A DNA stretch of 47,102 nucleotides from IMG/VR virus record IMGVR_UViG_3300034198_013392, positions 1 to 47,102 of that record. The stretch is one strand, 5' to 3'. Shown here in pieces: positions 1 to 47,102 of the stretch. Within the stretch, counting starts at the first letter, position 1. Each line of letters starts with the position of its first letter. The notes beneath the pieces are model-generated. The model worked only from the letters and a program-made list of their open reading frames with translations, did no database searches and was not told the DNA's origin. The translations under genes were made by a program, and so were the position numbers. Source of the stretch: a virus.

Positions 1-256
1 CTGACCAACCAGGCGATCCTTGAGCGTATCAAGTACACCAGTGCCGATTCTATCGACACCGACGTTCTTGCCCGCTACTTCGGTCTTGAGCGTGGTCTGC
101 GTGTAGCCGAAGGTCGTTATCTGGCCGCCGATGGTACCCTCCAGCCGGTGTTCCCCAGCAACGGTATCCTTCTGTTCTACAGCCCCAGCGGTCCCTCTGA
201 TTCTATCATGCCTGCTGGTGGTGCTAACGCCGCAACTCCTGCTTTCGCATACACGT
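1..256 (+). CDS. Major capsid protein, exon 1 (5' truncated by window edge)
   Basis: Frame 1 is open from the first base and encodes the end of a lambda gpE/P2-type major capsid protein: the stretch LERIKYTS, then ARYFGLERGLRVAEGRY and a Pro/Gly-rich segment before FAYTY, follows the usual order of the family's C-terminal half. Reading continues past base 256 only into an intron and stops at 301. Joining T256 to 1163 restores the frame and gives a normal capsid C-terminus. The codon use (GGT, CGT, GTT, CTG) is typical of a very highly expressed gene and differs from the downstream genes. The exon border is inferred from frame and from a possible P1 helix; it could be off by a few bases. Confidence 0.8.
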
Positions 257-1162
257 ATGTTAATAACATCGTTCCATTCCAACGAGTTAGATGCGTGGTT
301 TGACGGTAACGTCAAATTACCTGCCTGATCAGCAGGTCAATGGGGTGAATTGCTGGGAAGCCTGACGGTTTCGCAAAACGAAACACAAGGTAATCAGCAG
401 CCAAGTTTACTACGTCGAACTTCCCTCCTATAATAGAGGGGTAGTAGTAAAAAGGTTCAACGACTAGACGATGAGTATCGACAACAATAACTCGTCCACG
501 AGTGCCCCACTCCTTAAATGCTTTTATAGAAACAAATACGAAAGGGTTTACTGGGATCTAATCTCCGTAATACCTTCAAACAAACCAAGAACCTATAAAA
601 CTGAAGAACACCACATTGTCCCTAAGTGTATGGGTGGACACCCAACCAGTAAGGACAACTTGTGCTACCCAACCCTTAGACAGCACTACATTCTGCACCG
701 GCTTCTAAACAAAATGTTCCCAGAACATGAAGGTTTATACTACGCCATCTTTAGAATGAGCAGTTCAGGTAAGAGCCGGGATTATGATTACCTAAGATCC
801 AACTATGTTAGATCCAAGTCCCATAACCAGAAGATTGCTCAAGCCTTAAAGGGAGTCCCTTTATCAGAGGACAGAAAGAGGAGGATTTCTCAATCGAGAT
901 TATCATCCGAAAAACTGCTCAGAGGGGCCAACCACCCAAACTCCAGAAAAGACTTGGAATCCATAAAGGATGACATAAGGGCTATCTGGATTGATAACGG
1001 CAAACCAGGGGACATAGCACTAGGCCAACTCTTGGGTCTAGGAACTAAAAAGAACAAGTACAGGTGTAAAACTCTTCAGAGGTTTATAAAAGAATTTAGG
1101 GAAGAAGATATAGTCTGAACTTCCTAGAAATAGGAAGATGTAAAAGATAAAGAACTTTTACG
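257..1162 (+). mobile_element. Group I self-splicing intron in the major capsid gene
   Basis: The roughly 906-base insert has group I core landmarks in order: P4/Q/R-like sequence around 389-411 (AAGGTAATCAGCAGCCAAG), the 5' strand of P7 near 459-468 (ACGACTAGA), and its 3' partner near 1104-1117 (AGATATAGTCTGA). Two hairpins follow: CTTCCTA-GAAA-TAGGAAG (about 1121-1138) and GTAAAAG/CTTTTAC ending just before G1162. A possible P1 pairs CACGT (252-256) with GCGTG (293-297), putting the usual U-G wobble at the 5' splice site, with G1162 as the terminal G. Removing 257-1162 keeps the capsid reading frame. The endonuclease gene lies between the two P7 strands, so in the P8 region. Confidence 0.85.
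471..1118 (+). CDS. Intron-encoded HNH homing endonuclease
   Basis: This 215-aa protein carries an HNH signature: EHHIVPK (residues 46-52), GG, then N63, with H72 and H76 in the following helix. This matches phage intron endonucleases that cleave intronless alleles to spread the intron. The start codon lies directly after the P7 5' strand, and the last codons (EEDIV and the stop) lie in the P7 3' strand, so coding and ribozyme sequences overlap. The rest of the protein is Lys/Arg-rich, as expected for DNA contact. Base use is more A-rich than in the flanking capsid exons, consistent with a mobile insertion. It has no obvious ribosome binding site. Confidence 0.9.
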   Translation: MSIDNNNSSTSAPLLKCFYRNKYERVYWDLISVIPSNKPRTYKTEEHHIVPKCMGGHPTSKDNLCYPTLRQHYILHRLLNKMFPEHEGLYYAIFRMSSSGKSRDYDYLRSNYVRSKSHNQKIAQALKGVPLSEDRKRRISQSRLSSEKLLRGANHPNSRKDLESIKDDIRAIWIDNGKPGDIALGQLLGLGTKKNKYRCKTLQRFIKEFREEDIV

Positions 1163-1335
1163 ATAACACATTTGATCAACTCACTGGAACTCCTTCCGTG
1201 CGTCCTGAGTATTATGTGCGTGAGCGCCGTGTGGTTCGTGCTGAGATCACCGTCGAGCGTGTAGTTAACCTGGTTGGTCTTGGTGCAACCGGTCTTATCG
1301 GTTCTGGCTCAATGATCACCGACATTCTTTCCTGA
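1163..1335 (+). CDS. Major capsid protein, exon 2
   Basis: This is the C-terminal 57 codons of the capsid protein. Its first two bases complete the Tyr codon begun by T256. The encoded segment runs from NTFDQLTG through VRPEYYVRERRVVRAEITVER to SGSMITDILS and then stops at TGA 1333-1335. The codon use matches exon 1 and not the intron gene, which supports the split-gene reading. The C-terminal pattern of a charged R/E strand followed by a Gly-rich hydrophobic tail is usual for this capsid family. The tail tube gene follows 33 bases later. Confidence 0.8.
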
Positions 1336-1368
1336 TAAGGAAGGAATTACCAATAAGGAGGTGCTCAC

Positions 1369-1812
1369 ATGGCTATCCTCAGTCCGATTACAAAGTCACA
1401 ATACGAAGTGTCCTTTGTAGCCCCAGGCGGTCCAACACTGATAGCAACGTTCACAAAATTTAGCGGAATCAAGGATTCCTCAGATAGCAGCGAATACGCC
1501 AATGGTACAGGTAACAGGCTCTACCACTTGGTAGGTCCCAGAAAGGCGGATAACGTCACTCTCACTGCCCCGTACGATCCCACGATCTACAAGCAGCTTG
1601 AGAAATTCTGGCTCAGTTATAACTGTGAAGAGATCACCATTACTATCACTCCTAAGGACTGTATCGGTAACGGCTCTGCTCCGGCAGGTGGTCTATACAC
1701 TTGTTACGGTTGTAGGTTCGTCTCAATTAACACTGCTGAAGTCGATCGTGAAAGCGGCGACGTCCAGGAAATTGAGGTAGAGTTTACAGTCAACTCTTGG
1801 GACAGAACCTGA
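1369..1812 (+). CDS. Tail tube protein (T4 gp19-like family)
   Basis: This 147-aa protein has the layout of contractile-tail tube subunits: an N-terminal strand with FTKFSGIKD, a Gly/Asn-rich loop, a segment RKADNVTLTAPYD where the family has its KxxNITLKRG-like strand, and a C-terminal EIEVEFTVNSW strand. Such subunits stack as hexamers to form the inner tube through which DNA passes. The start is set by a strong ribosome binding site, AAGGAGGTG, seven bases upstream of ATG. A strong terminator follows, so capsid and tube likely form the end of one transcript. The call rests on pattern similarity; another tail protein of the same fold is possible. Confidence 0.7.
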   Translation: MAILSPITKSQYEVSFVAPGGPTLIATFTKFSGIKDSSDSSEYANGTGNRLYHLVGPRKADNVTLTAPYDPTIYKQLEKFWLSYNCEEITITITPKDCIGNGSAPAGGLYTCYGCRFVSINTAEVDRESGDVQEIEVEFTVNSWDRT

Positions 1813-1835
1813 TTTCTATACAACCCTGATAACCA

Positions 1836-1859
1836 GCCCCGCTTCGGCGGGGCTTTTTT
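1836..1859 (+). terminator. Rho-independent terminator after the tail tube gene
   Basis: A perfect 7-bp GC stem (GCCCCGC / GCGGGGC) closed by a TTCG tetraloop is followed by six T residues. It ends the capsid-tail tube unit, 23 bases after the stop codon. Confidence 0.92.
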
Positions 1860-1882
1860 ATTACCGACTTAGATGATGGTGG

Positions 1883-1890
1883 GGGTAAAA
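1883..1890 (+). promoter_or_regulatory. GGGTAAAA element, candidate late promoter
   Basis: It lies 29 bases before the ATG at 1920, directly after the terminator, so a new transcript must begin near here. It is the first of 18 such intergenic copies. Confidence 0.6.
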
Positions 1891-1919
1891 GTAAACAGCA
1901 TAATGAGATTCGCTAGAGT

Positions 1920-2399
1920 ATGGCAAAGACGACGTTCAGCACCGGAGTCATCGTAACAAGTGCATGGTTGAATGGTGCTAAGGAGATTAGGTTTGACGGT
2001 CAAGACTTGGATTGGCACTATAACCCCCTGGGGTTAGAATCCTTGATTCTGAAGGGGCCGAATGGTTTAGACTCCCGGTACGTGACTTTAGGGACTGATC
2101 AGCCCGGATTATCCTCCGCAGGTATTTACATCACCGGGTACCCAATCTCGGGTAATAAAGTATTTACAGGTAAGGTAACATTTGGTTTCGATCCAGACCA
2201 AAACCCATCCATAGATGATGGTAACGGTATCAATGCCCCCTTAAGCTACCTAACAAACGCAAAATATGAGTATGCGAATGGGGTCTATCCTCCATCTGTT
2301 GCAGATAAGTACCAAGCCTTAACAGACAACGACGTCATTACTAAGGGGGTACTGGTAGACCAATTTGATACCCTAGTCATTGATAACGGAACATACTGA
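1920..2399 (+). CDS. Unknown virion-type protein, 159 aa
   Basis: I do not recognise a family. The protein is rich in Gly, Asn, Asp and aromatic residues with short beta-type stretches and no membrane segment, in keeping with a soluble structural protein. It begins a new unit after a terminator and a GGGTAAAA element and is followed after 11 bases by the baseplate wedge gene, so it is probably a tail or baseplate component, perhaps a tail completion or neck protein. No helix-rich chaperone or tape-measure features are seen. Confidence 0.75.
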   Translation: MAKTTFSTGVIVTSAWLNGAKEIRFDGQDLDWHYNPLGLESLILKGPNGLDSRYVTLGTDQPGLSSAGIYITGYPISGNKVFTGKVTFGFDPDQNPSIDDGNGINAPLSYLTNAKYEYANGVYPPSVADKYQALTDNDVITKGVLVDQFDTLVIDNGTY

Positions 2400-2410
2400 G
2401 ATAACACACC

Positions 2411-5400
2411 ATGCCCAGGTATTCACCCCTTCCTTCGGTCTCCATCGACCCTAGAAACGAAGCTGATCTGGTTCAGAGATCGGCTCAAGTTGTCTATGAG
2501 GCGTCCAACAAAGCCCTTAATGACTTCAGTGCTGGAAACCCTCTAGCGGCTTTACTTGAGGGGCAAGCTTTTGCCCAAGGGGAGTTTCTATACTGGGCAA
2601 ACCAACTACCGGACAAAATCCTTATCGAGTGGATCGGCCCCTTCCTGGGAGCCATGAGGAGGTTGGGAACTCCTGCCACGGCTCAACTAACTGTAACAAC
2701 AGTTCCCAGGGATACAGCGGTAGTGGTTCCTGCTGGCTCCTCTTTTTTCACAGACTCGCAGAAGACTGGGGGCCAGAGTTTCGAGTTCATTTCCTACACA
2801 GATCTTGTAATACCCGCAGGGGAATCTGAAGGGAAGGTTTCAGTTTTTTCTAAGTACGTGGGGTCTCTCTATAATGCTCCCTCTAAATCCATTACGAATG
2901 CCGCAAACACCAGCAATGTAACCTTATCAGTTGTAAACCCTAAGCCTGCTGTTGGGGGAAGCGATGTAGAATCTTTCCAACAAGTTCAAGAAAGATTTTT
3001 CACTTTGATAAGGAGGAAGAATCCTGTTAGTGAGACAGACTGGCAGGACTTCTTTATTGATCTTTACGGAGTAGGGACGATAACTTCTGTCCAACCTAAC
3101 CGCTCTAGCAAAGCCGCTTATAGCTATGAGACTGACTACTCCTTGCCTAATGGCCAGGTTTCATTTTTTGTTCTAGGGGCAAATGGACTAGAGCTGACCG
3201 AAGAGCAGCTCAAGGTAGGTCAAAACGCCGTTAACTTCTCGGTACCTATCGAGAACCAAGGACACCTGTTCCCCATAACCTTGAGTCAGGTACAGTATGA
3301 CCTTACCGTTGAAGTAAACCCAAACGGGAGTTTTGGATCAAACTTTAAGCAAAGTTCCTTAAATTTTAGAAACTTACTGTTCTCTGTCCTTCAACCCAAC
3401 TCAGTCTTTCCGGCCACAATAAACCCTACTGTTAGTGATATAGACGCAGCGTTTTACTCAGGTTTCTCCGCAAACACAAGGTTCATTGACCCTCACATTG
3501 TAAGTTCTTCCGCCTACAACACTCCCAACTCCCTGGCCAAAGAGTACGCAACCTACACTAACGTTTATGAGTTCTCCCCCGCTGATAACCTGCTATCTGT
3601 AAATGATCTTGTTAAAGTGGACTCCCCGAACCCCTCTTTCTACCCAGTTCTGTCGGACTTCACCCCCTACTCAACGGATAAGTACGACCAAACCATCTAC
3701 GGAAACATAGTTCTTAAGCAAATCAAGTATGCTACAACAGGGTACTTTGAGCTGGGGGACGTGGTTTACTACGACGGGTCTTTAGACAATGCTCAGCAAG
3801 GTCTTCACGTAGTTTTAGAGAATATCTCATTGCTGAACCCATCGGACATAATCTTGGCTATACAGGCTGGTAAGCTATCTAGTGTAAAAACATACAGCCC
3901 ATGGTCAGTGGGAAACTACTATCAATACTCATTGAATGGTATCATAGACCCAGAAATCATAGAGTATGATTACACTAGTAATGAGTTTGTACCCGCCACA
4001 CCAACCTCAGTACCCCTTAACAATCGACCAGGTGCCTTAGTTTGGCTAGTCTCTCAAAACTTCACCCTTCAGCCTGCGTCTAATGACATAACCGGTGCCC
4101 AGGCTTCGTTCAAGCTAGGTGCCCCAATCACCACTTATGAGCTAACTCCAGGGAATAACTATACGGCTGGAACCTGGGTTTACACACCCCAGGTAGGTAG
4201 CGGACCTAACCCCGCAATAGACCCCAACTACTACTATGTTGACATTCTAAAAGGTGCTGTTGTCAAGTATGCCTACGTGGTATCGTCATTTACGTATAGC
4301 CCCAATCTTGAAACTATAAGCAATTACTTTGATTCGCTGGTTGGGGAAGGAATAATCAATGAAGTTATTGTTTTTGACGGGAATGGGGGTTTGCCCATCT
4401 GCAAGTATAAACCTAGATTTGATTGTGGTCAGTACCTGGAGTATAGGGAATCATCCTCTAGCGATCCCAGCTATTACATGGCGGCCCTACCCTTCACCCC
4501 CGACTCCAATCAAGTACAGGATCTCCTTGACGAGGGACTAGTTATCAACTTGGCACCCACTCCCGACTTATTTGCACAGTTCACTTCTGAGGTAAAGAGC
4601 GGTTACTCTGGGCAGATAGAAAAGCTTTCTATTGTTTTTGGAGGTTCAGGTTATACTAACGGGACTTACTATGACGTGCCTCTGGTGGGTGGTTACGGAA
4701 CATTGGCTACAGCTAATGTTATTGTGTCTGGAGGGGTCGTCTCCTACGTGTCGGTTAACGATCGAGGGAAAGACTACAGAGTCTCTGATTCTCTAACCAT
4801 AAGTAATGCCTTCCTTGGTGGAGCTGGCGTGGGTCTAGTCCTCTCAGTCTCCAGCATTCTTGCAGATAACCAAAACCCTCTGACAACTCCTGTCAGAATG
4901 TTCACTTTCTTTAAGGGGGACAAGACTTTTTTCCGTAATGGGAGCAAAATACAGTCATACACCGCCACCTCATCTGTAACCCCCTTGTTCAACTTCGAGG
5001 TATACTACAACAACAAAATATTCGTAGAAACATCGTTCTCAGAGGTTGGAAGCCAGTCTTACGAGGGATCAATTCCATACTATAATCCACTATACTCAGA
5101 TTTCGCAGAAGACACCTTAATAGACATTGACGGAAGAAACTATTACAGGGTAATGAGGGCCTTCACCCCTCCGACCACTGTAACCAGTTGGTCTGGGTCT
5201 CAAAAGACTAACTCCTGTCGTTATGAAGAGTTCACCGGAAACTTGCTGAGGTTTGTTACTAAGTACGTCTGCGAGGAGCCTGTTCTCCCTCAGTTCGGAG
5301 ATGAAACCTCCTCCATCAAACTCGGTGTGGCCCAAATAACCATCATTCCCAAGGACACGATGATGGGAAATAACAAAAACCAGAGAATCGTTTACGTTTG

Positions 5401-5506
5401 GGAAAATACCCAGTCCCTGGTGGAATCCCCTGAGCTATCCTGGTACACGGGGACCTCCTTCCAGTTTTCTCCACCCAACTATAGAGAGGGGACATTAGCA
5501 CTATGA
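2411..5506 (+). CDS. Baseplate wedge protein, baseplate J / T4 gp6-like
   Basis: This 1031-aa protein has a Baseplate_J-type region in its N-terminal third (about residues 90-230): ATAQLTVTTVPRDTAVVVPAG, then FEFISYTDLVIPAGE, then a ring-forming segment with GGSDVESFQQVQERF and RKNPVSETDWQDF. This pattern links baseplate wedges in contractile tails. The C-terminal 700 residues are beta-rich, Tyr/Pro/Gly/Asn-rich and unfamiliar; they make the protein much longer than typical J or gp6 proteins and may carry peripheral wedge or fibre-attachment functions. The gene overlaps the next one by four bases (ATGA), so the two are translationally coupled. Confidence 0.75.
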   Translation: MPRYSPLPSVSIDPRNEADLVQRSAQVVYEASNKALNDFSAGNPLAALLEGQAFAQGEFLYWANQLPDKILIEWIGPFLGAMRRLGTPATAQLTVTTVPRDTAVVVPAGSSFFTDSQKTGGQSFEFISYTDLVIPAGESEGKVSVFSKYVGSLYNAPSKSITNAANTSNVTLSVVNPKPAVGGSDVESFQQVQERFFTLIRRKNPVSETDWQDFFIDLYGVGTITSVQPNRSSKAAYSYETDYSLPNGQVSFFVLGANGLELTEEQLKVGQNAVNFSVPIENQGHLFPITLSQVQYDLTVEVNPNGSFGSNFKQSSLNFRNLLFSVLQPNSVFPATINPTVSDIDAAFYSGFSANTRFIDPHIVSSSAYNTPNSLAKEYATYTNVYEFSPADNLLSVNDLVKVDSPNPSFYPVLSDFTPYSTDKYDQTIYGNIVLKQIKYATTGYFELGDVVYYDGSLDNAQQGLHVVLENISLLNPSDIILAIQAGKLSSVKTYSPWSVGNYYQYSLNGIIDPEIIEYDYTSNEFVPATPTSVPLNNRPGALVWLVSQNFTLQPASNDITGAQASFKLGAPITTYELTPGNNYTAGTWVYTPQVGSGPNPAIDPNYYYVDILKGAVVKYAYVVSSFTYSPNLETISNYFDSLVGEGIINEVIVFDGNGGLPICKYKPRFDCGQYLEYRESSSSDPSYYMAALPFTPDSNQVQDLLDEGLVINLAPTPDLFAQFTSEVKSGYSGQIEKLSIVFGGSGYTNGTYYDVPLVGGYGTLATANVIVSGGVVSYVSVNDRGKDYRVSDSLTISNAFLGGAGVGLVLSVSSILADNQNPLTTPVRMFTFFKGDKTFFRNGSKIQSYTATSSVTPLFNFEVYYNNKIFVETSFSEVGSQSYEGSIPYYNPLYSDFAEDTLIDIDGRNYYRVMRAFTPPTTVTSWSGSQKTNSCRYEEFTGNLLRFVTKYVCEEPVLPQFGDETSSIKLGVAQITIIPKDTMMGNNKNQRIVYVWENTQSLVESPELSWYTGTSFQFSPPNYREGTLAL

Positions 5507-6804
5507 GTCAAAATCAGAGTTCAATAAACGGTGGCAGGGAGACTATTGTAACCAACTCTGCCCCTAAGTTTGGGAAGTTCCTATCTAGGCAGTACGCTGA
5601 GGTCAAAAGGCTGGAACCCATTCCGACAGAGTGGAGAGTGGGTGGAAGGCCGGTTTATGACAGGTTGCCATCAGCCTCAGAAAGGTACAAAGTAAACTTT
5701 TCTTATGATAACAACCTAGCCTACACTTACATTCCTTACGGAGGGGCACGAACAGGGTCTGGGTCCATGTATGTGCAAACGTCTGGAGATAACAAGTATC
5801 TGGTCATACAAGGTGGTAATATTGTTTGGGAATACGGCACGCTGCCCACGATACCTGTAGTCATAGACCTAGAACTTCTGGGTATGGGCAGTGCTAAATA
5901 CCTTCTTGCCTATCAACTTTATTACGACGACTCCCCGATACAGGCCCAGTATTCCGTTACCGGGATGCCTTTGAGCGGGTTTACAATGGACATTCGTAGC
6001 AATACTGACAACGTATTAGGGTGGAGATACACTCCGCAATATGCCTTTTTAGGTCAGAGTGATAGGTATTGGAGTAACTATGACGGGTTATTCCCGTCTT
6101 ACAGTCAAGATGCCACCCTTAGCTGGCAACTGCCGTTACCGTGCGCATTCTCAGAAATCCTCCTCAGGTGCCCCTCAAACACAACCCTAACGGGAACAGC
6201 CACCCTATCCTACATGACTTGTCCCGATGAAGGTGAGGCTTTTTGTCAGACCCCTGAATGGACGTTTGAGGAGACAGTCTCTGTTTTGGAAGATTCCGGC
6301 GGTCAATACTATAAATTCACTTTAGATGAGCCCCCTGTTTGCAAGGGTTGGAAAGTAGAGTGGTCTGACCCTAGGGTATCCATAAGCAATGTATTTGTCA
6401 CTGGCACCGTGACCCAGATGAAAAAACCAGCAACGGCCTATACCAACTTTGACTTAGTGGCTTACCCGGTCAATGCCATTCCTACAAAGTTCACCAACAG
6501 TCTGGGGGAAGAGGTTCCACTTGTCTTATGTAAGTTAGCTTATGTGGACGTTAACTCTGCCTTTATAGTAGAGGGCATTCAAGACATAAGGGAAATAGTA
6601 AATACTAGCTACGAGCCCATAGCCGACTGGTTGACCAGGACTTGGGATAACAACTTAATCTACCTGTATGGTCAAGTTTCTAATTACCCGCAGACGTGGA
6701 TGAATCCCCAAACTGCAATGGTCGGTGAGTATGTCGGTTTGGCTGAGAGCGACGTGATACTAAACTTTGATAAATGCCCCGACCCGGCTTACCAGGAGTA
6801 TTGA
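5503..6804 (+). CDS. Unknown baseplate-associated protein, 433 aa
   Basis: No family is recognised. The start codon overlaps the wedge gene's stop (ATGA), implying coupled synthesis and a role in the same assembly. The protein is beta-rich with many Tyr, Trp, Pro and Thr residues. It has eight or more scattered Cys residues, including a Cys-containing region near residues 205-285 (PLPCAFSEILLRC, MTCPDEGEAFC, PPVCKGW). The final section has DWLTRTWDNNLIYLYG and ends Tyr-rich. A baseplate or tail-fibre network protein is likely, but this is inferred from position alone. Confidence 0.75.
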   Translation: MSQNQSSINGGRETIVTNSAPKFGKFLSRQYAEVKRLEPIPTEWRVGGRPVYDRLPSASERYKVNFSYDNNLAYTYIPYGGARTGSGSMYVQTSGDNKYLVIQGGNIVWEYGTLPTIPVVIDLELLGMGSAKYLLAYQLYYDDSPIQAQYSVTGMPLSGFTMDIRSNTDNVLGWRYTPQYAFLGQSDRYWSNYDGLFPSYSQDATLSWQLPLPCAFSEILLRCPSNTTLTGTATLSYMTCPDEGEAFCQTPEWTFEETVSVLEDSGGQYYKFTLDEPPVCKGWKVEWSDPRVSISNVFVTGTVTQMKKPATAYTNFDLVAYPVNAIPTKFTNSLGEEVPLVLCKLAYVDVNSAFIVEGIQDIREIVNTSYEPIADWLTRTWDNNLIYLYGQVSNYPQTWMNPQTAMVGEYVGLAESDVILNFDKCPDPAYQEY

Positions 6805-6805
6805 C

Positions 6806-6813
6806 GGGTAAAG
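6806..6813 (+). promoter_or_regulatory. GGGTAAAG element, candidate late promoter
   Basis: Located one base after the preceding stop codon and 23 bases before the ATG at 6837. The spacer is AT-rich. Confidence 0.6.
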
Positions 6814-6836
6814 TTCATTTAAGAATTTGTTAGTAA

Positions 6837-9695
6837 ATGGCTATTTATTCCCCAGACTTTAACGTCAATAACTACGAGCTTAGGGGAGATACCGAAGGTT
6901 TCTTTAACTCTACACAGGTAGGTAAGATTATAGATGCCAACATAAGGATTCCCGCCCAAATGAACTGGATAGGCCAGCTTTTGGGGTGGAGGGGGGATAA
7001 CTATTGGGACTCTTTTAACGCCTCCATAGATCAAAAGAGACAGCTTTTAACGGGGTCTTTTGGTGTGTATAGCGGGTTCATTTACCCGGAAATACTAGAG
7101 ATTAGGAACTGGAGTAACGAGGTTATCATAAAATATGACTCGAACATTTCCGAGGGGCAAGTCTTCCACGTAGGGATATACGAGTACACGCCCTCTTCAG
7201 TAACAAAGGATGGTGACACTTTAGTAATAACTTTTGATTCTATTCCGACCCAATTCCTATCTGATATATCGACTGGTTTGCAGCTTAGGGTAATAGCCCC
7301 TTCGGTCATCCCCTCACCCTTCGTAAGAAAGGATGCAGGAGTTTCAGCAGATAGGAGCTTCTTGTGTGGCATCGAGGGTGAGAAGATAACCTTGTACCCC
7401 CTATACGACACTGGCAAAACTCTTCCGTACGTCTTCAATACCCTGTACGCAGGTTCACGTTACTACTTCAATCTACCTGTAAAACTCATCATATATGATG
7501 ACCTTAACAAGGTCATATTTATTGCCCCTACCTACGACTTTGTTTCCGAAACGTGGTACATTGATGTTCCCTGCGAGTCTTCCAAAAAGAACACAGAACT
7601 TTCAGCTAAGCTAGACTATGAGGGTTCTTCCCTCGTCGTGTCCATTGCTACATGGTCCGACCCATCTGACTGGGTAACCAAAAATAAAATAGAGCAGTTT
7701 ACCGGGGTTTGGGGGAATAAGGGGGGATTCCTACCTTTTCACTTCACCTTTGACTCTTTGTCCTTACATGGGTTTGACGAGAGAAAGTCTCTGTATTTGC
7801 AGCCCGTAACAAGGGACATAGACTTTGACATTCTCCTGAACTCTGTGTACCAACAACAGACGCAGGTGAATAGTTTGCCACCCCCCATAACCCGTAAGTC
7901 TCAAGTGTGGTGGAACTCTCAAACAGGCAAGTTCTCTCTACATGTGGACGACTCCTTCAACTGTGGGCCCTGGGTGGAGGTAGATTACTCGTCAAATGAG
8001 GAACAAAGTCTGTTCCCAGATTATATCTTTCCCAATGTTTCGGGGTTTAGAGACTACACAGATGACTTCTCAGTTGGGGACATTGTTCAGATTACAGACT
8101 GTTCTGGTTTAGATGCTTTGGACGATGTATTGGGGATTACCACCCCTTTAACATCTCCTGGTCAGGTTATAATGTTCAGGCCGAGGTGGGCTACAGGGTG
8201 GTTTCCGCTACAGTTCATTTACAACAATGTTGGAGATTTTGCTTCCGATAGCCAGGCTCTGCCCCCCAACGTAAAGACATCCATTATCGACTCAAACGGT
8301 TTAAGCCCATCGGAAGGGAGTTACACAGTTAGAAACCTGAGCATCACTGTATCAGGTAACTATAACACCCTGTTAATGAAGTATGAAAATGACGGAAGTT
8401 GGTATCTCTCCCCCCCGTCTGAGCTTAAGTACATAGGGGACACACGGCTATTTCAAAGTTCTCTGGATTATGATAACCCTGTGGAAGGAGAAATGGTTTG
8501 GGATTATAGCAACCCTAACGTGCCCACACGAACGGCCTCCATTTTCTACTACAATAGGTGGGAGTACAACACTATAACGTTTGAGTGGGAGCTGAAGGGG
8601 GACTGGGTCAACGTCAATGGCGGGAATGTAACTGGGCCGCCTCCATCCGTCATTGAGTTTGGCACCATTCTGGTCTATTGCGACGGTACCTTGCTAACAG
8701 ACGGGGTAAACCATCTAACTAATGACTTCCAGTTTTCTTATACGATACACCCTACCACAGGGAAATTTGAGTTTAGTTACGTTCCAAGAAACTATAGCGG
8801 AATGGTTAGTTACCCCCTAATTACTATATCTGACTCCTTAACAACTTCATTTTTCCGAGACATTTCTGAGTTAGTATTTAGTGGCCTTCAGTATTACATG
8901 TCCCCCAACGTGAGTGACAGTGAGACCTTGCTCAGGGTGATGAAGGACTACCCCATGTACTGCACAGATGACAACTCTGCCTACACAAGGCTCAACTACC
9001 CTAACGCCTTGGTTGCTGATGCAAACTCAGGTCCCCTAAGTCTAAGCTGGGAGAGGTACTTCATTAGACTAGCCCCGTCATTCCAAAGAAATGGGGTAAA
9101 TTGGCAGAAGGTAAACCTGATTTGCCAAGACTTTGGCTACTGGGGATCCCCTAGCTATCCAGAAGACATGTCATGCCCATCTCAGGAATCAAAACCAGAG
9201 ATTTACGAGGAGGTCTTTCTATTCAGGCAAGGGCTACCCCCTTCCAACATCATATACTCAGAGCCTTACCTCTACTCTACAGCTTTACCATACTTTGTAA
9301 ATGTAGAGGACTATGAGAATGCTGCTCTCCTTCCGTCATTTGACCTACCTTACGATACCTTCTCAGAAGCAGATATTGTAGAGTATGACGCCCTACATGA
9401 GCGTAGAGCTGACACTTCTGCGCCAATGGGGAGAGGGTACGGAGACTGGAAGGGGGAGTATTTCCGAGCGGCGGATTGCTCATTTGTCACAGGGCACGTG
9501 GTGAATGACATCGTGTCTGAGACTCTGGATCCCGTTGACCCACCAATCTGGGACTCCAGCATCTATAAGTTTCCTCAAACTTGCCTAATGGACAAGGAGT
9601 CAGGGTCAGTAGATGCCAATCATTTTAAGGTAGGCTACGCATTTTTTGCTGCCGACCTTTCCGCCGCAGAAGAGGCCGTGTTTACTTTCGGGTAA
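6837..9695 (+). CDS. Large unknown structural protein, 952 aa
   Basis: The sequence is beta-rich and dense in Tyr, Trp, Ser, Pro and Asp, with no membrane segment or coiled coil. A short stretch near residues 355-385 (VWWNSQTGKFSLHVD followed by GPWVEVDY) resembles the W-N-x-x-x-G-x-L-x-V...W-V repeat of phage fibre proteins, including the one at 42198 in this window. The N-terminus (MAIYSPDFNVNNYEL) and position between baseplate genes suggest a large baseplate or short-fibre component. The GGG TAA at its end doubles as the start of the next GGGTAAAA element. Confidence 0.75.
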   Translation: MAIYSPDFNVNNYELRGDTEGFFNSTQVGKIIDANIRIPAQMNWIGQLLGWRGDNYWDSFNASIDQKRQLLTGSFGVYSGFIYPEILEIRNWSNEVIIKYDSNISEGQVFHVGIYEYTPSSVTKDGDTLVITFDSIPTQFLSDISTGLQLRVIAPSVIPSPFVRKDAGVSADRSFLCGIEGEKITLYPLYDTGKTLPYVFNTLYAGSRYYFNLPVKLIIYDDLNKVIFIAPTYDFVSETWYIDVPCESSKKNTELSAKLDYEGSSLVVSIATWSDPSDWVTKNKIEQFTGVWGNKGGFLPFHFTFDSLSLHGFDERKSLYLQPVTRDIDFDILLNSVYQQQTQVNSLPPPITRKSQVWWNSQTGKFSLHVDDSFNCGPWVEVDYSSNEEQSLFPDYIFPNVSGFRDYTDDFSVGDIVQITDCSGLDALDDVLGITTPLTSPGQVIMFRPRWATGWFPLQFIYNNVGDFASDSQALPPNVKTSIIDSNGLSPSEGSYTVRNLSITVSGNYNTLLMKYENDGSWYLSPPSELKYIGDTRLFQSSLDYDNPVEGEMVWDYSNPNVPTRTASIFYYNRWEYNTITFEWELKGDWVNVNGGNVTGPPPSVIEFGTILVYCDGTLLTDGVNHLTNDFQFSYTIHPTTGKFEFSYVPRNYSGMVSYPLITISDSLTTSFFRDISELVFSGLQYYMSPNVSDSETLLRVMKDYPMYCTDDNSAYTRLNYPNALVADANSGPLSLSWERYFIRLAPSFQRNGVNWQKVNLICQDFGYWGSPSYPEDMSCPSQESKPEIYEEVFLFRQGLPPSNIIYSEPYLYSTALPYFVNVEDYENAALLPSFDLPYDTFSEADIVEYDALHERRADTSAPMGRGYGDWKGEYFRAADCSFVTGHVVNDIVSETLDPVDPPIWDSSIYKFPQTCLMDKESGSVDANHFKVGYAFFAADLSAAEEAVFTFG

Positions 9696-9697
9696 AA
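9690..9697 (+). promoter_or_regulatory. GGGTAAAA element overlapping a stop codon
   Basis: The element contains the final Gly codon and the TAA stop of the 952-aa gene and lies 22 bases before the ATG at 9720. Confidence 0.6.
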
Positions 9698-9719
9698 CTT
9701 ATCACAATTCATTTTCGCC

Positions 9720-10118
9720 ATGCCTAGAAGAAAAAAGTCCGTTGTTGAAGGTACTGCCAGTATTGCAGATACTGCGGAAGACCATGAAGGTTTTGAGGAG
9801 GTGCCAGAGATTGACGTAGTTGAGGGCACTGAGAATACCGAGGGTTTTGAGAACACAGAGGAAATGTTTGAGGAGGTGCCAGAGATTGACGTAGTTGAGG
9901 GCACTGAGAATACGGAGGAAACTGAGGAGATTGAATCACCAGTTGAGGTGAGTGAAGCCGTCAGCGAAGCCGAGGCCCAGATCGTCATTGAACCGGAGAA
10001 AAAGGTGACCCCCGTGCGTCAACCTAAGAAGCCGAGCAAACCCAATGAAATCAAAAAGTCACAGTCTGGCAACGACAAGAAAAAACACTCAAAGAATCAA
10101 CTCAAGTTTGTTAGATAA
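9720..10118 (+). CDS. Acidic repeat protein with basic tail, 132 aa
   Basis: No family is recognised. Residues 1-7 are basic (MPRRKKS), residues 8-95 are strongly acidic with two exact copies of FEEVPEIDVVEGTENT, and residues 96-132 are strongly basic (KKP, KKSQSGNDKKKHSK). The composition predicts a disordered, bipolar-charged protein. Its stop overlaps the start of the gp5-like hub gene (TAATG), so it is made together with the hub and might act as an assembly aid or linker; that role is inferred from position. Confidence 0.7.
   Translation: MPRRKKSVVEGTASIADTAEDHEGFEEVPEIDVVEGTENTEGFENTEEMFEEVPEIDVVEGTENTEETEEIESPVEVSEAVSEAEAQIVIEPEKKVTPVRQPKKPSKPNEIKKSQSGNDKKKHSKNQLKFVR
9792..9913 (+). 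repeat. Two 47-base exact direct repeats within the acidic protein gene
   Basis: Bases 9792-9838 and 9867-9913 are identical over 47 bases with a 75-base (25-codon) period, so the reading frame is kept. Perfect identity suggests a recent duplication or ongoing slippage and copy-number change. Confidence 0.9.
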
Positions 10119-11683
10119 TGGCATACTTCGATCCTAAAGACATTCCGGTAGTTAGAAAGATCGCAACGTTCTGCTCAGTAGCAGAAACTCACGCCAGATC
10201 TGCTGGTTTACCTAGGGGAACTGTAAGAGGAGTTGTAAAAGATGTTGATGACCCTCAGAATAGAGGTAGAGTCAGAGTTCTATTCGATTGCGTGAACCTC
10301 AACGTCCCCCAAGTACAAGACGGGCCGCCAAGGGAGGGGAATGGGGATCTACTGTCTCACTGGATTGACGTCTGCCCTGCGTTCGAGGGGAAGCAACCAA
10401 GGGGGTTGTTAGGAAAGCGGGTTAGTGTTGTGTTGTCCAATGGACAGTACCAGTACGCAATCCTGCAGGATGTTCTCCATGATAAAGAGAACTTGACAGA
10501 AGAAGCTGCTAGCAGGTTAGAGATGCCTAACAACAGCTCAATGACCAGGCTTCCTGGGTATTATGCAGATGAGATGCCTAAACCTTGTGAGGCAAACCAC
10601 GGGTGTTGTGTTATCGAGAAAGACGGCCCAATGGACTCTGACTGGTTATCGGTTTGCATGAAGAGGGACGGGGGGTATTTCTGGGTCAGGCACGTTGATT
10701 TGTCACATGGTCATGCTGGTGGTAACGATGGTACCCAGGCTAACGACTCCCTGGGGAGTAGACAGAACCCCGTAATGATGGGTACAGTGGGTGACGGAGC
10801 CTTCCCCACTACGGCTCAACAGTTCAAACAAAACTCAGAGTACACTACAAGACCACAAGGTAATCCTAAAGGGGAAGATGCTCACTGGTATCCAGCCGTA
10901 GGGAGTGGTCAAGAGTATGAACCCGGAGAAGACTTTGACCTCCTTAACCCGGATCCAGACATTTCCTTAGCATTTGTAAGGGATGCTGCGGGTTTCCCTA
11001 GCCTTGACTTCTCCATCGCAGGGTTCGCCGCAAACCTAGATGTGGCCATTCCTACTGTTCTTCAGCCGGATGCAATCGCATCCCTACAAAAAGCCCAAAG
11101 TCTTCTTGCAACAGCTCAGGGGATAGTTAGCGACCCGTTGGGATTTGTAACCAATACAGCCTTTTCGGCCGCTAAAGGCTTAGTCGGAGATAGTGTTGGT
11201 GGTTTGATAAACCAGGCCACTACAGCCGTTGGCGGTGTTGCTGGCCAGGCTGTCGCCAATGCTTTGGGACAAGCTGCGACTGGTGCCGCTACTCAAGCTG
11301 TGGGGAGCTTGGCTACTCAAGCTGTGAATAGTATAGCAAGGCAAGGTGTTGCAGCTATTGGTAATCTCGCAGGGCAAGCTGTGGGGGGTGTTGCCGGTCA
11401 GGCTACAGAGGCATTGGGTGACGCAGCCACTCAGGCGGTGGGTAATGTAATAGGGCAAGCTACAGAGGCTGGCATCACAGAGTTCACCAGGTACATCCCC
11501 CCAGGGACTTTTGGAGCTTTAGGAAATCTTCAAAACATCTATGGAACCCTGAATACTGCAGCATCTTCTACCCTCGCCAAAGTGTTCAGTGGGCCCTTGA
11601 CAGGTCTCCAAGCCCTAGCTTCATCAGCAATTGGAGCTGCTACATCACAAGTCCAATCATTAGTATCATCAATACTAGCATGA
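10118..11683 (+). CDS. Baseplate hub/spike protein, gp5-like OB-fold
   Basis: Residues about 28-75 (RGTVRGVVKDVDDPQNRGRV, then RVLFDC and a PxxGN-DLLSHWIDV-like continuation) match the N-terminal OB-fold of T4 gp5 and VgrG-like hub proteins. No lysozyme domain with its catalytic residues is visible in the middle region. From about residue 310 to 480 the protein becomes rich in Ala, Gly, Val and Gln, with a loose repeat of the type GxxAGQAVxxxxGQAATxA, unlike the regular octapeptide beta-helix of gp5. The spike tip may therefore be built differently. The start overlaps the previous stop (TAATG) and its end overlaps the next gene (ATGA). Confidence 0.72.
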   Translation: MAYFDPKDIPVVRKIATFCSVAETHARSAGLPRGTVRGVVKDVDDPQNRGRVRVLFDCVNLNVPQVQDGPPREGNGDLLSHWIDVCPAFEGKQPRGLLGKRVSVVLSNGQYQYAILQDVLHDKENLTEEAASRLEMPNNSSMTRLPGYYADEMPKPCEANHGCCVIEKDGPMDSDWLSVCMKRDGGYFWVRHVDLSHGHAGGNDGTQANDSLGSRQNPVMMGTVGDGAFPTTAQQFKQNSEYTTRPQGNPKGEDAHWYPAVGSGQEYEPGEDFDLLNPDPDISLAFVRDAAGFPSLDFSIAGFAANLDVAIPTVLQPDAIASLQKAQSLLATAQGIVSDPLGFVTNTAFSAAKGLVGDSVGGLINQATTAVGGVAGQAVANALGQAATGAATQAVGSLATQAVNSIARQGVAAIGNLAGQAVGGVAGQATEALGDAATQAVGNVIGQATEAGITEFTRYIPPGTFGALGNLQNIYGTLNTAASSTLAKVFSGPLTGLQALASSAIGAATSQVQSLVSSILA

Positions 11684-12048
11684 CAAACATTTACTCTGAC
11701 AAAAACTATGATCCCGGCGGCCTGAACAACCCCGGCAAGGGTCAAAGTCCCGCCAACCCTCTGGCCCCGGTTTTCATGAAGTCGTTGGGTATCGTAGATG
11801 ATCTTTCTGTATACAGCAACGTCTTTGCAGGGGGAACTATTAACTCCGACGTTGGGTTCACCCTAGGTTTGGATAACTTCTTCGGAGGTGAGGGGTTCCA
11901 AGTGGGAGTACCGGGTGTCTTTAAGGAAGACGTTGTGATAGAGAAGGATCTTTATGTAGGTCATGCCATAATAATGAAAGGTCTAGCCTTTAAACCAAAA
12001 AGGATTAAAACCATTTCTGGAGTTCACCTAGTTTTAGCAGCTTACTAA
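11680..12048 (+). CDS. Unknown small baseplate/spike-associated protein, 122 aa
   Basis: It is coupled to the hub gene by an ATGA overlap and to the next gene by TAATG. The sequence starts with a disordered Asn/Pro/Gly-rich stretch and continues into short hydrophobic beta segments (FKEDVVIEKDLYVGHAI, then KRIKTISGVHLVL). A position just after the hub is typical of spike-tip or hub-accessory proteins, but no PAAR metal-binding pattern is evident. Function is inferred only from context. Confidence 0.7.
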   Translation: MTNIYSDKNYDPGGLNNPGKGQSPANPLAPVFMKSLGIVDDLSVYSNVFAGGTINSDVGFTLGLDNFFGGEGFQVGVPGVFKEDVVIEKDLYVGHAIIMKGLAFKPKRIKTISGVHLVLAAY

Positions 12049-12464
12049 TGGCAATCCGTCGTCCGTCAGTTTACAACCAAAACCAGTTCGTATTTCAGGA
12101 CTTTTTCTATGCGGACGACGAAATCTCCGAACTTAGGTACATTGTGGCCAAGTATGATGGAGAAGTTTTCCACGAAGTTGGGGAGACTTTCGACTACCCT
12201 ACCCCAGACTTGAAGGGAGGGAGCATTGTAGCAAGGGTAGACTACACGGTTGAAGGCAATCTGGTAACAATAGACCATTGGGAGGTAAACTGGAGGGACG
12301 AGTGGCCACTACGCCTCGCTTTCCAATTTCTTGCCAACTGTCTATACTCAAGGTGGCAAGGTTTTACCATCAGAGTCAACAAGGATGCCTATCCGTTCTG
12401 GGTCTCTGAATGGTTTAGGCCTATCAGCAATGACCCTAATGACTATCTGATAAAGTTGGAGTAA
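12048..12464 (+). CDS. Unknown baseplate protein, 138 aa
   Basis: The ATG overlaps the upstream stop as TAATG. The protein is Trp/Tyr/Phe-rich (WEVNWRDEWPLRLAFQF, WQGFTIRV, WVSEWF) and acidic, compact, with no membrane segment. In size and place it could be a gp25- or gp53-like baseplate piece, but I see no diagnostic motif for either, so it stays unassigned. It ends the run of coupled genes; a GGGTAAAA element follows. Confidence 0.7.
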   Translation: MAIRRPSVYNQNQFVFQDFFYADDEISELRYIVAKYDGEVFHEVGETFDYPTPDLKGGSIVARVDYTVEGNLVTIDHWEVNWRDEWPLRLAFQFLANCLYSRWQGFTIRVNKDAYPFWVSEWFRPISNDPNDYLIKLE

Positions 12465-12469
12465 TATGG

Positions 12470-12477
12470 GGGTAAAA
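12470..12477 (+). promoter_or_regulatory. GGGTAAAA element, candidate late promoter
   Basis: Preceded by two further Gs and located 24 bases before the GTG start at 12502. It heads the connector-terminase gene run. Confidence 0.6.
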
Positions 12478-12501
12478 CCATTTAGTAACTAAGGTTTCTC
12501 T

Positions 12502-13554
12502 GTGGCTATCCCTAAGATAAAAGAAGCAACTTTGTCAAACCCAACGTCAGTGGTGCTCTGGTTCGATGCCCCACTAGACATACGAGTCCCTGTCCCTACA
12601 ACGTGCTTCACTGTTGCCTATGGACAATATGGGGTGAACACTGTTGTGTACTCCTCAGACACGATGGTGACTCTGGGGTTAGACAGCTCACTATCAGCGT
12701 GGGATGAACTCTTTGTATCTTACGAACCACCCCTAGACATCAACATCTGTATGAGGGGGCCGGTACCTCCGGGATCAAACGACATTATTAAAAAGAGGAA
12801 CGCTGTAAGACCTTTTTACAGGTTTCCGGTAAAGAATGGCCTTACCCCTAACCCCAAAGAGGATGGCACTAGGCAGAACTCTAACTTAGGGGCAACTATA
12901 GGGGACTATGGGTTCCCTTATCAGAACCGGAACTCAAACCCCCAAAGTGCATCGGTTGGAGACTTCATCCTTGCCTATGGACTGAAAGAAGCGATTCAAC
13001 TTACAAATATTGATGATGCAAGTGCGACATCAGTAAATGCGGCTAAGTTGCAGATGGCTATTGAGGACGCTAATGCCCTGATTGACTCCTACATTGAACA
13101 ATCTGGTAAGGCTGGTAGAGTGCTCATTACCAGTAACCGTAGAAGGACAGCCCTGGTAATAGCCCGATACTACCTGGATACTGTCAGGAGAAGGGAAGAT
13201 ATTTACAAGGATTATGTGGAGTCCCTGAAGCAGTTGGATGCTGAAAGGCAGATGACAGCTATTAGGGCGGGCCATGGGGACTCAGCTATTGATACCAAGA
13301 GGGGTATCATGCGGGCCTGGCGTATTCCTCAACGCTACAACTCTGTGTCAGGTAAGGGACTCTCCGGTTGGAATACGGACATGGCAGGAGATCAAGCCCC
13401 CGATTACCGTCTGGGATTTGGTACAACCGGTCAAAATAACATTGACCCCAACTATGTCAATTCTCAAGAGTATGAGGACATGGGTGGAACACCTCAGATT
13501 AGTCAACCTACTGATGCTGGAGAAACCCTGGCTGATGGAACCACTAGCTATTGA
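12502..13554 (+). CDS. Head-tail connector protein, Mu gp36-like (DUF1320), with N-terminal Ig-like domain
   Basis: The central region (about residues 150-260) has the helical DUF1320 pattern seen in Mu gp36 and relatives: a start like DFILAYGLKEAIQLTNID, then KLQMAIEDANALIDSYIEQS, then RRRTALVIARYYLDTVR. In that family the protein sits at the head-tail joint. The first 90 residues instead look like a beta-sandwich (VVLWFDAPLD, WDELFVSYEPP), an uncommon addition. The last 80 residues are Gly/Asn/Gln-rich and likely disordered. GTG is taken as the start because it is the first in-frame start after the GGGTAAAA element and gives the common MAI N-terminus. The stop overlaps or abuts the next gene. 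Confidence 0.65.
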   Translation: MAIPKIKEATLSNPTSVVLWFDAPLDIRVPVPTTCFTVAYGQYGVNTVVYSSDTMVTLGLDSSLSAWDELFVSYEPPLDINICMRGPVPPGSNDIIKKRNAVRPFYRFPVKNGLTPNPKEDGTRQNSNLGATIGDYGFPYQNRNSNPQSASVGDFILAYGLKEAIQLTNIDDASATSVNAAKLQMAIEDANALIDSYIEQSGKAGRVLITSNRRRTALVIARYYLDTVRRREDIYKDYVESLKQLDAERQMTAIRAGHGDSAIDTKRGIMRAWRIPQRYNSVSGKGLSGWNTDMAGDQAPDYRLGFGTTGQNNIDPNYVNSQEYEDMGGTPQISQPTDAGETLADGTTSY

Positions 13555-13559
13555 AACAA

Positions 13560-14783
13560 ATGGAGCTTTCAAGTATAAACAGAATCGAGCAATTCCTCTG
13601 CGACGCACTAATTGCATCTCCCCTAATCCCCCTAAGCGTCAATGTGCTTAGGCTAGCAGATGCTGCTAATAATGAAGGAGTTGTTACTCAAACCAATAAC
13701 ATCGTTGTTAGGTACACCAACTCTTCTGCGAGGGTCAAGAACAGGATCCCCCTAGTATATGAAGAAACTCTGTACTTTGAGTTGAACTTCTCATGTCAGA
13801 ACTACCTATCTAGCTCAGGTCATGACTTTGCCACCCAGTTGTTGCAAGCGGCTAAAATGACCATATCTGGAACATCGCCATCTGGAGCGTTTGTAGCAGT
13901 CATCGAACCGTTTTTCTGCTCATCTTCTCAGTTTACGGGGCTAACCCCACAATCTCAATACACTTACACGCAGACCTACTCAGTAGTTACTGAGGAAGTT
14001 CTACCATTCATCGCACTGGATCCTTGCGTCCAAAGGGGTGATTGCAGGCAAATCTTCCCAGGGCAAGGTGTTGCTACGTCCCTGCCATTAGCGGGAGTTG
14101 TCGATGAAGCTAGCGGGAGTATCTATGTCCCGTGGTACCCAGGCACCGACCCCATAGAGGAGGCTTTTATTACAGCTTTGGGGGTGCAATGGAGCAATCA
14201 GGTTACTCAATCTGGGGATTGGGTTTACATATGTGCCCCTGACGAGGTGTTTATAGAGAACCCACTGAGTCAGCCCATCTACCTACTAAGCAATGAGAAC
14301 TACACAGATGACGGAAAGTTAGTTGTTACAATCTGGGACGCTGAGACTCATACCCCCTTAAGAGAGGTTTTCTACGTTGATACTGGGAAGAAGCTAGTCA
14401 GATACGCCGTTGACTTGTGGCGTAATACGAAGAATGGTCAGTCATCCGGAGGTATATCACCAGAGAGTGTTCTTGATTCTTCCTTCACGTCTGGTTTCCC
14501 AACTGGAGAATTCGCTGTCGTCAAGGGAGCATTCCAGACGTTCTATTCGGATCCGATGGATACATCCGCCCCTGTTCAAACTCTTATGGGTGGAACTTTG
14601 ATCGGGGTTAAGACTGACACGTTCATCCAAACTTCTTCAGGCAGGTTCTACTTTGTAGTCCAGTCTCCTCAGGGTAAAGGTTGGTTAATAGAGGATGGCT
14701 TTGAGCTGGCTTCTATTAACTCCCTTTGGCGTCTCGGTTGTCTCCCCTGCGAGGGTGGCCCGAATCCCCCATCACTCTGTTAA
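13560..14783 (+). CDS. Mu gp37-like (DUF1834) tail terminator/joining protein
   Basis: The N-terminal 150 residues have the pattern of Gp37/DUF1834 proteins: an initial helix (INRIEQFLCDALIAS), a strand with NIVVRYTNSS, then KNRIPLVYEETLYFEL, which would form the ring at the tail's upper end. In Mu and its relatives gp37 follows gp36, and that order is kept here. The following 260 residues are beta-rich and unknown. ATG at 13560 is preferred; a TTG at 13551 overlapping the previous stop would add three residues. No clear ribosome binding site decides between them. Confidence 0.6.
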   Translation: MELSSINRIEQFLCDALIASPLIPLSVNVLRLADAANNEGVVTQTNNIVVRYTNSSARVKNRIPLVYEETLYFELNFSCQNYLSSSGHDFATQLLQAAKMTISGTSPSGAFVAVIEPFFCSSSQFTGLTPQSQYTYTQTYSVVTEEVLPFIALDPCVQRGDCRQIFPGQGVATSLPLAGVVDEASGSIYVPWYPGTDPIEEAFITALGVQWSNQVTQSGDWVYICAPDEVFIENPLSQPIYLLSNENYTDDGKLVVTIWDAETHTPLREVFYVDTGKKLVRYAVDLWRNTKNGQSSGGISPESVLDSSFTSGFPTGEFAVVKGAFQTFYSDPMDTSAPVQTLMGGTLIGVKTDTFIQTSSGRFYFVVQSPQGKGWLIEDGFELASINSLWRLGCLPCEGGPNPPSLC

Positions 14784-14794
14784 CCCATAAGAAA

Positions 14795-14947
14795 ATGAAC
14801 ACCCCACAAATCCTATGGAAACAGTATCACCAGGCCGTTAAGGATGGGAACCAACCTTTAGCAAACTCAATTCTCAAGAAGATTCAAAACTTAAAGAGCT
14901 ACCCCCATACCCAATCAGGGTGCGGCTCATGTAGGAGACGATTTTAA
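14795..14947 (+). CDS. Small Cys-containing protein, 50 aa
   Basis: An ATG 11 bases after the previous stop opens a 50-aa frame that ends in TAATG, overlapping the next gene. The protein is a basic amphipathic helix (ILWKQYHQAVKDGNQPLA) followed by a C-terminal GCGSCRRRF. The CxxC next to Arg residues could be a metal-binding or redox pair. Coupling on its 3' side supports its reality. The longer frame beginning at 14726 lies inside the gp37-like gene and is not the likely start. Function unknown. Confidence 0.65.
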   Translation: MNTPQILWKQYHQAVKDGNQPLANSILKKIQNLKSYPHTQSGCGSCRRRF

Positions 14948-15231
14948 TGAACAACTTAAACGAAAAGATCATCCGACAAAAGGAAAAATTGGCCGAAAAG
15001 GCCCTCCAGGTTGCTGAGGATTCCCTAGGTCTCCTACAGGACCAGTTATCAGAGTGTTCTGCTAGGGATCTAGTCAGTGTTTTCAACTCTTCCGTAAAAG
15101 CCCACAGGGAGATTGTCTCTGATATCATTGCCCTGTCTGAGACCGATTCCAAAGAAGAGACAGAGCTGGCAAAGGACTATGAATCAAAGGTTCAAGCCTT
15201 GCTCAATAAAGTAAAACCTAAGGATCAATGA
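14947..15231 (+). CDS. Probable terminase small subunit, 94 aa
   Basis: A charged, almost wholly helical 94-aa protein (NEKIIRQKEKLAEKALQVAE near the start, KVQALLNKVKPKDQ at the end) overlapping the large terminase start by four bases (ATGA). Size, helicity and position are those expected for a small terminase subunit that recognises DNA for packaging, but I see no decisive helix-turn-helix, so the call rests largely on position. The upstream gene is also coupled (TAATG). Confidence 0.5.
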   Translation: MNNLNEKIIRQKEKLAEKALQVAEDSLGLLQDQLSECSARDLVSVFNSSVKAHREIVSDIIALSETDSKEETELAKDYESKVQALLNKVKPKDQ

Positions 15232-16949
15232 ATCAACCTCCATCAGTATCCCACGCATCAGAGCTAGTCGAGAACTCCACATGGAGGAACTATAGGCAAG
15301 GGATCAAGGAACTTCGGTTATGGGAAGCTCCCAGATCTGTAATACAGGATTTTCGTTACAAGGCTGCAAGGACTTCTTTCCTTGCCTTCGCAGACATCAT
15401 GAAAGAAGGGCATCTCAAGGTTGCTGACTTCCATGAGATCATCGGTTCTGCCTTTGAGGATCTTATCAATCGGAGGTACCAGAGACTGATTATCTCGTGT
15501 CCTCCCAGATCAGGGAAGTCAATGCTTTCCGCCCTCTTTGTAGCATGGTTGCTTGGGATTGATGGGTCTAGTCAACACATCATCTCGTCTTACGGTCAAC
15601 AACTTTCCTCAAAACTTTTCAAAGAAGTTCTAAGTTATCTAAAAAACCCTTCATTTAAGAGGGTGTTTCCAGAGTGGGGTGGGTTTGAGCCCAACAGCAA
15701 ATACGACATGATCAGCGGGGGCTACATCCTCAACACCAGTGTGGGGGGTGTTCTCACCGGTTTTACCGGAGGTACCCCAACAATGGACACCCCTGGTATC
15801 GGTGTGTCCCTAATTGACGACCCCTTAAAGAACTCCTACTCCAAGGCAGCGTTAGATGAGCTTGAAAGTTGGTGGAAAGAGGAGCTTAGCACCCGTAAGA
15901 CCAACCACTTTGCTCAATTGCTAGTAGGAACAAGATTCCATGAACGGGACTTGCACGGTGTCCTCATGGATACTGATGGGATCTATGACCCTGAGGAAAA
16001 TCCTAACGGGTGGCGATGGATCAACATCCGTGGTATCATTGATACGGAAGAGCAAGCTAATGACGACATTTTAGGAAGACAAGTTGGGGAGACGCACTGG
16101 CCAGATAACTCTGCTTTTACCAAAGCTGCGCTAGATACCCAGAGAAAGACTATGGGGACGTCAGCGTTCTACTCCCTGTACATGGGATCCCCAGTATCTA
16201 AAAAGGGTCAGATTGTTAAGGCAGGGTGGATCAATACTGTTGAAGAAGGTCATTACCCTGGGTTGGACGTGGTATGGTTTGGGATTGACTGTGCCTTCTC
16301 AGAGAAGGAGAATGCTGATGAGACTGCTATCTGTGTTGCTGGCATTTCTCACAGGGACCCTACCATTGTTTACATCAAGGAGATTGTTAAAGGGAAATGG
16401 GGCTTCCCAGACTTAATTGCCCAGGTTAAGCACCTGAACTCTTTTTACAAACCCAGAATGATCTGCATTGAAAAGGCTGCATCTGGACAGTCATTGATAC
16501 AAATGCTCAAGAGAGAAACTAAGATCCCTGTGGAGGAGATGAAGCCTCTCCGCTCCAAAACTGTTAGACTGGAGGCGGTTTGCCCCTTGCTGGAGGCAAG
16601 CAGGGTTAAACTGGTGGAAGGACCGTGGCTAGATGCTTTTGTCAAGGAACTCACAAGTTTTCCATTCTCCAACCACGACGACTCTACGGACGCATTTACA
16701 TGGTCACTGACTTACTATACACTGAAGTTGGATGCGGTTGACAGGGGTGTCCGGGACTCTATAATGGGGGCGAAGAAGCTCAGGGGTGAGATGCAAAGGA
16801 CGGCTGTGCCGAGCGGTTATAGGGGGAGAAGGCTAGACTCTGACGGCTACATGAACGACCCAGATTATGGAAGCTCTCAGTACCCACCCTACCCATCTTC
16901 AGGTGGATCCAGGGGGCGTAGGAACATAGGGTATGACTTTTTACTTTGA
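15228..16949 (+). CDS. Terminase large subunit
   Basis: This 573-aa packaging motor has both expected domains. The ATPase has a Walker A CPPRSGKS (91-98), Walker B VSLIDD (193-198) and a coupling-type VGTRFHERD (233-241). The C-terminal RNase H-like nuclease has FGIDCAFSEK (D354), IEKAASG (E415) and NHDDSTDAF (D484-D488), the three acidic clusters that bind metal. It would translocate and cut concatemeric DNA at the portal. The final 60 residues are Arg/Gly/Tyr/Pro-rich and flexible. The start is fixed by the ATGA overlap with the gene before. Confidence 0.95.
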   Translation: MNQPPSVSHASELVENSTWRNYRQGIKELRLWEAPRSVIQDFRYKAARTSFLAFADIMKEGHLKVADFHEIIGSAFEDLINRRYQRLIISCPPRSGKSMLSALFVAWLLGIDGSSQHIISSYGQQLSSKLFKEVLSYLKNPSFKRVFPEWGGFEPNSKYDMISGGYILNTSVGGVLTGFTGGTPTMDTPGIGVSLIDDPLKNSYSKAALDELESWWKEELSTRKTNHFAQLLVGTRFHERDLHGVLMDTDGIYDPEENPNGWRWINIRGIIDTEEQANDDILGRQVGETHWPDNSAFTKAALDTQRKTMGTSAFYSLYMGSPVSKKGQIVKAGWINTVEEGHYPGLDVVWFGIDCAFSEKENADETAICVAGISHRDPTIVYIKEIVKGKWGFPDLIAQVKHLNSFYKPRMICIEKAASGQSLIQMLKRETKIPVEEMKPLRSKTVRLEAVCPLLEASRVKLVEGPWLDAFVKELTSFPFSNHDDSTDAFTWSLTYYTLKLDAVDRGVRDSIMGAKKLRGEMQRTAVPSGYRGRRLDSDGYMNDPDYGSSQYPPYPSSGGSRGRRNIGYDFLL

Positions 16950-17029
16950 CCCTTCCAGGACATAGCACCTAACCAAGGAGATGGAACCTCCTTAAAAAAG
17001 TTTCGTTTACACTCAAGAAACGGAGCACA

Positions 17030-17215
17030 ATGGCTATTTCACCGACTGATACAGTCTCCTCAATGATGAAGGAAGACTTTGGAACAAGCTGCCTAATTAC
17101 TAGTCCAAAGGCAGACAAGTACCTTGCGCAATCAGAAAAGCACGGCAGGGAAAGATACGAACGATGGTGTGGAGGAAAGGAGGGTTTCGATGATTTTGCG
17201 GAACGCCTTCACTGA
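17030..17215 (+). CDS. Unknown small protein, 61 aa
   Basis: A 61-aa frame with ATG preceded by CGGAG at a fitting distance. It starts after an 80-base gap from the terminase and ends before a strong terminator, so it would be the last gene of the packaging transcript. The protein is charged, with two Cys and a Trp (SCLITSPKADKYL, RYERWCGG). No family is recognised. The upstream gap has no GGGTAA element and contains a short AAGGAG/CTCCTT inverted repeat near 16976-16995 that could affect translation. Confidence 0.55.
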   Translation: MAISPTDTVSSMMKEDFGTSCLITSPKADKYLAQSEKHGRERYERWCGGKEGFDDFAERLH

Positions 17216-17274
17216 GCACATTACCTTTCTGAACGAGAAAGAGGAGTGGTGGACACTCTGACCTAGATAAGCAA

Positions 17275-17308
17275 CAAAAAAGGAGGGGTTTCCCCCTCCT
17301 CTTTTCAT
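17275..17308. terminator. Bidirectional terminator between packaging genes and the cyAbrB-like gene
   Basis: An 8-bp stem AGGAGGGG (17281-17288) / CCCCTCCT (17293-17300) has an A-run before and a T-rich run after, so it can stop transcription of the + strand packaging genes and of the minus-strand regulator that converge on it. Confidence 0.88.
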
Positions 17309-17320
17309 TTTAGGGGACGA

Positions 17321-17731
17321 TCACACCTCATCCCCATCAACACCAGCCGGAACCAGAATGATCTGCTTCTTGTTCTTGCCGAGCTTGATCTGGAACTCAT
17401 CGCCAGGGTTGAAGCCCATCTGGACAGTGTAGGCACTGCCGACCATGAGGTTGCCGTTGAACTGGATCTTGGTGGCGTAGCTGAGCCGACGCCCCCGGCG
17501 ACCTTCACCAGTGACGTTAGCGCCGAAGTCGAAACCCTTAGCATTGAGCAGGGCCTCGTAGAAGGCGGTGAAGTTCAGCCGCTCCGTACCATCCTTTTTG
17601 GTGGAGACGTAACCAGCCGCCCGGACGAGGTCGGACTTGGAGGCTTCGGGCATCTCCTTGACGAGGGCCAGGAGATCGGCGCCGGTCAGCACTTCAGCGG
17701 TAGCGGGATTGGCGAGAATGGAAGTAGTCAT
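17321..17731 (-). CDS. Cyanobacterial-type AbrB-like transcriptional regulator (cyAbrB)
   Basis: This 136-aa protein has both segments of cyAbrB proteins. The N-terminal one is LTGADLLALVKEM plus KSDLVRAAGYVSTKKDGTE (about 15-50) and NFTAFYEALLNAKG. The C-terminal SpoVT/AbrB-like one is RLSYATKIQFNGNLMVGSAY and GDEFQIKLG (82-118). In cyanobacteria these dimeric DNA-binding proteins control carbon/nitrogen and stress genes. The internal ATG at 17731 is chosen over a longer frame because it matches the family's length and follows a promoter and leader hairpin. Codon use is GC-rich compared with neighbours, which fits a gene taken from a host. Confidence 0.9.
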   Translation of the reverse strand: MTTSILANPATAEVLTGADLLALVKEMPEASKSDLVRAAGYVSTKKDGTERLNFTAFYEALLNAKGFDFGANVTGEGRRGRRLSYATKIQFNGNLMVGSAYTVQMGFNPGDEFQIKLGKNKKQIILVPAGVDGDEV

Positions 17732-17747
17732 GGGTTTAAGGGGTTGT

Positions 17748-17803
17748 GGGGGGTCATCCCCCCTGACTTCCAAATTGTAGCATAGCTTTAGCCCCAGTGG
17801 CAA
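17748..17803 (-). promoter_or_regulatory. Sigma70-like promoter and leader hairpin of the cyAbrB-like gene
   Basis: On the minus strand TTGCCA (17798-17803) and TACAAT (17774-17779) are 18 bases apart. A perfect 6-bp hairpin GGGGGG-ATGA-CCCCCC (17748-17763) then lies in the 5' leader, 17 bases before the ATG, and may stabilise or regulate the message. Confidence 0.6.
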
Positions 17804-17865
17804 CCTACAGGAACAGTGGGGACAGAGGTGTAACCGTCTCCTGAACTCGGGGCTAGGCCCTCACC

Positions 17866-18120
17866 TCAAGACCGCTTGACGACACTACCCTTGAAGTCGT
17901 CCTTTTTGCAGGTCTTCAAGGGAGCCCCCTCAGGAACCCACCCCCTCTTAACCACATAGTGAGGGTCGTTCCTCTTCTGAACCCATACCCACCGGTTCCA
18001 CCCCTCAAAACGGACGAACATCCTGTCCTTCTCCTCCGTATCAATAATCACATTTCGGACACGGTTTCCAAAACGTCGGGCATGGTTGGACTTTGGGGTG
18101 AGGTTGAACTTTTTTGACAC
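17866..18120 (-). CDS. Unknown basic, Trp-rich protein, 84 aa
   Basis: A minus-strand frame starting with GTG. The protein is strongly basic with a Trp cluster (GWNRWVWVQKRNDPHY) and an N-terminal basic stretch (KSNHARRFGNRVR), plausible for nucleic-acid binding. A weak -10-like TATACT lies upstream at about 18150. It sits in the run of minus-strand single-gene units. No family is recognised, and the overlapping + strand frame looks non-biological. Confidence 0.55.
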   Translation of the reverse strand: MSKKFNLTPKSNHARRFGNRVRNVIIDTEEKDRMFVRFEGWNRWVWVQKRNDPHYVVKRGWVPEGAPLKTCKKDDFKGSVVKRS

Positions 18121-18222
18121 AGCAGCAAAAGGTGGGGGGGCTGGCGACCAGTATAAGGAGCGTGTCTACCCCTATGTTGTCTATCCAACACTTACAGATT
18201 TCTTTAAGTATTCCAATCAGCT

Positions 18223-18249
18223 AAAAAAAAAAGGGGGGCTGAGCCCCCC
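18223..18249 (-). terminator. Terminator of the zinc-ribbon gene
   Basis: On the minus strand a GGGGGGC-TCA-GCCCCCC stem (plus-strand 18233-18249) is followed by ten T residues (18223-18232), 21 bases downstream of the stop codon. Confidence 0.9.
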
Positions 18250-18269
18250 TCAATACGCAACTCTCACCC

Positions 18270-18944
18270 TCAGGCCATGGCCAGAACTGCATCCAGCATC
18301 TGAGCGGCCTGAAACTCCTTGAAGTCTGCCACCAGTTCGGCACGGGCATCCGGGCCAGCCAGCTTGCCCAGGCAGATCGGGCCGATGCCACCGAAGATGC
18401 TCACGGGGTCGGTCAGGTCCCGGCCGCAGCAGCTACAGTTTCCGGTTTGGCGACCGTAGGCCACGGCAGCCTCCTGAGGGTTCTTAGCGGCACGGGTCAG
18501 GGCACCCGTCAGATTCTCATCACCGTAGAACACACCGGAAGGGGTGATCTTACCGGCACAGGCACCGTCAGGACGATAAGCATAGACAGCCCCAGCATTG
18601 ACGCCCTTGGTGACAGCCTTAACCGTGGCACCCTCAAAGCGCAGGATGACCTGACGCTTGGCCCCTTCCTGCATACGGTTCACCGTGGCGACCAGGTTGA
18701 GGAATTGACCCACGGTCTCGGGAACCTCCGTCTGGGGGGCAGGAGTGCGAGCATCCAGGGTTTCCTGAGCAACCTTCAGTGCCCACAGGTTGTTCTTCTC
18801 CCAGTTCTTGTCCTGGCCCTTGAGCACCCAACCCAGGAAGTCGGTCCGGGGCAGCTCGGCCACAATCTTGAAAGCTTCGGCGACAGCCAGTTCGGTGGTG
18901 AAACGGATGACCTTGCCAGCGTTGGTGGTGATCTCGTAGTTCAT
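18270..18944 (-). CDS. Zinc-ribbon protein (DUF6011-like C-terminus), 224 aa
   Basis: The C-terminal part has NCSCCGRDLTDPVSIFGGIG followed by PIC (C170, C172/C173, C191), the CxxCGRxLTDPxS...GIGPxC pattern of DUF6011-type zinc ribbons found in phages and plasmids. The first 60 residues (MNYEITTNAGKVIRF, LPRTDFLGWVLKG) are also conserved-looking; the middle has a strand-rich segment with FEGATVKAVTKG. The ATG at 18944 is chosen because it follows the promoter-hairpin leader shared with two other genes in the block. The role is probably DNA or RNA binding, but this is not established. It has its own promoter and terminator. Confidence 0.85.
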   Translation of the reverse strand: MNYEITTNAGKVIRFTTELAVAEAFKIVAELPRTDFLGWVLKGQDKNWEKNNLWALKVAQETLDARTPAPQTEVPETVGQFLNLVATVNRMQEGAKRQVILRFEGATVKAVTKGVNAGAVYAYRPDGACAGKITPSGVFYGDENLTGALTRAAKNPQEAAVAYGRQTGNCSCCGRDLTDPVSIFGGIGPICLGKLAGPDARAELVADFKEFQAAQMLDAVLAMA

Positions 18945-19012
18945 GGTTCTGAAGCAGTGGCGGCTCAACCGCCTTACCCCTATATTCTACACCCTTGGCC
19001 CCCTGAGCGCAA
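18945..19012 (-). promoter_or_regulatory. Sigma70-like promoter with conserved GGGGTAAG-hairpin leader (copy 1)
   Basis: Minus-strand TTGCGC (19007-19012) and TAGAAT (18984-18989) are 17 bases apart. GGGGTAAG follows directly, then a GGCGG...CCGCC hairpin (18959-18973), then ACTGCTTCAGAACC and the ATG. The same order occurs before 19839 and 20602. Confidence 0.8.
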
Positions 19013-19075
19013 CCCCCGTACCTGCCCCCTGTCAGCAAAAGAAAACATTGGCCCAAGGGGGTTGACAGCACGCAC

Positions 19076-19102
19076 AAAAAAGCCCCGGCTTACGCCAGGG
19101 GC
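19076..19102 (-). terminator. Terminator downstream of the 90-aa minus-strand gene
   Basis: Minus-strand stem GCCCC-T-GGC / GCC-GGGGC with a GTAA loop (19082-19102) followed by six T residues (19076-19081). It lies about 74 bases past the stop at 19176; the interval between them is AT-rich. Confidence 0.8.
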
Positions 19103-19175
19103 CTCTTAGGTGTTACCGACAAGAGATACTATCTCTTAAAAGTTTTTAGAAAAAAGAGAAAACTTTTCCTTTTTC

Positions 19176-19448
19176 TTAGATGAAATTGTTATGGTACTTG
19201 TTAAACTCCTCCTCCGCCTCTCTCAAGTCGGTGGTCTCAAAGGCATCGACCCCAAAAAGGATCTCGTGTTCCTCCGCAGAGAATGCCTCACCCCTGGGTG
19301 GGCAAACGATGAAGGAGAGGATGGAGTAGGTCTCTTGACGCTTGAGCATCGTGACCTCAACGTCACGGCTGGAAGCAGTCCACTTCTTTACTGTTTCAGC
19401 TTCGTTTCCGAAAGAAAGGTCTTTACGGGGGATACCAAGGATGGTCAT
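19176..19448 (-). CDS. Unknown 90-aa protein
   Basis: A minus-strand frame with an ATG start, acidic overall, with the hydrophobic strand YSILSFIVCPPRGEAF in the middle and a C-terminal acidic helix (DLREAEEEFNKYHN). No family is recognised. It lies in the row of oppositely oriented single-gene units and has a terminator downstream, but no convincing promoter boxes are visible upstream. The + strand frame over the same interval is judged a shadow because the minus frame has the more natural protein composition. Confidence 0.6.
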   Translation of the reverse strand: MTILGIPRKDLSFGNEAETVKKWTASSRDVEVTMLKRQETYSILSFIVCPPRGEAFSAEEHEILFGVDAFETTDLREAEEEFNKYHNNFI

Positions 19449-19570
19449 TTGGTCGAGAAGGTTTAGATGCCTGACCCTGGAACCTTAACGACTCAGACAG
19501 GATGTGCAACCCCCCCTGGATCGAAAAACCCTTGACTCCACACATTGGAAAGGAATCGGAATAGTTACGG

Positions 19571-19603
19571 AAAAAGAAAGCCCCGGCCCAAGGGAGCCGA
19601 GGC
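19571..19603 (-). terminator. Terminator of the 73-aa minus-strand gene
   Basis: Minus-strand GCCTCGGC (19596-19603) pairs fully with GCCGGGGC (19580-19587), with one G-T pair, and is followed by TTTCTTTTT. It starts 15 bases after the stop codon. Confidence 0.85.
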
Positions 19604-19617
19604 ATCTACAAGGAGTG

Positions 19618-19839
19618 TCAGGCGAGAGATTGAACCCAGGCAACGAATTCCCCAACATCAACGCCGAGGGGGTTGTTACCCTCATCGAACCAATCCTGGT
19701 ACTCACCATAGACACCCTCGAAGGGGTTCTCGATCCGCAGGGTCTCGGCCGCCGCCAGGGCAAAGCGGTAGGGGACGGTGCCGTTGTCGTCAGCCATCTC
19801 CTGAAGGGCTTCCAGGGGGTGGGTCATGGGGTTAACCAT
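19618..19839 (-). CDS. Unknown acidic protein, 73 aa
   Basis: Two ATGs are possible: 19839 (MVNPMTHPLEAL) and 19827 (MTHPLEAL). The first is used because it is the first start after the promoter-hairpin leader. The protein is acidic and helical (LEALQEMADDNGTVPYRFAL) and ends with a Trp-containing segment (YGEYQDWFDEG, VGEFVAWVQSLA). An extended frame further upstream would run through the promoter and is not credible. No family is recognised; it is an independently transcribed unit. Confidence 0.65.
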   Translation of the reverse strand: MVNPMTHPLEALQEMADDNGTVPYRFALAAAETLRIENPFEGVYGEYQDWFDEGNNPLGVDVGEFVAWVQSLA

Positions 19840-19910
19840 GTGGGGTGAAGCAGTGGGCAGCTCAGCCGCCCTTACCCCCATATTATAGCGACCGCTCCCC
19901 ATCGGTGCGA
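19840..19910 (-). promoter_or_regulatory. Sigma70-like promoter with conserved GGGGTAAG-hairpin leader (copy 2)
   Basis: Minus-strand TATAAT (19882-19887) has a weak -35 (TCGCAC) 17 bases upstream. GGGGGTAAG, a GGGCGGCTGAGCTGCCC hairpin (19855-19871) and CACTGCTTCA follow, as in the other two copies. Confidence 0.78.
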
Positions 19911-19988
19911 GCCACCAGCCGCCCTTGTTCACAATCCTTAATATTTACCCGGACATACCTTGGTGCTCTCGCCGGGATTACTGGTGTT

Positions 19989-19996
19989 GGGTAAAG
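19989..19996 (+). promoter_or_regulatory. GGGTAAAG element, candidate late promoter
   Basis: It lies 23 bases before the ATG at 20020 and restarts + strand late-type transcription after the minus-strand block. Confidence 0.6.
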
Positions 19997-20019
19997 TTGT
20001 TATAGCTATATGGTGAAAA

Positions 20020-20403
20020 ATGGCAAAGAAAGGTGGGTCTGCAGGGAGAAAAAGGTGTACTCTGGGCAAAAGTTGTGGGACCACGTGCATTTCCAAGATG
20101 TACCTATGTGTGATGAACATGCACCCTGAGTTGGTAGCTCAGCTTAAATACGCCAGGCAGTTAGTCAGGAGAAAGCATGGCAATAAACATACCTACTTTG
20201 GATCTAACAAACGCCTGTCCCCCCATGCTGGCGGGAGTGGTGTTTCCGCTGGGATAAGCTCTAATGAAATCAACAAGCTCAACAGAGAGTACAAGAAGCT
20301 CCCCGAAGGGAGCAAGAGGAGAGCTGAGATACGGAGGAGAATCCTTGAGCTTGAGATGGAAAGAGGGGCATCCCGAGGTTACGACAACTCCTACTACGAT
20401 TGA
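20020..20403 (+). CDS. Four-cysteine-segment protein without kinase domain, 127 aa
   Basis: Residues 13-30 carry C-x5-C-x3-C-x6-C (CTLGKSCGTTCISKMYLC), the same segment that begins the six kinase-like proteins downstream. The rest is a basic, partly coiled-coil tail (NEINKLNREYKKLPEGSKRR, ILELEMERGASRG). No kinase motifs are present. The protein may share localisation or binding with the kinases through the Cys segment, which could bind a metal; both are inferences. A GGGTAAAG element precedes it, and it converges on the minus-strand gene at 20408. Confidence 0.85.
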   Translation: MAKKGGSAGRKRCTLGKSCGTTCISKMYLCVMNMHPELVAQLKYARQLVRRKHGNKHTYFGSNKRLSPHAGGSGVSAGISSNEINKLNREYKKLPEGSKRRAEIRRRILELEMERGASRGYDNSYYD

Positions 20404-20407
20404 TCGA

Positions 20408-20602
20408 TCAGACTGGCGCACCGGGGGTGTAACCAACCGTAGCAACCAGAGCACCGGGGTACTCCGGCCTCAGCTCATCGGCTTTACGGATCGCCTCATG
20501 GACATTGAGGAACCCATCTGCCACAATGAGGGTGACAGGAACACGGCGACGTCCAATCTTCTCAGAAGTAGTGACTTCGACACGGTACCTAGCTTGAGAC
20601 AT
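20408..20602 (-). CDS. Unknown 64-aa protein
   Basis: A minus-strand gene starting at ATG 20602, preceded by the third copy of the shared promoter-hairpin leader, which fixes the start. The protein begins MSQARYRVEVTTSEKIGRRR and continues with a strand and a helix (VPVTLIVADGFLNVHEAIRK), a small alpha/beta layout. No family is recognised. Its stop lies four bases from the stop of the convergent + strand gene, with no clear terminator between them. Confidence 0.75.
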   Translation of the reverse strand: MSQARYRVEVTTSEKIGRRRVPVTLIVADGFLNVHEAIRKADELRPEYPGALVATVGYTPGAPV

Positions 20603-20669
20603 GGTTCTGAAGCAGTGGCGGCCCTGCCGCCTTACCCCTCTATTCTACCACAGACCCCCATGTCTGCAA
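20603..20669 (-). promoter_or_regulatory. Sigma70-like promoter with conserved GGGGTAAG-hairpin leader (copy 3)
   Basis: Minus-strand TTGCAG (20664-20669) and TAGAAT (20642-20647) are 16 bases apart, followed by GGGGTAAG, a GGCGG...CCGCC hairpin (20617-20631) and ACTGCTTCAGAACC before the ATG. The last 17 bases match copy 1 exactly. Confidence 0.8.
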
Positions 20670-20692
20670 GGACTCCCCAGTTCTGCTATAAT
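20664..20692 (+). promoter_or_regulatory. Sigma70-like promoter of the 49-aa gene, divergent
   Basis: TATAAT (20687-20692) has a poor -35 (CTGCAA, 20664-20669) 17 bases upstream. The -35 boxes of this and the divergent minus promoter share the same six bases, so the two promoters may compete. Confidence 0.55.
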
Positions 20693-20713
20693 GGGGACAG
20701 CCTCAGAGGAGCT

Positions 20714-20863
20714 ATGCAGAACCCGGAGCACTGGACTGAGTTTACCGACCTTCCCGCAGAGGTTTTCGACTACGGGGATCTGGCAGATGTGAATGATGTG
20801 GAGGGGGCATCCGATGGTGAGGGTACCCCAGGTGAACCTGCCAAGGGAGTGACCACAGGTTAG
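20714..20863 (+). CDS. Small acidic protein, 49 aa
   Basis: ATG at 20714 has a good ribosome binding site (AGAGGAG, three bases upstream) and a TATAAT box 22 bases upstream. The protein starts MQNPEHWTEFTDLPAEVFDY and becomes acidic and Gly/Glu-rich, probably disordered. A strong terminator follows 28 bases after the stop, so it is a complete one-gene unit. Function unknown. Frames that extend further upstream would cross the promoter. Confidence 0.65.
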   Translation: MQNPEHWTEFTDLPAEVFDYGDLADVNDVEGASDGEGTPGEPAKGVTTG

Positions 20864-20891
20864 GGCCCCGCTGACAACCTATTACATAGAG

Positions 20892-20916
20892 CCCCTCCCC
20901 CCAGGAGGGGTTTTTT
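20892..20916 (+). terminator. Rho-independent terminator before phoH
   Basis: CCCCTCC (20892-20898) pairs with GGAGGGG (20904-20910) around a short loop and is followed by six T residues. Confidence 0.9.
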
Positions 20917-20932
20917 GTTGCTTATGCGGCAG

Positions 20933-20940
20933 GGGTAAAA
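20933..20940 (+). promoter_or_regulatory. GGGTAAAA element upstream of phoH
   Basis: It lies 27 bases before the phoH ATG and directly after a terminator, so it is the only promoter candidate for this gene. Confidence 0.65.
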
Positions 20941-20967
20941 GAAAGGTGTCGAGTTTACCCTCTTGAT

Positions 20968-21789
20968 ATGGCTCGTCAATCAAATAATTTGGGGGAGGGG
21001 GGTCTTTATGATGTGACCCTTATAAGCAACGAAGCATACATGTTATCCAATGTTGTCACTAATCCTTTATCCCTAATGCTTACAAGTAAAGAAAAGCGCA
21101 AAGTCCGTCGTCAAGTAGAAGAGAGAATCCCCTCTAGCAGGGGGATGGACATTAACCCCTTCTATGCTAAAACCAAAAAGCAAGACCTTTTGTGGAACAC
21201 CCTTGACAAAGAGACTGTTACCATTGCTATTGGAGCAAGCGGCACCGGAAAGACTCTGGTCTCCCTGTGGTACGGTCTCCATCACCTGAGTCTAGGCCAT
21301 TTCCGAACCATCTATTACATCAGAAGTGATGTAGGAGTTGACCACCAAAGGGGGAGAGGAGCTTTGCCAGGAACCCTTGACGAAAAGATGGCTCCTTTGG
21401 TTGCCCCTGTTTTCGACAATTTATCCATCATCATGAGGAGCAATGGGGCCGCTGAGTACCTTCTCTCCAAGAAGATTATCCACCCGGTTTTGCTAGAAGA
21501 CATTAGGGGGAGAAGCCTAAACGACGCCTTCATCATCTTCGACGAAGCTCAGAACTCCACGATTGATCAGACAAAGGCCGTCCTGACCAGAACAGGTGAA
21601 AGGTCCAAGATTGTTGTTACGGGGGATACTAGGCAAGTTGACCTTGGCGTTTTCAACCGAAACTCTGGCCTACTGGATGCCTACCACAGGCTTGGGGATA
21701 TTCCCGGAATTGGGACAGTTCAGTTCTCACCTGACGACATCGTTAGGAATGGTATCATCACAGAAATCATCAATGCTTATGAGTCCTGA
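20968..21789 (+). CDS. phoH: PhoH-like ATPase
   Basis: This 273-aa protein has Walker A GASGTGKT (89-96) and Walker B FIIFDEAQN (188-196), followed by SKIVVTGDTRQVD, the sensor-like motif of the PhoH/RecD-like family. The DIRGRSLNDAF segment before Walker B is also typical. PhoH is a predicted ATPase or RNA helicase, frequent in marine phages, whose role in infection is not settled. The first 60 residues are a short extension. It is a single-gene unit between a GGGTAAAA element and a terminator. Confidence 0.95.
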   Translation: MARQSNNLGEGGLYDVTLISNEAYMLSNVVTNPLSLMLTSKEKRKVRRQVEERIPSSRGMDINPFYAKTKKQDLLWNTLDKETVTIAIGASGTGKTLVSLWYGLHHLSLGHFRTIYYIRSDVGVDHQRGRGALPGTLDEKMAPLVAPVFDNLSIIMRSNGAAEYLLSKKIIHPVLLEDIRGRSLNDAFIIFDEAQNSTIDQTKAVLTRTGERSKIVVTGDTRQVDLGVFNRNSGLLDAYHRLGDIPGIGTVQFSPDDIVRNGIITEIINAYES

Positions 21790-21818
21790 TCGGCAATAGG
21801 CATCAGTTTCAGAGCATA

Positions 21819-21846
21819 GGCCATCCTCAAGGGTGGCCTTTCTTTG
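21819..21846 (+). terminator. Rho-independent terminator after phoH
   Basis: GGCCATCC (21819-21826) pairs with GGGTGGCC (21831-21838) around a TCAA loop, followed by TTTCTTT. Confidence 0.9.
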
Positions 21847-21850
21847 TGGA

Positions 21851-21857
21851 GGGTAAA
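21851..21857 (+). promoter_or_regulatory. GGGTAAA element upstream of kinase-like gene 1
   Basis: It lies 24 bases before the ATG at 21882 and just after the phoH terminator. Confidence 0.62.
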
Positions 21858-21881
21858 TCTCTATAGAGCTAGCTTATAGTA

Positions 21882-22913
21882 ATGAGGAGAAACTGCCAAA
21901 AAGGGAAGCCGTGCGGTGCAACTTGCATAGATGCTAGTGAACGCTGCCTCAAGGATTTAGGGCTGGAAACCAGTAGGTCTACAGCCTCGGCAAGAGGGGC
22001 AGTAGAGAGAATTAGGTCAGCCCCCTATACATTGTCCCCATCTGTCAAGGCAAAGACCTACGACAACAATGTTGCCGCTCAAACAGAGGCAAAACGGGTA
22101 CTTCAGGGTCTTCAGGACGAGGGACGGATCAAGCGTGTTGATGGGGAGTTTAAGGAAAAAGACATTAACTGGGCATCTGCCTTAGGTGGGGGAGCGAAAT
22201 ACGTGGGCGGGGGAGACTATGGGGCGTTCGTAACGATGCCTGCTACATCTTTGTTAGGAGAAGAAGGTAGGGGTTTAAGAGTCGGGGTCAAAACCGGTCG
22301 AATAGGGACACATGAGCTAGAGGCTTTAAGGATCGCCGGGGACAATGGGATAGGTCCAAAGTTGCTTGGGGCTAAGACATCCAATAGAGAGGAGACTGAT
22401 AACTATGGTAATCAGTTTCGTAAGGGTGCCATAGCTATGACAAAGGTTGGGGCTTTGTCTTACAATAAAGCTCCTGAAGTGTGGGGAGGGGAGTCAAAGT
22501 CTGACATGCTTTGGAGAGCTGCTGCTGGTCTCCATAAGGCAGGAGTGGCTCATAACGACATGCACGGAGGCAATGTCCTTTTAAGCGCAAACGGAAAGGC
22601 GTACTTTGTGGATTTTGGACTTGCCCAGGTGTCCCCCAAGGCAGCTTTACTTGAGGCAGTAGGGGCAATCACTGGTGGAAACTGGCAGTTTAAGGGATCG
22701 ACGGATACCGGGTTGGGGGCTGTTGTCAAAGATAACTTGCCCAGAGTAAGGGACTTCCTACTGAGCCGAGGACTATCCCGAAACCAAGTATACCAGGAAT
22801 TGTTTGAGATGGAGATTAGGAGGGGAGACGGGGAGTTTAAGCAAGGGTTCTGGAAAAGGCTCAGTAATGATGATGCTAGGAAGGCAATCGAAATACTTTA
22901 CAAAGGGGTCTAA
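21882..22913 (+). CDS. Kinase-like protein 1 with N-terminal four-Cys segment
   Basis: In this 343-aa protein C5, C11, C15 and C22 form C-x5-C-x3-C-x6-C. The kinase domain follows: Gly-rich loop GGGDYGAF (109-116), VAIK-like Lys137 in VGVKTG, helix-C Glu145 or Glu147, catalytic loop AHNDMHGGN (D226, N231) and DFG at 244-246. HND in place of HRD recalls Bud32/RIO-type and aminoglycoside-type kinases. All residues needed for phosphotransfer are present. A shared C-terminal segment (WKRLSNDDARKAIEILYKGV) ends the protein. Substrate unknown. Residues 23-105 are a variable helical linker. It is the first of six paralogs in this block. Confidence 0.85.
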   Translation: MRRNCQKGKPCGATCIDASERCLKDLGLETSRSTASARGAVERIRSAPYTLSPSVKAKTYDNNVAAQTEAKRVLQGLQDEGRIKRVDGEFKEKDINWASALGGGAKYVGGGDYGAFVTMPATSLLGEEGRGLRVGVKTGRIGTHELEALRIAGDNGIGPKLLGAKTSNREETDNYGNQFRKGAIAMTKVGALSYNKAPEVWGGESKSDMLWRAAAGLHKAGVAHNDMHGGNVLLSANGKAYFVDFGLAQVSPKAALLEAVGAITGGNWQFKGSTDTGLGAVVKDNLPRVRDFLLSRGLSRNQVYQELFEMEIRRGDGEFKQGFWKRLSNDDARKAIEILYKGV

Positions 22914-22917
22914 GTAG

Positions 22918-22925
22918 GGGTAAAA
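22918..22925 (+). promoter_or_regulatory. GGGTAAAA element, candidate late promoter
   Basis: It starts five bases after the stop of kinase-like gene 1 and lies 29 bases before the GTG at 22955. Confidence 0.58.
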
Positions 22926-22954
22926 CCTTAGATAACGTTCCAACCCATGGTGAA

Positions 22955-23278
22955 GTGAACTTCCCCAGACCGCCCAGAGAGAAGATAGAGGAAATGTTGC
23001 CCCCAGGCACTTTGTCAGATAGTCAAACAAGTGCCGTATGGAGCTTCATGCTCAGGTGTTCAGATCCGTCAGATGTGGCCCATGCTTTCAGGGCCTATCG
23101 TGACAGTCCACATTGCACAGTCCCACACGAGAAGTTAAGGGCAATGCGTGACACTCTTATCATTGCAATGCGTGAGGCTAACAAGAGTTCCGACAGGCCC
23201 CTAAAGGAGAGGAAGAAAAACAGGCACTACCCGGACTACTTCAATACTTGGCACCCATCTGAGCGCAAATCTGCTTAA
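22955..23278 (+). CDS. Unknown helical protein, 107 aa
   Basis: It starts with GTG (MNFPRPPREKIEEMLPPGTL). The earlier ATG at 22947 runs into a stop after three codons. The protein is helical and basic with a long C-terminal positively charged region (KERKKNRHYPDYFNTWH). A central segment VWSFMLRCSDPSDVAHAFRA may be a small helical domain. No family is recognised. The next gene follows after 18 bases, so both are probably on one transcript from the GGGTAAAA element. Confidence 0.7.
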   Translation: MNFPRPPREKIEEMLPPGTLSDSQTSAVWSFMLRCSDPSDVAHAFRAYRDSPHCTVPHEKLRAMRDTLIIAMREANKSSDRPLKERKKNRHYPDYFNTWHPSERKSA

Positions 23279-23296
23279 CCACAACCCTGTATAAAA

Positions 23297-23662
23297 ATGC
23301 CGACAAAAAAGGAAAAGATTGAAAAACTTTTTAAGGTTCCCTGTGGTCCAACGGATGTAGATGCTGACGGGGTTTGTAGGAAATCGTTGTCCCCTGGCAT
23401 GGATAAGGTTATGGACAGATTGACTCGGGAGGTAAACCAAGAACTGCCCCCACCAGCAAAACTCCCCAAAGGGGTTACGACTGATGATTCTGGTAAGTTA
23501 ATGGTTGATGCGGCAGAGACTCCCGAAGAGCATAGGGCTAGGCTGATAGAAGAGGGTAAGTTAAGGGCAGAGGTTAGACACGCTGTGAAGCAGTACCAAG
23601 AGACCCTTCAAGGCAACTCTAAACTCTTGCAAGACATCACGGGTAAGATACAAACCCGGTGA
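23297..23662 (+). CDS. Unknown protein, 121 aa
   Basis: A basic N-terminal helix (PTKKEKIEKLFKVPCG) leads to DVDADGVC, which looks like a short calcium-loop-type Asp pattern but is too short to call an EF-hand. The rest is charged and helical, with a likely coiled coil near the C-terminus (AEVRHAVKQYQETLQGNSKL). Two Cys (residues 16 and 27) flank the Asp-rich part. No family is recognised. It is the second gene of a two-gene unit. Confidence 0.7.
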   Translation: MPTKKEKIEKLFKVPCGPTDVDADGVCRKSLSPGMDKVMDRLTREVNQELPPPAKLPKGVTTDDSGKLMVDAAETPEEHRARLIEEGKLRAEVRHAVKQYQETLQGNSKLLQDITGKIQTR

Positions 23663-23672
23663 GCTTTACAAA

Positions 23673-23680
23673 GGGTAAAA
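23673..23680 (+). promoter_or_regulatory. GGGTAAAA element upstream of the acidic protein gene
   Basis: It lies 24 bases before the ATG at 23705. Confidence 0.6.
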
Positions 23681-23704
23681 CTTTACTAAACTTTCATAGA
23701 AACA

Positions 23705-24469
23705 ATGAACAACAGAATTAGCGGTGACTTCGGGATGGATGCGTTGGAGGCTTTCAGAGCCGCCTATGCTCAAAGGGAAGTTAAGCCGGAAGACCTAGAG
23801 GTTGATAACTACACGGGACTGCCTACTGGGGAAATCACCAACATCTCTCCATGGATTCAGCATACAGGGCTTTGGAAAGCTAACCCAGGAACTGACAGAG
23901 CTTTTGTCCCCAATCAAATCCTAGAGCTTGAGGAAGACTTTGAGGATGAAGGAGAGCTGTCGGAAGAAGAGTTTGATCAGCTCGTAGATGAGGTTCTCTC
24001 TGATCTGGAGGAAGAGGAGAGGTTTGCCGACGATATCTACAACGGTGGGGACGATGAGGAAGATGAGGAAGATGAGGAAGAGATGGAGGATAGTGAACTT
24101 GAAAGTTTGATCGATAGGTTGCTATCTGAGAGAGAGGAGGAAGTTGAAGAGGTTGAAGAAGAGGTAGAGGAAGAAGTTGCCTCTGAAGAGGAACTTGAAT
24201 CCCTAATACAAGAAATACTTGAAGAGATTGAGGCTGAGGAAGAAGCTGAAGAAAGGGAGGCTGCTAAGAACCGTGAGGTTTCTAACGAGGAGTTAGAGGA
24301 CATGATCAATGATCTGGAGCCTGGTGAAGGTGAAGAGTCCGAGGATGGGGAGGAGGAAAACCCACCTCCTGATTCAGAGGACGAGGAGGTTGTCGAAGAG
24401 TCTGAGGAACTGAATGATGAAGAGATTGACCGCTTGGTGGACGAAATTCTAGGCGAAGAAGAAGAGTGA
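23705..24469 (+). CDS. Highly acidic protein with five helical repeats, 254 aa
   Basis: After an ordinary N-terminal 70 residues, the protein is extremely rich in Glu and Asp. Embedded in it are five copies of a short amphipathic pattern, roughly E-E-[LF]-[ED]-x-[LM]-[IV]-[DNQ]-x-[IVL]-L: residues 86-103, 128-143, 160-176, 193-205 and 236-251. Regular hydrophobic positions in an otherwise acidic chain suggest docking helices for a partner, or DNA mimicry. No known family is recognised. The gene lies seven bases before kinase-like gene 2, so the two are probably co-expressed. Confidence 0.8.
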   Translation: MNNRISGDFGMDALEAFRAAYAQREVKPEDLEVDNYTGLPTGEITNISPWIQHTGLWKANPGTDRAFVPNQILELEEDFEDEGELSEEEFDQLVDEVLSDLEEEERFADDIYNGGDDEEDEEDEEEMEDSELESLIDRLLSEREEEVEEVEEEVEEEVASEEELESLIQEILEEIEAEEEAEEREAAKNREVSNEELEDMINDLEPGEGEESEDGEEENPPPDSEDEEVVEESEELNDEEIDRLVDEILGEEEE

Positions 24470-24475
24470 GAGTAA

Positions 24476-25501
24476 ATGACTACATGGCTTTCTAAAAACT
24501 ATGTGGGGAAGGGAGAGAGGGCTCAGGTTGAGGTACCTGGGCCTCTTTTTCTTGAGGGAAAGAGGAAGTGTCGCAGAGGGAAGTCATGTGGTGCCTCTTG
24601 CATCAATAGAGCTAAGTTGTGCCTGATAGAAGCGTCTTTGTCGGTAAGGTCAGAAATAAATAGGGTTCGTTCCCTGGTTCAAAGATCCACCCAACCTGCT
24701 TTATCTGATGAAGAGAAGGAATGGAACAAGAAGTATTTCAAGAAAGTTTTTGAAAGATTAGGAAGTTTAGATAAGAAGGATGTCTCTATAGTTGACGGTG
24801 ACTATAAGGAAGGGGTTGTTAGGTGGAGTTCTGCCCTTAGGGACAAGGTAAACTTTATAGGAGAAGGGGCATTTGGCCAGTTTGCAACTGTGCCAGCCGG
24901 AGACTTGGTCAGAGGTGGTAGTAAGAAGTATCCCGGAGGTGTTGGCGTTAAAGTGGGAGAGATTGGGCCTCAAGAGGTGGAGGCAATAAGAAGAGCCGGT
25001 GAGTTGGGGGTTGGTCCCAGACTGATCGCCGCCAGGGTATCTAAGGTCAACAGGGAAGATTCTGATTACCCTGAAGGTGCCATAGCAATGTCAAAGGTTC
25101 CAGGGAGACGTTTGAGGGACATCCCTGGTGGAATAGAGGGTGGTACGTCAGGTAGAGCTATTATGGCGGCTGTGTCCATACTACATAAAACAGGGGTTTC
25201 CCATAATGACCTACATGATGGGAACATCTTTGTTGACAAGGGTGGTAAGGTTCACCTTGTGGACTTTGGGATGGCCAGAATCTCGCCCAAATACGCCTTA
25301 GCAGAAGCCATGAGACAGTTTGGCTCTCAGGGAAACTTGGACGATGTTCGGGAGAGACTTCTATCTCTAGGTGTCACTAAGAAGGAAATGTCAAGGATGC
25401 AGGTTTCCTTTGGGGATTATGTAAGTGGGGGTGGATGGGACAAGATTAACGACAGGCAAGCAATGTCCCTGATCAATACATTTTACAGGGGTAAAACTTA
25501 A
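24476..25501 (+). CDS. Kinase-like protein 2 with N-terminal four-Cys segment
   Basis: In this 341-aa protein the Cys segment is at C32, C38, C42 and C49, after a 30-residue extension that the other paralogs lack or have in different form. Kinase motifs: loop GEGAFGQF (129-136), Lys159 in GVGVKVG, Glu167 or Glu169, SHNDLHDGN with D245 and N250, and VDFG with D263. Catalytic residues are intact. The C-terminal segment is WDKINDRQAMSLINTFYRG, diverged from the LYEG ending. It follows the acidic repeat gene by seven bases with no promoter element between, and its stop overlaps the next GGGTAAAA element. Confidence 0.85.
   Translation: MTTWLSKNYVGKGERAQVEVPGPLFLEGKRKCRRGKSCGASCINRAKLCLIEASLSVRSEINRVRSLVQRSTQPALSDEEKEWNKKYFKKVFERLGSLDKKDVSIVDGDYKEGVVRWSSALRDKVNFIGEGAFGQFATVPAGDLVRGGSKKYPGGVGVKVGEIGPQEVEAIRRAGELGVGPRLIAARVSKVNREDSDYPEGAIAMSKVPGRRLRDIPGGIEGGTSGRAIMAAVSILHKTGVSHNDLHDGNIFVDKGGKVHLVDFGMARISPKYALAEAMRQFGSQGNLDDVRERLLSLGVTKKEMSRMQVSFGDYVSGGGWDKINDRQAMSLINTFYRGKT
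25489..25496 (+). promoter_or_regulatory. GGGTAAAA element within the end of kinase-like gene 2
   Basis: The element is inside the last codons of kinase-like gene 2 and 28 bases before the ATG at 25525. A run of nine or more A residues follows it. Confidence 0.58.
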
Positions 25502-25524
25502 AAAAAAAATAATGAATGAGTTAA

Positions 25525-26694
25525 ATGACCAACTCACTTGAGGCAGTGCCTGAGAAGCGTATCAACCAGGCTAAGAGAGCCCAGATGAAGAGAATGGGGG
25601 GCATGGTTTCCCAAGGGGCAAGGAAAAGGTGCAAGAAAGGGAAGTCTTGTGGGGCCGCCTGTATTAACAACACTAAAGTTTGTTGGGTTGACTTTCCGTG
25701 GGCAATGTCAAACGGACTGTCCAAAACTAGAGACACGGTTCAGACTAGGGGAACAAGCCAAAAACAACCAACTCCGGCCGCTGCGTCTATTTTAACCAAC
25801 AGAACTGCCGAAGCTAGAACAATAGCAGACGAAGTTGATGATACAATCGATAAGAAAGGGGTTTCATCTGAAAGGGGGGACAAGGGTTATGACTGGGAAA
25901 GGTCAAAGGGATCCGGATCAAAGTTTTTAGGTGAAGGGGCTTACGGAACTGTCACCACAGAGGGGGGATCTGGCAATGTTGTTAAAAGGGGGGAGATAGG
26001 AAAGGAAGAGGCTGAGGCCCTTGAGAAAGTTGGTAAGTTAGGCCTTGGACCCAGGCTGATAGCGGCTCAAGAGGATGGCTTGGTTTCACCGTCAGATCCG
26101 GCTTCTTTTGACATGAGGATAGGCAGGGTAGCAATGACTGCTGTCCCTGGCGAGATGATTGGCAAAGTTAGGGAGCCCGATGACAAGATTGGGGGGCAGA
26201 GAGTGGCGGATGCCTACTGGAAGGCTAGGGCTGAACTCCATAAGGCTGGCATTGCCCACAATGACATGCACATTGGCAATGTTTTGGTGGACAGTAGCGG
26301 AAAGGGGAGATTTGTTGACTTCGGGCTATCTGTAATTAGCCCTAAAGCTGCTTTTGCAGAGGCAATGGGGGCTTTTGCACAAGGGGGAAACGGGGATTAC
26401 CAGGTTAGGAGATGGAAGGGTACTGGAGGGGAGCTATTGAGGAGCGCCTTAAGTGCTAACGCATCTACTAATACGACCTTGCTTGATAGGGCACCTTTGC
26501 TAAAGCAGGTATGGGTCAACAGGTCAAGGGTGTTGGCTGAAATGGCTAAGGACGGCTTCCCCCCCAACATTGTAAACCTCTTGACCAATGGTGCTATAAA
26601 ACCTAAAGGGTCTTTCTTTGATAAGGGGGTATGGACGGAAATCTCCGATGCTCAGGCAAGGAAGTACGTCAGGATGCTTTACGAGGGTCTGTGA
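25525..26694 (+). CDS. Kinase-like protein 3 with N-terminal four-Cys segment
   Basis: This 389-aa protein has Cys residues at 36, 42, 46 and 53, preceded by INQAKRAQMKRMGGMVS and followed by WVDFPWAM; this whole N-terminal region is nearly the same as in paralog 4. The kinase domain, however, is closest to paralog 6: GEGAYGTV (137-144), Lys154 in NVVKRGEIG, Glu162, IGRVAMTAVPG, YWKARAELHKAGIAHND (D247, N252) and VDFG (D265). Catalytic residues are intact. An insert of about 60 residues follows the DFG region, and the protein ends ARKYVRMLYEGL. This looks like a recombinant between paralogs. Confidence 0.85.
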   Translation: MTNSLEAVPEKRINQAKRAQMKRMGGMVSQGARKRCKKGKSCGAACINNTKVCWVDFPWAMSNGLSKTRDTVQTRGTSQKQPTPAAASILTNRTAEARTIADEVDDTIDKKGVSSERGDKGYDWERSKGSGSKFLGEGAYGTVTTEGGSGNVVKRGEIGKEEAEALEKVGKLGLGPRLIAAQEDGLVSPSDPASFDMRIGRVAMTAVPGEMIGKVREPDDKIGGQRVADAYWKARAELHKAGIAHNDMHIGNVLVDSSGKGRFVDFGLSVISPKAAFAEAMGAFAQGGNGDYQVRRWKGTGGELLRSALSANASTNTTLLDRAPLLKQVWVNRSRVLAEMAKDGFPPNIVNLLTNGAIKPKGSFFDKGVWTEISDAQARKYVRMLYEGL

Positions 26695-26702
26695 CCCTGG
26701 AC

Positions 26703-26731
26703 TTGACAGCTTGACCCCAACGTGGTAAACT
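26703..26731 (+). promoter_or_regulatory. Sigma70-like promoter upstream of small gene 26748
   Basis: TTGACA (26703-26708, a perfect -35) and TAAACT (26726-26731) are exactly 17 bases apart, with the ATG 16 bases downstream. Confidence 0.75.
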
Positions 26732-26747
26732 TACAAGGTAACTGGTA

Positions 26748-26888
26748 ATGGGAAAGAAAATGAAGACCGATGACGAGCGTTACGTCGCACTTATGGACAA
26801 GTACAAGCATTTTCGGCATAAGGACAGGGAGAAGGCCCTTAAGTACCTGGATGCCGCCATGTCCCTGAAGGAGACGGGGAAAGTTAGT
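26748..26888 (+). CDS. Small charged protein, apparently truncated by a frameshift, 46 aa
   Basis: The frame starts MGKKMKTDDERYVALMDKYK and matches the 54-aa protein at 29299 (DDExY...M..YK..R...KK..A...LD.A..L). It stops at TAG 26886-26888. If one A of the AAAA at 26880-26883 is skipped, reading continues as VSDDGFLGGTYI to a stop at 26920-26922, aligning with VSPEVIEGMAYV of the relative. So this copy either lost a base relation recently, carries a sequencing error, or uses a +1 shift. It has its own good promoter. Function unknown. Confidence 0.6.
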
Positions 26889-26959
26889 GATGATGGGTTT
26901 TTAGGGGGGACTTACATTTGATTCAATAGCTAACTGGTGAGGTATCCGCAGTTAAAATA

Positions 26960-26967
26960 GGGTAAAA
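26960..26967 (+). promoter_or_regulatory. GGGTAAAA element upstream of kinase-like gene 4
   Basis: It lies 23 bases before ATG 26991 but only 14 before the alternative GTG 26982; the usual spacing of this element favours the ATG. Confidence 0.6.
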
Positions 26968-26990
26968 AACTATTTTAACTTGTGGCGAAA

Positions 26991-28148
26991 ATGGTCCCCG
27001 AGGCTAAGATCAATCAAGCCAAGAAGGCTCAGATGAAACGAATGGGGGGCCTAGTTTCTGGCTCCATGAGAAAGCGATGCAAGAAAGGCAAGAGCTGCGG
27101 AGCCGCTTGCATCAATAACTCTAAGGTTTGTTGGGTTGACTTCCCGTGGGCTATGGGCAGCTCTATTGGGAAGATGAGGGATACAGTCCAGTCTAGAAAG
27201 AAGCCCAAGGCAGCTAAGCAAAGCTCCCCCTACACAGTGAAATCCTTTACTCCAGAAACTGTAGGGAGTGTTTCTTATTGGAAACTTAGAGACTTGAAAG
27301 GTGTTAAGGATGACGCTAAAGAGATCCTTAATGACCTTAAGACTGAAGTTGGGGTTAAAAGAACAGACGGGGCTGTTAAGGAAAAGGACGTTAACTGGAA
27401 TGCAGCTCTAGGGTCAGGGGTTAGATTCGTTGGTAGGGGATCTTTTGGTGGATTCGCAGCCGTGCCTCCTGAGAAGTTTCTTAAGAAAGGGGGGAATAAG
27501 TACCCTGATGGGACAGGTATAAAGGCAGGGAACATAGGAGTGCATGAAGTAAAAGTTCTCAAAGCTCTCCAAAATTCAGACATAGCTCCCAGAATACTGG
27601 GGTCTAGGGTATCTTCTGAAGTGGAGAAGGACTCGTACGGGTTTGAGACGTCCAAAGGTGTGATAGCCATGACAAGGGTTCCGGGGAAAAGGTTCGCAGA
27701 CTCCCCGTCCACTCTGGCGAACGGTAAAGATAAGAGTGACGCCTATTGGGAGGCTGTGGCCAGGTTACATAAGCTAGGGGTTGCCCATAATGACATGCAC
27801 GGTGGTAACGTGTACATAGACTCTAACGGGAAGGGAAGGTTTGTAGACTTAGGACTAGCTCAGCTTTCCCCTAAGGCCGCTTTAGCAGAGGCGTTAGGGT
27901 TTAAAAACGGGGCTAACTACCAATTTGAGGGGTCATCATCCTTTGGTCACGGTTTAACGGCTTCAAGGAATCTCGACAAAGTGAGAGACATTTTGGAGAG
28001 TAAAGGGCTAAGTCCGTCCGACATTGCCACAATCATGAGGACAACCATCCGACAGTCTGACGACCACTTCGACAGGGGGGCATGGGCCAGACTCTCAGAC
28101 ACTGAAGCCAAAGCCTTAATCAATACCCTGTATGAAGGAATAGTTTGA
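26991..28148 (+). CDS. Kinase-like protein 4 with N-terminal four-Cys segment
   Basis: This 385-aa protein (388 aa if GTG 26982 is used) has Cys at 30, 36, 40 and 47 in the ATG numbering. Its first 65 residues are nearly the same as in paralog 3, but the kinase domain groups with paralogs 1 and 5: GRGSFGGF, Lys in TGIKAGNIG, EVKVLKAL, DAYWEAVARLHKLGVAHND, GGNVYID. The DFG motif reads VDLG, with Phe replaced by Leu; Lys, Glu, the catalytic Asp, Asn and the Asp of DLG are kept. The protein ends WARLSDTEAKALINTLYEGIV. ATG is chosen because of promoter spacing and alignment with paralog 3. Confidence 0.85.
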   Translation: MVPEAKINQAKKAQMKRMGGLVSGSMRKRCKKGKSCGAACINNSKVCWVDFPWAMGSSIGKMRDTVQSRKKPKAAKQSSPYTVKSFTPETVGSVSYWKLRDLKGVKDDAKEILNDLKTEVGVKRTDGAVKEKDVNWNAALGSGVRFVGRGSFGGFAAVPPEKFLKKGGNKYPDGTGIKAGNIGVHEVKVLKALQNSDIAPRILGSRVSSEVEKDSYGFETSKGVIAMTRVPGKRFADSPSTLANGKDKSDAYWEAVARLHKLGVAHNDMHGGNVYIDSNGKGRFVDLGLAQLSPKAALAEALGFKNGANYQFEGSSSFGHGLTASRNLDKVRDILESKGLSPSDIATIMRTTIRQSDDHFDRGAWARLSDTEAKALINTLYEGIV

Positions 28149-28172
28149 CCCCAAAGATAGAGGATCTAGAAA

Positions 28173-29210
28173 ATGAGCAAAAGATGTGAGAAGGGTAAGC
28201 CATGCGGGGCAACCTGCATAGAGAGGGACAAGGACTGCCTAATGGGCCTGGAGGCTAGTATCTCAAAATCCCTTAAATCAACACGAGGCGCAATCAAAGA
28301 GAAGTCGGCAGAATACAAGATCGCTAAGTCTGCCGACCCTTCAGCTAGGCCCAGTCAACTACAGGCACGGAGAGTTCTCAACGCCCTCAGGGAAGAGCAG
28401 AGCCTAGTTAAGACAGACGGGATAGTTAAGGAATCTGGAATCAACTGGAGAGCAATCTTAGGGTCTGACGTCAACCGTGTTGGTAGTGGTGATTTTGGGT
28501 CTTTTTCCTCCATACCTGGGTATAGGCTTATGCCCGATAAAGCGGACTACAATAAACTACCTAATGTGGTTGGGGTTAAAACTGGAAAGATTGGTCCAAA
28601 CGAGGTCAGGGCTTTAGACATTGTGGGGAAGAATGACTTAGGCCCTCAGTTGATAGGGGCCAGGGTATCACCGGAAGTCAAGCCGGGGAAGGGAAAGATC
28701 GAAGGGTCCAATGGGGCCATAGCTATGACGACCGTTCCAGGGCGCAGGTATAACTTCTCTCCCGCTGATATCAATGGGTACCCAAAATCAGAAATGTACT
28801 GGGAGGCGATGGCAGCTCTTCATAAGCTAGGGATTGCCCATAACGACCTACATGGGGGAAACGTAATGATTGATTCCTTTGGCCGCCCTCCTAAAGCCAG
28901 GCTGATAGACTTTGGATTGGCTCAGGTTTCTTCCAAGGCTGCGCTGGCCGAAGCCCTAGGCTCATTGAGCGGGACAAACTTCCAGTTCTCAGCGGAAAGA
29001 GGGAAAGGTCATGGTCTTACCGTCAGGGCTAACCTTCCATACATAGAACAACTGTTGATTGATAAGGGGTTCAGCAACAGGGAGATAGAGACGATTATGC
29101 AGGGTGGGATTAGGAAAAAGGAGAAGTTCTTCAATACTGGGGCTTGGGGGAGGCTCACGGAAGAGGAGGCCCAAGGGCTGGTCAGAGACTTGTACGAGGG
29201 TGTGGAATAG
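28173..29210 (+). CDS. Kinase-like protein 5 with N-terminal four-Cys segment
   Basis: This 345-aa protein begins MSKRCEKGKPCGATCIERDK with Cys at 5, 11, 15 and 22. Kinase motifs: GSGDFGSF (104-111), Lys136 in VGVKTGKIG, Glu144, IAHNDLHGGN (D225, N230) and LIDFG (D246). It has a small insert, FGRPPKAR, before DFG compared with its relatives. It ends WGRLTEEEAQGLVRDLYEGVE. It starts 24 bases after kinase-like gene 4 with no GGGTAA element between, so the two are probably on one transcript. Catalytic residues are intact; the substrate is unknown. Confidence 0.85.
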   Translation: MSKRCEKGKPCGATCIERDKDCLMGLEASISKSLKSTRGAIKEKSAEYKIAKSADPSARPSQLQARRVLNALREEQSLVKTDGIVKESGINWRAILGSDVNRVGSGDFGSFSSIPGYRLMPDKADYNKLPNVVGVKTGKIGPNEVRALDIVGKNDLGPQLIGARVSPEVKPGKGKIEGSNGAIAMTTVPGRRYNFSPADINGYPKSEMYWEAMAALHKLGIAHNDLHGGNVMIDSFGRPPKARLIDFGLAQVSSKAALAEALGSLSGTNFQFSAERGKGHGLTVRANLPYIEQLLIDKGFSNREIETIMQGGIRKKEKFFNTGAWGRLTEEEAQGLVRDLYEGVE

Positions 29211-29227
29211 TCTCAGGCAGAGGGGGG

Positions 29228-29257
29228 TTGACGGGTAAGGGGTAAGGGGGGTATAAT
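29228..29257 (+). promoter_or_regulatory. Sigma70-like promoter upstream of small gene 29299
   Basis: TTGACG (29228-29233) and a perfect TATAAT (29252-29257) are 18 bases apart. The spacer contains two tandem GGGTAAG-like units (GGGTAAGGGGTAAGG). Confidence 0.8.
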
Positions 29258-29298
29258 ACTAAGGAAGTGGGAAACCACCACCATCACCAAGGAGAACC

Positions 29299-29463
29299 AT
29301 GAAAGACGACGAAAAGTATCAGCGGGTTATGACTGCTTATAAGATTGCCCGCAGGGATCCCAAGAAGAGAGACGAAGCTAAGAAGCTCCTGGATGAAGCG
29401 TTCCGCCTTGAGAGAGAAGGGGAAGTGTCTCCGGAAGTGATTGAAGGTATGGCTTACGTCTGA
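29299..29463 (+). CDS. Small charged helical protein, 54 aa
   Basis: ATG has a strong ribosome binding site (AAGGAG, five bases upstream) and a near-consensus sigma70 promoter. The protein is helical and highly charged (MKDDEKYQRVMTAYKIARRD, KKLLDEAFRLEREG). It is the intact relative of the frameshifted gene at 26748. Both sit in front of a gene encoding the four-Cys segment and both have sigma70-like promoters, unlike the surrounding genes, so they may be expressed early. Function unknown; a small regulator is possible. Confidence 0.75.
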   Translation: MKDDEKYQRVMTAYKIARRDPKKRDEAKKLLDEAFRLEREGEVSPEVIEGMAYV

Positions 29464-29468
29464 GAATC

Positions 29469-30170
29469 ATGGCTTCTTTCGGGGGTAATAGATGCTCTAA
29501 GGGGAAACCATGTTTCACTGCCTGCGTCAACAGAGACTACCATTGTAGGTTTAACCTGGCTGAGCGGTTAAAGGGGCCTCTCAGAAGGATAGGGGACGAA
29601 ATCTCTGAAAAGGGAACTGACGTTGCCGACCACATTGGGAAAAACGTAGCAGCTTGGAAGGCAGGCAAGGTTCTCGGGAACCTTGTCTCTTCTTATTTGG
29701 AAAGTAGGTACGGAATCCCTAGGGATGCTAGTGTTAAGTTAGCTGAGACTGCCATTCAAGGGTTGACAGCTACAGGTATGGACATTAAGCATATAAAAAA
29801 CGCTGATGAGTTTTCCAAGAAGCTGTTTACAGAGTTGGCCGCAGCCTTTATAGGGAAAAGTTCCCACACAGGGGCAGAACTCATGCTATCTGCTAAAGAG
29901 GTTAGCACAATAGTTGAGACTGCCTTGCCGGTTTTGGCTGGAAAGGTCTCTGGAATAGGTGCCTCTATCCTTGCCAGCAGGTTACCCACCCCTAAAGAGC
30001 TATTGGCAATGGTTCAGGAAAGGTCTAAAGATGATATGGGGAAAGTTCAGGCTTTTCTGAGACCTTATACAAACTTTGCGGAGATGGACGACATTGTAGA
30101 GGTGCTGGGGGATGTGACCTTGATGGTGCTGGTTGGTTTGAAGGGGAAGATGGATACGGCCAAAGCCTGA
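29469..30170 (+). CDS. Four-cysteine-segment protein with a helical body, 233 aa
   Basis: Cys at 9, 15, 19 and 26 repeat the kinase-type C-x5-C-x3-C-x6-C, here as CSKGKPCFTACVNRDYHC with Phe-Thr-Ala replacing Gly-Ala-Thr. The body is all-helical and amphipathic (VAAWKAGKVLGNLVSSYLES, EVSTIVETALPVLAGKV), without kinase motifs and without a clear membrane segment. It shows that the Cys segment is a transferable N-terminal module. The start is six bases after the small gene's stop, so it may be read from the small gene's promoter. Confidence 0.85.
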   Translation: MASFGGNRCSKGKPCFTACVNRDYHCRFNLAERLKGPLRRIGDEISEKGTDVADHIGKNVAAWKAGKVLGNLVSSYLESRYGIPRDASVKLAETAIQGLTATGMDIKHIKNADEFSKKLFTELAAAFIGKSSHTGAELMLSAKEVSTIVETALPVLAGKVSGIGASILASRLPTPKELLAMVQERSKDDMGKVQAFLRPYTNFAEMDDIVEVLGDVTLMVLVGLKGKMDTAKA

Positions 30171-30218
30171 GTAAAGCTGAGTAAAGGTGAAATTCTATTA
30201 ACAACGTGAGTAAAGTAA

Positions 30219-30225
30219 GGGTAAG
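30219..30225 (+). promoter_or_regulatory. GGGTAAG element, candidate late promoter
   Basis: It lies 27 bases before the ATG at 30253 and is part of GGGTAAGTATCTAA, repeated exactly before the gene at 34564. Confidence 0.6.
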
Positions 30226-30252
30226 TATCTAAGAGTTTTTACATACTACGGG

Positions 30253-31218
30253 ATGAACCTAGACTTCTCTTCAGTGACGCTGCCGGGGGTAGGGGGAACC
30301 CTAAATGCAGCAACTGCCATATCCTCCGATAAACTAGAGCAGATGAACAAGGCTGGTAAAAAGTGGAGGACCGACGAAGACGGCAACCTGACATTCCACA
30401 ATGAATCTAAGCTGGAAGCTAATAAGGCTTCTAGAGAGCGTAGAAGGAACTTGATCAACCGGGACAGGAACGAAAATGCTGACTCTCAACAAGCTATGGA
30501 GGAAATCATGAGCAGAAAGAAGGCTAGAGCCAACGCCTTTATGGAGCTTAAGCGTAAAGAATACAACTTCGCTGATGACAGCGAGTTAATGTCAATGCCC
30601 CAACCATTCTCCCAAGACGGGTGTAGCAAGGGTTGCAAAGGCCCTGGTAAATGCTCATGTTCCTCCTGTAAGAAGGCTGTTGGGAAGCATACCTACAGGG
30701 AATGGAGTGATAAGGAGAGGCAGAAGCTGCAGGATGGTAAGGTCAAGGGTGAGTTCGCTGGCCCTAACATGTCATTCCCGATCGCTGGCCCCCAGGATGT
30801 ATCCTCCGCATGGTCATCCGTAGGCAGAGCCGCCAACCCTAGACAGGTGATGGCTGAGATCATCCGCATTTCCCGCAAGTATGGGTGGACTTCCGGTCTC
30901 CCTAAGTCCGTTAAGGACAGACTTGATAAGGGTGAATCTGGCTTACCCTCCCCGGAGTTCAGGGAGTGGCCCGAGGAGAAGAGGGTTAAGCTAAAGAAAG
31001 GGAAGATGAAGGGTGGTTTTGCTGGTCCTGGGACGTCCTTTCCGGTCTCAAGCCCCGAAGATGTATCCGCTGCATGGTCTTCAGTTGGCAGAGCAGATAA
31101 CCCCAAAAAGGTGATGGAGAACATAATCCGTTTAGCCAAAGAAAATGGATGGACAAGTGGTCTACCAGAAACCGTAAAACAACGTTTAGAGGCAGGTAAA
31201 TCAGGACTACCGGAGTGA
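30253..31218 (+). CDS. Protein with Cys cluster and two tandem copies of a phage domain, 321 aa
   Basis: Residues 1-105 are charged and helical. Residues 124-139 form a compact Cys cluster (C-x3-C-x5-C-x-C-x2-C). Residues 148-232 and 236-321 are two copies of one domain: YREW/FREW, then a Lys-rich turn, EFAGPNMSFPI / GFAGPGTSFPV, DVSxAWSSVGRAxNP, and GWTSGLPxxVKxRLxxGxSGLP. The FPI...DVxxAW...IIRxAKKxG layout resembles the DUF6582-type domain of phage head or scaffold-associated proteins; I hold this loosely. The domain duplication is clear from the sequence itself. Confidence 0.85.
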   Translation: MNLDFSSVTLPGVGGTLNAATAISSDKLEQMNKAGKKWRTDEDGNLTFHNESKLEANKASRERRRNLINRDRNENADSQQAMEEIMSRKKARANAFMELKRKEYNFADDSELMSMPQPFSQDGCSKGCKGPGKCSCSSCKKAVGKHTYREWSDKERQKLQDGKVKGEFAGPNMSFPIAGPQDVSSAWSSVGRAANPRQVMAEIIRISRKYGWTSGLPKSVKDRLDKGESGLPSPEFREWPEEKRVKLKKGKMKGGFAGPGTSFPVSSPEDVSAAWSSVGRADNPKKVMENIIRLAKENGWTSGLPETVKQRLEAGKSGLPE

Positions 31219-31222
31219 TGCC

Positions 31223-31558
31223 ATGGGGGTTGAAATCGTACTCGGTATTGCCGGTCTTCTCCTGACTGCCGCTTGTGGCGGCATAGGGGGAGCATTCTGG
31301 CTCCAGAATAAAGGCACAGAGAGAGTAGAGCAGGTAAGAAGAGCGTCCGACGACCGAGTTGACAAAATCTTTGCAGAAAATAAGTCCCAGATGGATCTGG
31401 TCTTGTCCCATGTTCAGAGAGTAGAAGACGTAATCAACGACATGAGGGCCGAACTACCCACTAAGTATGTCCTTAGAGAAGACCACCTTCGCTTAGTTGA
31501 GAAGGTTGAGAGTCTCAGGTTAGACTTCTACAGGAGGGAAGGGATAAGAGATGCTTGA
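31223..31558 (+). CDS. Single-span membrane protein with coiled coil, possible lysis or virion protein, 111 aa
   Basis: Residues 3-24 form one strongly hydrophobic Gly/Ala/Leu-rich segment (IVLGIAGLLLTAACGGIGGAF). The rest is a charged coiled coil (VEQVRRASDDRVDKIFAENK) ending with LPTKYVLREDHLRLVEKVES, a pattern common in small phage membrane proteins. An inner-membrane spanin-like or holin-accessory role is possible, but there is no second spanin candidate beside it. The gene lies four bases after the previous stop and overlaps the next by eight bases, so the set is coupled. Confidence 0.75.
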   Translation: MGVEIVLGIAGLLLTAACGGIGGAFWLQNKGTERVEQVRRASDDRVDKIFAENKSQMDLVLSHVQRVEDVINDMRAELPTKYVLREDHLRLVEKVESLRLDFYRREGIRDA

Positions 31559-32069
31559 CTTCCCTCTTGACCTTGACCGGCTTGCAAGCCTGGGGTTTAA
31601 CATAGACTTTATTGAAAAGTCTTTATCTAAAAACTACAGAAAAGGTCTGACTGCGGAGGAGCAAAGTATTGCTAAGCGGGAAGCCAAGGATACAATGTCC
31701 AGGGCCAAGGATCCATCCGTAGGGTCAAAGGAACTGTACAAGGATTGGGAATCTGACAAAAGGTACCGGGGCAGAAACAAGAACATCCCTAAGTCTAAGG
31801 CAACTAAGGCGTTTGAGTCCCGGTTCGCCGAAGATTCCTCTGTTGATGAGGCCCTTAAAGGTAAGGCAAAGGCGTCTGGCATTTCACTCTCTATCTTGAG
31901 AGAAGTTTACAACAGGGGGATGGCCGCCTGGCGATCGGGTCACAGGCCAGGAGTAGCTCCACAACAATGGGCATTGGGTAGGGTCAACTCTTTTGTGACA
32001 GGCGTAGGAAAGGCTAGGAAAGCTGATGCTGATCTGTGGGCAAAGCACAAGAAGACCAAAAGACCCTAA
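31551..32069 (+). CDS. DUF5824-type phage protein, 172 aa
   Basis: The C-terminal part (about residues 100-165) has the DUF5824 layout: KAKASGISLSILREVYNRGM, AAWRSGHRPGVAPQQWAL, GRVNSFVTG, ending KADADLW. The domain is common in phages and has no firm function. The N-terminal half is charged, with KDPSVGSKELYKDWESDKRY. It is coupled to the membrane protein gene by an 8-base overlap (ATGCTTGA). The neighbouring DUF6321-type gene is a frequent companion in cyanophages, which supports the assignment. Confidence 0.8.
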   Translation: MLDFPLDLDRLASLGFNIDFIEKSLSKNYRKGLTAEEQSIAKREAKDTMSRAKDPSVGSKELYKDWESDKRYRGRNKNIPKSKATKAFESRFAEDSSVDEALKGKAKASGISLSILREVYNRGMAAWRSGHRPGVAPQQWALGRVNSFVTGVGKARKADADLWAKHKKTKRP

Positions 32070-32077
32070 GGCATAGT

Positions 32078-32085
32078 GGGTAAAG
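32078..32085 (+). promoter_or_regulatory. GGGTAAAG element, candidate late promoter
   Basis: It lies eight bases after the previous stop and 26 bases before the ATG at 32112. Confidence 0.6.
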
Positions 32086-32111
32086 TTAGAAAGACAGTAC
32101 ATTAGAGAAAA

Positions 32112-32495
32112 ATGTCAACTTGCGGATCATTCTCACCTGACTCCTATCAGGCTTTCACTAACGGGGTACAGAACCCTACTAACTTTATGGTTATGGGACC
32201 TGCTGCCCATGTTGCTCCTAACACCGCTTCTGGATCATTCTTCATGGATGAAGATGGGGATGAAGAGGAGGGAATGGAGTGGGGTCATGAGGATGAAGAT
32301 GAGGATGAAGAGGAGTTTGAGCCCAATGCTCGCATGGCCATGGGTCAACTAAGGTCAATGGCTCAGGATATTATGGACATCCTTAGTGAAATCTCCACGG
32401 ATGACTATCTAGAGCCCTGGGTAGCTGCGAAAATTACAATGAGTAAGCAGAACCTTTCTGCTGTGGCTGATTACCTTCGCTATAACGAAGACTGA
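32112..32495 (+). CDS. Acidic protein with conserved C-terminal helix, 127 aa
   Basis: The middle (residues about 45-72) is a run of Asp and Glu (EDGDEEEG, HEDEDEDEEEFE). The C-terminal 40 residues form a helical region with DYLEPWVAAKITMSKQNLSA, a motif I associate with small phage virion or packaging-linked proteins of unknown role. The N-terminus is Gly/Ser/Asn-rich. It starts a new unit after a GGGTAAAG element, with the DUF6321-type gene 30 bases downstream. Confidence 0.75.
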   Translation: MSTCGSFSPDSYQAFTNGVQNPTNFMVMGPAAHVAPNTASGSFFMDEDGDEEEGMEWGHEDEDEDEEEFEPNARMAMGQLRSMAQDIMDILSEISTDDYLEPWVAAKITMSKQNLSAVADYLRYNED

Positions 32496-32525
32496 TTAAG
32501 GTTAAGTCTTAATGGAGGCTGGTCA

Positions 32526-32918
32526 ATGTTTGGGTATTTTCCCGAAAATCTACTAGAGCAGTTTTACCATGATTATGGTGAAAGACTTGACAAGGGTGAG
32601 ATGGAGTGTAATAAGCCTAGGGCTACACCGAATCATCCTACAAAGTCGCATGTGGTTAAGGCGTGTTACCCTGGTGCCCCCGAAGGCGGGAAGTTGATTA
32701 GGTTTGGTCAACAGGGTGTCAAAGGCTCCCCCCATAAAGAGGGGGAATCCGAGGCTTACCGCAAGCGCAGGGAATCGTTTAAGGCAAGACACGCAAAGAA
32801 CATTGCTAAGGGGAAGTCCTCATCTGCGTATTGGGCAGATATTGTGAAATGGGCTGAATCAGTTAATGACCATGAGCTGCTAAACTTCATTACTTCTGTA
32901 AAGGGAGAAAAGGAATGA
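32526..32918 (+). CDS. DUF6321-type phage protein, 130 aa
   Basis: Residues about 60-105 match the conserved DUF6321 core: KLIRFGQQGVKGSPHKEGES, then RKRRESFKARHAKNIAKGKS and AYWADIVKW. The family is widespread in phages; some members are fused to other virion or packaging proteins, and its molecular role is unknown. The N-terminal half has Cys28 and Cys47 and a His/Pro-rich stretch. A ribosome binding site GGAGG is found seven bases before the ATG. The end overlaps the next gene by four bases. Confidence 0.85.
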   Translation: MFGYFPENLLEQFYHDYGERLDKGEMECNKPRATPNHPTKSHVVKACYPGAPEGGKLIRFGQQGVKGSPHKEGESEAYRKRRESFKARHAKNIAKGKSSSAYWADIVKWAESVNDHELLNFITSVKGEKE

Positions 32919-33211
32919 GGGGTGGTTTTTCAGAGGAGTCGCTCGACTTGTATCAATCTCTGGTTCAGCTATACACTGAGTCGGGAGAAGACTATGAGGG
33001 GGTGTATGACTTCACAAGGTGCATTAGGCCAGACGGGTCAATCTACGGAACCAAGGGAAGATGCACTCCACCTAATAAACCAGCCCCTGAGGGGGCTCCC
33101 GAGCAGCCAGAGTCTGTAGCAACCGATGCAATCCCTGATGTGAAGGAAGTTTCCGTGAGTATGGGCAGCTACAGTGCTAAGGTAAATGTTAACACAAAGG
33201 GTATAACATAA
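32915..33211 (+). CDS. Small protein with CxRPxGxxYGTxGxC segment, 98 aa
   Basis: It is coupled to the preceding gene by an ATGA overlap. Residues about 30-56 contain YDFTRCIRPDGSIYGTKGRC followed by TPPNKPAP, the same segment that opens the 412-aa repeat protein next to it. Both also share an N-terminal FSEESLxxYQxLxQxx helix. The C-terminal part is Pro/Glu/Val-rich and likely flexible. It seems to be a second type of Cys-containing N-terminal module, distinct from the kinase type. Function unknown. Confidence 0.75.
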   Translation: MRGGFSEESLDLYQSLVQLYTESGEDYEGVYDFTRCIRPDGSIYGTKGRCTPPNKPAPEGAPEQPESVATDAIPDVKEVSVSMGSYSAKVNVNTKGIT

Positions 33212-33230
33212 GTAGTTACCACCTGGTATA

Positions 33231-34469
33231 ATGTACGGAAACTTTTCAGAGGACTCTCTATCCCATTACCAAGAGATTCTCCAGTACCTAGAAGATCCCT
33301 CCCTAGAGTTCGAAGAAGGTGATACCTACGACTTCACAAGGTGTGTCAGACCTAATGGTACGGCTTATGGGACTAGGGGAGCATGTCAGGCCCCCAATAA
33401 GGTGGCCCCTAAGCAAGATGTTTCCCTGATGAATCAAAAGGATTTTGAGTCAGGTGGGGGACTTTCTGCTGTAAAGAAGGGCTTATCTTCTACCCAAGTT
33501 GTTAATAGGGGTAGGGACGCTCGTGCCAGGGCTTTTGGGTTTGGAGGTGGAACCTCAGCCATGGGCAAAAGCGGGCTTTCCAGAGACCAAATTGTGCAAA
33601 GAGGGGCTCAAGCTAGGGCCGCAGCTATTAAGGCTGGTGGTGGGGTTAAGCCAGGCTCATCAGCTAGAAAAGCAGATCAAGCTGCTCGAAGGGGGGCTCA
33701 AGCTAGGGCCGCAGCGTTTAAGGCTGGCGGTGGTGAGTCCTCTCTGAAGAAAGGAGAGAATAGAGAAGACATTATCCGTAGGGGGGCGGCTAGTCTGAAA
33801 GCTGCTTATGAAGCCGGTGGTGGGAGAAAGAAATACGATGAGACTCCTGAGGGGTATGGAAAGGCCGATGTTATCGCCCAAGGTAAGAAAAACTTAAAAG
33901 CAGCATTTGAGGCGGGTGGCGGTGAAGGTGCCAGGTCTAAAGGAATGTCAATTAAGGACATTATTGCCAAAGGGAACAAGGCCCTTAAAGATGCGTACAT
34001 AGCCGGAGGTGGTGATGTTGCCAGAGCCAAGCTGAAGGATAAGAAGCAAGTAATTGCCAAAGGTAAGAAGTCCCTTCAAGAGGCGGCTAAAGCTGGCGGG
34101 GGTAGCGTTGCGAGAGGTAAGAAGGCACTAGCTGATCCCGTTAATGAGACCAAGAGAAGTCTTACAGAGGCTGGGGGAGGCACGGCAGCTATACAGAAAC
34201 TCGGAGAGAAGTTCGCCAAGCGGGTAGGTAGAAAGCTCACCGACAAGGACTACAATGTTCTAGCGAAACTGGTGGAGAAACGTGGAAAGGCTGTCTTGAG
34301 TAAATACTTTGAGGATGGGGGCGGTAAGAAAGCCTTGGTGTCTGGTAAGTCAGTTGACGACATCATTAACATCGGAGAGAAGATTGCCAAGGATAAAGCG
34401 AGAAAGGCAAAGGAGCAAAGGGCAAGGAATCTGAGAAGTCAGATTGATAGAGAGAGCCAATCCGTATAA
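33231..34469 (+). CDS. Basic repeat protein with ten A-G-G-G units, 412 aa
   Basis: The N-terminus carries the YDFTRCVRPNGTAYGTRGAC segment. From about residue 73 the protein is a row of units of roughly 30 residues of the kind DIIxRGxxxLKAAxxAGGGxxxxxKG, with ten GGG turns, then a Lys/Arg-rich end. Each unit would form one or two helices capped by a Gly turn. The strong positive charge suggests binding to DNA, RNA or an acidic partner, perhaps the acidic repeat protein encoded at 23705. No known family is recognised. A TATAAT-like TATAATG overlaps the start and may be chance. Confidence 0.8.
   Translation: MYGNFSEDSLSHYQEILQYLEDPSLEFEEGDTYDFTRCVRPNGTAYGTRGACQAPNKVAPKQDVSLMNQKDFESGGGLSAVKKGLSSTQVVNRGRDARARAFGFGGGTSAMGKSGLSRDQIVQRGAQARAAAIKAGGGVKPGSSARKADQAARRGAQARAAAFKAGGGESSLKKGENREDIIRRGAASLKAAYEAGGGRKKYDETPEGYGKADVIAQGKKNLKAAFEAGGGEGARSKGMSIKDIIAKGNKALKDAYIAGGGDVARAKLKDKKQVIAKGKKSLQEAAKAGGGSVARGKKALADPVNETKRSLTEAGGGTAAIQKLGEKFAKRVGRKLTDKDYNVLAKLVEKRGKAVLSKYFEDGGGKKALVSGKSVDDIINIGEKIAKDKARKAKEQRARNLRSQIDRESQSV
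33450..34360 (+). repeat. About ten degenerate 90-100 base coding repeats
   Basis: The protein repeat of the 412-aa gene shows at the DNA level as GCTGGTGGTGG-type islands spaced about 90-100 bases. The copies around 33600-33740 are the most alike (GGGGCTCAAGCTAGGGCCGC occurs twice, at 33604 and 33694), pointing to recent unit duplication there. Confidence 0.8.
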
Positions 34470-34486
34470 AACTTAGTTCATTAGGG

Positions 34487-34510
34487 GGGGTGCTACACCC
34501 CTTTCTTTTT
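34487..34510 (+). terminator. Rho-independent terminator after the repeat protein gene
   Basis: GGGGTG (34487-34492) pairs with CACCCC (34496-34501) around CTA, followed by TTTCTTTTT. Confidence 0.88.
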
Positions 34511-34531
34511 CCCCTACTTTGGTTGCAAATT

Positions 34532-34538
34532 GGGTAAG
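34532..34538 (+). promoter_or_regulatory. GGGTAAG element, candidate late promoter
   Basis: It lies 25 bases before the ATG at 34564 and after a terminator. The 14 bases GGGTAAGTATCTAA are the same as at 30219. Confidence 0.62.
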
Positions 34539-34563
34539 TATCTAATAATCCTCCCTGACCATT

Positions 34564-35055
34564 ATGCTAGGCCGTTTCGACATCCCCTCCGTAGATCACT
34601 TAAGAGAAGGGGTTGATTACCAGATCATAGATTGGGACTTTGCAGCTAGCGCCCCGATCCCCCACACCCCTGGGGAGTCGTGCCCCCCTGGAACCAAAAT
34701 GGTGTTCGGAATGTGTCGTCGTGTTAAAGAGGGGACGCAGGATTGGAACACTGACGAAGACAGTGATTCAGAAAGAGCTGGTAAGATCAAGGCCAAGGAA
34801 GTGGGGTCGTCTTTCCAGAACAACAAGCCTGTTGAGGTTGGCGGGAAGAAGTACGGATGGGCCAAGAAAGGCGGAAAGGACGTTCTCGTTGCTTGGGGGT
34901 CGGTCTGCGCCAAAAAAGATAAAGACGGGAATTGCATCAGTTCAACAGGTCAAGTTACACCTAAACAACCCACCCCTGCTACACCTGCACCTGCACCAGC
35001 CCCCGCACCTCCAGCCCCAGCCCCAGCCCCCGCACCCGCTCCTATATCCGCCTGA
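34564..35055 (+). CDS. Cys-containing protein with Pro-Ala tail, 163 aa
   Basis: The protein has an N-terminal region (MLGRFDIPSVDHLREGVDYQ), a CPPGTKMVFGMCRRV segment around residues 39-53 with two Cys, a small strand-rich segment (VEVGGKKYGWAKKGGKDVLV) and a second Cys pair (VCAKKDKDGNC). From about residue 132 it is a Pro-Ala repeat (PAPAPAP) of about 30 residues, which would form a stiff extended tail. No family is recognised. It opens a three-gene unit with the coiled-coil protein and kinase-like gene 6. Confidence 0.75.
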   Translation: MLGRFDIPSVDHLREGVDYQIIDWDFAASAPIPHTPGESCPPGTKMVFGMCRRVKEGTQDWNTDEDSDSERAGKIKAKEVGSSFQNNKPVEVGGKKYGWAKKGGKDVLVAWGSVCAKKDKDGNCISSTGQVTPKQPTPATPAPAPAPAPPAPAPAPAPAPISA

Positions 35056-35061
35056 TCTAAA

Positions 35062-35068
35062 GGGTAAG
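35062..35068 (+). promoter_or_regulatory. GGGTAAG element, candidate late promoter
   Basis: It lies seven bases after the previous stop and 23 bases before the ATG at 35092. Confidence 0.6.
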
Positions 35069-35091
35069 ATTAGTAAAATAGCCTAAGTAAA

Positions 35092-35568
35092 ATGAGAAAG
35101 GATTCGATCGACTCAGAAGCCTACGAAAAGGCTCTCCAGATGTTTGCCGAAAGGGGGCTGCAAATCGAGGGATTTACCCATACCCCTACTGACTATGCTA
35201 AGGGCACGGTCATGGAACCTGAGCAGGTTTCATCCCTAAGGGCTAGTTTCGCAGAGTACGAAAGTCTTGGCAAGAAGCAAAAAGACTTAACGGAAAGGAT
35301 AAACACCTTGAATGAAATGATGAAGGCATCGAGGCAAAGGGGTGCCTTTCAGGTTCTTCAGGATCAAATGAAAGAGGTGAAGAATCTTGTTAAGCAAAGG
35401 GAGGATATTGATGCAAAAATGTCTGTTATTGACCTTGCTAGGAAGAAGGAAGACGACCGCCGCATAGCAGCTAGTCAAGAGACTTCATATTCTGAGAAGA
35501 TAAATGAGGTGGGGGAGCGTATTGCTAAACTTGAGCAAATGCTTCTTTCATACTCAGAGGAGCAATGA
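35092..35568 (+). CDS. Coiled-coil protein coupled to kinase-like gene 6, 158 aa
   Basis: From about residue 45 the protein is a long charged coiled coil with leucines at heptad-like spacing (LTERINTLNEMMKASRQRGA, then NLVKQREDIDAKMSVIDLAR, and ERIAKLEQMLLS at the end). The first 40 residues are different (YEKALQMFAERGLQIEGF). The stop overlaps the start of kinase-like gene 6 (ATGA), so the two are made together and may form a complex. No family is recognised. Confidence 0.78.
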   Translation: MRKDSIDSEAYEKALQMFAERGLQIEGFTHTPTDYAKGTVMEPEQVSSLRASFAEYESLGKKQKDLTERINTLNEMMKASRQRGAFQVLQDQMKEVKNLVKQREDIDAKMSVIDLARKKEDDRRIAASQETSYSEKINEVGERIAKLEQMLLSYSEEQ

Positions 35569-36872
35569 AGAAAAGGTGTCAAAGGGGCAAGTGTTGTGGT
35601 GCGTCATGTATCGAAAGGGCTGACGACTGCTATGAAGGGTTGAGTGCCCTGATAAGAAATGCCTTAATTTCAGTTAGAGAAAACATTCAGCAAAGCGGGG
35701 CATCCAGAAAAGCTCCGGTAGCTCAGGGCAACCAGCAACAGATAGATAAACTGATTAAGGCTCTGGACTTAGGGCCGTCAGAGCGGATCAAGGTAGGTAG
35801 AAACTTTGACGACCTGCGGGCAATGGCTCTTGAGAGGAAAAAGGAACTTTGGGAAGAGATCACCGCTAAAAGGAAGATTGGGGGTCCTAAGGCTAAGGCT
35901 CAAGAGAAGGCCCTTATGGTTGATTACAATGCCATAAAGGATGCTCTGCAGGGCACAGCAGGAGCGAATGGACAAGGTCCCTCTGTAAGAACCAAAGGAT
36001 CTAGAATAAAGGCTAAATCCTTCGATGATACGTTTGTAGCTACCCGGTCATTCAAGGGTAATCAAAACGACTTCGACTGGGAAGGGTCCATCAAGGGTAG
36101 TACGTTTGGGGGTAAGGGGGCCTTCGGAACCGTCTTATTCACCAAAGATGGCGTCGTGAAGAGGGGGGAGATAGGGGTCAATGAGGCCAGCATAATTAAG
36201 AAGGTTGGGGAGTTAGGTCTGGGCCCTTCCCTTGTCTATGGGGAGTTAGGGAGGAAAAAGGGAAACTTTGGGGGTTCAGATGTGTACATTGGCAGGGTAG
36301 CCATGTCAAGGGTTGAAGGTATGCCCCTGGGGAAGTATTCATCCGCCAGTGATAGGGTGGGTGGTTCGACCGTGGCTGATTTGTATTGGAAGGCAAGGGC
36401 CGACTTGCACCGGGCGGGCATAGCCCATAATGATGCCCACGGGGGGAACTTCTTTGTCAGTGGTAACGGGGTGGGGAAGTTCGTGGATTTGGGTCTTGCC
36501 CAAGATAACCCTAAAGCTGCCCTATCAGAGGCTATTGGCAGCGTAATGCACAGGGGTAGACTACCGGCTGGAGCCACATTAAACAAGAACATCAAGGGAG
36601 ACTTCCAGGCCCAGAGCCAGCAGTTTAACGCAAATGCAGGGTTCTCTCGTCTAAGGGAAAGAATGCCAGAAACTTTGGGAAAAATCAGTGATAATCTCCC
36701 CAAGGTTGAGAACTACCTGACTAAGAAAATGGGAATGTCGCCCGACCAGGCTGCTATGGTAATGGCATCTGGCATCAGAAATCCTGAAGGCTTCTATTCT
36801 GCGGGGTCATGGAGCAAGATTTCCGATAGTGACGCCAAGAAAATGATTGATTTGCTCTACGAGGGTATCTAA
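35565..36872 (+). CDS. Kinase-like protein 6 with N-terminal four-Cys segment
   Basis: The longest paralog (435 aa) has Cys at 5, 11, 15 and 22 plus an extra Cys10 (CQRGKCCGAS). A helical insert of roughly 100 residues precedes the kinase domain, which has GGKGAFGTV (182-190), Lys199 in GVVKRGEIG, Glu207, GIAHNDAHGGN (D290, N295) and VDLG (D308) in place of DFG. Catalytic residues are kept. A second insert with many Gln/Asn follows before the closing WSKISDSDAKKMIDLLYEGI. The domain is closest to that of paralog 3. It stands apart from the other kinases, coupled to a coiled-coil gene. Confidence 0.85.
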   Translation: MKKRCQRGKCCGASCIERADDCYEGLSALIRNALISVRENIQQSGASRKAPVAQGNQQQIDKLIKALDLGPSERIKVGRNFDDLRAMALERKKELWEEITAKRKIGGPKAKAQEKALMVDYNAIKDALQGTAGANGQGPSVRTKGSRIKAKSFDDTFVATRSFKGNQNDFDWEGSIKGSTFGGKGAFGTVLFTKDGVVKRGEIGVNEASIIKKVGELGLGPSLVYGELGRKKGNFGGSDVYIGRVAMSRVEGMPLGKYSSASDRVGGSTVADLYWKARADLHRAGIAHNDAHGGNFFVSGNGVGKFVDLGLAQDNPKAALSEAIGSVMHRGRLPAGATLNKNIKGDFQAQSQQFNANAGFSRLRERMPETLGKISDNLPKVENYLTKKMGMSPDQAAMVMASGIRNPEGFYSAGSWSKISDSDAKKMIDLLYEGI

Positions 36873-36886
36873 CCGTTAGGCAATAA

Positions 36887-36893
36887 GGGTAAG
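36887..36893 (+). promoter_or_regulatory. GGGTAAG element upstream of the 1739-aa fibre gene
   Basis: It lies 43 bases before the ATG at 36937, the longest spacing in the set. The extra bases include a small GCGC inverted repeat (36902-36913). Confidence 0.52.
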
Positions 36894-36936
36894 GATTAGG
36901 AGCGCCTTTGCGCCTTAGTAACCGCTCTTTAGCAAA

Positions 36937-39900
36937 ATGGCTTATAAAGTAATCCTGAAACACTCCAGCGTTCTGGGGAAAAGGCCCACGAATGAGAACA
37001 TTCAGCCCGGTGAGATAGCCTTAAATACCAATGCCAGTGATCCTGGGGCATTCTTCGAGGCTACAAATGGGAGGGTTATCAAGATTGGCCCTACTGCTGT
37101 TTCTGCTACCTCTCCGACAGAGACTCCTGGGTTAGGGGAAACCTGGCTTAACCTTCAAAACGGTACCTTCAACATCGGTACCTTGGAGGATGCTGAACAG
37201 GTTTGGAGAAGCATTGCAGCCCCTTTTCTAGGGGGTGGGGGGTCTTGCGTCTTTGTAGCTCCCGAGTTTAGCTTCTCAACGGACAGCATTGAAAACAATG
37301 GGCAGTCCCTGCCTTATAAGACGTTCACTAGAGCAATTATAGAACTTTCCAAGATATACTTAGGAAACGTGCTGGCTGGTTTTTCTGAGCAAGAGGAGAG
37401 TAACAGGTACACGGTGTTCCTCTCCCCGTCATTAGCCACAATCGACAATGGTATAGGAACTACTCTGGAAGAGTTTAATGTAGACCTATCAACCAACCCT
37501 AGCAGGGAAATGACTGTCCCTGAACTGACTCAGTTCAACCCACCCTCTGGCGGGGTAATTGTTCCTTCTGGAATTAGTGTGCAGGGGATGGACCTTAAGA
37601 AATCTACCATCTCCCCGACTTACGTCCCAACCTACAGAAATCAAGTATTTCCTACAGGTTTACAGGGGGTAGATCAGCCAATTTCTTCAGTATTAAAGTG
37701 CTCCGGTAACGTATATCTCACCAACTTCTCTGTAGTCGATAAAATCTCTTATAGTGAGGTAGTAGAGGTAACTCAACAGAATACCTATGCCTTGTTCAGG
37801 ACAAAGAGGCCACACGGGCTAAACTTTAACGACTTGGTAAACATCGAGTTCAACCCGAGAGTGGATCAATCAACTGGTACCTTCAAGTCCGGGGGTTACT
37901 ACACCCTTCCAATAACTCCATTCACCTTTTATATCTCGACTGGATCTCAGTTACTACCGAACAGCGCAAGCTATGTTCTATACAGCTCTATTCCATCGTT
38001 GGCCGGTATAACCGGACCCAAACTAACAGTAACTCACACTCTTAAGTCAGCTCACCGGCTAAGACTGGCCAATAATGCTAGTTTCTCTGAGATTTCTGAT
38101 TACTACACTAAGATTCAAAGAGCTTTCCCCGGATTCTTCGGAGGTAGGGTTACTGATGGGGCAACCCTTGTCAACACCGGGGATTTTGTCATCGTGGGGC
38201 CAACTTCTCAGGTATACCCTAATAACAAGGGAGCTAATACGGTTAAAAACTCATCCCTCTACGCAAACCAGGTAAACCTAAGGTCTGCGTATGGAATGTG
38301 CTGGGGTGACTTTGACGGCTCAATTGTAGACGGTTTTAAGTCTGTAACGGTAAATGCTTGTACAGCGGTTTCCCTGCAAAATGACCCCTGTGTCTACGAG
38401 ATTTATACAACCCTAGTCAATCAGGATGGGGTATCTGAACAAAAGTGGTGGAACTTGACTGAGGCCCAGTACCTCTCCATCCCTACTGCCAATAGACCTG
38501 AGTTAATAACTAATGTCTCCACTTCCGACCAACTAGACCTCTTAAACTCAACCCCTATTAACAACATTAGGTACCACTATCAGAATCTAGTTGAAGCTAC
38601 CACCAATAAGAACATTGGTATAGTCAACACGGAAAACGACTTTAGGCACTTTGGGTTCAGGGTAAGGAACGGCGCCTATGCTCAGCTTCAATCCATCTAC
38701 ACCATTGGACCTGCTATCGGTGTATGGGCCTTAAATGGGGGAGTTTGTAACCTAACAAATAGCACCAGTAACTTCGGGTCAATTTCATTTAAGTCTGAGG
38801 GATTCTTAGGGATTAACACAATTGGGGGAGCCGGTGCTAACGCTACTGGGTTCGTCCTGGAGGGGGTTCAAAGACCCCTATCCTTGTCCAAGTCTCAGGC
38901 TGAAAGTATAGAGAATAAAAAGATCCTGTCTTTAGGTGCCAAGATAAAGAACATCTACATTGATCCGGCTGACCCGTTTGTCCAGATCATAGAGTTAAAT
39001 GCCGACTTCTCACCTAGTTACCTCCTCCCATACTCTTTAAAACCTGGGACAGCCCTGTGGGTGGATACGGAGGAATGCACCTATAGAGGGTTCTTCGTTG
39101 TGGACGGTGGGCCAACTGTTATTACGGGGTTGGATGACCCGCTGAACTTCGCCAAGCTAAGGTTGAGGGCATCAGATAGCACAATACCAAATGACTCAAC
39201 TCTGCTCCCTGTCTTGGGAATTCCGTACATCCGCCGATTCAGTGACCCTAGGCAGGAGTTTGAGAGGGCTTATAGCCTGTACCTAAAAAACACGTCTCCT
39301 ACAGCTATAGCACCACAGGTAGGGTATGTTTTGAGACTCAACCAAACTAGTCAACAGTTGGGGGCAAACTCACTGAGGCCCAATGTCCAGTTTGACCCTG
39401 GCATCCTTGGGGGATGGGGCCGAGTCTTCACTGTTGATGCAGTTGAAACTGGGGGCCTAGGGTCGTCACCTCAGTTCAACTATGTTGTTGCTGATACCAA
39501 TCAATCTCTGAACTACTATGTAGCAATCACTGCCACTGACGTTAGTGGGCCCTGGTATCAAGGGGGAGAGGCTAAGAGATCATCAGGAACCTATGTCACT
39601 CACAAAAACAGGAACTGGTATGCCGCAGAGAATAACATGTGGGACTACGTGTATTTCGGTCAAGATAACTCATTTAGCTCTGACTACGGGCCTTATTCTA
39701 TAGCCCCCTTCCAGTCTTATTCCCCTTACGTGGACACGAGTTCCCTGGAGAGGCAAGACATGGTTTCCGATGCTTTCCAAGGAAGTTACGCTCCCGACCC
39801 CAGCCTAGACAAGTACAGTAATGGAAGCACCTACCTTAGAGGTGCTACAATTCCCTACCCGGCCTATTCTCCCGCCGACTACTACGATGGTGACGACAGT

Positions 39901-42156
39901 TCCGAAAGTCTGGGTCTCTGTTTAACTGACGTAGCTGATGGCACATCCACCTACACGGTAACAAAGACCGAGATCATACAAACAGAGCAGCAAGCTTCTC
40001 TGGCTACGTCTACTGCCAGTGCCAAGAGGTATCGACCTGCCATAATTGAGTTCTCAGTGCTGTCGTCCATAGACATCCCCAACCCTAAGCAAAAGGTTTC
40101 AGTTGTTCAACTCAGCTCCGGGAGTTATTCAGAATACATCAGGGTTATCAGCTTAAACGGCACCGTTATCCGGGGCATTCGCCTAACTTTTGAGAATAGT
40201 TTTTACTCTTCAGTTTTGCCTCCTGATAAAGGCACTAACTACGAATGGGATACTTTAACCAAAGTAACAGTGTGCTCCATTAACCCAACCCCTGAATCAG
40301 AAGTTTACGACCCTGCGTGGCTAAGCACTAAGGCCGCTATCCTAAGGTTCTTTGAGGTTATGGGTTACCCCAACTCGGTAGTGTATCAGTTCTTGGAACC
40401 AAAGTTTTGGGGAGAGAGATTGCTACAAATGTCCTCCTTGAATGACATACTACCGTCTAACGGATACGCCATAGTCACCGATAAGTGGCCCCTTGAGTTC
40501 AACCAACCCTCCACAATCATCGCCAATACTCACACATGGGCATACACTGGTTATATTAACTACAGTAGAGGCCTACTAAAGTACCAGACCACAGATATAA
40601 CCAAAAAGTTATCGGCCGACTTCCAAGCCTACACACTGTGGAGTGGCCGGGTGACCGTAACTGGCATTAACGACAAAGGGGAGATCATTCAGTTTGGCCC
40701 CCAAAGACAAGCACTCACTGCCAACTACTATGAGGCGACTGCCCCAACCCTCAACCTAACTAACAAGCAAATCTATGAGGAGCAACCGTATGTTGAGTTC
40801 CCCTCACAGGTTGTTGTCTACTCAGTGGATGACATTTCTGGGGGCTTTAACGGGAGCAACATCACGTTCAACCTCACAAGGGCAGGGTTGGCTATTCCCC
40901 CCACTCAGCTAAAAGCAGAGTCTATGTTTGTGATTCTGGGGGCGGTTGTCCAGAAGCCTAATGTTGATTACAGAATAGACGGGAACCAGATTACTTTCCT
41001 TGGGCAGGGTTCCGCACCTTTGGCAGGAACACTTTGTAACATAAGGGTATTTACAAGTGTAGATTCAGAGAAGACTCTGATATCTGTTCCATTCGACCTG
41101 GAAGAAGAGTTCGATGGCACTAATACCATCTTCACTGCTTACTCACCCTCTATTGACATAACTAACCTTGACATAAACTCTAACAATACCTTCATTATCC
41201 TGGGTGGAGTTGAGCAGATCCCTCTAGCTCAATGTTATGGCACCGGACAAGTCCCTTGGGCTTACTCCCTAGAGAAGAATAGTAATGGTAAACTGACCAT
41301 AACCTTTAACGGGGCTCCCCCGGTCAACACAACCATTGATATACGATCAGTCTGCACCGCTTCTTACTGGGCATCCCGCTCTGTCTATCCAGTTGCTGTC
41401 TATTCCTTGGACTCCATCTCAGGCCTATTCGATGGGGCAAGGGTTATCTTCGACCTTACCTATCAAGGTAAGACCGTGAGTGCGACATCCGTAACAGAGG
41501 AAAACCTAATTGTGAGTTTGGGTGGTGCCGTCCAGGTACCGGGTGTAGGTAAGTCCTACACTGTAGAAAACAGCCAAATCATTTTCTCCGATGCTGTAGA
41601 TGCCCCTAAACCTGGTACCACAATCAACCTCAGGGTGATTACCAATGCCGAGTTTATTAACTGCCCGATTCAAGGTAAGTACGCTGGCAACTTCCTGGAG
41701 TGGGGTCCGGGTCTAGTTATTTCACTGGCTGATAATGCTAACGAAATGGCTAAGGATGTTAGTGATCTGACTGTGAGCGTAGATGCTTTGGCCCAAGAAG
41801 TTGAGGCACTTATCGCTACAATAGGGGTGACTAACGTGGTTTCAAGTGGTGGAAGTACCGGGTCCAGCTCTTTAACGATAACCGGAACTCTTTCGGCCCT
41901 AATTGCCCCATCTGATACAGTTCGCATCTATGACGGAAACTCCTACCTGGGGAATGCTACGGTTAATGGCATAACTTGGACGTTTACCGACAATAGAGCA
42001 TTCTCAAATAACCAGGTTGTAGTCTATGCTGCCCGTGTATCAGATTCGGCTGGTAACATGTCTGTAGCTCCAAACTCATACGAAGTGACTATTGATACGA
42101 CAGCTCCAAACATCTCGGCTACCGTGGTAACAGTTGCTCAGCACCCTTCATCATGA
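36937..42156 (+). CDS. Giant fibre/beta-helix-type structural protein, 1739 aa
   Basis: The N-terminus (HSSVLGKRPTNENIQPGEIA) resembles the attachment end of phage fibre proteins. Residues about 100-250 (VAPEFSFSTDSIENNGQSLP, GVIVPSGISVQGMDLKKSTI) and 480-520 parallel sections of the 1277-aa gene downstream, suggesting a beta-helix. Residues about 1290-1570 hold three repeats of a FxLTxxGxxVxxxxLxVxLGGxxQxPxxxYxxxxxxIxF kind, found in phage fibres. The last 100 residues form an Ig-like domain (VRIYDGNSYLGNATVNG, RVSDSAGNMS). It is probably a tail fibre or peripheral baseplate protein that contacts the host surface. Confidence 0.8.
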   Translation: MAYKVILKHSSVLGKRPTNENIQPGEIALNTNASDPGAFFEATNGRVIKIGPTAVSATSPTETPGLGETWLNLQNGTFNIGTLEDAEQVWRSIAAPFLGGGGSCVFVAPEFSFSTDSIENNGQSLPYKTFTRAIIELSKIYLGNVLAGFSEQEESNRYTVFLSPSLATIDNGIGTTLEEFNVDLSTNPSREMTVPELTQFNPPSGGVIVPSGISVQGMDLKKSTISPTYVPTYRNQVFPTGLQGVDQPISSVLKCSGNVYLTNFSVVDKISYSEVVEVTQQNTYALFRTKRPHGLNFNDLVNIEFNPRVDQSTGTFKSGGYYTLPITPFTFYISTGSQLLPNSASYVLYSSIPSLAGITGPKLTVTHTLKSAHRLRLANNASFSEISDYYTKIQRAFPGFFGGRVTDGATLVNTGDFVIVGPTSQVYPNNKGANTVKNSSLYANQVNLRSAYGMCWGDFDGSIVDGFKSVTVNACTAVSLQNDPCVYEIYTTLVNQDGVSEQKWWNLTEAQYLSIPTANRPELITNVSTSDQLDLLNSTPINNIRYHYQNLVEATTNKNIGIVNTENDFRHFGFRVRNGAYAQLQSIYTIGPAIGVWALNGGVCNLTNSTSNFGSISFKSEGFLGINTIGGAGANATGFVLEGVQRPLSLSKSQAESIENKKILSLGAKIKNIYIDPADPFVQIIELNADFSPSYLLPYSLKPGTALWVDTEECTYRGFFVVDGGPTVITGLDDPLNFAKLRLRASDSTIPNDSTLLPVLGIPYIRRFSDPRQEFERAYSLYLKNTSPTAIAPQVGYVLRLNQTSQQLGANSLRPNVQFDPGILGGWGRVFTVDAVETGGLGSSPQFNYVVADTNQSLNYYVAITATDVSGPWYQGGEAKRSSGTYVTHKNRNWYAAENNMWDYVYFGQDNSFSSDYGPYSIAPFQSYSPYVDTSSLERQDMVSDAFQGSYAPDPSLDKYSNGSTYLRGATIPYPAYSPADYYDGDDSSESLGLCLTDVADGTSTYTVTKTEIIQTEQQASLATSTASAKRYRPAIIEFSVLSSIDIPNPKQKVSVVQLSSGSYSEYIRVISLNGTVIRGIRLTFENSFYSSVLPPDKGTNYEWDTLTKVTVCSINPTPESEVYDPAWLSTKAAILRFFEVMGYPNSVVYQFLEPKFWGERLLQMSSLNDILPSNGYAIVTDKWPLEFNQPSTIIANTHTWAYTGYINYSRGLLKYQTTDITKKLSADFQAYTLWSGRVTVTGINDKGEIIQFGPQRQALTANYYEATAPTLNLTNKQIYEEQPYVEFPSQVVVYSVDDISGGFNGSNITFNLTRAGLAIPPTQLKAESMFVILGAVVQKPNVDYRIDGNQITFLGQGSAPLAGTLCNIRVFTSVDSEKTLISVPFDLEEEFDGTNTIFTAYSPSIDITNLDINSNNTFIILGGVEQIPLAQCYGTGQVPWAYSLEKNSNGKLTITFNGAPPVNTTIDIRSVCTASYWASRSVYPVAVYSLDSISGLFDGARVIFDLTYQGKTVSATSVTEENLIVSLGGAVQVPGVGKSYTVENSQIIFSDAVDAPKPGTTINLRVITNAEFINCPIQGKYAGNFLEWGPGLVISLADNANEMAKDVSDLTVSVDALAQEVEALIATIGVTNVVSSGGSTGSSSLTITGTLSALIAPSDTVRIYDGNSYLGNATVNGITWTFTDNRAFSNNQVVVYAARVSDSAGNMSVAPNSYEVTIDTTAPNISATVVTVAQHPSS

Positions 42157-42161
42157 GGTTA

Positions 42162-42169
42162 GGGTAAAA
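42162..42169 (+). promoter_or_regulatory. GGGTAAAA element, candidate late promoter
   Basis: It lies five bases after the stop of the 1739-aa gene and 28 bases before the GTG at 42198. Confidence 0.6.
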
Positions 42170-42197
42170 GAATGTAGTAATTCTAAGTGAAGGCAAC

Positions 42198-45100
42198 GTG
42201 TCTCTAACCAGATCTCAACTACTGATGGGTGACAGCGGTCAGGGACCGCTTTTGCCCAATCAGGTCCAAGGTGTTAAGAAGGGAGCCGGGGTATACATAG
42301 GTACCGATGGTACGATTAGCTTTGAGGCTTCTTCCGCAATCGGGGTAGTCAAAACTAATAACAACAGTGCCTACAACTCGTATGTATGGCCTAACGCTGC
42401 CCCGCCTACCAACAGCTTCCTGGTAGCAAATGCCTCAGGGGGCCAAATCAACCTGGAATGGGACCCGGTGCCGGTATACGGTCTGGGGTTGAACTACACG
42501 ACCCCTAACCTAAAAGTTGGCATCCCTGTCGCTGATAACAATAGCCAAATCCCTGCGGCTGGAACTAATGCTTTAGGGGCGGTTCGTGGCTCCCTATACT
42601 GGAACAGCGAGTATAAGAGGCTATATGTATATAATGGGACTTGGGAGCCTACTTCCTACGGCCCAGACTCCCTAACCATAGCACTTCTAACAGGGAATCA
42701 TCATCTGTTCGTCAACCCTGAGATAGGGAGTGATTATTACATCTCTGGTGAGTATGTAGAGCCCGGAGAAGATCCAGTCCCTGCTCAGCAGGCTAAATAC
42801 GGTTACACTCCTCAGAAACCCTTCAGAACCATCCAAAGAGCAGCTATCGAAGCTGCAAGGATTCAGAATGGTTCCGGGTTTAGCCCATTGTTTTACGATA
42901 GAATCGTAATCCATTGCTCTGCTGGTGAGCACATTGTTTACAATGACTTTGGGTCATTGTCAGTAACCATTTGGGAGGATGAGACAGTCCCCACGAACAC
43001 TCAGCTCTCAGATATGAACTCCAGCACTTACGCTGGCGTGATTCTCCCCAGGGGCGTGTCAGTTGTTGGCGAGGACTACAGGAAGACAATCATTCGCCCC
43101 AGCTACGTTCCCGAAAAGACTGGCAACATCGAGACCGACAGGGCTTCAATCTTCAGGGTTACTGGTGGCTCCTTCTTCTTCGGGTTCACATTTAAGGACA
43201 AGCTAGGTTCTACCAACTCCCACCACCTGCTTGATTGCTTTTCATTTGTCTCTGAACTAGAGCTAGAGGACTACTACGATAAGATAAGGACGATTTTCCA
43301 AGAGGTCAACCCCATCTATGTGGCAAACCCAGGTGAGACGGAAATCGTCGCCCCTCAACCTCCAATCAACCCAACCCAAAGCACAGACGGTGTTATTGGT
43401 TCCTCACCCTACATTTTCAACTGCTCAATCCGCTCTGATTACGGTCTGTGCGGTGTGAACGCTGACGGGAACCAGGTAACTGGATTCAGGTCGATGGTCA
43501 TTGCCCAGTTCACGGGCGTTTCCCTACAAAAAGACCCATCCTGCTGGGAGTTTTATGACCATGATGACGACGAGTGGAAGGTCATCACTAACTACAACAG
43601 CTACATTGCCATAAGTCCTAATGACGTTAGGATGAGACCCTCCAGGAGAAACTTCCATATCAGGGCTGTCAACAATGCCTTTATCCAAGAGGTGTCGGTA
43701 TTCGCCATCGGCCAAGGTGTCCATCACTGGACACACTCGGGTGGTGAGATTTCGATTACAAACTCAAACAGTACCTTCGGCGGTTGCGCTGCAATCGCAG
43801 AGGGTTACAAGTCTGTAGCTTTTAAAAAGGACACTGGCTGGGATGTTTCTTATATCAATGTTGCTACGGACTTGACAGAAGACATTAACAATGTCAACAG
43901 GATTTACCTGGGAAGAACAATCCCAACCTTGTCCAATACTGCGACTGAAATTGTTTTGGAGGTTCCTCTAGTTGATTCGGAGCTTACCCCAGGGATTCCC
44001 GAAAAATTGGCCCGGTTTGGGTACACATTTACCCCAGATAGCTATTTATGGGTTGAGAACCCTTACGGGTACGACTTCAGAGCGCAGCTTACATCTTTCG
44101 CATGGGATCCCGCCATCCCTAATCAGATATCTGTTCAAGCAGAGATGGTCACTCAACCACCTGACAATACATCCCCTGGGGGAACCTCTCCTACAGGGGT
44201 TGTTTATCCCGACTTAGGTGGAAGACAAGTATACATCAGAAGGCTGGTCGATGTTAGACCTGAGAGTAGAAGGAAGTATAGCTTAGACCTTTCCACTGAT
44301 AACCTGACCCTTAGAGCACCACTCAGGGATTATGTTTTTCAGACAACTCCCGGTAGCGGTTCAATCACCGAGACCATTCCTGACAGCTCCCTTCTCCTTA
44401 CAAACGCATCATCCTCTATTCCGCCTGGGAACTTTCCCCTGCTGAAAAGAGTCAATATCGTGCTAGAAAGGGGGAACCCTGATAGTGAGTGGGTTAGCGG
44501 CGACTACTACAGGAAGGGGGATACTGTTAGGAAGGATAACAAGCACTATACGTGCATTTTGCAAAATACAGATGCTGTGTTTGACCCATCCCATTGGAGT
44601 GAGTCCTACGTTCAAATGGCGTCAGATTACAATGCTTACGACTTCCCTGGAAACACCGCCCCAATCATTATCTTTGACGATGACACGGACGGCGATGACG
44701 TTACGACGAACTGCGGTTACAATCTGACGACAGTTTGGTCAGACCCAGCATCCCCAATCGGTCTACAGTACACATCTGCTACAGACTATCGGGGGGTCTA
44801 TCAATTCCTAATCGCTATTGGCTTCACCGAAGAGGAGACATTTAACATTCTGCTTCCTACCACGAATCAACTTCGTAAGCTGAATCCGGCAGATCCTAGC
44901 GATATGAAGGATTATACTCCTGGTTCTGGTGGGGTGGCGTCCGGTCTGGATAACTGGGCGGTTGAGTTCAGAAGACCCTCCCTGATCCGCCTGTTTTCAC
45001 ACTCCTGGGAATGGGCTGGTTTCCTCAACTATACCAAGGCCCTTCCCCCTTACCAAGGTGACCTATCCCCACAAAACCAGTTCAACTACTACTTTACCAA

Positions 45101-46031
45101 CAGCATGGGCGGTAAGGTGTATGCGACCGGATACAACCAGGAGGGGTACCTTATCACACCGGCCGGTATTACCGACCTCACTACGAACACAACCACAGGT
45201 GTTGCTGACATTGGCAGCCAAGACCAAGGGGCTTTCCCAAACTCTTTTGACAGCTTAACCGTAAACAACCTGACGGTCAATGTTAGCATGTCAGGTTCCC
45301 CAACATTTTCACCAGAATTCTACGAGAACCTGCTTCAGTCTGGTCTAGGCATTGATAACTTTGGTCCGTTCTCCAAACTTTCCGTACCGGTAGGTTCAGC
45401 ACCCCCGCCGACCAACTCTACTGCCACAGGAGCTAAGGAAGGATCTCTGTATTGGGATAACTCCTTAGGCGTTCTGTTCATTCTGTATGACGATGGCAAC
45501 TCCACCCAGTGGGTTCAGGCTGTCCCCTCTGGCAGTGGTGGAGGTGGTGGAGGAATCTCCCAAGTCATCATTAGCTCAACACCCCCCGCAACGACTCTCA
45601 ATGCCGGTACTCTGTACTGGAACTCAGTATCCGAGACCTTGTTTGTCCTTTATGATGATGGAGTTACAAAGAGTTGGGTCGAGGCGTCTCCCAATAATAA
45701 CGCCGAAGTAATCATAGATTCTACCCCTCCGGCTACTACTTACGACGCTGGCACGTTATACTGGAACTCTACATCCGAGACCTTGTTCGTTCTTTATGAC
45801 GACGGGGTTACGAAGCAATGGGTGGAATCTAACCCACCTCTACCTATTGACATACAAGTATCAGCAACGCCACCATCCACCCGATCTAACGGAGATCCCT
45901 TACAGGCGGGAGACTTGTATTTCAATAGCTCCGTTAACAAATACTATAACTGGGATGGAGCTGCCTGGGTCTCAGTGGCTAGCCCAGCTTATGACCCAGA
46001 GGGGTGGTTTGGCCACTCTTGCGCTTGTTAA
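42198..46031 (+). CDS. Giant fibre/beta-helix-type structural protein, paralog, 1277 aa
   Basis: It starts with GTG (MSLTRSQLLMGDSGQGPLLP). Residues about 170-450 carry the sections shared with the 1739-aa protein: FVNPEIGSDYYISGEYVEPG, TPQKPFRTIQRAAIEAAR, GVILPRGVSVVGEDYRKTII, and YGLCGVNADGNQVTGFRSM. The C-terminal 200 residues hold repeats of the type STPPATTxxAGTLYWNS / ETLFVLYDDGVTKxWVE, and the N-terminal part has a related GSLYWNSEYKRLYVYNG unit. Such W-x-W repeats are common in phage fibre heads. GTG is the likely start, given the GGGTAAAA element at the normal distance. The end, GHSCAC, carries two Cys. Confidence 0.8.
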   Translation: MSLTRSQLLMGDSGQGPLLPNQVQGVKKGAGVYIGTDGTISFEASSAIGVVKTNNNSAYNSYVWPNAAPPTNSFLVANASGGQINLEWDPVPVYGLGLNYTTPNLKVGIPVADNNSQIPAAGTNALGAVRGSLYWNSEYKRLYVYNGTWEPTSYGPDSLTIALLTGNHHLFVNPEIGSDYYISGEYVEPGEDPVPAQQAKYGYTPQKPFRTIQRAAIEAARIQNGSGFSPLFYDRIVIHCSAGEHIVYNDFGSLSVTIWEDETVPTNTQLSDMNSSTYAGVILPRGVSVVGEDYRKTIIRPSYVPEKTGNIETDRASIFRVTGGSFFFGFTFKDKLGSTNSHHLLDCFSFVSELELEDYYDKIRTIFQEVNPIYVANPGETEIVAPQPPINPTQSTDGVIGSSPYIFNCSIRSDYGLCGVNADGNQVTGFRSMVIAQFTGVSLQKDPSCWEFYDHDDDEWKVITNYNSYIAISPNDVRMRPSRRNFHIRAVNNAFIQEVSVFAIGQGVHHWTHSGGEISITNSNSTFGGCAAIAEGYKSVAFKKDTGWDVSYINVATDLTEDINNVNRIYLGRTIPTLSNTATEIVLEVPLVDSELTPGIPEKLARFGYTFTPDSYLWVENPYGYDFRAQLTSFAWDPAIPNQISVQAEMVTQPPDNTSPGGTSPTGVVYPDLGGRQVYIRRLVDVRPESRRKYSLDLSTDNLTLRAPLRDYVFQTTPGSGSITETIPDSSLLLTNASSSIPPGNFPLLKRVNIVLERGNPDSEWVSGDYYRKGDTVRKDNKHYTCILQNTDAVFDPSHWSESYVQMASDYNAYDFPGNTAPIIIFDDDTDGDDVTTNCGYNLTTVWSDPASPIGLQYTSATDYRGVYQFLIAIGFTEEETFNILLPTTNQLRKLNPADPSDMKDYTPGSGGVASGLDNWAVEFRRPSLIRLFSHSWEWAGFLNYTKALPPYQGDLSPQNQFNYYFTNSMGGKVYATGYNQEGYLITPAGITDLTTNTTTGVADIGSQDQGAFPNSFDSLTVNNLTVNVSMSGSPTFSPEFYENLLQSGLGIDNFGPFSKLSVPVGSAPPPTNSTATGAKEGSLYWDNSLGVLFILYDDGNSTQWVQAVPSGSGGGGGGISQVIISSTPPATTLNAGTLYWNSVSETLFVLYDDGVTKSWVEASPNNNAEVIIDSTPPATTYDAGTLYWNSTSETLFVLYDDGVTKQWVESNPPLPIDIQVSATPPSTRSNGDPLQAGDLYFNSSVNKYYNWDGAAWVSVASPAYDPEGWFGHSCAC
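45384..45960 (+). repeat. Four tandem LYWN-type repeats at the fibre C-terminus
   Basis: Coding repeats begin near 45400, 45570, 45710 and 45850. The second and third share long nucleotide stretches (ATCCGAGACCTTGTT at 45629 and 45773), indicating recent duplication; the first and fourth are diverged. Confidence 0.8.
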
Positions 46032-46073
46032 CTAAAACAAAATCTCCCCTCCCACATAACCCCCAATAAACCT

Positions 46074-46364
46074 ATGGCTATCGGATTACTAGGAACAGGA
46101 CAGACGGTTGGCGCCTCCCCTGTAACAGTTTATACTGTGCCTAGCGGCATTTCTCACGCTGTGGTACACATCACCCTTTGCTCTTCTGACTCACCGAGGT
46201 ATGCAAGGATCAATGGAGTACCTATACTTATTTCGGTAAATACCTCCACTATAGACACGTGGAACTTCGCCACGTCCATGATGCTGAGCCCTGGAGATGT
46301 TGTTTCTGTAGCGGGAGGGGCTAACGCAAATTGCACAGTTTCAGGATACGAAGTTCCCCTTTGA
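46074..46364 (+). CDS. Small virion-type beta protein, 96 aa
   Basis: The sequence (MAIGLLGTGQTVGASPVTVY, then VPSGISHAVVHITLCSSDSP, NFATSMMLSPGDVVSVAGGA) has the look of small beta-sandwich proteins encoded beside phage fibres, possibly a fibre tip or collar piece. It has two Cys and no membrane segment. No GGGTAA element precedes it; the 42-base gap from the fibre gene is C-rich and unstructured. The next gene starts six bases after its stop. Confidence 0.7.
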   Translation: MAIGLLGTGQTVGASPVTVYTVPSGISHAVVHITLCSSDSPRYARINGVPILISVNTSTIDTWNFATSMMLSPGDVVSVAGGANANCTVSGYEVPL

Positions 46365-46370
46365 CCCACC

Positions 46371-46880
46371 ATGCTGTACTACTACAACTCCAACGCTGAG
46401 GGCGATGATCCCAAAGTGGTTGATAAAAACTGGATTTCATTTTATAAAGGAATAGATCCATCTAAAGTCTCACCTGAAGACTTAGCTGCTCAGGGATTTT
46501 ACTCATACACAAGGCCAGAGGTTCCTCAGTACAATGAGGATATTTACTCCATAAGCTGGGAGTTCACTGTAGAAGGGTTTAATGCGACTGAGATTCACTC
46601 CCTTGAGGCACTACCTTTAGGGCAAAGCAAAGGGGTACTCATCCAAAGGGTAAACTCTCAAGCTTACTCTCTTCTGTCCCCAACAGATTGGGTGGTTGTC
46701 CGTCAGGCTGAGTCCGGTGTTGCTATTCCAGCCGAAATCTCCACATGGAGGGAAGCTGTAAGGGCAGAAGCACAGCTTAAAAAGGAATCCATCGAGGATT
46801 GCAAAACGGCCAAAAGGCTAGAAGCCTATGTAAGTAGTGAGGACTACTTGACGTGGCCAACCCTCTCCACCCCCAACTGA
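46371..46880 (+). CDS. Probable tail fibre assembly chaperone, 169 aa
   Basis: The C-terminal half has YSLLSPTDWVVVRQAESGVA followed by IPAEISTWREAVRAEAQ, a pattern (tDWxxxRxxE-G-xxxPxxxxxxRxxxR) typical of fibre assembly and XkdW/DUF4376-type proteins encoded after phage fibres. These bind the fibre tip during folding. The N-terminal part is Tyr/Asp-rich. It sits directly after two fibre-type genes and the small beta protein, which fits. The family call is from motif pattern, not from alignment. Confidence 0.7.
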   Translation: MLYYYNSNAEGDDPKVVDKNWISFYKGIDPSKVSPEDLAAQGFYSYTRPEVPQYNEDIYSISWEFTVEGFNATEIHSLEALPLGQSKGVLIQRVNSQAYSLLSPTDWVVVRQAESGVAIPAEISTWREAVRAEAQLKKESIEDCKTAKRLEAYVSSEDYLTWPTLSTPN

Positions 46881-46886
46881 AAAGCA

Positions 46887-46894
46887 GGGTAAAA
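46887..46894 (+). promoter_or_regulatory. GGGTAAAA element, candidate late promoter
   Basis: It lies six bases after the previous stop and 23 bases before the ATG at 46918. Confidence 0.62.
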
Positions 46895-46917
46895 TCCATT
46901 AGATTAACTGAAAAAAG

Positions 46918-47102
46918 ATGGCAATTTTAGACTTTCCGGCTAACCCGACCCCTGGAGAAACCTTCCTAGCCCCTACAGGTGTTCTATACACTTGGGACGG
47001 GGTTAGAGAGGTGTGGACAGCAGCAGCAGGGGGTGGACCCGCTCCTGGAACACCCACCGTAAATACACCGTCCATTACCTACCCTATTGATAACGGGTCA
47101 AA
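46918..47102 (+). CDS. Start of a fibre-type or virion protein (cut by window edge)
   Basis: The frame is open to the window end (61 codons). It starts MAILDFPANPTPGETFLAPT and continues GVLYTWDGVREVWTAA, the phage fibre unit in which a Tyr/Trp-containing YxWDG strand follows a P-x-x-G-x turn, then a Gly/Pro/Thr-rich linker. It probably encodes another fibre or appendage protein. The GGGTAAAA element at the normal distance supports the start. Confidence 0.75.
   Translation, partial: MAILDFPANPTPGETFLAPTGVLYTWDGVREVWTAAAGGGPAPGTPTVNTPSITYPIDNGS

Follow-up and report, generated by a model that had tools for sequence, protein, structure and literature searches.

Group I introns are textbook selfish RNAs. 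Their location in a phage capsid gene, the implied novelty of which was overstated in the preliminary description of the locus analyzed here, has precedents, because phage capsid group I introns have been shown both experimentally (PMC3706429) and by genomics (PMC7886860). In the mycobacteriophage LittleE (Cluster J), splicing of the intron in the major capsid protein (MCP) gene was demonstrated by RT-PCR and protein sequencing (PMC3706429). Like the element described below, that of LittleE is a probable group I intron in the MCP gene, preceded by U and terminated by G, and comes with an endonuclease gene; it differs in being a single intron, in that its endonuclease is encoded on the opposite strand and has been compared to a LAGLIDADG enzyme, and in that the phage and its host are unrelated to those considered here (PMC3706429). 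Lactococcal phage Tuc2009 is also cited in that context (PMC3706429). Recurrent group I introns likewise interrupt the MCP and other core genes in the Delta and Zeta groups of crAss-like phages, where the intron density was called unprecedented and one Zeta MCP is divided into five ORF fragments (PMC7886860). Those are, however, gut phages of Bacteroidetes, with at most 4 interruptions in the MCP example and at most 14 introns per genome, compared to 13 in one gene here (PMC7886860). Several group I introns per gene, with small exons and exon skipping, are described for orf142 of Staphylococcus phage Twort and for Bastillevirinae (PMC11878797, citing Landthaler and Shub 1999), the Twort gene carrying three introns. 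Jug phages similarly contain many short group I introns, 18.5 per genome on average, part of which are backed by metatranscriptome reads, but these are spread over terL (found in 2–3 fragments), nrdD, the polymerase and other genes (PMC12363816). Intron-riddled MCP genes are also known from Faustovirus E12, with 12 introns, 5 of which are group I (PMC6247863), and mirusviruses harbor many spliceosomal introns in morphogenesis genes (PMC12768974). Both infect eukaryotes and include spliceosome-type introns, whereas all introns considered here are of group I and reside in viruses of bacteria (PMC6247863, PMC12768974). The nearest cultured relative by MCP, Synechococcus phage S-CBWM1 (NC_048106), is annotated with two group I introns, one of them accompanied by a homing endonuclease, but both are in psbA and its MCP gene is uninterrupted. 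The element reported here thus belongs to a known kind, and the surprise comes from its relatives, with up to 13 introns in this MCP gene. Our search of the open-licence literature turned up no other short phage gene that holds 13 group I introns and whose internal exons shrink to 5–10 nt.

The analyzed stretch of viral DNA, hereafter the window, is 47,102 nt long and starts within the MCP gene, the beginning of which lies off the contig. The C-terminal part of the gene is encoded on the plus strand by an exon at positions 1–256, ending in TAC ACG T, and a last exon at 1175–1335 (AT CAA CTC to TCC TGA), delineated by comparison with intronless alleles. When spliced in silico, the joined exons yield the last 138 codons of the MCP. 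The encoded product matches phrog_1005 'major head protein' (E 3.8e-11) and shares 67% identity with its S-CBWM1 counterpart. Because the window contains only these 138 codons, any introns upstream of the contig edge are out of view. The window and S-CBWM1 also agree in having a tail-tube-like gene directly downstream of the MCP gene. When the first half of the window was compared with phage records by megablast, no match emerged. The psbA gene is present in S-CBWM1, which infects Synechococcus, and in 4 of the 9 related viral contigs tested; it was looked for and not found in the window contig or in the contigs with 13 introns. Judging from these relationships, cyanobacterial hosts are likely for this virus group. 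Elsewhere in the window, eight proteins encoded on the plus strand (at positions 20056, 21894, 24569, 25630, 27078, 28185, 29493, and 35577) share a cysteine motif in their N-terminal region, C-x2-GK-x-C-x3-C(I/V)-x5-C, for example, CKKGKSCGAACINNTKVC. Several of them continue into a kinase-like domain (weak APH, ABC1, Pkinase, and phage kinase matches), and a similar motif occurs in a structural protein of S-CBWM1. Together they have the appearance of a kinase-like family, tagged by the motif, that expanded within one phage region.

The MCP exons are separated by a 918-nt group I intron in phase 1, positioned at 257–1174 on the plus strand (U256|A257 to G1174|A1175) from the Rfam match, intronless alleles, and the P1 and P10 pairings. 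The covariance model RF00028 matches positions 264–1137 over its full length (model positions 1–253) with 58.7 bits (E 1.8e-12), above the curators' cut-off of 50, which bears out the original proposal of a group I core. The score exceeds the cut-off only moderately because the endonuclease gene splits the core. Rfam searches at E values up to 0.5 revealed no other introns in the 47-kb window. According to the Rfam alignment and a partial hit, the 5′ half of the core extends from the P3 5′ strand to just beyond the P7 5′ strand GACUA (346–470, with GACUA at 462–466), and the 3′ half occupies 1107–1161, where it comprises the P7 3′ strand UAGUC (1111–1115), P9 (1120–1137), and a terminal hairpin GUAAAAG/CUUUUAC (1140–1161), all on the plus strand; the equivalent helices covary in sister introns. 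In the alignment, an insertion of 34 nt with a possible stem lies between P7 and P3, in the place of P7.1/P7.2, such an insertion being a mark of the group IA subclass. The Rfam family 'Burkholderia sRNA Bp1_684' also scored on positions 388–508. Since this score is below the cut-off of that family and the region overlaps the ribozyme core, we took it as either chance or an intron-derived family; Bp1_684 itself may contain group I intron sequence.

The 5′ splice site is defined by pairing of the exon strand CACGU (252–256) with the internal guide sequence GCGUG (293–297), which places the diagnostic U.G pair at the junction U256|A257. Because a 4-bp P1 can often be formed by random 5′ exon ends, this helix alone is weak evidence. 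Immediately upstream of the guide, the strand GAGUUaGAU (284–292) can form P10 with the beginning of the 3′ exon, AUCAACUC (1175–1182), and all intron-bearing alleles compared share one haplotype in this region. The preliminary description had the intron run from 257 to 1162. The 5′ end is correct, but the 3′ end is not G1162 but G1174, the last nucleotide of the tail GAUAACACAUUUG (1162–1174). The 2 positions are 12 nt apart and both keep the reading frame; the alternative in which the intron ends at G1162, just after the hairpin, and the capsid protein gains four residues (AYTY-NTFD-QLTG) therefore had to be weighed. Splicing at G1174 produces AYTY-QLTGTP, and the same reading, TYQL, is found in all 143 intronless alleles compared; the lack of NTFD in every one of the 143 places the intron end at G1174 and refutes the junction AYTY-NTFD proposed earlier. 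Furthermore, the P10 pairing score is 8 (with one bulge) for G1174, a value that random 8-mers reach in 0.4% of trials, but drops to 4 for G1162. The tail (G/U)AUAACA..UG, which G1174 fits, abuts the exon in nearly all sister introns, and the distance from the G1162 equivalent to the exon in these introns is 10, 11, or 12 nt, so that the frame would usually be broken. An end at G1162 is accordingly highly improbable. With the end at G1174, the ribozyme would select its splice sites through P1 and P10 and join U256 to A1175, giving the predicted ligated product CACGUAUCAACUC and restoring the normal capsid protein.

Between the 2 strands of P7, the intron carries a gene for an HNH homing endonuclease of 215 aa (471–1118, plus strand). 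The ORF is intact and matches phrog_655 (E 1.1e-32), whereas searches against Pfam and PDB returned no match and no useful match, respectively. Residues H47, H48, N63, H72, and H76, which make up the H-H...N...H pattern, are invariant in four relatives, and the protein is 63–71% identical to its counterparts in three relatives at the same site. The gene runs through the P3 3′ strand and P8, and its final codons cover the P7 3′ strand (1111–1115), just ahead of the stop codon at 1116–1118. The suggestion that both ends of the gene overlap P7 thus holds for the 3′ end and very nearly for the other, where the ORF begins 5 nt past the P7 5′ strand. Nonsynonymous divergence is low (pN 0.19–0.25) compared to near-saturated synonymous divergence (pS 0.67–0.82), and synonymous change is scarce in the first 15 codons (pS 0 to 0.3), which double as ribozyme sequence. 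These values argue that the gene is kept functional as a protein and is constrained as RNA at its ends. The family assignment, the selection pattern, and the distribution of alleles point to cleavage and homing by the protein, which most likely would cut intronless capsid alleles of co-infecting relatives, with repair then copying the intron in. A dead intron, which no longer splices and leaves the virus with a shortened capsid protein or defective, has very little probability: the core, P1, P10, the terminal G, and the HNH frame are all intact, the exons on both sides are conserved, and readthrough would stop inside the intron, with loss of the conserved C-terminal part of the MCP. The presence of a group I intron and its HNH gene in the MCP gene of a cyanophage-like virus, as originally proposed, is supported by the covariance model, the protein families, the alleles that lack the intron, and the pairings at the splice sites. 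We estimate at roughly 90% the probability of the whole explanation, namely, that 257–1174 is a mobile self-splicing group I intron with a homing HNH endonuclease at one of 16 MCP sites, and that the ORF-less introns of the relatives form one moving lineage.

The insertion site, codon 298 (phase 1), is a conserved site near the end of the MCP gene. When viral contigs were scanned with the spliced C-terminus, the gene was uninterrupted in 64 of the 71 relatives containing the exon region and split at or near the site in the remaining 7, and the best 80 matches of a scan with a full MCP were all uninterrupted. The codon-298 introns of relatives include some with an endonuclease gene and others consisting of an intron of only 329–369 nt. 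All 5 distinct intron-bearing alleles compared (the window and four relatives) carry exactly TACACGT|ATCAACTC, which is complementary to the guide of the intron. Of the 143 intronless alleles, 2 have ACG, 5 have CTC, and a single one has the full TACACGT|ATCAACTC string. This one allele, L004, has many introns elsewhere in its MCP gene. Indeed, L004/L246 (3300042691_044235) contains at least 11 MCP introns, none of them at codon 298, yet has the intron-type haplotype TACACGTATCAACTC, which may represent either precise intron loss or an uninvaded target. In a further virus, L112 (3300032173_000465), an intron at codon 296, 9 nt upstream of the window site, has a guide of its own and contains an endonuclease-like ORF that differs from that of the window, and is an apparent separate invasion of the same stretch.

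In relatives, the group I introns detected by Rfam cluster around the MCP. These genes were resolved by splice-aware alignment to an intronless MCP as guide, requiring exons to end in T and introns in G, with a bonus for the shared tail. The most extensively interrupted gene is that of L106 (IMGVR_UViG_3300044846_005229, 279 kb), in which an MCP coding sequence of 1,053 nt is divided by 13 group I introns at codons 3, 12, 13, 28/31, 50, 53, 64, 91, 93, 106, 118, 298, and 309 and spans about 5.8 kb rather than 1.05 kb; alignment without the acceptor term gave 11 introns, with two merged, and inclusion of the shared 3′ tail gave 13. Each of the 13 falls on an independent RF00028 match. The joined exons form 351 codons without a stop, 303 of which are identical to the intronless guide allele. 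The first coding exon is 9 nt long and the smallest internal exons measure 5, 8, and 10 nt, the shortest being about the size of a P1 strand. Control alignments of L113 and S-CBWM1 yielded zero introns. The spliced alignments obtained for L056, for part of L266, and for the 5′ parts of L004, L014, L035, and L036 were rejected because they had been forced onto truncated or unrelated upstream DNA. Overall, at least 20 contigs have two or more introns in the MCP gene.

That genes with 13 introns are known from metagenome contigs only and that one of the introns has an odd 3′ end could mean that these are not working genes but assembly artefacts or pseudogenes. Yet the same architecture is present in a second contig (3300042569_002782), 100% identical to that of L106 over 17,767 nt, and a third, diverged virus, L249 (95–97% identical in the region), has the same 11 introns before its truncated contig ends. 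The sites are also filled singly or in other combinations in other viruses, including those flanking the tiny exons: 12 without 13 in L109, 13 without 12 and 53 without 50 in L069, and 93 without 91 in L111. Moreover, the spliced frame is intact, the exons are under strong purifying selection (dN/dS about 0.04–0.15), the gene keeps its normal neighbors, and neither the 279-kb nor the 110-kb contig contains a second copy of the MCP gene. Artefacts or decayed genes are therefore a very unlikely explanation. We consider it moderately probable that in some viruses production of the most abundant virion protein needs the removal of 13 group I introns from about 1,050 nt, with exons down to 5 nt, and that most of these introns represent one ORF-less lineage that moved between sites. 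In the clade with 13 introns (L106, L238, L249, and L217), the intron at site 31 retains P1 and P10 without the tail typical of the 3′ end, and no terminal G of this intron yields the wild-type frame and product; its end may be an unusual one, or extra residues may be added to the protein. Three more group I introns lie in a second gene of the L106 contig (L107; 3300044846_005229, 20.4–21.5 kb), which, from its GKDPGLGKSE motif, perhaps encodes a replication ATPase or helicase.

In total, 16 distinct sites in the MCP gene are occupied, at codons 3, 12, 13, 25, 31, 50, 53, 64, 91, 93, 101, 106, 118, 296, 298, and 309, automatic labels having been wrong for a few introns at 91 and 101. No site falls within codons 119–295, for which the chance is about 1e-5 if 16 sites were placed uniformly. 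The DNA around the sites is less variable than elsewhere (mean 0.094 versus 0.125; P about 0.002, or 0.0007 among positions preceded by T), as expected if the endonucleases recognize conserved DNA. Many sites have been seen both with and without an ORF. For the jumbo phage PhiPA3, it has been reported that an intron endonuclease interferes with a co-infecting virus (PMC11620839), and intronless relatives of the window MCP are abundant; the intron and its endonuclease could accordingly be kept for a benefit to the virus, through attack on the MCP genes of co-infecting intronless relatives or through the timing of late genes, rather than as selfish elements. We regard this as unlikely, given that selfish homing alone predicts the patchy use of the 16 sites, the derivatives lacking an endonuclease, and the preference for conserved DNA.

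In a phylogenetic tree of the intron cores, 16 ORF-less introns from many sites form one clade (support 100/100), several sites of the virus with 13 introns are nearest each other, and introns at site 53 pair across two viruses, although the tree is built from 200 columns, contains many poorly supported forks, and may be distorted by recombination between similar cores. Explaining this pattern takes homing at one and the same site as well as movement to new ones. A common fold of 15 ORF-less introns, with helices named after the usual group I order, displays compensatory changes in 32 of the 47 predicted pairs, covering P3, P4, P5, P6, P8, P9, and the terminal hairpin. The guides also track their own exons: at site 31, the pairing is CGAUAAG/UUUAUCG in some viruses and CAAUAAG/UUUAUUG in others. 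We infer ectopic spread of related short ORF-less introns across MCP sites. The lineage would have moved between sites by reverse splicing or with the help of endonucleases acting in trans. For ORF-less group I introns reaching new sites, reverse splicing has been proposed, with direct proof lacking (PMC3984707).

Intron-riddled MCP genes escape gene callers and surveys that use the MCP as a marker. They also raise the question of how 13 ribozymes would fold in order across exons of 5–10 nt, with no exon skipping, for the major virion protein. With 16 sites in one short gene, both empty and filled and often with and without an endonuclease, and with abundant intronless alleles, homing, endonuclease loss, ectopic spread, and possible precise loss become directly testable. 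If our reading is true, the MCP gene of these viruses would be a natural record of group I intron transposition.

Follow-up and report, generated by a model that had tools for sequence, protein, structure and literature searches.

Kinase-like genes between PhoH and the fibre genes

The window, by which we mean the whole stretch of DNA analysed, is an IMG/VR virus record of 47,102 bases and represents a genome fragment. Its terminase large subunit shares 54% identity with that of the Synechococcus phage S-CBWM1, and its gene order, which runs from tail genes through terminase, PhoH and small genes to a large baseplate/fibre gene, is common to S-CBWM1 and dozens of environmental contigs. By sequence comparison, the host is probably a cyanobacterium. 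Six kinase-like genes (K1 to K6) lie within the late region, from PhoH to the fibre genes, among the following features:

15228..16949, + strand: terminase large subunit, given for context
20020..20403, + strand: small non-kinase protein of 127 aa with the cysteine module
20968..21789, + strand: PhoH-like protein, left border of the island
21882..22913, + strand: K1, kinase-like, 343 aa, cysteine module at residues 5-22
24476..25501, + strand: K2, kinase-like, 341 aa, cysteine module at residues 32-49
25525..26694, + strand: K3, kinase-like, 389 aa, cysteine module at residues 36-53
26748..26921, + strand: P3, small unannotated partner protein of 57 aa, 3′ of K3
26982..28148, + strand: K4, kinase-like, with cysteine module, 388 aa from GTG at 26982 or 385 aa from ATG at 26991
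28173..29210, + strand: K5, kinase-like, 345 aa, cysteine module at residues 5-22, modelled with AlphaFold2
29299..29463, + strand: P5, small unannotated partner protein of 54 aa, 3′ of K5
29469..30170, + strand: non-kinase protein of 233 aa with the cysteine module, conserved in relatives (e.g. L046)
32915..33211, + strand: protein with the alternative start 'FSEESL..Y' plus 'DFTRC.RPDGS.YGT'
33231..34469, + strand: second protein with the alternative FSED/DFTRC start, with Gly-rich repeats
35565..36872, + strand: K6, kinase-like, 435 aa, cysteine module at residues 5-22
36937..42156, + strand: fibre/baseplate protein, homologue of S-CBWM1 gp116, right border of the island

The start of K4 is ambiguous between the two codons, with a clear ribosome site at neither. 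Profile searches matched kinase-superfamily models (PF00069, APH or ABC1) to all six proteins, with best E values per protein from 9.5e-9 to 0.007; the Pfam scores of several fell below curated cut-offs, and K2 exceeded its cut-off with PF00069 (35.5 bits). The top Pfam model was Pkinase for K1, K2 and K5, APH for K3 and K4, and ABC1 for K6, while Bud32 was the best NCBIfam model in every case (E 1.3e-9 to 1.7e-4). Invariant across the six are the Gly-loop, K136, E144, H223-N224-D225-x-H227-x2-N230 and D246-x-G248 (numbering of 28173-29210). This conservation extends to 91 distinct relatives, in which the catalytic Asp and the DxG Asp are each retained in 91/91, the Lys in 79 of 84 covering sequences and the helix-C Glu in 85 of 87, and it is far beyond chance. 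At 38-50% identity to one another, all six reading frames are intact and none has lost a catalytic residue.

An AlphaFold2 model of K5, built from 27 sequences, reached a mean pLDDT of 87.5, rising above 90 through the kinase domain. Foldseek matched it to protein kinases (DAPK1, Bud32) with probability 1.00 and E 2.3e-6, at TM-scores of just 0.3-0.5, and among viral models its best fold matches were the kinases of S-H34 and S-CBWM1 together with entry F5B400. The model thus predicts a kinase-like fold for K5 with high confidence. The sequence-only reading had placed six kinase-like genes of 341-435 aa at these positions, had described their catalytic residues as retained, and had proposed profile searches and structure prediction as checks; reading-frame positions, superfamily matches, residue conservation and the K5 fold all agree with it. 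These comparisons support the view that the six proteins are kinase-like paralogues, apparently catalytically competent.

The same reading pictured six copies side by side and at most one kinase in a usual phage, and neither description is supported in that form. Five of the genes fall inside 7.3 kb, with K6 another 6.4 kb downstream; two slots are occupied. In the phylogenetic tree, K1, K2, K4 and K5 formed one clade (support 98/93) with K3 and K6 outside it, a placement that rules out a single ancient array. Phylogenetically, the six resolve into three lineages: the four belong to one that apparently expanded here, and K3 and K6 to two others. The nearest kin of the four are the kinases of the related loci L010, L011, L014, L015 and L021 (100/97), and those of L010, L011, L014 and L021 occupy the same slot, 3′ of a gp108-like gene. 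K6 lies immediately upstream of the baseplate/fibre gene, which is the kinase slot of most relatives. With six kinases in 47 kb, the window has the highest count relative to the 36 related records compared, a non-random sample in which the others carry 1-4 in up to 279 kb; S-CREM2 has one, S-CBWM1 has four, and three or four occur in several related contigs. When loci were collected by way of an independent neighbour gene, each carried 0 to 2 intact kinases. Damaged copies occur among the relatives, as a split gene in L011 and a tag-only remnant in L018.

Across 84,980 scanned species genomes of bacteria and archaea, there were just 20 matches, short and at motif level; most lay in Planctomycetes, and cyanobacteria gave none. 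The scan therefore revealed no recent cellular source from which the kinases might be host-derived.

Front modules and virion association

All six kinases begin with an 18-residue module, C-x5-C-x3-C-x6-C (pattern C-x2-G-[KR]-x-C-G-A-x-C-I-x5-C), located inside the first 55 residues of each protein. The same module heads two non-kinase neighbours (20020-20403 and 29469-30170). In a six-frame translation of the whole S-CBWM1 genome, exactly five proteins carry it: gp106, gp113 (RIO-like kinase), gp161 (ChoK-like), gp162 (APH-like) and gp174, the last annotated 'virion structural protein' and adjoining the major capsid gene. Between K3 and K4 the tag is 77% identical and the kinase domain 39%; since these tags are so similar while the kinase domains belong to different clades, the front module has been exchanged. 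The cysteines of the module may bind zinc or form disulphides. The first and third are nearly always retained or lost as a pair, occurring together in 54 sequences, the first alone in none and the third alone in two; this co-retention, among related sequences, hints at pairing of C1 with C3 and of C2 with C4.

One tagged protein gave an HNH reading on the basis of a weak Cas9d match (E 1.8e-5) and a motif. Its structural model was too poor to use (pLDDT 57), and the homology of the HNH-like proteins to the S-CREM2 'Cas9' gp12 is too weak to claim.

We classed by pattern the front modules of 94 distinct kinase-domain reading frames from the fetched loci. The four-cysteine module was present in 40, a FTRC/DGxxYGT start in 19, a two-cysteine variant in 12, a MuF domain in 12, and a T4-type capsid-targeting start, accompanied by a GFGYW motif, in four. 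A MuF protein of L073 escaped the pattern and was caught by Pfam, which found both MuF and kinase domains in 12/12 MuF-kinase proteins tested. In L071 the kinase lies inside a tape-measure protein (PHROGs), and the 'FSEESL..Y' plus 'DFTRC.RPDGS.YGT' start found at 32915 heads kinases in L023, L026 and L060.

Cyanophage kinases have been associated with virions before; published accounts list S-CBWM1 gp113, gp161 and gp162, S-CREM2 gp14, S-CRM01 PKN8 and a kinase of S-TIM5. The kinase domains of the S-CBWM1, S-CREM2 and S-CRM01 proteins are homologous to those of the window, and S-CBWM1 also shares the cysteine module and a syntenic island from PhoH to the baseplate genes. In a second-hand account of the S-CBWM1 virion data, the untagged PknB-like gp173 is absent from the kinases named as virion proteins. 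S-CREM2 gp14 was detected in virions by 21 unique peptides, although the authors caution that kinases in CsCl-purified virions may be contaminants. It starts MKRFDAFLTE, comparable to MKTYQEFIAE of T4 internal proteins II and III, which enter the head by a short N-terminal capsid targeting sequence; the same type of start is found on the S-CRM01 kinase. In S-CREM2, proteins with a T4-type start were virion-detected in 5/5 cases, against 52/219 overall (P = 6e-4). The N-termini of T4-like cyanophage kinases thus differ from those of the window kinases, in which an MxxYxxFIxE-type peptide is absent and the cysteine module stands instead.

The strongest sequence evidence that kinases of this family may travel in particles is that one family is joined to so many virion-associated parts. 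The packaging envisaged by the sequence-only reading gains support in relatives, whose kinases are reported from virions; by analogy, the six window kinases are probably packed into the virion as well. That reading also offered different substrates, a modification cascade or an arms race as possible reasons for the multiplicity.

A small partner gene linked to the kinases

P3 and P5 belong to one family, whose members have about 55 residues and fit no Pfam family and no named PHROG. A partner lies within 400 bp downstream of the kinase 3′ end in 59 of 82 unique kinases, mostly touching or overlapping it; at several MuF loci the partner and the kinase are convergent, each on its own strand. By record, 37/42 kinase-bearing records contain the partner versus 1/8 kinase-free ones (Fisher P = 6e-5, a guide only, given that the records are related and fragmentary). 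A partner-centred scan with a narrow partner profile found a neighbouring kinase at 21 of 22 loci. In the isolates S-CREM2, S-N03, S-H34, S-B68 and S-CRM01, the partner is directly 3′ of the kinase, annotated 'hypothetical protein', and the five share a similar short start (e.g. MKDLSKFLRE, MKKLDQFLTE). S-CREM2 gp13, the partner in that phage, was detected in virions by a single peptide; the S-CBWM1 partner is gp114.

Partners also occur beside or in place of a lost kinase: in L018 and L107-109 nothing but the tag is left of the kinase while the partner persists, and in L158 a partner occupies the kinase slot by itself.

The partner may be either an inhibitor or immunity protein or a co-delivered regulatory subunit. 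The downstream position, the orphan copies and the MuF precedent (PMC5576092) point to the former, while the partner's own capsid-targeting-type start in T4-like phages points to the latter.

A possible virion-borne kinase system and its alternatives

The explanation we favour, with moderate confidence, is a late island of virion-borne effectors, in which the six proteins would be active members of a protein-kinase-like family specific to phages. The kinases would be synthesised late in infection, loaded into the particle by the N-terminal cysteine module, and brought into the host together with the genome, where their targets would be host proteins, phosphorylated as the next infection begins. 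The partner would cooperate with the kinase, whether as inhibitor, immunity protein or regulatory subunit, and four of the six would descend from a single kinase that multiplied in this lineage. Counting against this explanation are the sub-cut-off Pfam scores of several members, the comparable scores of APH-type small-molecule kinase models, the contamination caveat for CsCl-purified virions, and the presence of an adjacent partner at no more than two window kinases (K3, K5).

Among the alternatives, the one we give most room, as possible but less favoured, overlaps with our preferred account: the kinases could be toxins acting against competing infections or unprotected cells, with the partner providing immunity. 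In its favour, a short immunity reading frame typically sits directly downstream of MuF toxins (PMC5576092), a partner adjoins 59/82 kinases, partners persist by truncated kinases or alone, and K3 and K4 combine a conserved tag with a diverged catalytic part. Conversely, packaging would not be required of an immunity protein, yet the partner of T4-like cyanophages has a capsid-targeting-type start of its own and gp13 of S-CREM2 was seen in virions, if by one peptide only; moreover, four of the six window kinases are without an adjacent partner. It is rather unlikely that the substrates are small molecules, such as host metabolites or antibiotics, handled by APH- or choline-kinase-like enzymes. 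APH and ABC1 models do score nearly as well as Pkinase, and the S-CBWM1 relatives are annotated APH-like and ChoK-like, but the HNDxHxxN and DFG cores of K1, K2 and K5 fit Pkinase best, Bud32 leads the NCBIfam models throughout, and the MuF and tape-measure fusions resemble protein-directed effectors.

We also regard as improbable that the late kinases work inside the infected cell during assembly or lysis, with phage structural proteins or proteins of the host as their targets, any virion presence being a carry-over. Their location between PhoH and the fibre genes would suit such a role, and carry-over was not excluded by the S-CREM2 authors; repeated joining to MuF, tape-measure and T4-type capsid-targeting parts across phage lineages argues against it. 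Finally, broken copies in relatives such as L011 and L018 might suggest that several of the six are decaying, functionless duplicates, a reading made very unlikely by six intact frames that keep every catalytic residue despite their divergence.

Comparison with known systems places the proposed virion-borne kinases among several related designs. MuF polymorphic toxins (PMC5576092) offer a parallel in that the MuF proteins of 12 contigs end in a related kinase domain, with a small gene adjoining; unlike them, the window kinases show no match to the MuF domain, and the word 'kinase' does not occur in that paper. Polyvalent-protein kinases (PMC5512222) are likewise predicted to be phage-delivered, protein-kinase-like effectors, but they are described as lacking the C-terminal subdomain through loss and as having extra sequence inserted between catalytic His and Asp, whereas the window kinases have a contiguous HND and, in the K5 model, several predicted C-lobe helices after DFG. 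With the OspG/LegK effector kinases and Bud32 they have the kinase core in common and differ in the N- and C-terminal parts; the relative L050 matches OspG_kinase above cut-off (46 bits), while a Pfam search of the six window proteins up to an E value of 1 gave no OspG match.

The kind of protein described here is already known, because virion-associated cyanophage kinases have been published. Judged by the libraries searched, four features are new: the set of six, the tag that kinases share with non-kinase proteins, the swapping of delivery modules, and the linked partner. More tentatively, at somewhat less than even confidence, kinase and partner may form a two-part, virion-delivered phosphorylation system that recurs across unrelated phages with a delivery module particular to each lineage (cysteine, FSED/DFTRC, T4-type, MuF or tape measure), the cysteine module being a general, previously undescribed effector-loading signal in a large environmental cyanophage-like group.

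Virion kinases of cyanophages had previously been single curiosities, their route into the particle and their target unknown; the tag, the module exchange and the partner provide directly testable handles. Annotators of such phages can look for the tag and the tiny partner gene. If the proposed mechanism is true, phages of abundant aquatic bacteria would start each infection by injecting kinases from a variable repertoire, much as pathogens deploy sets of effectors.

Kinase domains in larger proteins and at degraded loci

Domains of the family formed by the six window kinases (K1-K6) and their relatives also occur within much larger proteins of other contigs. A 4,300-aa tape-measure protein (L071:5618-18520) carries one internally, at residues ~1467-1601, a single 951-aa protein (L057:2304-5159) combines one with a MuF head domain and a zeta-toxin domain, and a 1,460-aa protein (L050:6290-10672) joins three consecutive kinase domains to the Cys module, the shared N-terminal C-x5-C-x3-C-x6-C tag.

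Broken kinases were observed at two loci: L011:14968-16165 consists of two overlapping ORFs from a split gene, and L018:5802-6077 retains only the tag, together with the partner, the small gene usually found directly 3′ of a kinase. An orphan partner (L158:12955-13140) occupies the exact kinase slot upstream of the fibre gene, and no K1-K6-family kinase was found in the entire 71.9-kb L158 record.

Other features of the island and its flanks

Further proteins and calls in the window are as follows.

18270-18968, minus strand: ORF matching phage families of unknown function
23705-24469: extremely acidic island protein, conserved only in its N-terminal part
30253-31218: island protein, well conserved (43-72% in 69 contigs)
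31551-32069: DUF5824 protein; the match is to phage cytidyltransferases, at their C-terminal end
38807-38890: ARAGORN tRNA-Val call within the large fibre ORF, probably spurious

The 30253-31218 protein has a duplicated C-terminal segment and a weak DUF6582 match. A cytidyltransferase, the type of protein matched at 31551-32069, is among the virion proteins of cyanophage S-CREM2. Across 22000-36000 the coding strand is strongly purine-biased (GC skew up to 0.35), an extent restricted to the effector island, and minus-strand ORFs in the terminase-PhoH interval, at 17321-19932, lie within a patch of higher GC content (0.55).

Tags beyond the kinases

Two neighbouring proteins in the window (34564-35055 and 23297-23662) and S-CREM2 gp15 have further two-Cys starts, which are short and consist of C-x10-12-C with basic residues after it; these possibly constitute one wider tag class.

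An HNH-like core with a weak Cas9d match is present in Cys-module proteins of seven contigs (L034:1480-3327, L037, L040, L059, L022, L032 and L045) and in gp106 and gp174 of cyanophage S-CBWM1, many such proteins being encoded directly 3′ of PhoH. These HNH-like proteins form a second tagged family, effector-like in character.
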